Assembly (NCBI GenBank): GCA_963855995.1
Contig: OY979716.1
Coordinates: forward strand, 85,275,042-85,339,041
Direction: 5' to 3'
Length of the DNA stretch: 64,000 bases
From: Muricea muricata
Taxonomy: Eukaryota > Cnidaria > Anthozoa > Malacalcyonacea > Plexauridae
Shown: positions 1-64,000 of the stretch, in pieces
How the letters are laid out: each line of letters starts with the position of its first letter
Position numbering within the stretch: position 1 is the first letter of the stretch
Position numbers and translations under genes: made by a program
The notes under the pieces: model-generated
What the model was told of the DNA's origin: nothing
Database searches by the model: none
What the model saw: only the letters and a program-made list of their open reading frames with translations

Positions 1-79
1 ATACCCAAGTAACAAAACCCTGAAGGGCAAATATCATATCATATGATATTTGCCCTTCAGGGTTTTGTTACTTGGGTAT
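1..79. repeat. Perfect 79-bp palindrome at the window edge
   Basis: Bases 1-39 are the exact reverse complement of bases 41-79, with a single unpaired C at 40. The arm begins ATACCCAAGTAACAAAACCC. The palindrome starts exactly at base 1, so it may be a fold-back assembly or read artefact at a contig end, or a real foldback element cut by the window. Confidence 0.9.
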
Positions 80-294
80 CCCAGGGGTAAGGGTATTCGT
101 ATAGCCTTGATAACTTTTTTGCAATGGCAACTAAATCTTAGCTTCAGTTTCTTCTATCACACTGTTTATTATGAAAAAATTTTTTCATATAAAATATCTG
201 CAAGACCAGAATGGGACATTTTAATATTTTGCCATTCCTAGCATCGCGCAAGAAAAACAACAACCACAACCTACTACACGTAACTTAGTTGTTT

Positions 295-597
295 TTACCT
301 TAAGCAAATGGCCAATCTCTGTTGCGGACTTATAGGGTTTCTATAGTTTGTGGTTTGTTTTCGAATACGAGGTCCAACGATGGCCAATAAGTTTTCAAAT
401 GTTTCGGGTGTCATTCTGAAGTACTGAAAAAAGCGCTGGTCATCTAGGCAAAGTTCTTGTACGAGACGATGAAATTCCCCAAGTTGTTGCCTTCGTCTCA
501 ATATTGGATGAATCCAAACAGTCCGTCTTCATCGCTGACGCCGGTGGAGCAGTAAAAGTAACAACAATTCATCTTCACAGTTTTGAGCATCCGCCAT
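295..597 (-). pseudogene. PIF/Harbinger-type transposase, N-terminal fragment
   Basis: On the minus strand a reading frame starts with MADAQNCEDE at about 597, meets a TGA at about 529-531, and continues in the same frame to 295. The part after the stop contains QLGEFHRLVQELCLDDQRFF and FRMTPETFENLLAIVGP, the arrangement typical of the N-terminal region of Harbinger (DDE_Tnp_4) nucleases, where an Arg-rich stretch is followed by a YFRMS-type helix. Only about 100 residues remain and the catalytic domain is absent. I assign the superfamily from motif memory, so moderate confidence. Confidence 0.55.
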
Positions 598-1047
598 TTT
601 TCTTTCTCCCAATTTTGTCGCGAAAAATTACCGCGCCTGGTTTGTATGCCTATTTTACTGCGAATTTCGTGAAAATGCGCGCGTTGTCGCGCCGCGTCCG
701 GTTTGTGTGGGCCTTAATGAAATCTTTCAGCATTTCTTTAATTTCATAATGCAGAACACCTAGTATATCGTACATAGCATCAGTCAGCAGGCCTCCGATA
801 ACACTGAAAAATCTGCTTTGTTAAAGAATTGATCTTCTATTGACTTGCCATAAGCCAAAACTTGAAGGCCATGATCTTCATGAAATTCTTTTGTTCATAA
901 GGTAAAATATTTCTTGTGAAATTACAGTAGGAAATGGTAAATGCAGTTTAATTACTTATTAGTTACTAGTGTCAGATTACAATAAATTAACCTCATTATC
1001 AAGCATATAAATTATTTGCCATATGGTTCAAAGAATCAATGAACATC
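598..1047. other. Intergenic stretch, no gene seen
   Basis: The first part is CpG-rich (610-720, GCGCGTTGTCGCGCCGCG-like) and is probably the 5' leader or terminal region of the Harbinger remnant. The rest is AT-rich with no coding signal I can support. Confidence 0.5.
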
Positions 1048-1050
1048 TTA

Positions 1051-1724
1051 TAGTCAGGGAGGCAGAGGTCATTTTACCTACCTTCTCGAGGGACAAATCC
1101 ATTTTGCTCTTAAATTGTCCGTTACATGCCTAATATAACAATTCTGAATGTTGTTTGGCCCAATTTTTCTTGTGGGCTTCGATCAACACGTTTTTCTTCA
1201 GTTTTATTATAAAACTATTATGTGGTCAAAAATAGCAAACTTTCAAGTTCATTCATTTGAAAAATGACTTGTATCATCAGAAAGCTTATAAAAAACAGCA
1301 TATAAGACATCATTATGGGCACCCTGGTTTTTCAAGCTGTTTTCGAGTTATTGCGGCTTCAAAACGGGAAGATGTCCTAAAATGATGATAATTTCCTGGG
1401 CACTAGTCTGAAAATAAGTTTTCGAACGCTCATAACTCAACAAAAATGTGGAAAATAAAAGTAACCATAATAATGTGTTATATGTAGTTTCTTATTACCT
1501 TTTTGCCTAGAAATAAGTCCGAAATTTCGCCTTTTTTGACAATTATATAGTTTTATAGAAAATTTAAGAAAAAACGTGTTGGCTGGAGCCCACAAGAAAA
1601 ATTGGGCCAAACAACATTCAGAATTGTTATATTAGGCATGTAACGGACAATTTAAGAGCAAAATGAAATTGTGCCTCGATATGGTAAGTAGTCATGTATT
1701 TTTGTACCTCTGCCTCTCTGACTA
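1051..1724. mobile_element. Harbinger-type MITE, 674 bp, TTA target duplication
   Basis: The left end reads TAGTCAGGGAGGCAGAGG and the right end, reverse-complemented, reads TAGTCAGAGAGGCAGAGG. The inverted repeat continues inward for roughly 150 bp with gaps, including TTGGCCCAATTTTTCTTGTG near 1156-1177 and its complement near 1585-1610. TTA flanks both sides (1048-1050 and 1725-1727), which fits the 3-bp target duplication of PIF/Harbinger elements. No coding capacity is seen, so this is a non-autonomous element. Confidence 0.75.
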
Positions 1725-1727
1725 TTA

Positions 1728-2576
1728 AGTGATCACGTAAAGAAAGTAGTATTGGTATGAAGGGCGTAGTTTTTGAAGACGCAATGGTCTGCAAAACCGG
1801 ACATGTGAAAAGTTCGAATCCGCCAAGATATTGAGGGGGGGGAGGGGTATATAAGGTTAAAAACTTGTGTCAGAATGCAAGAGTATTGACCCGCTACAAC
1901 ATCCTTTCTGCTCTGTGAGAAGTGAAGATGACTCCATAAACTACAAAGTAATAAATGGCGGAAAGCCTTGAAATATATAATGACACAGTGCTCTACCTGC
2001 CTGTTTATACCAGAGGAAGAGAATTCGGCAAGTCCAAAACATGGTTGCAAATTTTCTTACCATAGTAATCAGAATTGCACAGAGGATGCGGTGAACTTGG
2101 GATAGCTTCACACTATGGAAGGAGCACAAATTAACTTACTAAAAGCATTGACAAGTCAAATTGATAACTCTTTGTGGTGTTTACACTCGAGCTCTGCTTC
2201 TTAACTAGTTATACATGTACCTTTGAGAAAAAACACACTTTTCAATACAGTGAGGCAATCATGTATGTCTAATAGCTTGCCAGCAAATGTTCAATCTTGC
2301 ACGGACTAAGATTGTTTTAATCATCAAGTACAGTCGGCATCACATGTATATTATATTTTCCCAAATGAAGCAACAAGAATGATCTGAAATTAATCTGTTT
2401 TTTAAGTCATTGATGGTCAACTGAACAAAAACTTTGCCATTGGCTAGTTGAGCAATATGCATGTAACAATGAAAGAACAAGTTTTTGCATAAACCTTAAC
2501 AACAACATAGATGATGAGGCTTAATATGACTCTATTGTAAAGGTAATAAGTTCCCAAACCATCTCTGGCTTCTATT
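1728..2576. other. Intergenic stretch, no gene seen
   Basis: AT-rich sequence with only short chance ORFs. I find no splice-supported exon, repeat ends or recognisable protein. Confidence 0.4.
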
Positions 2577-3812
2577 AAATATGGCCAGTGCCATTTTTTT
2601 GCATAAAGTCTGCAGAAATATATTTAAAAACCCTAAGACAGTGGTGACACATACAGTGGGCAGAGCAACCTTCTTTGAATCCCCCCAGTGATTGTGAACA
2701 CGGGTTATTCCCTGAAGCATATGTTATTGTACTGCGAAATCTTTGCATTGTACCTTTGATCAAGAAAGGATGGCCTTCATCCTGAAGTAGAGAGTAAATC
2801 TGTAAACTGATAAGATTCAAAAGTCAACAAGGAGCATGAACTTGTCTGCTTAGCTAAGTTAGTTTATTGCCACAGATTGTACTAACAAAAGGCTGGAATC
2901 ACAAGATGCCCATTAACTATATACCCAATCTAGTGAATTGACCTTGGGAAAATATTGACCTATGCAATTTAAGAGACCACCACCTAATGAGAGTTGAACA
3001 AAACAGATTGCACAACAGACAAATCAAGAAAAGCCCTCATCTTACAATCACAAAAAAAGAGCAAGTACCTGTTCTAGCTTTTGTAAATCAACAATAAAAG
3101 GCTGTAGAACCTCATCTATTCCATACTTCTTGATCATTGCTGTTTTGCACAAAAAAGGAAGTTGGATTGCTTTCAGTGATGACCGGTACAAAGGTCTAAT
3201 GTTTCCCAGAGTGAAGTAAAAAGCTCCTAAAAGTAAGAAGGAAATTAGCTGCTGTTTTTTTGTATATGCAATTGATCAGTGTCTTACAACAAATTTAATT
3301 GCAATCTACCAAATGTTGACTAACCAAGTTTATGTTTTGTAGCCCTTGGTCCTAATGGGTTACATGTTTCTAGGTCATCTTAATACAACATCAGTTGAAG
3401 TGCTTTTTGATCAACTGAAAATAACGGATGGTTTTTGAAGTTTGTTCCATCGCAGTAGTGTCTTAATACCCCATCTGTGCTTCTATGAGGATTTTCGACC
3501 TTAAAAAAATAAGGCTTGCTGTTGAGGAAAACCCTAACAATTCTTATGACTAGTGTGAACCAGGCATCACTTAACTTGCCAATAATAAAAAATAATTAAA
3601 GGCTAAGGAGGAACGGGAACTAACCTTGACCTCTTAATGTATAAAATCAGAACCTCATCTTGTACAAAATCGTCATCAAAAAGCTGTTGTAGGCTGTCCA
3701 GTACTGAGACGTAGTAGCATTCATCTTTTGATTGAGTTTGTTGGAGGACTCCTTTATGCCATGTAAATAGTTGTTTTTGGCCAAGACAAATTCTTTTTGG
3801 TTCCTGTCAGTT
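2577..3812 (-). CDS. Multi-exon transposon-borne gene of unknown function (partial)
   Basis: Four minus-strand blocks read open between plausible splice sites. They are about 3625-3812 (contains ECYYVSVLDSLQQLF), 3325-3479 (GVLRHYCDGTNFKNHPLFS and NPLGPRATKHKLG), 3069-3226 (GAFYFTLGNIRPLYRSSLKA and KKYGIDEVLQPF) and 2577-2753 (SQSLGGFKEGCSAHCMCHHC). Donors and acceptors are GT and AG at each junction. I recognise the YDD...NPLGxxxxKHKLGAFYxTLGN series as a family repeated many times in cnidarian and fish genomes, usually in transposons, with a Cys/His-rich block after it. I do not know its function or superfamily. The start and end are not visible. Confidence 0.5.
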
Positions 3813-4524
3813 ACACAATAAGTTGGTTGTGAATAACAGTAGAATTTGGTTGCATTCGAGGAGATTTATAGTTGTGAGAGAGCATAGATGACTGTTTTGG
3901 AATGTTAAAAAATAAGTTAATCTGAAAAAGTTTACTATCAAGTAGTTGGTATAATAACAAGTTACAACCATCATATTTTAGGGATCTGGGTTAAAATACA
4001 ACTTTAACCCACTGCATGGCAGCACTCTCTGGCTCGCCCCCTGACAAGTAAAATTATTTGCCATTAGACAGAGTAAAAGAATAAAGTGAGGTGCATTTGG
4101 AGCATTGCCCCTTAAAGGGTTAAATGCCCTGACAAATGTTCTGTGGTGTTATTGTCACCATGGTGTTATTCAGTATGGGGAGGGGGGGACATACCTGGAG
4201 CCCACATGCCCCTTTCCTCCAAGAAGATCATGCTCACATGCTCACACCTTTAATAGACAGCACTCCTCTTGAAGTTTAAATATGTGTAGAGCACTGCTCC
4301 TAGTAACTTCGTCTTGATGACTATTGGCTTTGTACTGTTCAACCAGGTTATCCAAGTGTGGAACACAGTCAGGTTGTGGACCTGGTGGTGGATTGTTGAT
4401 GTTGACATTGTTTTTTTATATGTTTTCTCCAGGTGAAGCATTTCCTAAATGTTTTAGCAGATTCATCATGCCACAAATGCAGTGAAAATTATGTTAATTT
4501 CAATGGCATTGGCCAGTTTGGTTT
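3813..4524. other. Intergenic stretch before the LTR element
   Basis: No gene is supported. A short imperfect inverted repeat around GGGTTAAA/TTTAACCC (about 3989-4125) suggests a degenerate MITE. The 4 bases GTTT at 4521-4524 are the left target duplication of the Gypsy element. Confidence 0.4.
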
Positions 4525-4731
4525 TGTAGTATATAGACCTCTGACCTTTCGTGATGATTGTTAAGTTTGTTAACAAATTATGGTTACACTACATGGTAAC
4601 ATTATATCCTAAGAATAGACATGTAGACATGGAAGGTGTTTTGTCTGGGTTTTGTAGTCTACGTGTAAATATATGAGAGAGACTTTATAAATAATTATTG
4701 AAACGTGTTTGGTGTTTTCATTGATATTACA
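4525..4731 (+). repeat. Gypsy 5' LTR (207 bp)
   Basis: It starts TGTAG and ends TTACA and aligns along its full length with 18477-18683. It contains AATTATTGAAACGTGTTTGG near its 3' end in both copies. The candidate primer-binding site begins directly after it. Confidence 0.9.
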
Positions 4732-5227
4732 TTGGTGCCATGACCAGGATAAATGGCTACATCGAATATATCTAGTGTTGCTCTTCCCGGACTCCTTTTC
4801 TGATGGGGATATTGAGTTTTGGTTATGGAAATATGAGCTTTGCGCCGAGGCAAATGAGTGGAAAGAGGATATTATGTTGAAACGCTTGCCTACTCTTCTA
4901 TGTGGAAAAGCATTTGCCGTGTTTGAACGACTTAAAGGAGAACAGAAAGCATCGTTTAAGAATGTGCGTGAAGCGCTCGTTGCCGCATTCGGGGGAGATG
5001 CGACTGAAATGCATATAGCAATGATAGAATTTCGCAAACAAGAGTGTAAACCGGAGGAGGATATTCAAGTCTTCGCGTACAATTTGGAGTCATTACTAAG
5101 ATGCGCAATGCCTAGACTGGGTGCAAACAAATGTGATATTCTGCTGAAAAAAACAATTTATCGAAGGGATAAATCTTGCATTAAAGAAAAAACTTTTACA
5201 GCAGCCAAAAATTTCCTATGGCGAAAC

Positions 5228-5400
5228 TACGGTGGTTCTGAAGGGCCATATCCACCCACTTTAAATCGCACCTTAATTAGTCACCCCACTTTTTCAAGTG
5301 GTCGCCCCAATTTTTTTTTGTGGACAAAGTCGCCCCACTTTTTTTACAAAGTCACCCCACTTTTTTTTAAAACGCGGTTCCAACTTTTTTGAAATAAGTT
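5228..5400 (+). repeat. Left terminal inverted repeat of the composite transposon
   Basis: TACGGTGGTTCTGAAGGGCC is followed by CACCCCACTTTTTCAAGTGG and two clear copies plus degenerate copies of a roughly 22-bp unit (AAAGTCGCCCCACTTTTTT). The right end carries seven. Such subterminal repeats are often transposase-binding sites, which here is inference. Confidence 0.85.
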
Positions 5401-5500
5401 GTTCCAATTTTTGGCAAACCATACGCTCGAACAGTCGCGGTTATGTCATCTGTTGTTTCCGGGTAGGTAAATTCAAAATATCTTAAAGTAAGAAGTATAC

Positions 5501-6765
5501 ATGGCGTTCGTCTATCTTGTTTTCTTTGCCTTAATATGTTCAGCTACAGCAGTTCTGCCAAATTATAGTCCAGCACTTCAAGCAGACGGGTTAAGCCGTG
5601 ATGAAATTATCGAAAAGTATTTTTTCTTGGATTGAGCAATGCAGAAATTTTAGGATTTATTGTGAACATTCATGGCATTCGTCTGAGTCTACGGCAACTA
5701 AAGAGGATTTTGAGTAAAAGGAAATGCAGACGGCGAAACGATCAAGACAATCTTGAAGATGTGGTCTGTGCAATAACTAACGAATTGAAGGGTAGCGGTA
5801 GTGTTATTGGGTATCGATCGATGCACCAACGTCTAACGAATGAATATGGGTTAGTAGTGACAAGGAATACAGTTCGACTAGTACTGAAAATTTTGGATCC
5901 AGATGGAGTTGAATCTCAATCAAGACACCGACTGAGGCGAAGGTTATACAGTGCAAAAGGTCCGAACTATCTTTGGCACGTAGATGGATACGATAAACTC
6001 AAACCATTTGGATTTTGCATTCACGGTGCCATCGACGGTTACAGCCGTCGTGTCCTATGGCTAGAAGTTTCATCATCAAACAATGACCCGGAAATAGTAG
6101 GAAAGTACTATATTGACTATGTGGATGCTATAGGGGGCACGGCTCGTATAATCCGGGCAGATAGGGGCACGGAAAATGTAAATGTAGAAGCTATGCAGCA
6201 GTTTTTTCGCAGATCATCAGAGGACGATTTTGCACGAGATAAGAGCTTTATGTATGGACGATCAACATCTAACCAACGGATAGAGGCGTGGTGGGGATTG
6301 CTGCGGAAAGGGTGTACTGACTGGTGGATACGTTTTTTCAAGGATTTAAGAGACGCTGGTTTGTTCAATGATGATGACGTAATTCAAAGAGAATGTATTA
6401 AATTCTGTTTTATGGAAATAATACAAATCGAATTACATAGAGTGGCAAGAAACTGGAATATTCACAGAATCCGACCTTCAAATAATGCAGAATCCCCTCC
6501 AGGCTGTCCCGATGTTCTCTATTTCAATCTCCAGACACTAGACACCCAGGACTACCTGATACCTGTCGATATAGATGAAAGAGAAATAGCCGAGGAAATG
6601 TGCTGTACTCAACCTTCACTGCGAGGATGTTCTGACGAATTCAATGCCCTTGCTGAAATGATCATGGAAGATGAAGGATTACAAATGCCTACTAATGCAA
6701 ATGACGGCAAAAACCTTTACATTGCTCTGCTTAGGTTTATGGAGGAAATCGAGGACGATGAATAA
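5501..6765 (+). pseudogene. IS3EU-like (IS3/retroviral-integrase-fold) transposase, copy 1
   Basis: The enzyme would cut and join the transposon ends. From about 5630 to 6765 the frame is open. It has an N-terminal helix-turn-helix-like region (SLRQLKRILSKRKCRRR), an HTH_21-like YRSMHQRL block, then an rve-type core with candidate catalytic D at about 5982 (LWHVDGYDKL), D at about 6161 (IRADRGTEN) and E at about 6283 (SNQRIEAWWGLLRKG). It ends with an acidic tail before TAA at 6763. A shared upstream stretch from ATG 5501 (NYSPALQADGLSRDEIIEKY) is joined to the core only if one base missing near 5628 is allowed for, so this copy has a frameshift. The hydrophobic first 16 residues may be a translated splice-acceptor tract rather than protein. 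It faces the HECT gene tail to tail. Confidence 0.8.
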
Positions 6766-8197
6766 AAAAGATTTACATAGGAAATTATCGTTCCCCTAAC
6801 ACCAACGAAGGCATAGTTTATCAGTTCATGTAATTCACGTATTTTTAATCGGTTTATATAAAAAGAGCTATTATGTAGCTCGGGAAAGAATATGTAATAT
6901 TAATACCAGGTGATCTGAAAACATGGAGAACGACTGGGACTAGTTGTCAAATAGAAATCGATTTCTCGAATTAAACTACTTAATATCTCGTAAAATATAC
7001 TTCATTTTGTTCCCAAATTTAAGATAGATTTATAATTTCAACACTGAACATAGTTATAAATTTCCAACCAGTTTGATAAAGGAAAATGAAAGAAATACGT
7101 TATTCAATACAGCAAAATGGATTCTATGAGGATGCTAGTTTTAGGCCTTTCCCTCACGGTCAGATCACCTAGATAACTAGTAATACATGCATGCAGCAAC
7201 CCCTCGCCACTAACTAAGAGCATGCAACTATATTCTTGGAATTACATGAAGTACTGTAATAGGTTGTTGTCATAGCAACACGGCAATTGTTATTCTTTCT
7301 GTATATTTTTCAAAATGACAAAATATTGAGTTTTTAATCCTTGTTTTACTGACAATTTTTTAAAATGGCACAACATTTGTCATCGGTATGTTATTACGTC
7401 TAATGTAAGCTTAAATTTGGTATAAAATACGACCTATAAAATAACATATATTACTCGTTTTGCAATATCTATGAAACTAAATTTTTATCTACATAAACTT
7501 TGAGTTTGAAATAAAACCGTTTCAAGCCAATTTTGTATCTTCGCTCATATTCTTTTACATGTAAAGTTCGTCAATATTTTGAAATACAGTAATAAGAAGA
7601 CAGTCTTGCATTTTAATACAAAACATAAACTTACTCTGGAATTTAAACAGTGAATAGACTGGAGGACTACGGCTACGCCGGCCTTTACAAAGCATTAAAA
7701 CACAAGTATAAATACGCATTATCAACAAACTTGCCTTGTGTTTCACGCCGTAGTCAATTCTTGGCGCTTCTGCGTATTTTCCCAGAGTTAATCTCTCTTC
7801 AAGAGTCTTTTCGCAGTCGTTTTCATCTCAGTTCTCGCCTTTTTGGATGCCTTAAGTGTTTGCTACTCCTGATATTCCGCCATACTCTTGAGATCATAAA
7901 TGACCACCCTTCGTTGGTTGTGAAAGTTGCCAAATCTTTTTGCAAAAATACAAAATAATTATTGTAGAGCAAAAAGCAAATTTAGATATTTGCTGTCAGT
8001 TGAATTCGTGATTAATCAATCAACAATAAATTTTAAATCCGACCAATCAGTGTTAGCCATTCATGATAGTCCGCCATATTGTTGAGATCAGTGAGGACAT
8101 ACCACTTTTACTACCTATCACGGGCAACGACTTTGAACTCCGCTAATACGAAATTAGTAACCCTCGCCCCGGGCTTACGCCCGTTGGCTCGGGGATA

Positions 8198-8335
8198 AAC
8201 GAGAAAGCGTTTATTACCGGCGTATAAAACACCGAAAATTGTGTTGAAAAACGAGACGCTAGTCGAGCTTTTTACGCACACTTTGAGGTGTTTTGTACGC
8301 CGGTAGTAAACAATTTCGAGTTTATTATATTGCTT
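8198..8335. repeat. Foldback/MITE-like inverted repeat
   Basis: TTTATTACCGGCGTATAAAA near 8200 is matched in inverted orientation by TTTTGTACGCCGGTAGTAAA near 8290-8310. CACCG and CGGTG-type pairs lie further in. No target duplication was resolved. Confidence 0.5.
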
Positions 8336-8688
8336 CTCAGACGAAGTTGTATTTAGCGAAAAATTCAACGCGGAAGTATATAGAGTTAATTTATGGACGT
8401 TTATTACCTAGTATTAAGACAATGATATGGTGGTGATTTCCTTTGTGTTTTGATCATGAGCTCACGTTCAAATAAATAAGTATATTAATTTGTAAATATA
8501 AAGATTTATTTAAGTAATCCATGGTTACATAACTACAGACAACATGCTACAATACTAACTCTGGCAGTGGTCAGGTTTTTGCTCACTGATTGAATCGCTC
8601 ATTATGACCAAAGCTAGGACTAGCTTGTAATGTAAACACGGCAATAAATCATTAACATGAACACAATAAGTTATTTACACTATTTAAG

Positions 8689-8803
8689 TCCTGATCAAAC
8701 AAGAACGCAAGTAATCACAAGTTTTAACAGGTAATCGCAAGTCATGATAAGTCATCGCAAGTTAAAACTTGCGATGACTTGCGTATCGTTTGATCAGGCT
8801 TTA
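8689..8803. repeat. Foldback element with CCTGATCAAAC ends
   Basis: CCTGATCAAAC (about 8690) and GTTTGATCAGG (about 8790) are inverted. The middle holds repeated TCGCAAGT units and the perfect hairpin GCAAGTTAAAACTTGC. It is probably a small non-autonomous element. Confidence 0.6.
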
Positions 8804-9154
8804 TACAGACCGATTTGAAAAATGGTTCTCTGCCTTATTGTTCAAAAAGGTCTTCTTTATTTTAAGGTAATTACAACCGCTTACACTGCTCACGTGAATG
8901 CAAATAATTTAAATACTGACAAGATTCAGTAAAAGACACTCACTAGCCTCGTTTTGTAACCTCGGTTAAAAATTGTTATTTCACTCCAGCTGGACATAAA
9001 TTAAACGGCAACAATACAATGTATTTGACGGCCATTTTATGAAATCGGTCTAAACGCGCCTACTTTTATTTATCAAACTGTTCTACGGCTGATACTGCTC
9101 ATCAGTATGTTAAATGGTTTAAAGTCTTAGTTTTAATAAAACAACAACAGTTAA

Positions 9155-10184
9155 TCACTTTAACACAACAGTTTCTTGCGCGATATCTATGTCCCAGTAT
9201 TCACTGCTGAATATGTTGTTCAATTCCTGCCGGAACTGTGGAAAAGATTGATACGTAGTTGGGAGCTCCAGAACTGATCCGCATGTGTGGGCGATAGGAC
9301 GTCTTGCTGCACCATCAAGGTCAGTAAATGATACTTTTATTGATTCGACGCAAATCATTGTCGAGGCAGTGCAATAACGCAGGAACTTTGCCAACTTCTC
9401 GTCATCAAGCCCTCGTATGTACCGCTTCAAAAACGAAAGTACAACGCGCTGCGAATTGCTTGTTGGTTCTGCACATATCAGGTCTAAAACTCTTTTCACT
9501 GTTGGTCGTGCATTTTCGTAGATTTCCTTCAATGACTCCATTGAAGAAAATACATTGCGATTTGCAAGGTTTTCTTTAAATGGCTTTCTCCAACTATCAA
9601 TGATGAACTGCGCAATCTGGACCATTTCTTTGTGCGCTAGCTCTATAATTATATTTTGGGGATCTTCTTTTTTAGGGATTGTTCTGCAGTCAAACCTCTC
9701 GAGAAAATCAGACCATTCTTTTTCCTGGTTGTCAGTTAAATCATCATCTTTTAAGGCTGCATTGATTAGGTCTCTCTCATCTTTGGACACGTACGCTAAA
9801 AATGATTCCATTAATAGTTCATCAGGTATTTTTTTACTTTCAAATAGGGTTGCAAACATGAAAACTTTATTTAGCTTTACTGGAAAGAACTTGACTTCGC
9901 TGTGACCCTTGACCAGAATTCGCGCTATCGCGTCCCATTCTTCTTCTTTAAAATCATGTCTGACTATGGGCACCCTTTCGTCCTCTCCAACCGTACAAGA
10001 ATCGTAAAACGAACTCCAAAAGGCAGAAAGAGCGTCTCGAAGGACACCGCCATCATCAACGCCCAACTCTTCTCTTCCAAACGAATTAATCATGACGACT
10101 TTGATGGGAGTCTGCATAATCGATTTATCTTTAAAATTCTCAATCATGTCTTGCATGACATTTACTCTTCTGATTTTTAGAACT
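9155..10184 (-). CDS. HECT-domain exon of copy 1
   Basis: The exon follows an acceptor (TTTCAG) at 10185 and stays open to a stop at 9155. It begins with a HECT N-lobe signature (INSFGREELGVDDGGVLRDA) and ends with the C-lobe active-site region RRPIAHTCGSVLELPTTYQS. The candidate catalytic Cys codon is at 9281-9283. After it comes FPQFRQELNNIF, the usual closing helix of HECT domains. At about 340 residues it is close to a full HECT domain. The N-lobe is divergent from the typical HECT form, so activity is not assured, but the Cys and its neighbours are intact. Confidence 0.8.
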
Positions 10185-10217
10185 CTGAAATAAATAAATG
10201 AATTAATAAATACAGAG

Positions 10218-10500
10218 CGAGTATATATGTAATATTTAAAGATAGATATTGTAGATATTGTACAATATTGTACGATATTGTACAATATTGTACAATAGAT
10301 ATTGTACAGATCTTGTTAAAGATAGATATTGTATTGCAGATATTGTACTGTATCGTAATTTATTGTAATGCATTGTACTGCACTTCGTTGTATTGTGGTG
10401 TATTGTTTTGTTCTGTGTTTTGTTCTGTGTTGTGTTGTATTGTGCTGTACTGTGTTGTACTGCACTGTACTCAACTAATTATGTTGTATTGTATTGTCGT
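10218..10500. repeat. Low-complexity TATTGTAC/TTGTACTG repeats
   Basis: Degenerate short units such as ATATTGTACAATATTGTAC (self-complementary) pass into TGTATTGTGCTGTACTG-type repeats. They lie in the intron just upstream of the HECT exon. The Cys-rich plus-strand ORFs here come from this repeat and are not genes. Confidence 0.85.
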
Positions 10501-11072
10501 AATCTTCAATTAACTGTATTTAATGTAACAATTCTTAAAGGACCCACAGTAATTGGTGTACACTATACTGTTGTGGTGACCCTGCCACTTGTATATCTTA
10601 AGTGGCAAAGTTTAATAAATAAATAAATAAGTAAATAAAAACGTTTCCTATATATTTAAACTCATTTTGTCTTTGCCTGCCCTAAGCAGACATTGTCAGT
10701 ACTTTTAATTTTTACCTTACCCTGTTTTACCTTTATCTCTGTTTTGATTAAATCCATCTGATTGGTTTATTTTTTGTCACATGATGTTTCAAATATTCTT
10801 AGTATAAATGCTCATGTATTTTTCCTGACCCCCGCTACAAACTCCCTTCAGGCAGTTGCGTTAACGACAGCAGAGTTTAATTAAGCATTCATGCAATTTT
10901 CATCCACATTGAACCAATAATAATTCAATCCATTTGTCCTCAACCTACATGGCCATTAGCCCCCGAATTTTTCGAACTGATATGTCACATTTTGTTGACA
11001 AACACAGGTGAAAACATAATCTCCTGGTGGATTGAATTAGGACGGTGTATAAGACTTTCATTACCTTGTTAC

Positions 11073-11211
11073 AGGAAGGTTTTGCATGTCATCGTGGAGA
11101 GTACGGTCATCCAGCAATGGGTAGATGACTGCACCTTGTTGGTTAGACTCTTCATTTCCTAGTGTGGCATCAGCAATTTCAATGTCACTGTCTAGAATGA
11201 TTTCTGATTCC
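11073..11211 (-). CDS. Short acidic linker exon of the SAM-UBX-HECT gene, copy 1
   Basis: It is bounded by a TTGTAG acceptor and a GTAACA donor. It encodes an acidic, unstructured stretch (SEIILDSDIEIADATLGNEE) between the UBX-like part and the HECT domain. The assignment rests on position, open frame and splice sites only. Confidence 0.5.
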
Positions 11212-11966
11212 CTACAACTGAATAAAAAAACACCATTACTTATCCATTCTATATAATTATGATCCATCTATATCATACAGCTATTATACAATGTGTGTTG
11301 GTAAAATTTTATTGCGTTGATAATTCTAACCTAAACGTATACCTTTGAGTGGCAATACACCCAGATGTGCCTTACTTTATTATTTTAGTCTGTCTAAAGC
11401 CCATTTTCCACCAGACCAGAATGGACCAAACACATTGCCACAGCATTTTTTCCCTGCTTCGCTTCGCACGAACAATATCATCAATGGAAAGTGGGCTTAC
11501 TGCCAGACGATTTTACTACTAAGGAAGTTTGCAGGGCAAAATGGCAAACAAATTTTGAGAAAGAAGTTGAAAAACTAAACAAAAGGGGGTAATTTTCAGA
11601 AAAAATATCAATGAAAAACCTTATGTACGGAAAATTTTTTGAGACCCCCCTCATCGCCAATATTTCCGGGAAAAATTTCTGAAGGACATTTTATATAATG
11701 ACAGGGCGGTGTACCCTTTCACCCTCCAAATGAAAACGTGCTAGCTTCGCCCCTGATTATACCATAGCACACGCAGGTTATCATTTTGAGGCCAGTGTGA
11801 ACGCCTGAACAGGTGTCTAGTTATCAATAAGAATTGATTTCAATACATTTCGTGCAGTAATACTGATATCTACAACTAAAATATGTATACTACTGGCTAG
11901 AAAAAAATACTGCATTTACCACATAAAATATCTTCACTACTGTATCTATGAAATATAACAACTTAC
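11212..11966. other. Intron of HECT copy 1
   Basis: It contains a small inverted repeat (AAAGCCCATTTTCCA near 11397 against TGGAAAGTGGGCTT near 11487) and what looks like one end of a hAT-like MITE (GCTAGCTTCGCCCCTG ending near 11756). No gene is seen. Confidence 0.4.
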
Positions 11967-13151
11967 ATCTCATCTCCCTCCAAGAGAATTGGTGGAACTT
12001 CCCATATATCTTCAGCATTGTTTATATCATGGTTATCTAGAATTTGAATGATCGGTGCCTTATGCAATGCAGCAAATATGGCCATCTCGCCAAACCGATC
12101 ATCAGCTACTGCCATGTTCACCAGTGCTCGATCTACCAAAGTGACTGGTAAACTTGGATCCAAACTTGGCATATTACATGAAGATAGAGTAAAATGGGCA
12201 GGGTATGGACTAAGTGATCCCACCCAGTCAGATGCTGGAGATCAAACAGGATAACGGAAATCTGCGAGTCTTCACCCCAAGTGTTACGTGCCTTACAGAT
12301 ACTGTCACATGTGGCTCATTCATGTCTGGTTCATGAACAACCTTTGCTAATCTAGCTCTATGCAGGTCTTGTTCGTCTTTCACCTTGTCTTGTATGCTTT
12401 GAAGTTCTTTTCTTTTCTCGTTTTCCTTTTCTTGGTCCTTTGTCAATGACCGAAGGTATTCAACATCCTGTTGCTGGCGCAAGTTGCTTCTCTCTGACAC
12501 TGACCCAATTAAACCGCTGGTACGTCCATGCTCATGAAAAGCAGGGCGTAGTTCTTCTTCACTGTCACTGGATTCAAAGATATTTTCGATATCATCAACA
12601 GACTTTGTTAATAAATAAAGTCTTACTTTTGACAACTTATGTAATTTTACGTAATTCATCAAAGTGAAATCTCCATCTGTGATTTCGTCATATTTATAAT
12701 CGCCCAGTGACATTTTCATCCTGGAAGCATTTCCAAAAACACTTTTACCTTCAGGAAAGAAAACAAGCTTCATTTGTTCTAATATATCTGGTCTTGTCGA
12801 ATTTATTGGAACACTGATATCACGTGACCCGCCACCTTTGGACAGACGAACAGAAATATATTTGTTTTTGACCTTATCAAAATGTTGCCAACCAATTGAA
12901 ATCTTACGATGTGTTTTTTTAGGGTCTTCTTTAATCTCAGTTGTATTTTCTCCCTTGCTCTTGGATTTGCTCTTTTTTCTTGGTAACTTTGCTTTCAACG
13001 TTTGAAGAAGCTTTCTCTTCTTCTCATCCTGTTCTGCTTTGTTTGGTTTAGCTTCTACAAAGGCACGAAGAGCTAATACATCTCCTTTTCTTAATTTACC
13101 CACAGATTGCAGCTCTTCGTCATTAGCCATCTTTATGGCAGTAAAATCCAT
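11967..13151 (-). pseudogene. SAM(C-terminal half)-linker-UBX-like exon, copy 1
   Basis: The exon starts after CTCAG at 13152 with MDFTAIKMANDEELQSVGKL, which completes the SAM domain, and ends at a GTAAGT donor at 11966. In order it has SAM residues 1-35, a Lys-rich linker (KLPRKKSKSKSKGEN), a conserved fold around WQHFDKVKNKYISVRLSKGG, an acidic and charged helix (DQEKENEKRKELQS), and the UBX-like segment. The frame breaks between CLISSI and DWVGSL at about 12230. Comparison with the paralogous exon at 39936-41081 (MAALYDWAGSL) shows that two bases are missing. Confidence 0.8.
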
Positions 13152-14235
13152 CTGAGAGAAAAAATTAAGCCAATTAATATTTGATTTTATTATTGTTTCA
13201 CCATAGGGCCCATTTTGTATTTGAGTCTTACATACTTTGAATGTTCAGATCTTATTGGATTGTTCATTCCCTGCCACTTTGGCACTTTATAACACTCAGT
13301 CCTAATCAACTCTGGAATGAGAAATTTTAAGCCCTACTTCTCTGTTCAAATATTAAAATAGGCGTAGCAAATGTAGAGCACAGACTTTGTTTTCAGTTGT
13401 TTAAAAGAAGTTCAAAAAACATTCGTTGTTAACGAAAGTCAGAAGTTTAAGTTTGTATGTATACAATTATGTGGTGAAATGATGAGTTTATGTTTCTCCC
13501 CTGTGAGACGGGTTCTGTATACCCACTACCCACTGCTAATTATGCATATTCAACATGGATCCCTTGATACAGAATGTTGCCTAGCATTGACAAGATAAAA
13601 TACTTTTCGTGCTCAGTTTGTGGCACTAGTTTTATAGTAACTATATAAATTAGATACAGTTATACAGTAATTGTAGGAACTTTAAAAACTTCTACAAGCA
13701 TGCTACAAGACTGATACTAACACATTCTGTTATGAGAAGATATTGAGCAAACAATTAACACTTTTAAATATTTGTTGTCAACAACTTAATCAAAAATCAA
13801 TGGTTAGTCGTTGGTCCCAGCATTGCCACTTGGAAGGAAAGTTGCTTTTAAAAGAAAATTTTGGCCTTTGGAAGGAAATAGCATTTGGAAGAAAATTGGA
13901 ACAAATATTGTGATAAGGAGTTGTGATGGGAAATGAGAAGGAAATATTGTGATGGGAAATGAGAAGGAAATTCTATATTTCATCTTATAATTTCTACGAA
14001 TAAGGCAATTTTCACACAATTTTATGCAAAAATGCCGTAAATCAGCCTAGTTCCATGGCCTTTCACTTCCACCTTGCTATTTTAGGGTGGCTTTTGAAAA
14101 GGTTTCCAGGTTGACCAGGAATTTTCCAAAACGGACAGCCTGCAAATTGATGACAGCCTGTAACTTGCCTGTGCGTGGATGTACTGGAGCATCTAGGACA
14201 GGACCCCAGAATCCCTCTTGAGAATTCCTCAAGCT

Positions 14236-14405
14236 GCTCCATTTACTGTTTGGAGTACTCCGGATTTTTGGAATACTCCAATGATCACACCGTACATGGT
14301 CACACAACTGTTCTGGCCGCCCCCACTTTTGAGTGACCAATTTTGGTTCGATCCTATCAGTGTTTCGAAAATTCATGGTACTCCAAACAGTAAATGGAGT
14401 AGCCT
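14236..14405. repeat. Foldback/MITE-like inverted repeat
   Basis: CTCCATTTACTGTTTGGAGT near 14237 is matched by its complement ACTCCAAACAGTAAATGGAG near 14380-14400. The spacer contains further weak pairing. No target duplication was resolved. Confidence 0.7.
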
Positions 14406-15011
14406 GCCTATATCAAAATATCAACCCAACCTCACACCCAAGGTATTATTCTCAGACTCTGCATAGCATGATCCCCAGGGCTTTATTGTGTGCGTGTGTC
14501 TGTGTGTATATGTGCATGGGAGAGATGCAAGAAACAGTTATGGAATCTCTTCCTTGCACCCACGGTAAGGTAGCCCCCAATTATTATGCTTTTCTCTGTC
14601 CGGAGTGAAGATAAGCTGATTTTAACCAACAAAATACAGCATTATCTGCTATAAATTAACATAATGTGTTTCAACACCAGAGTTTAGAAGTCAATTTTGA
14701 TTAGAATTTGGAAGGAAAAATGAAAGGATATTTAGAGATTTTTGAAAGGAAATTTTGCAGAAAAAAAAAGGAAATTTTGGGAGGAAGGAAATTTTTTTGT
14801 GAGTGGAAACACTGGTTGGTCCATGACTGTCTTAATTTGTTTTGGTTGGGGTTTGTCTGTGAATATTAATGATATATTATACATATATTATTTTACAAGA
14901 ATTGCTTAAACTTTGCCCCTAGATTGTCAGGAATATCGTTTAAATCATCTCAAATTTCAAATTTCATGACGTTCAGACTCAAAATGAAGACTCTTTTTGA
15001 AAAGCATCGCC

Positions 15012-15092
15012 CCTAACAAGAACAGCAGCAACAACAACAGCAAAGCTCTGCAGTAACAACAACAGCAACAACAACAACAACAACATAGCTGC
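15012..15092. repeat. CAA/CAG trinucleotide repeat
   Basis: Two blocks of imperfect (CAA/CAG)n are separated by CAAAGCTCTGCAGTAA. They lie in an intron. Confidence 0.9.
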
Positions 15093-15308
15093 CAAGGTGC
15101 GAGACTGCATGTCTGAGACCTGCATTTCTATGGGGCTTCAGGGGCATGACCCCCCCCCCCCCACTTCCAGCATGTTGAGAGCACTTTTATGAAAACAACA
15201 TTACAAAGTTCGTGGTTAAAAAGGGGCTATGGTTGTAAGATACCTAAACAGTCTTACAGTTTGCGCTTGAAAATTACAATTGACTGTAACAACCTTTATT
15301 GAAATAGT

Positions 15309-15310
<2 letters not shown>

Positions 15311-15397
<87 letters not shown>

Positions 15398-15454
15398 GTA
15401 TATATATATATATATATTAATGTATATATATTAATGTATATATATTAATGTATA
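15311..15454. repeat. (TA)n array
   Basis: About 80 bp of near-perfect TA is followed by three TATATATTAATG-type units. It lies in the SAM intron, 20 bp from the donor of exon 2. Confidence 0.95.
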
Positions 15455-15474
15455 AAAACTCGATAAAACCCTAC

Positions 15475-15664
15475 CTTCTCATTGCGAAAACTTTCGCATA
15501 TTCTGATATCAACATCCCTTTCCCGTAAAAAGTTGTACACCTGTAAAGACAATCAATGAGCTAAATGTTGTTTTATGTTTTTATGCAGATATACCTTAAA
15601 GCAATGAATATTAATTCAATATAAATTGCTTTACCTGGTCGATTTCCGATTCGTTTGCCGCCAT
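15475..15664 (-). CDS. First two exons (SAM N-terminal half) of the SAM-UBX-HECT gene, copy 1
   Basis: Exon 1 (15664-15635, 30 nt) encodes MAANESEIDQ and ends CAG/GTAAAG. Exon 2 (15540-15475, 66 nt) lies between TTTACAG and GTAGGG and encodes VYNFLRERDVDIRICESFRN plus two residues. Both exons are whole codons, so the frame passes cleanly into the third exon at 13151. Together they give a SAM-like N-terminal half. The ATG lies within about 100 bp of the terminal repeat, which implies that the promoter is in the terminal inverted repeat region. Confidence 0.75.
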
Positions 15665-15745
15665 GCTGTTTGTTGTTCGATTTTGACAAAAAAGACTGGA
15701 AAATATAATCAGTTTGAAGAAAATGTCGTGAAAAATCAGAAAGTA

Positions 15746-15983
15746 GGGCGACTTTAAAAAAAAAGTGGGGCAACTTTGTAAAAAAAGTGGAGCGACTTTG
15801 TAAAAAAAGTGGGGCGACTTTGTAAAAAAAGTGGGGCGACTTTGTAAAAAAAGTGGAGCGACTTTGTAAAAAAGTGGAGCGACTTTGTCCACGAAAAAAA
15901 TTGGGGCGACCACTTGAAAAAGTGGGGTGACTAAATAAGGCGCGATTAAAAGTGGGGCGACATGGCCCTTCAGAACCACCGTA
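15746..15983 (-). repeat. Right terminal inverted repeat with seven 22-bp subterminal repeats
   Basis: It ends GGCCCTTCAGAACCACCGTA, the complement of the left end. Inside lie seven copies of a unit close to GTGGGGCGACTTTGTAAAAA (15746-15890) that differ mainly as GTGGAGC or GTGGGGC. The left end has about two clear copies, so the array length is asymmetric. Confidence 0.9.
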
Positions 15984-16480
15984 CGAAACAGTGTCAGTGG
16001 CGCAACAGCTAGATTTGGCCATCAAATTTTCATCAAACGACAGCAAAAGTCATCAACCAAACTACTGCAAGCTCGACCGCAGGTAGATATCAACCTGAAT
16101 TGCAGTCAACTATTATCACCCAGATGATGGCAAATATAGAAATATTGACCGAAAAAGTCAACCAGCTGTCAGACAACATGACCAGAGTAAATGCGGTTGC
16201 CTCAAGAATTCCCCCACAGCCATGACCCAGGGCATGTTTCCGTTGCGGCAATCAAGACCACATTGCTTGAGAATGTTGGAATCCATCTCGTGCCAGAACA
16301 GAACATCGACAGCGCGAGACGGAAAATTATCGTTTCGTTTGTGGGCAAATTGGATATTTTGCTTGTCAATGCCCGAATAAATTCCAGTCCCCAGCAGCGC
16401 ATCAACAGAAAAACTACAACGGGTCGACCTGCTATTAGGCCGCCAGTCTACCTGCAATGATATGGCCTTACCAATACATT

Positions 16481-18464
16481 GTGTTCAACCGACCGGAGTT
16501 TTTATCGAAGCACATATTGAGGGACGTGAGCAAAAATGTTTGGTAGATGCAGGAGCCTCTGTATCTTTAGTAAGTCGTCAATTGGTCCCTGGTCCTTTGA
16601 CACCATCTTCTCTGAAAGCACGATGAATCGGCGGTGAAGAACTTCAAGTTCTAGGTCAACCAAAACTACAGTTCCAGTTGGGTAAGGACACATTTGTTCA
16701 TTCGTTTGTTGCGCTTGGCATGACTAATACTTGTATTTTGGGTGCTAACTTTCTAAAAGCTAGCAAAATGCTGGTCGACATAGGAAATTCGAAGTTGTCC
16801 TGGCCGGGTGGTAACGTGCCACTAGTTGTAGAACTTACAGCTCCATCAGTCAATAAGTTGAGTGTCTTATTGGAGAATTATGTGGATGTGTTTGTCAACG
16901 ATCCGAATGATCCATTGGGTTGTACTCGAGACACAGAACATTCGATTAACATGGGAGACAGTCAACCAATCAAGCAACACGCCTACCGAATCCCTGTACA
17001 CCTCCAAATCATTGTTGATCAACAAGTTGCTGATATGCTAGAGCGAGGTCTCGTTAGATCAAGCACTAGCCCCTGGTCATCACCAATGGTGTTAGTGCAG
17101 AAAAAGGATGGAAATTATCGGTTTTGTGTAGACTTTCGTCGGGTAAATTCAGTGACGAAGGATGTGCAACCAATGCCATGAATCGATGACATTCTCGATC
17201 AGTTGGGCGGAGCAAGATGCTTTAGTACACTTGATCTTGCATCTTGCTATTGGCAGGTCCCGTTACGAGAGGAAGACAGGGAGAAAACAGCATTCTCGGT
17301 TGTGGTGAACCATCACGAGTTTACAGTCATGCCTTTTGGTCTGACCAACGCTCCTGCCACTTTCCAACGTATGATGAGCACCATCCTGAAGGGAGTGAAA
17401 GGATGTCTAGTTTTCTTGGATGACATCATCATATTTGCTAATACGTGGGAGGAACATCACCCTACTCTTGAGGAAGTCCTCCAAGGGGTCTGAAACTGGT
17501 CAGCTGGCAGCTGGTCTGAAATTCAAAAGGGAGAAGTGCCAGTTTGGGAAATCATCGGTAAAGTTTTTTGGTCATGTCATGTCTGCTCAAGGTACGGAGC
17601 CTGATCCCGAGAAGGTGAAAGCAGTGCAAGATTTTCCAACCCCAACCTCAGCAAGTGGAGTTCGGGGTGTTTTAGGCATGGCGTCTTGCTACAGGCGCTT
17701 TGTCAACAATTTTGCAGGTATCGCCACCCCTCTTCATGACCTCAGAAAAGGTCAACTGGAATTCTGCTGGTCACTTCAGGCTGACAAGGCTTCCACCACT
17801 TTGAAGCATCACCTTTGCTCTACACCAGTCCTCGCCTTGCCAAATTTTTTTATACCTTTTACCATCTACACGGACGCCAGCGATGTGGGCCTGGGCGCGG
17901 TATTAGCCCAACGCATTGGTCGAGAACATGTTATTGCCTATGCCAGTTGCACTTTAACATCTGCAGAAAAAAACTATTTAACTACTGAGAAAGAATGCTT
18001 AGCAATTGTTTGGTCAGTTAATTATTGGCAGACTTATTTACTTGGAAAATCATTTGATGTCGTGACGGATCACCAGTGTCTCGCATGGCTTCAGAGACTC
18101 AAGGAATGGAAAGGTAGATTGGCAAGGTGTCCTGTCCTTACAGGAATACCAGTTCCAAATAAAGCATCGCCTAGGAAGAAAAAATGGGAATGCGGATGCT
18201 CTCTCTCGTTTTCCAGCAAAGACGAAAGTGGTACATCAGAATCGGTTGAAGAGGGTAGAGAGTCATTCGAATTCAGAACTACTCAACATCAATGAGCTCA
18301 ATGAGCCGGTGATAACTCATCATGTGGAAGAACAGTTAACTGTACCTCAAGAGACACCAACTATTGTTAGAGGGCTGCGTCGTTCGACTCGTGTACGTCG
18401 ACAGCCGGATCAGTATCAAGACTTTACTTCAGAAAATGTCGAGGTCGAGGACGCTCTCTTTTAA
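16481..18464 (+). pseudogene. Gypsy pol: protease, reverse transcriptase, RNase H; integrase missing
   Basis: In order there is a retropepsin motif (LVDAGASVSLVS, about 16536), an RT fingers region (SPWSSPMVLVQKKDGNYRF, about 17070), the RT active site FLDD (about 17415) and an RNase H (TDASDVGLGAVLAQ, about 17870; TDHQCLAWL, about 18065). There are in-frame stops near 16624 and 17179 and frameshifts near 17490 and 18130. Just past RNase H the sequence passes directly to a basic tail (RRSTRVRRQPDQYQDF) ending at 18464, so the whole integrase is deleted and this copy could not integrate alone. Confidence 0.85.
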
Positions 18465-18476
18465 AGGAGGAATTAG

Positions 18477-18683
18477 TGTAGTATATAGACCTCTGACCTT
18501 TTCGTGATGATTAAGTTCGTTGACAAATTATGGTAACACTACACAGTAACATTATATCCTAGGAATAGACATGTAGACATATGGAAGGCGTGTTTTGTCT
18601 GGGTTTTGTAGTTTATGTGTAAATATATGAGAGACTTTATGAATAATTATTGAAACGTGTTTGGTGTTTTCATTGATATTACA
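18477..18683 (+). repeat. Gypsy 3' LTR (207 bp)
   Basis: It is the same length as the 5' LTR, with TGTAG start and TTACA end. It is preceded by a polypurine tract and followed by the second GTTT. Confidence 0.9.
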
Positions 18684-18988
18684 GTTTAAAAGATTATTTA
18701 TATTATCTGCTCCAAAAGTTGCACATATGCAGCAGTTCCATGGCATTTTAAACAATACCGAATAATGCTGAGTTTATATTATGTCGATTTTCCCCACAAC
18801 GTCATTTTTTACCGGAGAAGTTTTGTCGGCCAATGTTGTTAATCAATCAGCATGCTTGTAGTTATCATCCACCAATAAGTGATGGCGAGATATATTCTGA
18901 TGCGAAAGCATGCGGCTTGCTGCTCGTAATTTTTCTTCGCCTTTGACTTGCCGTCTATAGTATTAATGCAGTTTTTGTTTAAAGGAGA

Positions 18989-19153
18989 ATGGATTTTTGG
19001 AATGAAATCCCAACCTTTACAACAAATGAAAGGATTATTTCTGATCATGTCGCGAAGCTGCAAAAAGAATGTTCACGCCCACTTGGCAATCAAGATATGG
19101 TGAAGGTGAAAAATCTAACGGTTGTTACGAATACAGGAGAATACAAATATTAA
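18989..19153 (+). CDS. Small ORF of unknown function (54 residues)
   Basis: It starts MDFWNEIPTFTTNERIISDH and ends with TAA at 19151-19153. The stretch HVAKLQKECSRPL is helical and the ORF lies 280 bp upstream of the coiled-coil ORF at 19433, on the same strand. The two may be parts of one degenerate gene. I do not recognise it and no splice sites are decisive. Confidence 0.3.
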   Translation: MDFWNEIPTFTTNERIISDHVAKLQKECSRPLGNQDMVKVKNLTVVTNTGEYKY

Positions 19154-19432
19154 CCAAGCTATTGCCAGTCAAAGAGTTGGTTGACAAATTTCCACTGCTG
19201 TTTTTTTTAAGTGGTTAACAATATATAGTGCATGGTTGGCATTTTACTAATTCACCAAATTTGAAAAGTTTGACTGCGTGCTCTAAAGTTATTTGAGATA
19301 CAGTCTAACCTCTTTTAAGTCGCCCTCTATTAAGCAGCCACACTTCATTGAGTGGCCAAATGTCAAAGCCCCAAAAGTATTTATGTATTATTAAGGTAAC
19401 ACCTGCAGGGCATCTTAGAGCGGTTCCAAATA

Positions 19433-20314
19433 GTGTTTTTTATTATTTATAACCTCTTACAACACGACGCTAAAATATGTGAATTAGAATCAAAATTAAC
19501 ATCCTTACAAAACTGTTGGAAGGTCGAACTCGAAAGACAGCGTAGTACGTGCGATGACTACGAACTTGAAGTAAATGTTGTTAAAAAACAGATGCTGGGG
19601 TTAACTAAAGATGTTGAAAGTTTAAAGTCTAAAATTCAAGAAATAAATCATAGTACAGTAGATTTCCTGGGGGAATTAGAGCGAACGAATGTTGGAACTA
19701 ATAACGGGAATAAATAAGCAGCATACAAACTTAGTAATGGATGATAATGCAGTAAGAATCGAAATGTCATTTCAGGCAACAGAAGTGAAGCAACTGAAAA
19801 CAATGCTGAGACTGGGAAGCAATGCTCCTTCTTTAATGTAGTTGCCTATGTTGCAGGCTTTGCGGCTCAGTCATTGCAAGCTGAACAACATTTGTCTTTT
19901 GGACCTTCAAATTATTCTGCTGGCATAGCCCAAACAATGAGTATAAATAGAGAGGCAGTGTCTGAGCTAGAAACGGAACATGCAGATGTAGAGTTTGTTG
20001 GCATCCGCAAGTTGAGTATTAAATGTGATTATCTTGGAGGGGTCAAAGAGGGTGTCAATGAAGAGAAGATTAGACAGTTTATGGAGAATAAAGGCGTTAT
20101 ACCGACATTTATCAGAATTCTGAAAAGTCGTCGAAAGGGAACAATTGCGATTCGCGTAAATGTGAAATATGAAATATTGATCAGGTATTTTTGGCCCACT
20201 GTGTCTATGCCAGACCATGGATATCTGGTTTTGGAATGCTTTTGGTGGATTTCATGTGACATAATATCCACTGGGGGTCAACTACAAATCGATACAGTCA
20301 TTGGAGGGAAATAA
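19433..20314 (+). pseudogene. Coiled-coil plus RNA-binding-like ORF1-type remnant
   Basis: A coiled coil (ICELESKLTSLQN to VESLKSKIQEINHS, 19433-19717) is followed in another frame by KEGVNEEKIRQFMENKGVIP and ILKSRRKGTIAIRVNVK (19874-20180). The nucleotides for a FWP...VYARPW-type ending appear only after another frame change near 20190. Coiled coil followed by a small alpha/beta fold and a FWP-x-G-V-YxRPW ending is the layout of ORF1-like proteins of invertebrate retroposons and some DNA transposons. The family assignment is by resemblance only. Confidence 0.4.
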
Positions 20315-21903
20315 TTTTTTACTGTGTGTTGAGCTTGTGTTTGGCAGCAAATATGTGCAATTTTGTGATATTTATTTACTCTAGTACAGCATAATCATCA
20401 ATATATTTTGTGTTGACCCACACCTAATGAAACCCAAGAATAGGCAAGTTTTATCATATACTATTAATGGTGAAATCTGTATTCACAGCTTCAATGCTAT
20501 GCAGATATGTATTTACTGGGGCTTGCACACCCCCCCCCCCCCCAGTCAAATGGGGTTCATAAGGGGTGCTACTTTCATGCTAAAGCAGAAAAATATGAGA
20601 TGCATAATAAAATACAAATTGATGATATGCTACAGTAATTTGAGTACTTTGAAATGCAGTAATTTGAAATACAATAACATCATTTTACTCTTGTAATTTT
20701 AAGGGCGAGTAACACACATGACTAAGAGTAACACAACTCAGAGAGTCAATGAGTAACAGAGCTGGCAGAGCACCCCCCCCCCCCCCCCTTACCAGATCAT
20801 GCTGGATCCATCTCTGATCCTATGCACATGTATATAGACGTATCAATGATGATTATGCTGCCATAATATATCTGATTTGGAAACATGTTTAAATTCGCTG
20901 CATCTCCGAATTTCAATATTGTAAACCCCATTATGCTATAATGCACCTTGCTTAAATTTTATTTTTCTAGTGCTATGTTAATGTGGAATATCTAGAATTT
21001 AATCATTTGGCTTATTAATTAAGTGGCAGAGCCTCACGATTGACTAATTAAACTAATCTTCAAAATTAAGTGGGCCAATGAGCTTAATGGATAAAATGCT
21101 ATATTCTCTCTATCAAGCCATTGGTCAAAGAGGCAATTATCATTTATAGGTATTTTCAGGATGTGTTTGCAGTGCGTCTGACAGCTTCTTGACATCAAGC
21201 CTGTAGCAACACATAATTGCAATTGCATCTCATGAGTAGAAATTGATCAAGATTTGTTAAACTGCACCTGTTCTAAAAAGGCAATTGGGCCTGTTGGGTG
21301 CTTACTAAATGGCAATTGCATACATATCAATCAAAACTCAATCAATCAGACTAACTTCTTAGAATACAATTTATTTACTCTCATCTTTCTGTCACTTCTT
21401 CATAGGTTCATCACTAACCTTATACCACTTAGTCTTCTCATAACGTCCACCAACATTTCCTCTAATAGCAGGTGCATAATCTGGCTGTGAGGCTATTGTT
21501 AAGTCATAACCAAATCCATATATGAAGCGGTTTTCATATCAAAAAGATCATTCGCTTGGCAACTAACATGTGTTTAAAGCACAATATTATGTCAACATTG
21601 AGGACATTATTTGTACTGTTAACCATGCCAACAATGACATGTGTATACGAACATTATGTGTAGAATCACATTATGTGTAGACGAGTGACATTACGTGTAA
21701 GAATCGCATTATGTGTATTGAAGATATTATGTCTGTTTTCGAGATTAGGGAATAATTATGTCACGAAAAATAATTATTCTAAAATATCTGGAATAATTAT
21801 AAGTTCTGAAAAAAAATGGCGAGAATCAGCCCGACTATAAATTTTACTGAATTAACGTTAATTATGTCATGGTTGATATTGTAGTCTCGCAATCGAATAA
21901 AAA
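20315..21903. other. AT-rich stretch with homopolymers and short repeats
   Basis: There is no gene. It contains poly-C runs at about 20529-20543 and 20773-20787. From 21640 to 21735 it has four or five imperfect copies of CATTATGTGTAGAAT, about 170 bp before transposase copy 2. These could be subterminal repeats of that element, but I found no matching inverted copy. Confidence 0.5.
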
Positions 21904-23963
21904 ATGGCGGAAAGCCAGGAAGAAGTGCCACCAGAGGTGACAAGTATCATTTTAGATTTTATTGTCGACACTTGTAAGATTCTAACTGAATCAAGTCTGC
22001 GCCTGGACAAAGTTGATTACGTATTATCCAGAATAAACAGCGTAGAATTAATGCTTACCATATGTGCAGACTCAATCGATGTAAATCCAATGGTATTCCA
22101 AGCCGTTTCTCAAGCGAAACACTTGCTTTCAAATCTATCTTTTGAAGGATCTGCAGCTACAGCAAATCAAGCAACAAAGTTGTTTTCAGGAGACAGAGGT
22201 AGGCCTCGCTTTGTGGTTACCAAGGAGCAACTCGAGTTTTTTTATCAATTTTGGTTTTCACTGCCCAGAAATTGGAAGAATACTAAATATTAGTGAATCA
22301 ACTGTTCGAAGATGACTGAAAGAGTTTGGGATATCTGCTAACAATTTCACACGTCTTACTGACACAGAGTTAGATTCTGTAGTGGAAGAAGTTAAGAGAG
22401 ATTTCCCAGACAGCGGGTACCGAATGGTATTGGGCCAACTTAAGGCAAGAAATTTGCACGTGCAGGAAAACCGAGTGCGAGAGTCTCTCAGAAGAGTTGA
22501 TATGGAGGGTGTTATTAGTAGAACATGTGCACTACGAATAATCAGACGGAGAAGATATTGAGTTAGTGGTCCAAATGCACTATGGCATGTGGACACCAAC
22601 CACAAACTTATTCGGTAAATTAGAACCTATTTTTTTTCCCTTTTGTCAATTATTCTTTGTCAATTACTGAAGTCTATACTTGGTTGGACACTGTGTGTGT
22701 CCGTGCACACTGTGTGTGTCCGTGCGTGTGTTTTACAAAGAAAGCAGGAATACTCCATCCTTGATGTAACGAGTCAGTCATAGCTTATAAGTTAATAAGT
22801 TATTCCCAAAAAGTGTGTTAATCCGTAAAATTATACACTATTAACCTGTTTAGATATATTATGTTTTTTAACACTAATATAAAGCTTAGTCACTATTTTA
22901 CTAATACCATTAGTCAATGTAGTGGTCCACAAATTTGTTAATTTAGTATGTAATGGGGACATGGCATAGCCTGAAATGAAATGTTAAAATCTGCACCAAA
23001 TACACTTGTAATGTAGCAATTACCCTTGCAATTAGCTGTGATAACTTGTAAGGTCTAACTATTAATGTCCACATGCAATTGATGCAACAGTTATGTGATT
23101 GCACATTCTATTTCAGTTGGTGATGTGTTATCCATGGTGCTATTGATAAGTACTCATGAACAGTGCTGTACCTTCGCTGCCACAATAACAACTCTGCTGA
23201 AACTGCGCTTTTTGAATTTACACAAGCTGTTGAGGAGTATGGTCTACCCAGTCGTATTAGGACTGACAAGGGAGGTGAAAATCATGGAATTGCCTGGTAT
23301 ATGCTCAACCACTTAGAAAAAGGCCCTGGAAGAGGTAGTGTCATAGCTGGACAAAGTGTACACAATCAGAGGCAAGAAAGACTCTGGCGTGATGTTAATT
23401 ATGGTTGCACACATGTTTTTTATCCACTATTTTATTACATGGAGCAACAGGGTATACTTGTTCCAACAAACGAGATACATATCTTCTGTCTACATTATGT
23501 GTTTGTGCCCAGAATTAACAATAATCTTCTTATGTTTAAAAATGGGTGGAATCTTCATGGCTTAACAACTGAAGACAACAAGACTCCAACACAGTTGTGG
23601 GTTAGAGGAATGTTGCAAACACATAATTTTGCTGTGGAACCATCCAGCCAGGTATGCTTTTGTGTAGATTTATGAGTCAAAGATATTCGACTAAAGCAGT
23701 TTCCCTTTTGTTCATAGGAGGAGCTAGATGTTTATGGGATCGATTGGGATGGACCAGTGCCTTCGGAAACTTGGGGAAGTTTAACACATGATGGTGAAAT
23801 TGTTGTGGCTCAAATAGGTATTACTATTTCAAATAACCAGTTTGTTTTTTTGCAAGAAAATATTAACCCGTTGGGACAAACAGAAAATTTTGGCATTGAC
23901 ATTTTTGAAAATACTTTGAACTTTCTTCAAAACCTTTTGGCACCCCAAGCATGCAATCAATAA
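21904..23963 (+). pseudogene. IS3EU-like transposase, divergent subfamily, copy 2 (three exons)
   Basis: Exon 1 (21904-22614) starts MAESQEEVPPEVTSIILDF and later holds HTH-like LNISESTVRR and GYRMVLGQLKARNLHVQE. Exon 2 (23117-23651) has AVEEYGLPSRIRTDKGGENH and HNQRQERLWRDVNYGC. Exon 3 (23718-23963) holds the YGIDWDGPVPSE tail. Candidate catalytic residues are D in WHVDTNHKL (end of exon 1), D in RTDKGGEN and E in NQRQERLW. Introns have GT-AG ends. One extra T in a T run near 22240 shifts the frame and TGA codons interrupt near 22312, 22560 and in exon 2. It is only distantly similar to copies 1 and 3, so it is a separate subfamily. It faces HECT copy 2. Confidence 0.75.
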
Positions 23964-24221
23964 CTTTATTATGTAAAGAGATATTTAGTACAGTCTGTAA
24001 CAGTAGCTATAGTAACAAGCAGGGTGCACTGGATCTGAGTTTTACTATTCTGGACAGTATGCAATATAAAATGAGTGTTCATTCTGGCTTTTCAATGGTC
24101 GAGAACTGCACATGATCTATTGGAGGACAGAATCACAGCTGACGCCATTTCAGTGGCAAACCAACCATAGCCAATTGCGTGCTTTGTTTTGTATCGATCA
24201 TGACCATGTCCACATACAAAC

Positions 24222-24413
24222 AAAGATAGATAACATTTTGCCATTGTCTGCTCAGTTATAGATACAGGGTAGATGTCATAATGTGGTAAAAATATCAGTG
24301 ACCCTAGCCTAGGAGCCGAGTGGGCTACTTTTTTGTTCTTACCACATTATAACATCATACGGTGTACCGGTATCTATAACTGAACAGACAACAGCAAAAT
24401 GTTATCTATGTGT
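24222..24413. mobile_element. Palindromic MITE, about 190 bp
   Basis: AGATAACATTTTGCCATTGT and CAGTTATAGATAC near the left end are matched at the right by GTATCTATAACTG and ACAGCAAAATGTTATCTA. Most of the element can fold on itself, including the CATAATGTGGTAA/TTACCACATTAT pair. No target duplication was resolved. Confidence 0.7.
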
Positions 24414-24444
24414 TAAATAGCTTTCATTTTTGCATGCGTCTGTA

Positions 24445-24873
24445 GGGGGTTGACATAACATGGGCCCCCTTTCTGGACCCCATTTTGGATCCCTATCTGG
24501 AACTTTCAAAAACCAACAGATAAGATTGTAGGACACAATATCAACGATAATAATGTCCTACCTATGGTCCTACACAGCAAAAAATGCCACGCTTTTAACA
24601 ATGTTGTTGAAACTGAAAAAAAAAATTTTGAACAAATATTTCTGCCCATATTGTACCTGGTTGTTAACAATATTGTTCAGTATTCAATCTGTTTTCAGTT
24701 TCAACAACATTGTTACGAGCTGGGTGTTCTTTTGCTGTGTAGGACCATAGGTAGGACATTTATTATCGTCGTTTGTGTCCTACAGTCTCATCTGTTGGTT
24801 TTAAAAGGTCCAGATAGGGAATCCAGAATGGGGTCTAGAAAAGGGGGGGGGGGTCCACGTTTTGTCAACCCCC
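24445..24873. mobile_element. Tc1/mariner-like MITE with long inverted repeats, TA target
   Basis: The ends are GGGGGTTGACATAACATGGG and, in complement at the right, GGGGGTTGACAAAACGTGGA. Inverted similarity continues for well over 100 bp (CCTACCTATGGTCCTACACA occurs near 24558 and in complement near 24745). TA flanks both sides (24443-24444 and 24874-24875). There is no coding region. The two ORFs here lie in the hairpin arms. Confidence 0.8.
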
Positions 24874-26504
24874 TATGTCTGTACTGTATAGATCACTGAC
24901 GACGTCATGGCAGGATCTATTACAGTATGCAAGCAAAAAAATACTCTATTTGCTTTATATAAAAGAACCTTAAATAACTGTGGGAAAAACCGGTAAAAAA
25001 CATTTTGCCCAAGTACATCGTGCTATTGGATGACATCATTTGTGTATGTGTACTATAATTAGACACAGCTTTTAACCTATGAAATGCAGAATGAACTCTA
25101 ATTATTATATAATTTTTACTATTTTTATATTTGAATTGATGCTCGACAGATATTTGTACACTTCAGTAAAAACAAATTATCCAGTATCTGACCGCATAAT
25201 AGTAAATATGCAGCCCAGTACTGGATATTTTTAATATTCGACCGGATATGTTATCCGATGCACCCCTAGTGACAAATGCTAACAAAGATTAAATAAAGCT
25301 TGAACTAACTTTTACGTCAAATATCAACATTTCAGATATGCACCTTTAATATCAAATATCAACAAATGAATGCAATTTTAACTAATTTCAAGTTAATTGC
25401 ACCAGTGTACTGTACAGCATGGTGTTGCTATCAAACAGAAGTGAATTTCAAAGGTTTTCCAGGAGAGGAGAATGCAGCATCCAGGTGTGCTTTAAAATTT
25501 TCGAACTCCATATTTCCCATAGCTTTAAGAAGGTAGAACCTCAACAAGCATGTTGAAGCAAATATACCAGTTGTTACATCGTCATTCACCTCCACTTGAA
25601 TGTGATGAATAGGTGGTTGTGGCAATGTTGATGACCCTGAGCAGAATTTGATGTACTGCTCTAAACCTGAAAGTGAAAGAGTAGGGGAATACAAATTATC
25701 ATTGCATATAAACAGACATGTACAGAGATGAGGTAAAAAATTCTGGCAAGGGTTTGGTTTATTTATGCATGTGAAATAACATCAAACATTAGCATATCCA
25801 CCATCCAATTTAATCATGCAACAAACATACTTGTACACTATGTTAATCATCCAATATATTTAATTTGTAACATAGTTGTGTTACAGCACAGTACAAACCT
25901 TTAACAGAACGTTCTACAAGAAACTTTTCAAACATTTCCTTAATTTTTTCTTCAGTGTCATCTCTAGCTTCAAATACAAGTGTGGCTTCTTTCACTGATG
26001 TGACAGTGACAAGATTTTCACTTGTCAGGACAAACAGCTTCTTGCAGTAGCGGCGCCACGGGGTGGACTGGGGGGGACTCGTCCCCCCCATTTCTCACTG
26101 AGACCAATTTTCTAATTCGTCCAAATCCGATGAGAAAGAGGGGGGGGGGGGTACGGTAGTGGCATAAAAAGTCGTAACATCGGCCTGGGTAAATTCCAAA
26201 ATAAACTGCATTCATGTTCTAATGTTAGCAATTAACATATAACTGGCGCTAAGCTCGACAGCTATCTTTCATCGGGTAATGTCCAGCCCCGGATGTTAGT
26301 ACACAGAAGGTGTGCGTCATGTTAAATATTGCACGCTAGCGCAGTACTAACATAGTTATTAGCTACGTACTTGGCTCGCCTCACCATACAACTGCAACAA
26401 AGTATTAAATCATTACCGTACCTATAAATTGTAATTGGAAAGTGAGGAAAAAATGTTTGAAGGGATCCATCAAGTGAAATTGTCTGTGAGGCAAATAGAG
26501 CTTT

Positions 26505-29500
26505 TGTTGTCGAGTCTGGGCCAATCGGACCTATCATAGATTTTCCAACGTCGGAAATATCAGGGCGAAAGTTTAAATTTCAAACGAAATGGTACGATGA
26601 ACACACATGGTTGGAATATTCGGTGTCTAAAGACGCTGCTTTTTGTTATTCTTGCAGATGTTTTGGTGCACTAGGTAAACATATACTGTATTTTTTCGAG
26701 TGCCTTGTTCCCTCATGTCACTTAGTTTTTTAATTGCTCAGATACTAATTTAGGTGTGTGAATAAACTCAATAAAGATTTGTTTTGTGAATCTAAACACT
26801 ATGACGATTGTAGAAATTAAATACCATGTCCACATGCTAGATTTTCGAAAATTGTTAAATAACAAACAGATCGAACCGGAGCCTGATGTTTAAGCTGGGA
26901 AAATTATCATAGACCAGGGGTGAACACGTTGATTCTGCACAGTAAGTTTACAATTGTTATACCGACCTTGTCATTCTAGCAGTTTGCGAGGAAAATTTGT
27001 ATTCCTGGAAGGAGGTTTCAGTTTTACGGCTTTTTCACAAATTGACACAAAAATTACCGTGTGTTTTCTTATTTTTGTATTTAGAGAACCCACACACCGG
27101 ATGCGGGTTTCATTGCGTTTATTTGATACAACTTATGAATGTTAATTCTTTTAGTTGGTAAAGGCGGGCGGAAAAGCAATTAAGATTAGTGTCAAGACAA
27201 ATAGGACCTGTTGACGCAATTAGCCTATCTTAATGGTATTTGCGTTTGCGGCGTAAAGATAAATCGACGCAGTTTTACTTTCTAAAAGGTTTGTCAAAAT
27301 GTAACCAAAAATAATAATGATTTGTAAAAATTCCAATGGTATGTAACGTGCCTGAAAGTTCGGCATATTTCGCGTGTTTCAAAGTTCAGTATATCTCGCA
27401 CAATATGTTCGCGAGAATCGAATAGAACTATACATATTACAATATAAAATACATAGTGTGAAGTGGGCATGCAAACTACCCTAATTGTCTTTAAGAGGAA
27501 AAATTAAAATTTTGTTTTCCCCGGTTATAAAAAAATTTTAAAAAGAATAAGTTAAAAAGAATAATTGCGGCATTTTTTACTTTTATGCCTCATGTAATTG
27601 CAGTAAAATAACATCATATTTAAGTACTACATTGTGTTAGTATTTCAAAATTAACTTTATTGCCATGCCATATTGCTGGTTGTTTTAGCAAAATATAACC
27701 ATGCATATTGCTGGTTGTTTTAGTAAAATAACTAAAATCCATGTATTTTGATATGTAATATTGGTTGGAATATAAATGCCGTAATTTTTAGAACAGCATA
27801 GCATATATTGATAGCATGTAGCCTATAGGCTATTACCAGCTTAAATAGAAATACCCGATTCTTATAGTTGGCGCTTCAGACGATGCCTTTATGAAGACTG
27901 GTTTCCGTAACTGGAAGAATGCCACTGGAGAAAGCGGAAAGCTAATGAAACATTCAAAATCACGGATGCATATGCTCTCCGCAGAACGTATGCATTGTTT
28001 TAGATCCACAACACCAATCGACGTCCAACTAAACAAGGAAGCGGAGGAAATTAGAGGAAGGAGGGAACAGGAGAGGGTAGAAAATCAACATATTGTTGAA
28101 ACAATTTTTGATGTTGTTCGACATTTGGCCAAACAAAACAGTTCATTTCGTGGCCATGATGAGACGGACGACTCCAAAAACAAAGGAAATTTCCTCGAAG
28201 AGCTTGAATTTCTCTCTCAAAGTACCACACACCACTAAAAAAGTGGATGGATACCCATCCAGAGAATGTCTCGTATTTATCACATGTGAGCCAGAATGAA
28301 ATGATTAGCATCTTAAGCAATCTCATTGCTGACGTCATCTGCAATGAAGTACGTACTGCGAAGTATTTTTCCATTCAATGTGACGAGGTAACTTCTCACA
28401 AAAAGGCCTTCATGTCAGTCATACTACGGTATGTGACGGATTTCAAGATAACAGAAAGGTGCATCAAGCTTGTGAGAGTATCTAGTTTAACGGGGCAATC
28501 TTTGGCTAAGGTGATCGTTGATACATTGAAAGATCTCAAACTGCCAGTAAAGGATCTTATTGGTAAAGGCTTTGATGGCGCAGCGAATATGTCTGGAAAG
28601 GATGAAGGCGTGCAACAACATTTGACTGAAGCTGGGGCAGAGTTATCGATTTATTTTCATTGCTTTGCCCATAAACTAAACCTTGTCCTGGAACAAAGCG
28701 TAGAGACGGTTCCCTCAGTCAAGGAAATCTTTGAAACAATCGGGGACATTTATCGATACATGGAAGGGTCGCCAAAAAGGCACGAAGTATACGAAAACCA
28801 TCTAAAAGCGAATGCCATTACGTCAGGGAAAACCGCTTTACACTCGTTTTCTGATACAAGGTGGACTGCGCGCACTGCAAACTTGGAGGTTCTGCTCAAT
28901 GTGTATCCTGCACTGTTACCAATGTTTAAAGAACAGACAGAACAGAACAATGACAGTGTTGCAACTGGATTACTTGTGCGTTTAATTCAATTTAGATTTG
29001 TAGCTGCATGTCTAATCCTAAAGAAATGTTTTTCCCTTAGCACACATGCATCTGAATACCTGCAGAGAGAAGATATGGATCTTACCTCGGGAGTTACTGC
29101 AATTCATGACCTGAAAGCAATGATGGCATCTTTTCGAAGTGATCAGCAGTTTGAGATGTTTCTAGCGGAAGCTAATTCTTTTGCTGAGAAATGTGGCAGT
29201 GAAGTGGTTGATGGTAGTTTCAGTGACTCAAATCCAACAGCGTTGCAAAATAAGCGTTGCCGAACACTTCCTGCTTATCTCGCTGACGGCGGAAATGTCA
29301 TAGATATGCCCAATTTACGATGCAACCGACCAGAAGGTGAATCAGAGGAACAGCGCTTTAGGCGTGAATTTTACTTTTCCTTCTTGGACAAGCTTTTGAA
29401 TGATCTAAACAAACGGTTTTCGTAGAAAGCATGCGAAATGATGACTCTGGCTGCAACATTTCATCCACGAAACCTCACTGACGAAAATGCCTCTAAAGCT

Positions 29501-29974
29501 GAAAAAGTTGCCCAGTTCTACCAGCTTAGCAGTGATCGTGTTGGCCAACAATTTCTACTATTTTCGAAATCTAAGCAATGTAAGGACTGGAAGATTGCCT
29601 ATGAGCACCATATCAGTGAAGAGAAGGAAATGGAAGACAATTTAGACAAAGGGCCCAAAACAAAGTGTCGTCGACCTTGGATCTGCTTGCCGTGCTTGCT
29701 AGAAGTTTTCAGCAAAGATGACCTGCACCGTCTTTATCCAGACCTGTTTAAAGTCATTAAGATTGTCGCTACCTTGCCTGTAACAGTGGCATCGTGTGAG
29801 CGTACACACAGCAAGGTCAAAATAATTAACAATTATTTGTGAGCCTCCATGTCACCAGATAGACTGGAAGACCTTGTCCAAATTAGCAGCGAACGAGATA
29901 TTGCCAACAATATAGAACTTAGCAAATTTGTGGAAATGTTTAAGCTTGCAAAACCTCATAAACTTCCCCTGTAA
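26505..29974 (+). pseudogene. hAT transposase with TTF-type zinc finger (ZMYM1/DUF4371-like)
   Basis: Exon 1 (about 26505-26674) encodes FQTKWYDEHTWLEYSVSKDA and FCYSCRCFGAL, a TTF zinc finger. After a GT-AG intron, exon 2 runs from 27868. The RNase-H-like core shows D in IQCDEVTSHKK, D in GKGFDGAANMSG, and the HCFAHKLNLVLE helix, then SDTRWTAR. The C-terminal dimerisation region is VTVASCERTHSKVKIINNYL. The copy has a frameshift near 28210 and in-frame stops at about 29425 (TAG) and 29840 (TGA). Length and order match full hAT transposases of this class, so decay is recent. Confidence 0.85.
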
Positions 29975-30094
29975 ATAGCATTGCGATCATATAGTATAGC
30001 CATTCTTCTACTTAATCTGTTGCCCATGTGTATAGATGTAATTTTCTTTTAGGTATTTGTTTATCAATGTATCCAGGTCTAACAAATACATGTG

Positions 30095-30160
30095 CAATCT
30101 CGTACCCAGAGCAATGCCTGTTCGCGGGTTAGGCTGGCATTGGCTCTGGGTACGAGATTG
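30095..30160. repeat. Small hairpin with CAATCTCGTACCCAGAGC arms
   Basis: CAATCTCGTACCCAGAGC and its exact complement GCTCTGGGTACGAGATTG enclose 30 bases that also pair partly (CAATGCC/GGCATTG). It lies in the 3' untranslated part of hAT transposon 1. It is probably a small nested foldback element. Confidence 0.8.
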
Positions 30161-31877
30161 ATACACGTGTAGAGTTACAAAAAATTGTGCGTTCAAGTTG
30201 CTTTATGATCTTGAGAATTCACTTCATTACTGCCTGGAAAATCCAGGAAATTGCATTTCAGGGATTCCAGATTTCAAAATTTTGCCGGGGGAGCATGCCC
30301 CCGGACCCTAGCTGGCTCGCGCCTTTGGCGCGAGATTGTCACCCCCAGCTTCAATGCCCTGGCACCGCTACTGGCTTCTTGCATTGTTGGGGAAAGCTCT
30401 GGACAATGTCCATTAACCCAAGGACATCTAAACCTCTGGAAAACTGGTCAAGCATAGGTATTCTTTTTCCCAAAACATGGTGAGATATTATACTATGAGC
30501 AATTGCATATCTGTTGCTTTCCTAAAGACACAAAGGCATCACATTGTCGGTTGTACTTAGTCAAAATGTTGTCAGCAAATGTGATTTGCACCCCTTCCTC
30601 TGAAATGTTGTCTTAGCGATAGAATGGATGTTGGAGACTATTACAACACAATACTGTAAACAGATTTACAACTAACATATCACTCTTACTGTAACTGTTG
30701 TCACTCCACATTCAGATAATAACTTCAGCTTTTCCATAAACATATAGACACAAAGACATTTAAGATAAACAGTGACAAATGTTTGTGGTACTATACCTGG
30801 TTAATAAAGTTAACAGCATCAACACCGTAAACATCTGCAATTGTGACATGATCCATTGCTTGAGTAATATCACCAGTTGCAAGGTAATGGTAGGATGATT
30901 CGGCCAAATAAGGAAAGCCACCACACCCCTGAACAATGCTATGACCAACAATTGTGCCGAATAGTTTATCTAATTCCTGAAGAAAGGGCATGCTGATTAT
31001 AGTTGAAAAGAAGCCGTGCTAATGGGCCTTCAAAGAGCTTAAGCTCTGTTGACGTGGTTAATCTCTCGAAAAGATCACTGAAAACTGTCGTTTCACTCCA
31101 CCAGTATCAACTGCAGGTTGGCCATTGAAGTATACACGTATTGGCAGGGATGTGTCAAAGTCACTTCTTTTATAAAATGCTAAGGCATTTGATACAAGGT
31201 CATCAGCGTCAACTCTAACTTTCAAAATAGTACCAGTGACTTTCGTATATACCTTTTTCTTCAATATTTCTTTCAAGGTCAGCGTGGCTGCATCTAGAAA
31301 GTACAAAAACCACATGTTATTAGAACCAAAGTAATCCTTAGTAGTAATAAATGAATTAATATGTTCAACTCCACATGTTTGTGTAACACAATAAAGAGCT
31401 GAGAATAAATCAAGTTTTAAATGCTGCTTGTCGTCTAAGAGACCCTCACCCATAACATCTAAGTTGGTGGTGCAGGGTTTTGTCCCAAATTGTTCATTAA
31501 ACCAATGTAGCCCCCTTAAAGGATATGGTATAGTACTGTTAACAGTAACAATCAGTTAATTCTCAACACAATGATTGTACAGTATTTTCATAACACTAAT
31601 TGCTGCATATATGCCTGGTGCTAAGCTTGCATTCAGTACATACATTTAAGATCGATATTTTGAATGAGAGAGTTGGCTATGGGTACATACATTGGCTATG
31701 GGTACCATTGGCTATGTATGTTGTGCACCCATATAGCATATTAACTTATGTGTATCAATGTTTAACATGCAAAGTGTACCAGTACGAAAAATCAAACTAC
31801 ATACAGTAACAGAAGTACAGAACTAATACAACAATATTTATGTCATAGATGAATGCAAGGTATATTCTTATTCTTAC

Positions 31878-32035
31878 CAATCTCTTTAGAAGTGTTCTGT
31901 AAAATATGGTCAACTGCATCTTGAATAGTAATTGAAGAATCAACAGCATTCCTCACCAGGTCTGTGTTGGCATCAGGAAACATTTCCCCAAGCTGTTGCA
32001 TCATTTCAGTGTCATCATCTTTGTTGATGAGATCA
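31878..32035 (-). CDS. CUE-domain exon of HECT copy 2
   Basis: The exon lies between acceptor TTACAG and donor GTAAGA. It encodes DTEMMQQLGEMFPDANTDLV and SITIQDAVDHILQ. The MFP motif, the Ala-Val pair and the final Leu-rich helix match the three-helix CUE ubiquitin-binding fold. The frame passes as E-I-D into the HECT N-lobe exon at 31293. Confidence 0.7.
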
Positions 32036-32472
32036 CTGTAACAACTATCGTTATTAGAACTCTAAAAAATGTTGTATGGAAAACCAGTTTATATTCTCTG
32101 TACATTTCCAAAATGGTTTTCGTGCACATGAAGAAATTGCCAACCAAAAATAATCAACTGGTCAAAAATTGCTCAACATTCCTGCACATTGATTAAGCTA
32201 ATTGAACAGCAAATTACAAACAACTGCATAGATATACTTCATTATTTGAAACACATTATTAGAGAAAGTCCAGCAATCTTTGATCAAAAACTTGTTTGAA
32301 ATAAATTTTGAGACAAAAGCAAGCAATAAAATGTTTATTTTGCAGTTCAATGCTAAATTATGCAACATTTTCATGCATAACAAGTTTAATTCATATAAAT
32401 TAAAATAGCTTTGAAAGGGAAGTATCGTAAATTGAAAATTGCAAATCTGGCAAGGATTACAACGGACAAATA
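32036..32472. other. Spacer between HECT copy 2 and the left end of element 3
   Basis: AT-rich, with no exon I can support. If HECT copy 2 has SAM or UBX exons upstream, element 3 (starting at 32473) may separate them. Confidence 0.4.
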
Positions 32473-32750
32473 TACGGAAGTCTAGAAGGGCCACTTGAAT
32501 ATTGCTATTAATATTTTTGAAACGTGTTTAATTTGCTTGAAGCGTGCTTAGTTTTGAGAATCATGTCTAATTTTTTCTCGACCTTTTTCCCGACTTTTTT
32601 CCGACCCTTTTTCCGACTTTTTTCCCGACTTTTTACCATATTGGCCAGATGAGTGGACCAGATATTGACACAGAACACTGGACTATATTGACATAAAACT
32701 GCAGTCACAGTCAAGAAAAAGTAAACTACAGCAACTTGTACTACAGCAAA

Positions 32751-33935
32751 ATGTATCTTTTATTATTACTTCTTATTTTGCATCTATTTCTGCAGTGCAA
32801 ATGTGTTTTACCGCCTTATTTGCCTGTTCTGGTAAATAAAAATTTCTAACGTGAGGATTTAATTGAACAATATTTTCATATGGGCCTTGGTTACAGTGAA
32901 ATTGTGCAGTTTTTGGGTTTACTGCACGGATGTGTCTTGAGCATTTGTCAGTTAAAGAGAATTCTGTAACGACGTGGTCTAGGAAGACGAAAGAACCACT
33001 CTGAAATTGAAGAAGTTTACTGGGCCATAAGACGAGAATTGCATGGCAGCAGGAGCACAGTGGGTTATAGACAAATGACCAGATGATTTCTGCACAGACA
33101 TGGTGTGATTGTTGACAAGGAAACTAAAGATTTTGGACCCTGAAGGGGTTAATGCTAGGTCAAGACATCGATTACCGTGACGACAAAATAAAACGGAGGG
33201 TCCAAACCACGTTTGGCATATTGACGGGTACAAGTTAAAACCATCTGGTTTTTGTATCCACGGTTCAATCGATGGATACAGCAGGCGTGTTATGTGGCTA
33301 GATGTGCGCCCTTCTAATAACGATCCTCGCATAATTGCACAGTATTATACTGAATGTGTTCAACAAATTGGGGGAACTGCCAGAGTAATAAAAGGGGACT
33401 GTGGAACAGAAAACGTTCATGTAGCAGCATTGCAACGTTTCTTCAATAACGATGAACAAAGTTTTGTATATGAAAAGTCCTGTAATAACCAACGTATTGA
33501 GGCATTTTAGGAGAGGTTGTGTGAATTGGTGGATAAGTTTCTTTAAAGACCTTAGGGACAGCGGCCTATTCTGTGATGCAGATGACATACAAGTTGAATG
33601 GTTAAAGTTCTGCTTTACAAGCATGTTGCGTGAAGAGCTGTACGAATTTGCTATGGAATGGAATCTGCACAGAATAAGAAATTCAGTAACTGCCGAATCT
33701 CCCGGTGGTCAGCCTGATATCAGTCTTATATTTCCTCTCTTCAATGACAGATGATGTGAGAGATCTCATTACACATGTTTCTGAAGAAGACATAGAGATA
33801 GCATGGTTGCTCAGAAGAGTTTGTTGAATTAGCATCAATTATGATGCTAGAAAACCATCTAGATATGCCATCCAACCCAGAAAATGGTGTTATTCTATAT
33901 TCAACCATTCTGGAAAATATTTGGGATTTAATGTA
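32751..33935 (+). pseudogene. IS3EU-like transposase, copy 3 (degenerate)
   Basis: It resembles copy 1 throughout: GLGYSEIVQFLGLLHGC and SICQLKRIL at the N-terminal helix-turn-helix, SGFCIHGSIDGYSRRVMWLD and GDCGTENVHVAALQRFF in the core, NNQRIEAF for the Glu region, then RRGCVNWWISFFKDLRDSGL and the acidic tail. Stops near 32848, 32967 and 33078 and several small deletions kill it. The second core Asp is preceded by Gly-Asp-Cys-Gly instead of Ala-Asp-Arg-Gly. The hydrophobic residues after ATG 32751 end in a CTGCAG that looks like a splice acceptor, as in copy 1. Confidence 0.75.
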
Positions 33936-34329
33936 GATCCAAGGGACACTTCTATATATCCTTAATAGTAAAGGTTAATTATTTTTGTTACTAATCATGA
34001 TGGATTGTCATGGGTTGCTCTTACAATAACTAAATTTTGAAACTAATCTAGAGGCTACGTAATCTAGGGGTTATAAGTAAATTTTCAATGTTGCTATATG
34101 ACACATAAAATTTCCATGCTCTGTCCCTAATACCAGCCAAACCCTTCCTCATTTACAACATCTTGAATGGTCAGAAGCGCCTTTTATTCAACTTCAGTGT
34201 TACGAATGTGAATCAAATTTATCGTAAATATGTTAAAGAACGAGGCACGTACAGAAAGGATAAAATCGTGAAACGGAAAACAACTTTGGAAAGAAATTGG
34301 AAAATATCGATATTACATTAAAATATCGC

Positions 34330-34410
34330 AGCTGGGGTTCAAACCTGGAACCACCTGCATGACGCACGTAAGATCGCGCTCTAGACTCTTGAGCTATCAA
34401 GCTCGCTGAT
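34330..34410 (-). repeat. tRNA-derived SINE head
   Basis: On the minus strand, GATAGCTCAAGAGTCTAGAG resembles a tRNA A box and GGTTTGAACCCC, about 40 bases later, is close to the B-box consensus. GAGCGCG and a pseudo-anticodon arm lie between. No intact acceptor stem forms, so this is a SINE promoter and not a working tRNA gene. The SINE body would extend to lower coordinates. Confidence 0.6.
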
Positions 34411-35464
34411 ATTTGGCTGTTAAAAATGTAAATCTAGTAAAGTAAACGACTGTACAATACAACGGAAACTCCGAAAATTGATAGCATGATTAACTTTAAC
34501 TACTACGTTCCGATTATTCTTTAGAAATTAAAAAAAAAATGCTACCGACCGTCTACAGTTTCTAAATTAGCGTTTGTGCCACCCACCTGCAGGGACTGAG
34601 TCATATGGGTGTGTCCCCTGTATGATATATCTTGATTCATAACCATCATTAATTAATTATGTGGTATCATTCAGTTGACCCTTGGTGTTACGGTCATCTA
34701 CCGCTGCCATCTTAATCACTGTTGTCTGTCTTTTACCGTCATTGTCATGCGGAGGAGGTAACTGCTATTGCACTTTTTCATCTCATGTCAGTAATGCTTG
34801 TGGATGTGTTGGTTGACAATCACGCTGTTATTCTCGCCTGGAATAATCGCAGGGACGTACAGTAACTCGTAAAATAGCTAATGCGCTAAAGATGTTGTGA
34901 CTACAGTTGTCATATGTTCCATCCAACAGGGGGTGCCCAAAACTCACCCAGTTGTACTGCCGACACTGTTAAGCCAGTTTAGCGATTTTAGTATGAAATT
35001 GCCGTTAGCAACAATCTAGACACCTTAGTTTTCAAAACTTTTAGAGCTACTATTTGTCGGCAAAATTTTATTTTCTTCCCCATTTTAAGCCCCTTTCCTT
35101 CTTTAGAACGAGCTATGACAGTCAACTTGTTCACTCAAGATCTCTGTCGCATATTTGTCTATTATGAATTAACCTCATGTTTTTCTTTATTTAATTTTGT
35201 TTATTTTATTTTCATTTATTTTTTAAGTATATTTGTATGTTCATTATCAGGTCCTACCCCAATTCGGAGATCACAGTTCTCAGTTACGTAAGGCTTTCAT
35301 GAAGTACTAAGTTTTTATAGCCAGCAGTATAGTCAGGCAACACACCATTATCAGTTAAAAAATCATCATGATCAAAACGAAATATTTGTAAATGTCTAGT
35401 CTACTTTAAATTTATACTTTTATACACAGCACTCAATCCTAAAGGCTGCAGGATAAATAATACC

Positions 35465-35708
35465 CCAGGGGCCAGTTGTTCAAAGCTGGTTAGCGTTAAC
35501 CCTGGGTTAAAATTTAACCCACTGTTTTAGTTTGTGTATTTCAATGCATCCCTTCCTTTTAAAACTTGAGAAAAGAAAACTTCAATCGATCTAGGCAACA
35601 TTTATGAACAAATATTTTAAAGTTTACATATAAGCTCTTGGAAAATTTCCTTTAAATTTTGAGTTAACCCAGGGTTAAGCTAACCTGCTTTTGAACAACC
35701 AGCCCCAG
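35465..35708. mobile_element. MITE with GGGGCCAGTTGTTCAAAG-type ends
   Basis: GGCCAGTTGTTCAAAGCTGG and GTTAACCCTGGGTTAA at the left are matched by TTAACCCAGGGTTAAGCTAA and TTTTGAACAACCAGCCCC at the right. It is about 245 bp and non-coding. A half-copy of a similar end (GGGACCGGTTGTTCATTAAA) lies at about 38508. Confidence 0.8.
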
Positions 35709-36111
35709 GGGTCTTGGCGGAGTCATGTGACGTTTTTAAGGGGGGGGTAGGGGGGTTTCCACAAGAACGTCCATATGACGTTTCTCGTGGACAAAATCAA
35801 TGTGACACTTCCCTTACACCTGACAAAATGTTCGTGAACTGTTCTTACGTGAACTACACTTGTGAGTTAAGGTGGTTTTCCGCACTAAAAACTTTTTTCT
35901 TATGTAACTACTTTTTAGAAATATTCTAGTAAAATATTTTTGAGTTTGTTTTACTGATACAGGACCAGTCACTTTTACATTTTGTGTTGCTATAGCAAAC
36001 TAGAAATGACTTTCTATAAGACAAAATATAGGGTTGAAGACAAAATATAGGGTTTACCACCAAGCCTGTTTCAGCCAAAACCAATAAGCTAATGGTATAA
36101 ATAGGCTTTGA

Positions 36112-36166
36112 CACTTTATCCCATCCCACCCCATCCCATCGAATTCCATCGCATTGCATTCCTTTC
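36112..36166. repeat. (CCATC)n-like simple repeat
   Basis: Imperfect CCATC/CCACC/GCATT pentamers with no coding relevance. Confidence 0.8.
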
Positions 36167-37145
36167 TATTCTATTGCTGGTTGTGGGACCAAACCCTATC
36201 ATAATCCATCCCCTATAAACCATAGAAATAATAGATATCTGTTATTTCTATACTATAAGCACTTTCCAAAGTATAAAGAGGTTCAAAACAAACTGAACTT
36301 GCACAAATTAAGTATTGAATGTACATGATTACTATTCGGCCAACTACTGTAAACATCAATAGCTGATTTGGTACAGGTATAGTATTGTTGTTCGTCTTAA
36401 AAAGTGTGCCAAGGCGTTCTACAATACGACCTAAAACTCAAAAAAACCAACAAATCAGTCTTTATCACAGTTAATTTTGCTGCTTTTTGGATGCAATTTC
36501 TTTCTATGTCTGAGAATCGCTAGTGATTACGCATAATCAAATATTAACTAAAGATAATTTGGATAAAAAGCTATTTACAGGTAAAACCGCGAAAAGTAGC
36601 TTTACACAGATAAAAAAAATCACTCCAGCAGCAAAGGCAGATTTATGTCAATGTGAGAAAGAAATTAATAATTATTATGTAACTGGTACATAGTGTGAAG
36701 GATTTTGACAACTGCAAGAAGGTCATAATAATATGAACAATAATATGAACATTACAAAACTTAACAATTTTTCGCCAGAGGCAAAACAAACAATGGTGTC
36801 AAATGGTGTTCTATAAGACGAAATTGAGGGTTTTTTCCCATGATACTCACTGAGCTTGAGGCAAATAATTGTTTTTTTTGTATTATTACCTATGTGCCAG
36901 GTGTAAAAACCATAAAACAGAAAAATTCAGTTTCCAAAAAAAGCGTGTTGGTGATCATCGTGTTATAATCACTTGAAGCATATAGCCAATCAGTTTTGAG
37001 TACCGTCAAAGATCACCTATGTAATTGAATAATATAGTTGACCTATATAATGCAACAATTATATAAATACACCCAGCAGACCTCATTCACTATAGTGTTG
37101 ACATATATCACAAGTATATGTACTTAGTCACTGTTTAATATTTTC

Positions 37146-38413
37146 CTATGCATTACCAAAGCCTCGTCCATTTTGAATACCAAAGGTCATGTGAGCCTTA
37201 AAGGCCTCATATGTACTATGCAACATGGGCAGATATAAAATGTTTGAGCATGTATTTGCCTTGGGAAACCTTGACTTTTCGCCACATTCTTCAAGATGAT
37301 GTAGAAATTGAATGGTGGGATAAATCTTTCGGGCTGGAAGAACTTTACATGCTGTCGAAAAGAACAAAATGTCTCTAAAAGTGATGCAATCTTCACCTTC
37401 TTCAATATCCTGTAAGTAATCGTGCCATCGTGATAGGACCAGGCTTTCTGCAACTGCATTATTTGATCCAACAGGACTTTGAATCACTTGGAACAGGTGC
37501 TCAGTGCTTTCAGCAGTAAGCTCTGTTGAATAATGGAAAAATGCAGGACGAAACACGTCAGGGTTCTCCTTGAGTGCGTCAAGAACCCTAAGCGTCGACA
37601 GACCGATTAGGAAGCTTTCCAGGGCTGGTCGAGCACGTCTAAGGACAAACCACTTTGCGGTCATTTCGGCAATCTTCCTTATGTCGTCTGTGCTCTGGAT
37701 TGGTTGAAGTGTCCCAACAAGATCGAGAACACTCAGCAACAAGGTATCATTTATGGCTTGGATTGCTTCTTCTTTACTACCCACATTGCATAGGTTTTGA
37801 AGTGATGACTGTAATTCCATATCATACACATCTTCAATTGTAATGGGAATTTTGTCAGGATCACGAATAAGAGCTTCGAACATGTTATGGGCAAAACACT
37901 GAGGTCCAGACACACCATGGACTAAGGACATTGCAATAAGCATACCCGCAAAGTAATCATTCCCTTCGAGGCAAGTGGATTGGAAAGAGAGAAACTTTTG
38001 ATGCTCTGGCCCACAAAATAGCTGGGAAGTGAGCATCCACTGAATAACTAGTGTGAAGAGCTCCTTCATGGGCCCACCCATATCAACGGCCCCCTCACTG
38101 TTACCTATGTCATCGGTGAATTACACCGATATTTTGTTTTTTGTAGAAAATGACTTACGCGCCAGTGCCCTTTTCACTCCCTCCCATACAAAACTACGAG
38201 AAATGTTAAATTTTGATATGCAGGTGTGGTCGATTTCACTTGCCACACCGTCACGAATTTCATGTAGTTTTTTCTTGGAAACACAAGGTTGCTCACCACC
38301 TTCCTTTAAATTACCCTCTTCTTCAAAATAAAAGGCACTTGCATCACAGTCATTTAGAATGGAGGCATAATAAGTATCTAAGCAACTGTAAATCTTCTGT
38401 AGATCGTCATTCT
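37146..38413 (-). pseudogene. HECT-domain exon of copy 3
   Basis: After a TACGCAG acceptor, the N-lobe opens with KFNISRSFVWEGVKRALARK and continues FTDDIGNSEGAVDMGGPMKE, typical of HECT ligases, but an in-frame TAA sits between the two near 38125. From 38081 on, the frame is open to 37146. GMLIAMSLVHGVSGPQCF and LSTLRVLDALKENPDVF form the middle, and SRFPKANTCSNILYLPMLHS holds the candidate catalytic Cys (codon 37248-37250), followed by YEAFKAHMTFGIQNG. About 400 residues, nearly complete apart from the nonsense codon. Confidence 0.85.
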
Positions 38414-39935
38414 CTGCGTAACATACACTAAAAAATCCATAAAAATATCATTCAACAGTTGCTGCGTTATTTAGGTAGACCATTTATTCCTAAAAATATA
38501 CAGCACAGGGACCGGTTGTTCATTAAACGGTAGATAATTATATAAGTCAAATTTAAATCACAGTCCAATTTATCTTGTGAACGACTGAACTAATACTGTA
38601 GATCAGAACCAATACAGTACATCAATGCTTTTTTCAGGTTGAAATATTTTATTTTAGTTGTTCAATGAATCATGGGTGTATATTCTCCAATGACGTTTGA
38701 TTCTATACCCCCCTTCTTTTCAGCTTTGATTTTCTTCCCCATATATGATACTCCCAGAATTTTGCCATTTTCTATGAATACATAAATATTGAATCTGAAT
38801 TATATTAACGAATGTCAACATTAATTACAGGTATTTTAACCATTTTCCCTTCAACCTTCCCTTCAACTCTCCTTTCAACCTTCAACTATCCCTTCCCTTC
38901 TTCACTCTTCTTTGATTTTCTTCCCTAGGCCTAAGGCCTTTTGATTTCTCCCCCACCCCCCTGGGAGGGATTATAGAAGAATATACAGCCCTGTAATGAA
39001 TACATATAGTTATTTTAAATCTTAAACTTACCCACCGTTTAAATTGAAAACTTGCCCCAGTACTTCAGGTATTTCAAAAGAATAGATGACAAAATAGACT
39101 GTTTCAGAATTGTCATTTAGGTTATGCATTGCAGATATATGGTTGAGGTAGATAAGATAATTGCAACAGTGTATAAGTAATGCCATTACTAATCATGTGT
39201 AATAAACGAAAAAGATGGAACTGCCTTATAACAATTTTTTGCAAAAACAAGTAAATCCATCAAGACGAACGTTTTTAGTACCAGAATATACAGGGTGTTT
39301 GAAAAAGAAATGAAGAAATCTAAAATTGCTCTAAACGTCGTAAAGCGCGTTAATGTACGTAAGTTTTTTATTGAAACAAATTGTTTTTGTACCTATAATG
39401 TAAAATAAATAGAAAACCACACGTTTACCACAAGTTAAAAATGGTTTGCACACAAAACTTTAAGAATACTTTAAAAAGTATTTTTGACTTGGTGGGTAGA
39501 AAATTTGTCCTGTGTTGTATTGTTCAAAATTGAAAAAGAAATGCAAAATGTCAGGCAAACTTCCATATTTTGAGAAATATCAACTTGGTGCATGCTTGAT
39601 TTATGCATTTGCCAAATTTGCATATGTTTCCCATTTAATTAAAATTAGAACTTTTCATAAGAAAAACCATTCTTGTATAAAAGAATTTAAATTCGATCGA
39701 TGTCTTGAAGGTCTTAAAGTCAAGCAAATTTGTTGCAATAAACAACTAACAAATTTTCTCACTTTTAAGCCTTCAAATTTCATGAGCAAGCCATTTTTAA
39801 GAAACATACTGCTTCAAATGTACACAAGAAACATAGTCAAGAAACATATTGCTTCAAATGTACACAACTTGTCCTCACATATAGCATATCATTCATAAAG
39901 TACAGTACTTAGTATACAGTAGCTGGGGTACTTAC
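38414..39935. other. Intron of HECT copy 3
   Basis: No exon is supported. It has a CCCTTCAACC-type repeat at 38838-38905 and an imperfect direct repeat around CTGCTTCAAATGTACACAAG (39808 and 39850). The Lys- and Phe-rich ORF at 39512-39898 has no recognisable domain. Confidence 0.45.
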
Positions 39936-41081
39936 CTGGGCAAGGATTGGTTATTTGCATTGACTGATCCAAAACCCAAAAACTGCCCTTCGTCATCAGA
40001 TTCCAACAGTCCTGGGGTTTCATGTTCTGCTTCAACCATTAAATAGGTGCAGCGATCAGATAATTCTTGACTCGGTTTTTGCACCACCCCTAAGTGGTTT
40101 ATTGTAAAGTTCTCTGGATCAGAACAAAGGGAACCAGCCCAGTCATACAGGGCTGCCATGCAAGCAGTTTTTGGAAACTTTCTAGACAGTAATCCCATTG
40201 TGACATGCCTGATCTTGACAGTCACAAACTCTTCATTAGGCTCCAGAAGCACTCTATCAGCCCTAGCATTCTGAATTTTCTCCTTGCGTTTTGTGTCTTC
40301 ATTTTCTCTTTCAAGTGAAACTGTCTTTCTTTCATCTGCTTTCAATGACTCTTGAAATTCCTTGTCTTGCTCATTCACAAGATTCTGTCTGTCCATGGTG
40401 GAGCCAACAAGCAAACTATTTTGAGTTAGGTCAAATTCACTAGTTAAGTCATCATTAGCTCCATCATAACTGTCATCATCACTGTCATCTATTTTTCTGG
40501 ATTGTAAATATAGTCTGACAGTTTTCATCTTGTGCACTTCCATGTAGTTACACAAGTTAAATGGCTTATCTTCTCTTCCAACTCTAATAAAGTCTTCAAC
40601 CTTCTCACCTTTAAAGTTAGTCAAGCCAAAAATCATATTATCTTCATTTCCAAAGATAGAATTTCCCCCAGGGAAAAAAGATCCTTACAAGTTTTAAGCA
40701 TGTCATCTTACTACTGGATACAGCCATTTCTACCACTCGACTTCCCCCTCTCTTGATCAGAGGCACAAAGGTGTATGACTGCTCCTGTTCCTTGAAATGT
40801 TTCCACCCAAGATGCACTTTTTTCATTGTTTGTTTTTGGGGCTCTTTTATTGAAGAATAACTGCTTTTAGATTTGCTATTTGGCTTCTTACTTTCCTTTT
40901 TCCAAGAAAGAAAGGCCTCCAGCAATGCCCTTTTTCTATTCTTACTTTCTTCAAGTTGTGGACTATTTTCATCTTTTTGACAGACACAGAAACCTTTTAG
41001 ACTTAAACGATCGCCTGCCTTTGAGAGGCCCATTTCTTTTAAAAGCTCATCAGAAGCATTTGTAATTGCAAGTGCATCCAT
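39936..41081 (-). pseudogene. SAM(C-terminal half)-linker-UBX-like exon, copy 3
   Basis: It starts after TTTAG at 41082 with MDALAITNASDELLKEMGLS and ends at a GTAAGT donor (39935). Parts in order: SAM completion, a Lys/Ser linker (KKESKKPNSKSKSS), the HLGWKHF and IKRGGSRVVEM block, an acidic helix (DDSDDDSYDGANDD), a charged coiled coil, the UBX-like fold and an acidic end. A one-base indel near 40680 splits it into two frames. Compared with copy 1 the same landmarks occur at the same spacing, so the two genes are homologous along their full length. Confidence 0.75.
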
Positions 41082-41272
41082 CTAAACAAAATTATGATTA
41101 ATATCCAAATGCCGCACAGGTGGCACAATTAACCAAGTACAATAATTATAATGTTCAGTGTAGGCATTGGTTCTGCTTGTCACAAAGGGGAGACCCACAA
41201 CTCCACAAACGTAAACATTGCCCAAAATTTACATTTTTTGAAAATTTTTCTCACACATCACACAGCATTGTT

Positions 41273-41487
41273 TGTAAGGTATTTTGTATGTTTTCACTTT
41301 GATACCTAAGTGTAGTACGCGTGCAAACATGCGAGAAGCCACGCGTTGCGAGAAACACGTTGTTATGAACTGAACAGCCGCCATTATGACGGTTGTCATA
41401 TATATTCGTCGTAAATTTGTTGTATATGTGTTGATAAATTAAATATTATAAAACGAGTTGGAGCCTTCGAACCTAAATTCTCTTACA
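41273..41487 (+). repeat. BEL 5' LTR (215 bp)
   Basis: Aligned without gaps to 47208-47422. Eight mismatches, all transitions, six of them at CpG sites. Confidence 0.95.
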
Positions 41488-41519
41488 TGGTCCTTTGAGA
41501 GCCGGATATACAATGAATA

Positions 41520-42488
41520 ATGGCTGACGAATTGAAGAAATTAGTAAAAATACGAGGAGGTCACCGAGCCAATCTTAAGAAAACATTAGCTGTCACAGAA
41601 GAACTCTTAACGCAATCTACCGAAATTTCTGAAGAAACACAAGCAAGTGACTTTGAAATAAAACTCACACAACAACGTGTGATTTTGAACGAGAAATTAA
41701 CACTTCTAAAGAGTTTTGACGACAAGATTATCCTTTTGGTTGAGGATGGAAATATTGAAGATGAACTGTCCAGTGCTGATGACATACGTCAAGTTATTCA
41801 AAAGTCAATTGTTCACGTTGATTTAATTTTGGAAAAACTGAAGAAAAGATGGAGTAAAGACATTGGATCTTCATCAATCAGTCTCGAAGGTTCTCAGTCG
41901 CAAGCAACAACACCACCAACATCTAACAACACGGTAAGATTACCAAAATTAGAACTAAAACATTTTAATGGGAACATAATGGAGTGGACTTCATTTTGGG
42001 ATTCCTATTCTTCATCCATTCATAAAAATCCTAATTTATCGGACATAAATAAGTTCAATTATTTGCATAGTCTATTGGAAAAATCTGCTGCTGAAGCAAT
42101 ATCGGGTCTAAAAATAACTTCAGCAAACTACCAAGAGGCAATAGACATCTTAGACAAAAGATTTGGCAATCAGCAACAAATTGTCAATGCCCATATGACT
42201 GCCTTATTAAACCTGCCCAAGGTGAATAATGTAGAGGACTTGAAAGGCCTTAGACAATTACATGATAAAGTAGAGGGCCATATGAGGGGACCAAAATCAC
42301 TTGAAGTTGAATCTGGTACATATGGTAATCTGTTAGCACTTATTTTAATTGATAAGTTGCCTAAAGAGCTACGTTTAGAAGCTGCAAAGGAGCTCAAAGA
42401 AAATTGGGATCTAGATGAACTCATCAAAATCTTCAAAAGGGAATTAGAGGCTCGAGAAAGGGCAAGTCTCTTAACAGGTAGTTCATAG
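41520..42488 (+). CDS. BEL gag-like ORF (DUF1759)
   Basis: It starts MADELKKLVKIRGGHRANLK, 33 bases after the LTR, which allows a short leader. An N-terminal coiled-coil region is followed by the DUF1759 hallmark LPKLELKHFNGNIMEWTSFW and helices such as KFNYLHSLLEKSAAEAISG. It forms the particle shell in BEL elements. It ends at a TAG (42486-42488). The remainder of the polyprotein continues in the same frame from about 42540, so the stop may be a mutation rather than a designed gag/pol boundary. Confidence 0.85.
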   Translation: MADELKKLVKIRGGHRANLKKTLAVTEELLTQSTEISEETQASDFEIKLTQQRVILNEKLTLLKSFDDKIILLVEDGNIEDELSSADDIRQVIQKSIVHVDLILEKLKKRWSKDIGSSSISLEGSQSQATTPPTSNNTVRLPKLELKHFNGNIMEWTSFWDSYSSSIHKNPNLSDINKFNYLHSLLEKSAAEAISGLKITSANYQEAIDILDKRFGNQQQIVNAHMTALLNLPKVNNVEDLKGLRQLHDKVEGHMRGPKSLEVESGTYGNLLALILIDKLPKELRLEAAKELKENWDLDELIKIFKRELEARERASLLTGSS

Positions 42489-42539
42489 GATACCCCATCT
42501 AAGTCACCGTTTAAACCTAAGATCTCGTCTGCAGCATCC

Positions 42540-45500
42540 TTGTTGGCTACTGGAGGAAGTCCAACATGCACCTACTGTCAACAACCCCACCCTTCAAATA
42601 GCTGTAGTACGGTGACAGACAAAAATGAGAGAAAGGAAATTCTGAAACAATCTGGAAGATGTTATATATGCCTTAGAAAGAATCATGTTGCTAGAGAATG
42701 CAAATCTAAGATAAAATGTTTTAAATGTGATAAGCGCCATCACATTAGTATCTGTCCATCAAATTCTAAGATAAAACCTAACCCGCCAGAACAAGAAGCA
42801 GCCCGTCAACCAAATCCCCATGAAGAATGTCCACGCATGCAACCCCAAGGTCACCAACCCACAGACCAAAATAAGGAACAACCTCAGGACACCCATGTCA
42901 ATATGTTTGTTGATGCCCAGTCATCCATTCTTTTACAAACTGCAAGAGCCACCATTTACAACCCAAAGGATTCTAGTAAGACGTCGCAGGCAAGACTTAT
43001 ATTTGACAGTGGAAGCCAAAGATCGTACATAACCTTTGCAATGAGAGACAAGCTGAATCTCCCTACAGTAAGAAAGGATACCCTTAAGATTAATGCCTTT
43101 GGTTCTAAGGGTGAAGATATTACCTCCTGTGATATGGTTCAATTTCAGTTGGGCACTGAGAGAGGACATAAGTTAAACCTATCGGCCTATGTTGTTCCAT
43201 TGATATGCTCCACAATTGGAAACCAAAATACGAGATTTGCTCAACAATCCTATGAACATCTTTCTGGCCTAAAACTTGCTGACTCAGGAAACGATGGAGA
43301 AGAATTCAATTTGAATATACTGATTGGAAGCGATTATTATTGGCAGTTGGTCACCGGTCATGCAATCCATGGAAATGATAGTCCTACAGCAATGCATACC
43401 CAGCTTGGCTGGATTCTGTCTGGTCCAGTGAAAGGAGCACCACCCAACTCTCATTCCAACGTCAACATAGCATCCACTCATGTGTTACGATGTTCTACCC
43501 AACCTATTCCTTCCCCAGAAGTGACAATCGAAGCTAACCTGAAACGTTTTTGGGAATTGGAATCAATTGGTATTAGTCCTGACGAGCGTTCTGTTTATGA
43601 AGAGTTTCTAAGTACTGTGACCCACCGAGATGGTCGTTATGAAGTTCACCTACCATGGAAGGATAACCAAGTCACCCTACCGGACAACTACCAGCTTAGT
43701 CTCAGGAGGTTGGAATCCCTCCCACAGAGACTCCGCCAAGACCCTAAAACCTTGAAAGAATATGATAACATCATTAAGGAGCAGATAGCCAGAGGAATAA
43801 TAGAAAGAGTTGATGAAACGTCCACTACTGATGCAAGTCGTGTCCATTACTTACCACATCATGCCATCATCCGACGCGATAAGAAAACAACAAAATTGCG
43901 GATAGTCTACGATGCCTCTGCGAAATCCGAGGGTCCCTCTCTTAATGATTGTTTATACTCTGGTCCATCACTTGCTGAGAATATCGTAGACATTCTGTTG
44001 GGATTCAGGTGTCATCCAACAGCATTGGTCGGAGATGTTGAAAAGGCGTTTTTGATGATTGCCATTGCAAAGGAAGACTGAGATGTCTTGAGATTTTTCT
44101 GGGTTGACGATATCACTAAGGATGATCCTAAGATTATGACATATCGATTTACGCGAGTAGTATTTGGGGTGACTGCCAGTCTATTTTTGTTGAATGGGGC
44201 AATCAAACATCACATTGAGAAATATCATGAAGACCCGGAGTTTGTACACAAGTTTCTGAGTAGCATTTACGTGGATGATCTAAGTTCTGGAGACGAGGAT
44301 GACAATGCAGCCTATGAACTGTATATTAAATCGAAACAACGACTAAGTGAAGGCGGATTCAATCTTCGTAAGTTCCTAACTAATTCTCCTATCCTATTGC
44401 AAAGAATACAGCAAAATGAAGATACCCTCGCTATCAGTCAATCAACGACATATGTGGTCAATGATGTGTGTACTGAGGATAAGTCATATTCCAAATCAAC
44501 AGTCGGTAATCCCCAAGAAGTACCGTTGGAAAAGGAAGAGAAGATCCTTGGAATTCGGTGGAACTATGTCAGTGACACATTCATATTCAATTGTCAGAAA
44601 ATTGTCCAAGCAGCTAGAGAACTCGAGCCTACAAAGCAAAATGTCATTGGGATCGTATCCTGTTTCTATGACCCACTGGGAGTTCTCGCACCCATAACAG
44701 TCAAATTAAAGATGTTATTTCAGGAGCTATGCCAATCTAGAGTTGGATGGGACGAAGAATTATCAAGCGAATTGAAGAAGAAATGGGAACATCTTATCTT
44801 AGACCTGGAGAATATAGAATCGACCCTAATACCGAGATGTTACCGAGCGGGAATTGAAGAAAAGGTTCTTTCTTACAGCCTCCAAGGATTTTGCGATGCA
44901 TCCCTTAAAGCCTATGGAGCTGTTGTTTATCTGAAAATGACTACCTCCCTGGGAACATTTATAAGATTTGTTATTGCCAAGACAAGAGTCTCTCCGATTA
45001 ACAAACAAAGCATTCCAAGATTAGAACTTCTTTCAGCAGTCATATTAGCAAGACTTATTTCAACCGTTACAAGGGCTCTGAACGAAACCCTAAGGCTTGA
45101 TGATCCAACCTGTTGGACTGATTCTATAGTAGCACTGTATTGGATACTGGGTGAAACCCAAGAATGGAAACAGTTCGTTCAGAATCGTGTCGTTGAGATA
45201 AGAAAATTGGTGCCGTTAAAATTCTGGAGACATTGCCCTGGTAAAGTAAATCCTGTGGACATTGCCTCTAGAGGAGCAACCTCCACTAACTCAGGCGCAC
45301 TTCAAACCTGGTTAAATGGTCCGCAATGGATGCTCAATGATACCGGAAACAAGGAAGTTGAGGAGAAGAATAACGCAGAATTTTCGGAAGAATGTATAAC
45401 AGAAATGAAAGCCAACGATCGAAGGACGTTTCAGAACACTTGTTCACTCGTATGCACCGAAACAAGTTACCAGATCCAGAACATTATTGACGTACGAAGG

Positions 45501-47100
45501 TTTAGCAGTTTTCAGAAGCTTATTACCGTAACATGTATCGTTTTGTGATTTATTCGACGAGTGAGGAAAGCCCATTTGAGAGCCGAACAGAATAAGAACT
45601 CTGAAGCTGAAACCGCAGAAATTTTATGGCTCAAACAAATACAACTAGATCTCCCAAATCACCCTTCATTTGAAACATGGAAAAACCAGTTTGGGTTATT
45701 CTGGGATAAGAACGGAATCATCAAGTGCAAGGGAAGAATTTCAAAGGCGAACATTCCTGACGAAACCAAACATCCAATTCTGTTGAACACCAAGAATGCA
45801 TTAACCGAGTTAATTGTTAAGGAAGCTCATAATTGCGTGTTTCACAACGGTGTTAAAGAGACACTTACAGAATTACGCTCGAGGTTTCGGATAATTCGTG
45901 GCAGACAATTCGTAAGAAAGTTAATTCACAGGTGCGTGATTTGCAGGAGACATGAAGGTAAACCCTATTCCCTACCTGCCTCCCCAGCTTTGCCACAATT
46001 TCGAACCCAACGACAAGTACCCTTCGCCTCGACAGGAGTTGACTTTGCTGGACCGCTCTATGTGAAGAAATCAAAGACGAGCAAGACACAAACAAAGACC
46101 TGGATCGCCCTTTATACCTGCGCTGTCACGAGAGCTCTTCACTTAGAACTTGTTTCGGACATGATAAGCGAATCTTTCCTACTGTGCTTTCGACGATTTT
46201 GTGCGAGGAGAGAACTTCCCAAGAGGATGATTTCCGATAACGCCAAAACGTTCGTGACCGCGTCCCAAAGATTAAAGGCTTTATTTCAGCTTCCCGAAGT
46301 TAGACATCATATGGAAACCAAACGAATTGAGTGGTCATTCAATACACCTAAGGCCCCTTGGCAAGGAGGATTTTTCGAACGACTAGTTAAGTCAGTAAAA
46401 CGGTGTCTGGAAAGCATGTATCACGTATGAGGAATTACTAACTGTACTTACAGAGATCGAGTGTGTCTTAAATTCAAGACCATTAACTTATGTTTCTACC
46501 GAAGATCTCGAGGAACCTTTAACGCCCTCACACCTTTTGTGTGGAAGACGACTTTTATCTGTGCCATCTAGCGATACGTCTGAGCCAATAGATCCTGACT
46601 GGACCCCTAAATCGGAAGAATTCACTAGATGTGTTGTTTATTTACAGAGATTGATTGATAATTTTTGGAATAGATGGTCGAAGGAATATCTGTTAGAGCT
46701 ACGAGAATCTCATCGTAACACTTTCCAAAATTCGCCATCTCAAGAAATAAGCGTAGGAGAAATGGTTTTAGTACATGAAGATAATCAGTGTCGAGGATCT
46801 TGAAAATTGGGAAAGGTTGAGAAACTGATTAAGAGTGATGATCATAAAATTAGAGCGGCAGTTGTAAAGGTTAGTGGAGAAGGAAAGAAGGCAAAACAGT
46901 TGAAGAGACCTATCAACAAACTACATTCATTGAAAGTACGATCGCAAGATGAAGACAAGTCAAACTCGGCAAATGCAACCGAGACACAAGCTAACATGGA
47001 ACAGTCGGTTCACGATCAGCAGGAGAATACACCGCGAAGAGGAGCTGCAGTAATGGCAGATATGATCAGGAAGCAATGGATAAGAGATGAGTACATTTAA
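42540..47100 (+). pseudogene. BEL pol: zinc knuckles, protease, RT, RNase H, integrase, DUF5641
   Basis: Order: CCHC knuckles (about 42660-42755), an aspartic protease with a DSGSQ motif (about 43009), RT with a YVDD box (about 44270), RNase H (about 44880-45300), an HHCC and integrase core (about 45830-46420) and a DUF5641-like tail (46800-47100). The polyprotein is interrupted by TGA codons at 44079-44081, 45546-45548 and 46801-46803, and by a frameshift near 46428. The element is therefore defective even though each domain is largely preserved. Confidence 0.9.
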
Positions 47101-47207
47101 ACTAATGACTTTAATGACATACTAGTTAATTAATTTAACCTTTCACATTGTTTATAGTTTAATGTTGACCAGAACTTGTGCATACGTTACAGGTCAACGT
47201 GGGGGAG

Positions 47208-47422
47208 TGTAAGGTATTTTGTATGTTTTCACTTTAATACCTAAGTGTAATACGCGCGCGAACACGCGAGAAGCCACGCGTTGCGAGAAACACATTGTTA
47301 TGAACTGAACAGCCGCCATTATGACGGTTGTCATATATATTCATCGTAAATTTGTTGTATATGTGTTGATAAATTAAATATTATAAAACGAGTTGGAGCC
47401 TTTGAACCTAAATTCTCTTACA
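47208..47422 (+). repeat. BEL 3' LTR (215 bp)
   Basis: It has the same ends as the 5' LTR and is directly followed by the second TTGTT. Confidence 0.95.
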
Positions 47423-47467
47423 TTGTTTACATTATGAGCATACTATATAACAAGCCCACCGACATAC

Positions 47468-47530
47468 TTTTTTGTAACGAAATCTTTCTACTACTTCTTC
47501 AACTTCTCTTGTCATAAGGAACTGGCATAC
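47468..47530 (-). CDS. SAM N-terminal-half exon of HECT copy 3
   Basis: A 63-nt exon of whole codons lies between TTTCACAG and GTATGT. It encodes VCQFLMTREVEEVVERFRYK plus one residue. It corresponds in length and sequence pattern to the 66-nt exon 2 of copy 1 at 15475-15540. It is separated from the next exon by the BEL insertion. Confidence 0.65.
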
Positions 47531-47675
47531 CTGTGAAATTTTAAGATTCAAAAAAGTTTCCATCAATAATTGAATATTAGTTACTTATAACTTATACACA
47601 ATAATTTTTAAACACGTAACACTGTCCTTACACTATACGTTCGTATATGAGCACTCAGCAATGTGTACATAGTCT

Positions 47676-48087
47676 CAGGGGTGGAAAAAGGTATCGGAAC
47701 CTGGAAACCTAGTTCCCAGAAATTATTTGGGGTTGAGAGTTTTGCAGAAAATTTTCCAGAAATTATTTCAACATTTTAAAATAACTTTGTTTATTAAGTG
47801 AGTTCACTCAGTTCAGTCTTCAGTGCATCAAGACCCAATACTATCATTATAGTGCTATAACAAGTAAAAATAAATAAGAAGAATACATTACATCATTACC
47901 TTAAATTTTAAGTAGAGTAAATTTAAACATAGGTTACAGTCCCTTCTGAGCATCGGTTCTGCTCATAACAAAAGGAACCCACAGATGGTAAACATCTAAA
48001 TTTGCATCTTTCGCATTGCAAATTTCACAGAAACCTTTTAGCACTTCACGCAGGTTCCCAGAAAGACAAAAACTTTTTCCACCCCTG
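47676..48087. mobile_element. hAT-type MITE, 412 bp, CATAGTCT target duplication
   Basis: The ends are CAGGGGTGGAAAAAG and its exact complement CTTTTTCCACCCCTG. CATAGTCT occurs at 47668-47675 and 48088-48095. The internal sequence includes CAGAAATTATTT repeats and a TTACAGTCCCTTCTGAGCAT stretch that is also found in the neighbouring TTAA MITE. No coding region. Confidence 0.92.
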
Positions 48088-48127
48088 CATAGTCTCACAC
48101 GATTTCCTAATTAAGACCAAATATTAA

Positions 48128-48354
48128 AGTCAGGTTGCAGTCGCTTCTGCACATCGGATCTGCTCATAACAAATGTGGACCACAATGTCCAAATTTTGCA
48201 TTTTTAAAAACTTTTTTGAATTGAAAGACTGGTTTATATTACATGAGGAGCATAGCACACCAAGTGTCAGATATTCAATTTTCAAAAATTTTACAAATAT
48301 AGCAGCTCAAAATGTAAGCAAAGCAATGTTTACATTAGCGACTGTAACCTGCCT
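48128..48354. mobile_element. TTAA-target MITE, 227 bp (Kolobok- or piggyBac-type)
   Basis: The ends are AGTCAGGTTGCAGTCGC and, in complement, AGGCAGGTTACAGTCGC. TTAA flanks both ends (48124-48127 and 48355-48358). Non-coding. A TTAA target fits Kolobok or piggyBac, and a Kolobok-like gene begins 220 bp downstream, but the two need not be related. Confidence 0.75.
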
Positions 48355-49720
48355 TTAAGATTAAGACAGCTTTGTATGAAGTAGATTAATATATGTAGAA
48401 TGTTTTTGACTGTATTTCGGTCCAATTTTGTAATAATTACAAGGCAAAAATTGTATCTTTATGGATCAAATAAAGACATATTTACTATTTAATATTGTTA
48501 TTAAATAAGGCTATCTATCTACGTATCCAGAAAGACTTCTTTTACATACTCTTTCCTCTCTTTCCTACCTTTTCAGATCAAACCAGGTGAATGAATCTTT
48601 GACAAGTGCAATAATGACAGCTGCTGAAAGAGAGACTGGTGAAGAAAAGTCTGATGAAGAAGAGTTTGGTGATGATTATCGTATCATCATACCAATACTT
48701 CCTCCAGGACAAAACCTAAAGTAAGCATTAGTATTAATTTGTAAAGATTATAATAGATTAACAATACATAGATATGCAACTTATTGTTGCCACTTGTGAA
48801 TTATATGTGCACTTTTTTTGACATTGTCCTGAGTCTATATTATTGTAGAAAAGTAAGCTCAATCTAAGCAAATGTGTAATACCCACTTTTTTTAATGGTT
48901 TTGATACTGTAGTATATCAGCTCTATCTGTAGAGGATAAAGAGTATCATACTGTCATTGATGGCCTTGATGAACAACCAGCTGGTGATGATGGTGAAGGA
49001 ATGTTAAAGGGCACCCAGTCCATTTCTTCTAAAGTGCCTGAGATGACCCCAGAAGAAGCAATCCCAAGTGAAAAGTGTGTTGTCTTTACAGATATTATTA
49101 TGTCCTTGCTAAAGTCAGTTCATGGTAACATCTGTAAACGCAACGATTGTGGCCGTCTCGTGGAATATCATAAGATATATGCTGGACCATGTCTTGTGGT
49201 CTCATGGAGGTGCAGTGCTGGCCACTTTGGTGGAAGATGGGCTGCTCAACCAACATGCAAGCAAGTCATGGCAGGAAACCTCACCTTAGCTTCTTCTTTG
49301 CTGTTTTCAGGAATTCATTCAGAAAAGTGGGAATGATGTTCAAATTCTGCAACATACAGTTTTTTTTTACAAACACTTTTTTATCAGTACCAGAGTTTGT
49401 ACATTGCCCCTGCTGTGAATGATATTTGGGAGCAGCAGAAAATGAGGCTTTGGGAGGAGTGAGCTGGAAAGGATGTCCTCCTAAGTGAAGATGGGAGGAA
49501 TGATTCGCCTGGGCATTCTGCCCAGTACTGAACCTACAGTCTGGCAGATATGAATGATCATGGGAGAACAGGGAAAGAATTGCTTTTGAACGAGGGATGG
49601 ACACTTTGTTCACATCAACAATGTCCATCAAAGAAGTTGCTACCAATGGTCACCTTGAAATTGGAGCATTGATGGGTAAGCATCACTTCTATGATTGTAT
49701 CACTGTATATGGTGCAACCG

Positions 49721-50095
<375 letters not shown>

Positions 50096-51539
50096 AACCA
50101 CATACAATTATCAACTAAACAATCACATTTGATGGTATATATATTTAATAATAAGTACCGGTAATGGTCATTTAATTCATTTAAGGTGAGAGCTTGAGTT
50201 AACTGCTTTAATACCTCAAATTTCTGTAGAACGAGCTGAGAAGTACCATGGTATTGTTCATCAAAATGATGTGTGACATGGAGGGAAGTCAATCACCAAA
50301 AAAGTCTGCTGTAAGTTAGTATATGCTGCACAAAGCCACAGTCAGAACATTCTACAAGGTCTCCATATATATACAGTATGAAATTCTATTTTAGCCCACA
50401 TCTTTACATGTAACATCTTTGTTTTCTTTAGGCTGCAAGGCTAAATCAACTGAAGACCTGCTGTGCTGGGGTCCTTCCATACGGAACCATTTCTGGTACT
50501 GCTCAAAGAGCTGCAAAAATGATGCAAAAAAATTCAAGGCAAGTTATCTAGGCAATGTAAGGGGATAAATTACTAGGTTTCAAAAGATCCACAATAATCT
50601 CTCTACTAATTGTAACAGGACTCATGGATTGGTATACTGCATCATGTTGTTGATGAGCATGAGTGGGTGCTTGAAGAAGGAAGCAATGGTGGAAGGTGTG
50701 CTCACAAGCCTTTACATGAAGCTGGTAGAAATAAGCCCTGGTAAAAGAAGGAATCACCTGCCCATAAAGCTTTAGCCAAAATCGTTTTGAATAAACGGTT
50801 TCTTAATACAATCCCATATTTCACCAATTTCAGGTATGTAAAATAGTCCTTATCAAATATCCAGGGGATACTGAGCTGAGCAGGAGGGGGGTGTCACACC
50901 CTTATCAACCTAGTTGGTAAATTAGAGTTTATAAAATTTAATTATTGATTTATTCCTTTTTTCTCAAGAATGGCATTTGTACGTTCCTGACAATGTGTTA
51001 TAAGTGCATGTAAAACCTTGATTAGATAGCTAATTAAATCTGTGTCCTGTTTAGACACACTGGTTTTTTGGTTACATTCCACAACCATATTTTGATGTAT
51101 GCTCCGAAACGTCAATCTTACACGTAAGTGTGCAAATACAGTCATAAATGTTTTACACTTCCAATCAAAGGTATAATATATTGTAGCAACAGTCAGTTTA
51201 CCATACACATATTCTATAGATTTGTGGCACACCGAATGAGGAACCAACTGGCAGCAATTGATTTCAATTGCTACAGGAATCGTGAACTGGCTACCACAGC
51301 AGATGGCCAACTTAGGTAGGAAAATACTAGTTACCACAACAAACACAAAGATGAGTAATTCCTTATCAAAGTTCTACACTGTTGCGTGCATGGCATTAAT
51401 AATTTAAGTTTAATTTTAGAATGGAGCACAAGTACAGCAAGAGAACCAAACAATGGTATGTAGTGAAGGTCTTTGAGCCCAAGGCCTACACTTACATACC
51501 TGAACTCTTGAGAAATGTATTTATGAAGAAAGAAATTAG

Positions 51540-54500
51540 CATAGGCATACGAGGCAGGGGACTGGGGGGGGGGCCGCCCACCCAATTTTTCGTAATCAAG
51601 GAAAGTCGGGCAATTTGTGCTTGAAAAGTCGGGCAATTTATGTCGGGCATGCTGTGCTCAAATGGGCTCAATTACAAAAATAGCTTACGAAGTATGAGTA
51701 CGGAAAAAACAATAATTGTTGAAACCTGTCTTGTTAGTACTAGTAAACTACCAATGCTAAAAATTAATACATCTTGTTTTTTCTATCTACGGAAACAAAT
51801 ACTATATATGATGTTGATATCCGCCGTTTTCCAAAGCCATCGGGGGAAAACCCTCAACAATAAGATATTTATACAAAATTGATTACGTCAGAGATACATA
51901 TTTCACACTCCAAACACGTAAACATCTCATGAGTAATTACATATCATTTGGCGTCGGTACAGTTCGTATTTTGAAATTAAAACAAACAATAGCTATTAAT
52001 TTGTATTCGATCAGCAGCTCCTATCGTTTGACAACGATGTGAGACTAATGTGTTGTAACTGGTAAGTATAATCGATCATTTTATAGTGAATGAATGGTCG
52101 CATTAAAGTTGTTTCACATTCAGGCAAACCAACTTTGAATCGAATTTTTAATACAATATTAATTTATCAAAAAAGTTGTTGGATGTAATTTTTGTGATTT
52201 TGGAATTTTATTTTAGTCGAGGTTTGGAAATTTTGATATTTAATTTTGATGACTTGATAACACTGGCGCAAAATAAGCGTTTGTTATTGTTATGCATGAT
52301 ATGTAATTCGCAACTTAATCAATAAATATTTCCCTATATTTTTACTATTTTGCAAAGTTTTAGCAAATTCATTATGTTTCCTAAACCTAAAACTGGGCCA
52401 CGAAAACGAGCTTATCGGTGGCATCGAGTAAAGTGCAATGAATGTCAAAAGGAAATGAATGCAGACCACGCAAATACCCACATGAAAAACGTCCATAGTG
52501 GGAAGAAAGTGAAACTTACTCCGTTGGTTGAAACGTCGCAATCGCGAATACACGGCTTTTTTGTAAGTGGTAATGAAAGTAATGAAACAAACAGTTTACA
52601 GGAACCCCATCAACCACTGTTCGAAAAAAACTTCAGCAATGCAAACGGTAACGTTACTGAGAGCAATTAATCTTCTCCATTAAAAACGGGAACGTTAACA
52701 ACGAGAACGGACGAGCATTTAGAAAAATCTTTTACCAGTGTTATGACGCCCGTTGAAACTGAAACGCCTAACCAAGAAAACGAAGACCAAATTGGACTAG
52801 GGCAGAACACATGTGTAATACAATACCAACCCCAGAATTACCTGATGACGATGACGAACTTTTAGACGAAAGCTCAAGTACGGAAGGTCATAGTAAAACT
52901 ACCACTTTTAATGAAGATGACGACAATCACCCTGTCGAGGTGGTCCCAAGCAGAGAATCAGAATCATTAACAATTGGTGCTGTTACCAATATTGTTACAA
53001 ATTGCAATGACAAGCCTAACCAACCAATGCTACCAGAGTTCCCATAAAAAAAATTGGAAATGAAACATTTCCGCGTAAATTCAATCCCAAGTGGTACAAG
53101 CTATATCCCTGGTTAGATAATGAAAGTCATAAAGATAGGTGTGTCTGTTTTTCATGCAGAAAGTTTGAAAATGATCCTTCTTTTGTGTTTGACAACTGGA
53201 AAAAGCCAGAAAAACTTCAGAAACGCACTAATTCAGAAAAACACATTACATCAATGACTAAGTGGGCATTGTTTAAAGCCAGCCAGTTACATAATACGTC
53301 GGTCCTACACCAACTAATGCCCACAAAGAGTATGTTGAAAGCAACATAAAATATCTTAAAATCATCATTGAATGCCTAGTTCACAATCTTCAGCAGAACA
53401 TACCACTGACAGGACACGAAGAATGTAGAAACAATATTTGGGAAGTTTCTGACATTAACCGAGGAAATTTTCTCCAACTTTTTCACTTTCGCTGCAAGGA
53501 TTTACCTTGGCTGAAAGATAAGCTGCAAAGTCAGCTCAAAAGACATGCCCAGTGGACCTCTCCAAGTATTCAAAACGAGATAATAGATATTGTTTCTGGC
53601 ATGGTCTTGAAAAGAATGACGAACGATGTTCGAAGCAGTGAGTACTACAGTATTATTGTTGACGAGACACCAGATATTAGTAGATCTGAGCAAGTTTCAC
53701 TGTGTTTGAGATATGTATCTGAAGGTCAAACCCTGGAGACGTTCGTTGGTTTTTTTACAACGGTTTCAACCGAGGCGGAGGTTCTTTATGAACTTGTTAA
53801 GAAACAAATTCACATGCTGGAGTTAAAAACAGAAAATATCATAGGAGAGTGCTTTGATGGAGCAGCTAACATGAGTGGCATCCACAAAGGTCTAGCGGTT
53901 CGTATGAAAGAATGTTCACCTTTAGTTGTTTACGTCCATTGTTATGGTCATCTTTTGAACCTTGCACTTCAGGATTCAATGACGTGTGTCGAGCCAGTTC
54001 GCAATGCACTTGGTATAGTACAGAAGTTGTACACTTTTCTGGAAGACAGTTCCAAACGTCATCGAATTTTCCAGGATTTGGTGGTGGAAGAAGACCACTT
54101 CAACCTCACACTAAAATCATTATGTGCAATGAGATGGTCTTGCCGTTGGGAGGCTGTAAGAGCGGTGTTAGAGCAAATGACAAGAATTATTCGTACGCTT
54201 CTTTCCTACTGTGGTGATCGCTACCCCAAACTTTATACCGACAGCAATACCTTACTACGTTCAATTTGTGATTTTAAATTTGTTTTTGGCTTGATATTGC
54301 TCAAAGTTGTTCTATCAAATACCGACAGCCTGTCCAAAAATCTTCAAGGGAAGAATATGGATGTCATCACTGCTAAGAAAACAGCAGACTCAACGATTGC
54401 AACGTTGCAGAAATGCAGAAATGAAGAAGGTTTCCATCTAGTATGGTCAAGAGCTCAAATCTTGTCTGATGAAATAAAGAAAGAAATCGCCGGTACAAGA

Positions 54501-55755
54501 TTTTCATTCATAGATGCGGCGGCGCCGAGAGCCAAAGCTCCGTCACGTAGGTTACAGTCTCTAATTGGCGAGTCTTCCAGTACGACCCCCCATCATCAAG
54601 CAACACCAGAGAGCCATTATCGAGTTACCGCCTACTATCAAACCTTGGATAAGGTACTCAGTGAGATGAAAAAACCGCTTTGAAACAAATGATCAACATA
54701 TCGTGTGTGCTTTAGCTGACGTCGTTCTCAGTCAAACACCATCAGAAGACAGTTTTTCTCTGGTTTCTTCAACCTATTCACTTGATCAAGCAATATTAGA
54801 GGCTGAGGTGAAGATCTTTCAGAATTTCCTGTTTGATAATCCAGTACCGTTTGAAGGCAACCAAGCAGCAACCGTTGTTAACACCCTTTATGAAAATGGC
54901 CTCAATGAAGTTCTTCCAGTCTTTTGCAAAACCAGTTCCATATTGGCAACCATTTCAGCCACATCATGCTCTGCTGAGCGTTCGTTTAGTGGGCTACGCC
55001 GTGTGAAAACATGCCTGCGCTCGAGTATTGCGCTTTTAGCAATGGAAAGTGTTTACACTAATCGTACAATTGAAAACGGCATTGAAAAAATCATTGACGT
55101 TTTCGGTGGACGCAGTCACAGGACTTCACAGTTTTTTTGAAATTCCCTACAATACTTATTAAAGTATCTAAACAACATTCTGCCGTAGAAAAAATGATAT
55201 TAAAAGCATTTCTATAGGTTAAAAGTACTGTTAGTGGACTTAAGCTTTGCGTCCTGTCCTTCACTACATTGACATGCAGGAAGCAGTGAACATTTGAACT
55301 TGCCACTTTTGTTGGTCAAAGAAATGTAACGAAAGAGAACGAGTCGAGTAATCGTAATTATGTCGATGGAGCCAGCCAGAATGGAGTAATTACTAATAAT
55401 TTGCCTCCATGCTACGTATTCATAGTTTAGAATTTTTATTTTCTTTGAGTTTTGAAATGCATAACGTGGAAATATACTCCAGGTGTATAATAAGTTTGAC
55501 ACAGAACTTACATGACTATTAACAGAAAACTTATTTTTTGAATTAAACCATTATAACTATAGTTGATTAAACGTGGCGGCATAAATTATATTGCTAGTAC
55601 GTGCTGTAATATGATATGTATTAATATAGATATAGTGTTGCATCATGCAACAATTAAACGATATTTTGATTCATTTTTGACCCGTTGGGCAACTTTAGAA
55701 TGCGTCGGGCAAAATTGTGTCCGCCCCCCAATTTTTTTTGACCGGTACGCCTATG
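51540..55755 (+). mobile_element. hAT transposon 2, 4,216 bp, inserted in a Kolobok-like exon
   Basis: The left end is CATAGGCATACGAGGCAGGG and the right end in complement is CATAGGCGTACCGGTCAAAA. GAAATTAG at 51532-51539 and 55756-55763 is an exact 8-bp duplication, and excising one copy plus the element restores the exon frame. GTCGGGCAA-type subterminal repeats occur at 51605-51650 and 55700-55715. It carries one hAT transposase on the plus strand. Confidence 0.92.
52374..55140 (+). pseudogene. hAT transposase with C2H2/TTF zinc fingers, copy 2
   Basis: The N-terminal part has a C2H2-like finger (KCNECQKEMNADHANTHMKN), then a stop at 52668 and a TTF-type finger (KWYKLYPWLDN, about 53090; CVCFSCRKF). 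The catalytic core at 53601-54683 shows D in SIIVDETPDISRSE, D in GECFDGAANMSG, HCYGHLLNLALQ, and MRWSCRW. The C-terminal dimerisation domain (SCSAERSFSGLRRVKTCLRS) lies at about 54965-55140 in another frame after an indel near 54675. It is a different lineage from hAT transposon 1, although the domain order is the same. Confidence 0.85.
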
Positions 55756-56311
55756 GAAATTAGCAAGGCATCTGTCAGCCAAAAAATTGGTATTCCAAGT
55801 GATGACCCGAGACAAATTGCACCAAATATTGCTGCCATTCCTCCACCGTACAGTCTCTTAAGGCAACCCAGCAATCTAGGTTTTCGTAATCAGGGCTGTG
55901 CTATGTAGTTCATTTTTGGAAATGGGTAGATGGAGCCTATTAGCCATTGTAGGCAGTCCATCTAAGAAAAGGAAAACTCTGATTTCAAACCCCCTTGTCC
56001 TGTCATGGGCATAGGCTGTCCATGTCGGACTCACTGGTTAACTTGCTTTCTTTTGCTGTACATGTGGCAGTTTTGCCCATCATTTAAAAATTGTATCAAC
56101 AGTGTTTCTTTGGACAAAGGCCTATTTAATCATATGATAAATTCCATTAATTGATCTGACAGATAAACAGGTGCAACAAGAAAATTTTGGGGAAACAGCA
56201 TTGAAAGTTCTGTATAGCCAGGGTGTCCTAGGCATGCTGACGAGCTCTGATATTGAGAGAAACAGCCTGATGGTTGTGTAAATAGCTTGTTTTATCCTCA
56301 GATGCAGTTCA

Positions 56312-56824
56312 GGGAGGGAGGGAGGGAGGGAGGGAGGGAGGGAGGGAGGGAGGGAGGGAGGGAGGGAGGGAGGGAGGGAGGGAGGGAGGGAGGGAGGGAG
56401 GGAGGGAGGGAGGGAGGGAGGGAGGGAGGGAGGGAGGGAGGGAGGGAGGGAGGGAGGGAGGGAGGGAGGGAGGGAGGGAGGGAGGGAGGGAGGGAGGGAG
56501 GGAGGGAGGGAGGGAGGGAGGGAGGGAGGGAGGGAGGGAGGGAGGGAGGGAGGGAGGGAGGGAGGGAGGGAGGGAGGGAGGGAGGGAGGGAGGGAGGGAG
56601 GGAGGGAGGGAGGGAGGGAGGGAGGGAGGGAGGGAGGGAGGGAGGGAGGGAGGGAGGGAGGGAGGGAGGGAGGGAGGGAGGGAGGGAGGGAGGGAGGGAG
56701 GGAGGGAGGGAGGGAGGGAGGGAGGGAGGGAGGGAGGGAGGGAGGGAGGGAGGGAGGGAGGGAGGGAGGGAGGGAGGGAGGGAGGGAGGGAGGGAGGGAG
56801 GGAGGGAGGGAGGGAGGGAGGGAG
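56312..56824. repeat. (GGGA)n microsatellite, about 128 units
   Basis: An uninterrupted GGGA array of about 513 bp. The Gly-Arg-Glu ORF here comes from the repeat and is not a protein gene. Runs of GGG at 1-base spacing could form G-quadruplexes. Confidence 0.98.
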
Positions 56825-57171
56825 ATATCGATGAATATGATTATTGTTCTAGCTTATACATTTTGCTCTGTCTATATGTCATTGAAAACTATTTTGTATT
56901 TCGGAGACCAACATTAATTCTAACACTATATATCACAGCATCACAGCTAGGCTAAATTATTATATCTATACGCACGGACATTTTAACATAACATTTTCGA
57001 TGTTCATGTCGAAGATTCGTTCTCGTCGATTTTGGCTGCTTTAAAGGGAAATGGCAACATAAATTTTATTCGTGTCATTTGAAAGAGATTCAAAAACAAT
57101 AAATACAAGTTAGGCCATATTCCATCATCAAGAAATCCGGCTAGAAAAATATTTTCGTTGCCCCAGTTCTC
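56825..57171. other. Flank between the GGGA array and the long-TIR transposon
   Basis: AT-rich, with no gene. The outer part of the left long terminal repeat probably lies here, but cannot be delimited without the right end. Confidence 0.4.
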
Positions 57172-57367
57172 CAACTAACTTTTATTTACACAAAATTATA
57201 GATTTTGACACGCTGAATTCGAATTTTAATGTTGTCACTCTCACAAACCTGCAGTTTTTGAGTACAAAGCCACCAAACTTCATTATCTCTCACGATTTTA
57301 AAACAAGCCGTCCGCCATTCTTGGGCCAGAATACTTCGTGTAATATATAATGATTGACTCTAGTTCC
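57172..57367 (+). repeat. Left long terminal inverted repeat (inner part)
   Basis: It pairs with 63825-64000. The inner boundary is at GACTCTAGTTCC (57357-57367). The outer boundary is not determined. Confidence 0.85.
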
Positions 57368-57935
57368 AGGTCACAATCATGTAATTTCGATAGATTTGAC
57401 GCGGTTGATTGATGATTATTATAGTGATCAGCGTGTTTTTAAGGCGTTTTTTTTACCATTTAGAAAAAATTATTAGATATCAACTTATACGAAAGGCTTC
57501 TATGTCCAAAAATTTATTTTTAGACTTTACCGCAAAAATTGCAAAATTCTTTGTGTCAACTTTCGTTGTACGGACACCCCCTTATTAAGGACACTGCAAT
57601 TGAGGACACTATGCGCGGTCCCCAGCAAACATTTTTCAGTTCAGTTCTCAACGGATAGCTTGAAAATTATATTTTATTAAAAGAAACACATAAAGACACA
57701 CATTCACACAATTTGGATGAAAATTGCGGATATATATGGCCCATAGCTCGTTGCGCAACATGTATATTTTTACCTTTACAAGGACTGCGCCGATAAACAT
57801 GAAAAAGTTAGCAGAAGTAAAACCAAGCACTGACGGCTACTGGGTGTTCGCTATAACGAGAGTTCACTGTTGAATAAATGCAGTAAAATCGTTTTGTCAA
57901 GCCATATTGCAAATAAAACACCACCTAACTTAACC

Positions 57936-63741
<5,806 letters not shown>

Positions 63742-63824
63742 TCGGAGCACTGCAAGTACATTTCTCCCACCTGAATACTTCGTGTAAATCGCAAATATAA
63801 TGACAGAAATGTGCAAAAAAGACT

Positions 63825-64000
63825 GGAACTAGAGTCAATCATTATATATTACACGAAGTATTGGCTTGTTTTAAAATCGTGAGAGATAATGAAGTTTGGT
63901 GGCTTTGTACTCAAAAACTGCAGGTTTGTGAGAGTTACAACATTAAAATTCGAATTCAGCGTATCAAAATCTATAATTTGGTGTAAATAAAAATTAGTTG
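63825..64000 (-). repeat. Right long terminal inverted repeat (truncated by the window end)
   Basis: Inverted match to 57172-57367. The inner end is GGAACTAGAGTC at 63825. The repeat has not ended at base 64000. Confidence 0.85.

Follow-up and report, generated by a model that had tools for sequence, protein, structure and literature searches.

Convergent transposase and putative HECT ubiquitin ligase genes carried together by one kind of DNA transposon in Muricea muricata

The window analysed here is a stretch of 64,000 nucleotides of Muricea muricata (Cnidaria, Anthozoa; assembly GCA_963855995.1, contig OY979716.1, positions 85,275,042 to 85,339,041, forward strand). Three times within it a plus-strand transposase gene with an integrase fold is followed by a HECT gene on the minus strand (Table 1). 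This arrangement was the core of an original prediction made from the letters alone, and it was recovered with Pfam for copies 1 and 3 and with a profile built in this analysis for the HECT gene of copy 2. The pairs lie where they had been placed; the limits of the copies had to be redrawn, copy 2 being split by a hAT-like element and the segment at 41.3-47.4 kb being mostly an LTR element. The region is rich in nested elements.

Table 1. Features of the three transposase/HECT copies, in positions of the window
Feature	Position	Strand	Basis or remark
Copy 1, complete two-gene DNA transposon	5228..15983	+	10,756 bp
Copy 1 left target site duplication	5222..5227		6 bp, CGAAAC
Copy 1 right target site duplication	15984..15989		6 bp, CGAAAC
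Copy 1 left terminal inverted repeat (TIR)	5228..5367		start TACGGTGGTTCTGAAGGG
Copy 1 right TIR	15846..15983
Copy 1 transposase frame (rva_4, DDE)	5605..6762	+	Pfam, over cut-off
Copy 1 HECT domain, catalytic cysteine kept	9158..10315	-	Pfam, 29.2 bits
Copy 1 HECT gene 5' part, two frames	11966..13244	-
Copy 2, divergent lineage	21521..32308	+	match to relatives; left end TATGAAGCG
Copy 2 transposase, several frames	21901..23960	+	Pfam, over cut-off for 23160-23672
Copy 2 HECT gene, probable C-lobe (3') piece	25434..25781	-	position relative to L021:5252-5599
hAT-like element splitting copy 2, foreign to the transposon	26045..30373	+	ends CAGTAGCGG, 8-bp duplication GCTTCTTG
Copy 2 HECT pieces	30354..31555	-	profile built in this analysis
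Copy 2 CUE-like piece	31846..32061	-	14.6 bits, below Pfam cut-off of 21.1
Copy 3 transposase, partial	33181..33751	+	Pfam, over cut-off
Copy 3 HECT domain, two frames	37149..38447	-	Pfam, 55.6 bits
Copy 3 HECT gene 5' part	39935..41081	-	homologous to copy 1 counterpart, 33-34% identity
LTR element, BEL/Pao-type by eye, foreign to the transposon	41273..47422	+	interrupts right side of copy 3

Copy 1 is a complete element whose HECT gene lies inside the element's own TIRs and target duplications. Its two TIRs are 91% identical over 140 aligned positions, the termini read directly as TA..TA, and 22-bp subterminal repeats run inward from the right TIR to about 15718. The site in which it sits is an LTR retroelement, the type being judged by eye. 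An upstream frame that starts MAFVYLV near 5501 may be the 5' portion of the transposase, and the 5' part of the HECT gene combines a SAM-like start, recognized by eye, with a region that can be aligned with the UBX region of a related locus, L023.

Copy 2 is less well preserved. Its match to relatives stops at 32308, before the relatives' own end, and no right end was found: similarity between the relatives L021 and L022 runs to about L021:9808, past which the two differ, with no TA end at that point. A BLAST search for TIRs around copies 2 and 3 returned only chance matches of 13-15 bp. The HECT pieces at 30354-31555, the first frame of which begins within the hAT end, are not seen as HECT by Pfam; they were recognized by the purpose-built profile (E 2e-7 to 2e-4) and are also supported by L021 and L022. 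The probable C-lobe piece was placed with a segment of L021 whose own HECT match is below the cut-off. Of the CUE-HECT gene proposed for this copy, the HECT half is recognized with our own profile and the CUE half stays below the Pfam cut-off. The proposed three-exon transposase was not established, since L022 has a single frame of 303 codons where copy 2 has two, so that at least one of the breaks is a damaged frame. In copy 3 neither a terminus of the TACGGTGG type nor the right end was found.

The transposases of all three copies have an integrase fold and match Pfam rva_4 (PF24764). Identity between copies 1 and 3 is 60% over 173 columns, and that of copy 2 to copies 1 and 3 is 26% and 24%; the transposase tree separates the lineage of copy 2 from theirs at 100/100, in line with the two lineages originally proposed. 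The best NCBIfam matches of four out of four transposases were IS481 or IS3 (E 2.7e-11 to 1.9e-7), below the curated cut-offs. Three acidic residues invariant across 16 sequences, D263, D320 and E357, were taken by inspection as the catalytic triad. An integrase zinc-binding domain was not detected among five proteins scanned, L025 giving a weak double zinc ribbon; neither an integrase zinc finger nor a fused OTU or Ulp1 domain, the traits of Ginger1 transposases, was detected in the transposases scanned.

Pairing of the two genes extends far beyond the window. Across the genome, among the matches listed, HECT lies within 5 kb of 154 of the 289 transposase loci and the other 135 have none at that distance; in 151 of the 154 pairs the HECT gene is convergent and 3' of the transposase. 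Random placement gave on average 5.2 HECT neighbours and at most 13 in 300 trials, and the figures were the same after two further HECT loci had been included. Chance adjacency was rejected by this comparison, and the association also spans deeply diverged transposases, as the original argument against chance capture had maintained. Five loci picked by their transposase alone (L021, L022, L027, L029 and L030; the first three are 94-95% relatives of window copies) all have pieces of a HECT gene on the strand opposite to the transposase.

A search that demanded TA ends, an exact 6-bp duplication and a span above 3,000 bp found TIRs and duplications enclosing both genes in 12 of 30 fetched loci and in none of 118 chimeric controls. 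Together with copy 1, all 13 complete elements hold both genes inside their repeats, and HECT genes with ends or duplications of their own, looked for with the same settings, were not found. The TIRs measure 79-359 bp in all 12 searched elements. Two loci, L016 and L017, show 6 differences in 7,096 positions; their alignment stops at the TIRs and they occupy different sites with different duplications, which means that the two-gene unit moves whole. What recurs as a transposase/HECT pair is one kind of DNA transposon, with both genes encoded by the element. That transposase and HECT gene are separate elements or host genes, brought together by chance or by a common insertion preference, would suit a region so full of nested elements, but the single set of TIRs and duplications around both genes in 13 of 13 cases, the movement of L016/L017 as a unit and the low random expectation leave this explanation with a negligible probability. 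Viral contigs were scanned for relatives and none were found.

The ends and the enzyme permit a comparison with known groups. IS3EU/GingerRoot elements have TA..TA termini (PMC10045372), and as far as their accessible descriptions go they share with the present elements these termini, 6-bp target duplications and an IS3/IS481-like DDE transposase; they differ in the second gene, which in the present elements is that of a HECT ubiquitin ligase. Element ends, duplication and enzyme thus resemble IS3EU/GingerRoot, and each pair resembles a transposon of such kind. According to the available portion of the report on fungal TET-bearing families, these have TIRs of more than 30 bp with TAYGG..CCRTA ends, and their second gene, an alpha-kinase, is opposite in orientation to the transposase (Kojima 2025, PMC12730594). 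Seven of our 13 complete elements start with TAYGG, the start given there, whereas six begin with TATGA.

The product of the second gene is a putative HECT-type ubiquitin ligase, judged from its sequence and predicted fold. All six further long HECT frames exceed the Pfam HECT cut-off of 23.9 bits. A C-lobe cysteine, which we take to be the HECT catalytic residue, is kept in 49 of 49 aligned proteins (the window protein and 48 chosen from 93 matches) and in 17 of 17 proteins of a second alignment. The predicted fold of the copy 1 protein (pLDDT 88.4) has HECT ligases as all of its 50 best matches out of 204, with a best TM-score of 0.65. Synonymous sites were saturated in 12 of the 22 pairs compared, and in these HECT had a pN of 0.16-0.41 against a pS of 0.75-0.87; in 8 of these 12 pN was higher for HECT than for the transposase, and HECT dN/dS between close copies is not always low (0.81 for L010-L012, 1.42 for L021-L022). 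Substitution patterns of this sort show both genes to bear the mark of purifying selection.

A UBX domain over the Pfam cut-off of 21.0 bits was found in L023 (27.0 bits), one of seven proteins with the region. L013 (17.7 bits) and L029 (15.6 bits) score below the cut-off and the Pfam scan gave no UBX match in L027, L030 and two window pieces; the region can be aligned with the L023 UBX in these six further sequences.

Many copies carry stops or frame breaks, and transposons are known to pick up host genes; both would suit a captured host gene that is functionless for the transposon. Yet purifying selection on HECT is comparable to that on the transposase, an argument that selection acting for the host would evade, and the kept cysteine, the one orientation in 151 of 154 pairs among the matches listed and the deep divergence also speak against a mere passenger, which we consider quite improbable. 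Service to the host, for example in defence, with the transposon as mere carrier, could be read from two cnidarians and one fish whose relatives are annotated as 'G2/M phase-specific E3 ubiquitin-protein ligase-like' genes; this is hardly more probable, for the HECT copies in the present genome are repeats mobile with the transposase. Among named proteins such G2E3-like ligases are closest to the copy 3 HECT; the present genes differ from them in being encoded within transposons.

The original prediction proposed matching topologies as a check of an old functional partnership. Within lineages the two trees do agree: L003/L007/L011/L015/L006, L008/L014, L016/L018, copy 2/L021/L022 and copy 1/L027/L029/L030. 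Between lineages there are supported conflicts, the HECT trees carrying long-branch warnings. For L012/L010 the AU test gave p 3e-5 on the transposase side and 6e-48 on the HECT side, and for L019 the conflict is likewise two-sided (8e-55 and 4e-4). L031 conflicts on the transposase side (2e-44), and on the HECT side its placement with its transposase kin was rejected (1e-4 and 2e-7); keeping its HECT outside the five-row copy 1 group could not be rejected at 0.05 (p 0.061), and this HECT may be the sister of that group, not a member inside it. The exchange seen in L031 spans transposases that are about 25% identical. For L013b, considered as a swap, the transposase side was rejected (p 3e-88) and the HECT side gave p 0.146. 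A swap in copy 3 is only suggested by the sequences: the HECT test excludes it from the copy 1 clade (p 0.0056), the 5' part of its HECT gene belongs to the copy 1 type, and grouping of its short transposase with L024/L025/L028/L026 is not rejected (p 0.078). Because the trees conflict between lineages, the transposase is not bound to a single HECT lineage, and with supported partner exchange in deep branches co-evolution in the strict sense, with one transposase lineage, is therefore not supported. The partnership appears old, with deep divergence and both genes under selection, but it is not one-to-one, HECT lineages having been exchanged. From these trees the pair would be better described as two recombining modules of one transposon. 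Congruence at fine scale is also expected from a transposase-specific partner.

What the ligase would act on can be considered in two ways. In the first, which we prefer and by comparison with the known elements rate at about even, the pair is a two-gene transposon of the IS3EU/GingerRoot kind in which HECT would be an accessory ligase that favours the element by ubiquitinating a host protein. The DDE transposase would act on the inverted repeats, and the HECT ligase would ubiquitinate, most likely, a host factor with a silencing or restricting effect on transposons, or a chromatin-bound factor at the element. UBX domains are linked to p97, and the UBX-like region, where present, could pass the target to the p97/VCP segregase. 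With HECT lineages moving from one transposase lineage to another, a host factor is a more likely main target than any particular transposase. A bolder version, to which we give clearly less credence, has a transposon-borne ubiquitin 'writer', bearing in one lineage a SAM-like start and a UBX-like adaptor region, that tags host silencing or chromatin factors for p97/VCP and so clears donor and insertion sites; the ligase would be a tradable module, and its repeated swaps between transposase halves of identical layout would explain the tree conflicts. 'G2/M phase-specific E3 ligase-like' genes occur in large numbers in cnidarian and fish genomes, and many of the cnidarian and fish G2E3-like genes would then be element genes.

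In the second, the ligase would target the element's own transposase or the transposase-DNA complex, either limiting copy number or allowing p97/VCP to remove the strand-transfer complex before repair, much as ClpX acts on MuA in phage Mu. Recruitment of p97 would fit the UBX-like region that the lineage of copies 1 and 3 has, and both the fine-scale congruence of the trees and the convergent layout, fixed in 151 of 154 among the matches listed, agree with a dedicated partner. Such a partner would hardly survive the HECT exchanges in L031, L012/L010 and L019, and we regard this possibility as rather doubtful. That an old transposon family carries a ligase gene preserved by selection suggests, in our preferred reading, that these elements exploit host protein tagging to spread.

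A tie between transposons and the ubiquitin system has precedents. In the accessible text on Ginger1 transposons an OTU or Ulp1 protease domain sits at the transposase C-terminus, and participation of the ubiquitin/SUMO system in transposition was proposed (Bao et al. 2010, PMC2836005). As far as that text goes, Ginger1 and the present elements share an integrase-related transposase tied to this system; Ginger1 has a fused protease that removes tags, whereas here an enzyme that would add them is encoded in a separate convergent gene. The TET/JBP dioxygenase of fungal transposons is described, in the portion available, as an accessory gene thought to be anti-silencing that passes between lineages (PMC12730594). 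It is likewise an accessory gene moving between transposon lineages, but enzyme and hosts are other ones, and exchange is described there between superfamilies and occurs here within one transposase family. The words 'HECT' and 'ubiquitin' have no mention in the main texts of PMC10045372 and PMC12730594, and a literature search, in which subscription journals lay mostly outside coverage and which is no proof of absence, turned up no DNA transposon described as carrying a HECT gene.

The links between transposons and ubiquitin found in print, to the extent of the text available, are proteases that remove tags, and a standing ligase gene would be the opposite activity. A ligase as second gene would make the proposal of ubiquitin in transposition directly testable, and the swapped partners form a natural system for asking what the accessory protein recognizes. 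Expanded animal HECT families may be transposon genes.

The transposase gene and the HECT gene together form one transposon. In copy 1 both genes lie within the ends of the element, CGAAAC is present on both outer flanks, and by eye the element sits in an LTR retroelement, within its 5' part. Another 30 loci of this genome (L001–L030; L031, of 3.3 kb, was left out) were fetched at 8.5–10 kb each and searched for ends. TA..TA inverted repeats of 79–359 bp, flanked by an exact, non-palindromic 6-bp duplication, were found at 12 of these 30 loci, and at all 12 the transposase and the HECT gene lie within the repeats on opposite strands. Such ends occurred in none of 118 control chimeras made of unrelated halves. 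At the remaining 18 loci an end may lie beyond the fetched 8.5–10 kb or may have decayed. The near-identical copies L016 and L017 show 6 differences in 7,096 positions, their alignment ends at the inverted repeats, and their 6-bp duplications are unlike each other; the whole unit has therefore transposed and, judged by identity, recently. The terminal sequence follows the transposase group, with TACGG in all four complete elements of the copy 1 group (copy 1, L026, L027, L029) and TATG in all nine of the other group; the near-duplicate L017 is among the complete elements but absent from the tree. The ends, the duplication and the transposase fit IS3EU/GingerRoot elements as described in PMC10045372 and PMC12730594.

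Coordinates of features in the window (positions in nt)
Feature	Position	Remarks
Copy 1	5228-15983	left end begins TACGGTGGTTCTGAAGGG; right end is its inverted copy
LTR retroelement hosting copy 1	4555-4731 and 18505-18683 (direct repeats)	repeats ~90% identical; pol-like frame at 16.1-18.5 kb by eye
hAT-like element interrupting copy 2, inside its HECT gene	26045-30373	8-bp duplication GCTTCTTG; ends CAGTAGCGG
LTR element interrupting copy 3	41273-47422	BEL/Pao-type by eye; LTR repeats 96% identical; TTGTT (5 bp) each side
Second hAT-like transposase frame	53295-55137	by eye
Long GC-skewed repeat array	56286-56850	reads GGRE or SLPP repeats in several frames
Inverted repeat	57172-57369 and 63823-64000	97-100% identical; encloses several minus-strand frames, 57939-62805; probably another large DNA transposon

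The original prediction, which read the recurring pair as an old functional partnership, was borne out in its gene order: at all three places in the window an integrase-fold transposase on the plus strand has a HECT gene converging on it from the 3' side. The two transposase lineages were borne out as well: the transposase tree splits copies 1 and 3 from copy 2 (100/100). Identity between copies 1 and 3 is 60% over 173 columns, and that of copy 2 with them is 26% and 24%, respectively; one profile grown from the copy 1 transposase recovers all three. The three-exon transposase model of copy 2 partly reflects frame damage, and the CUE domain proposed for this copy scores below the Pfam cut-off. 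Pfam did not recognise the HECT pieces of copy 2; they match a profile built in this analysis (E 2e-7 to 2e-4), which the copy 2 relative L021 matches at E 1.5e-21.

The association extends over the genome (453 Mb in 74 contigs, the window being on contig C1). After repeat rows were dropped, the best matches listed merged into 289 transposase loci and 335 HECT loci, the latter counting genes of the host as well. A HECT match lies within 5 kb of 154 of the 289 transposase loci and is missing within that distance at the other 135, among the matches listed. Of the 154 pairs 151 are convergent with HECT 3' of the transposase, two have the same orientation and one is divergent, and the median gap is 1,313 bp. 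When loci were placed at random between the outermost hits of each contig, 300 trials gave 5.2 pairs on average and 13 at most, counted in any orientation. Two HECT loci added later left the pair counts unchanged, and 3' of the single divergent pair of the first count (L013) there is a second HECT gene, which is convergent. Most fetched loci were picked for a nearby HECT match (L001–L020, L023–L026, L028, L031). The five picked by transposase alone all carry opposite-strand HECT pieces; L021, L022 and L027 are 94–95% relatives of window copies, which leaves just L029 and L030 at a good distance. Contig C1 makes up 27% of the genome, yet holds 91 of the 150 listed rva_4 (PF24764) transposase matches. 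Named protein relatives come from cnidarians, including the octocorals Paramuricea clavata and Dendronephthya gigantea, sponges, a mollusc, a priapulid and fish. For two public proteins, a HECT and a transposase (P0044 and P0177), the longest contig listed is 236,584 bases in both cases; they are possibly the same pair in another organism.

The predicted structure of the copy 1 HECT (pLDDT 88.4, pTM 0.86) finds HECT ligases in all of the best 50 of 204 matches, with HUWE1 and UBR5 on top (TM-score up to 0.65). An alignment of transposon HECTs together with public relatives keeps the catalytic cysteine in 17 of 17 sequences, and it is likewise invariant in 49 of 49 members of the copy 1 family (the window and 48 chosen of 93 hits). 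Synonymous sites are saturated in 12 of the 22 compared pairs, with HECT pN of 0.16–0.41 against pS of 0.75–0.87; HECT pN is comparable to transposase pN, yet higher in 8 of these 12. For copy 1 and L029 the values are 0.164 versus 0.849 (HECT) and 0.215 versus 0.859 (transposase). Among the closer pairs with a finite HECT dN/dS (n = 8), six range from 0.20 to 0.49, L010–L012 gives 0.81 and L021–L022 gives 1.42; the last two of the 22 pairs yielded no usable value. Copies 1 and 3, L013, L023, L027, L029 and L030 share a 5' part of the HECT gene, which is unmatched in L024–L026 and L028, the remaining members of that transposase group. In L023 a single open frame of 801 codons encodes both the HECT domain and a UBX domain (27.0 bits, cut-off 21.0). 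UBX scores in L013 and L029 are below the cut-off and the scan listed none for L027, L030 and the two window pieces; the region can be aligned across all seven sequences. By eye the 5' part appears to begin with a SAM-like segment. The remaining lineages have different 5' parts without named domains.

The transposase and HECT trees match inside lineages and disagree between them (27 loci; rows short of 150 transposase columns or of 140 HECT columns were left out, as were three near-duplicates). Transposase distances correlate with HECT distances, with a Mantel r of 0.94 for 22 loci and 0.79 for the 14 loci that remain once close copies are removed (0 of 5,000 permutations in either case). Conflict was assessed with groups named after the trees had been seen, which makes the p values below optimistic; long-branch warnings apply to the HECT trees. 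The L012/L010 transposase groups with L019/L008/L014 (99/99) and its HECT with the L003 lineage (L003, L007, L011, L015, L006; 100/100); joining L012/L010 to the L003 lineage is rejected on the transposase side (3e-5), and to L008/L014 on the HECT side (6e-48). The L019 HECT falls with copy 3 and L024/L025/L028 (100/99) and its transposase with L008/L014 (97/93), the crossed groupings being rejected (8e-55 and 4e-4). The transposase of L031 shares 25% identity with the copy 1 transposase and is rejected from the copy 1 clade (2e-44); its HECT is 36–39% identical to those of copy 1, L027, L029 and L030 and is placed among them (96/96). A grouping of this HECT with the loci to which the L031 transposase is related is rejected (1e-4 and 2e-7), and its separation from the five-row copy 1 group is not (p 0.061). 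Copy 3 looks as if it also exchanged partners; its short transposase leaves the other reading allowed (p 0.078).

In fungal IS3EU elements described in PMC12730594 the transposase gene and an alpha-kinase gene are oppositely oriented, so that such a layout exists with another enzyme; the second enzyme here is a HECT ligase. Among the papers listed, none reported a HECT gene in a DNA transposon. Bao et al. 2010 (PMC2836005) described Ginger1 transposases with protease domains of the OTU and Ulp1 types and suggested participation of the ubiquitin and SUMO pathways in transposition. The HECT gene of the coral element is kept by selection and therefore does something for the element. The ligase could act on the element's own transposase; this seems rather unlikely, as HECT lineages were swapped between diverged transposases with the layout unchanged. 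For the same reason we favour a host factor as the target of the ligase, a reading in which belief and doubt are about evenly matched.
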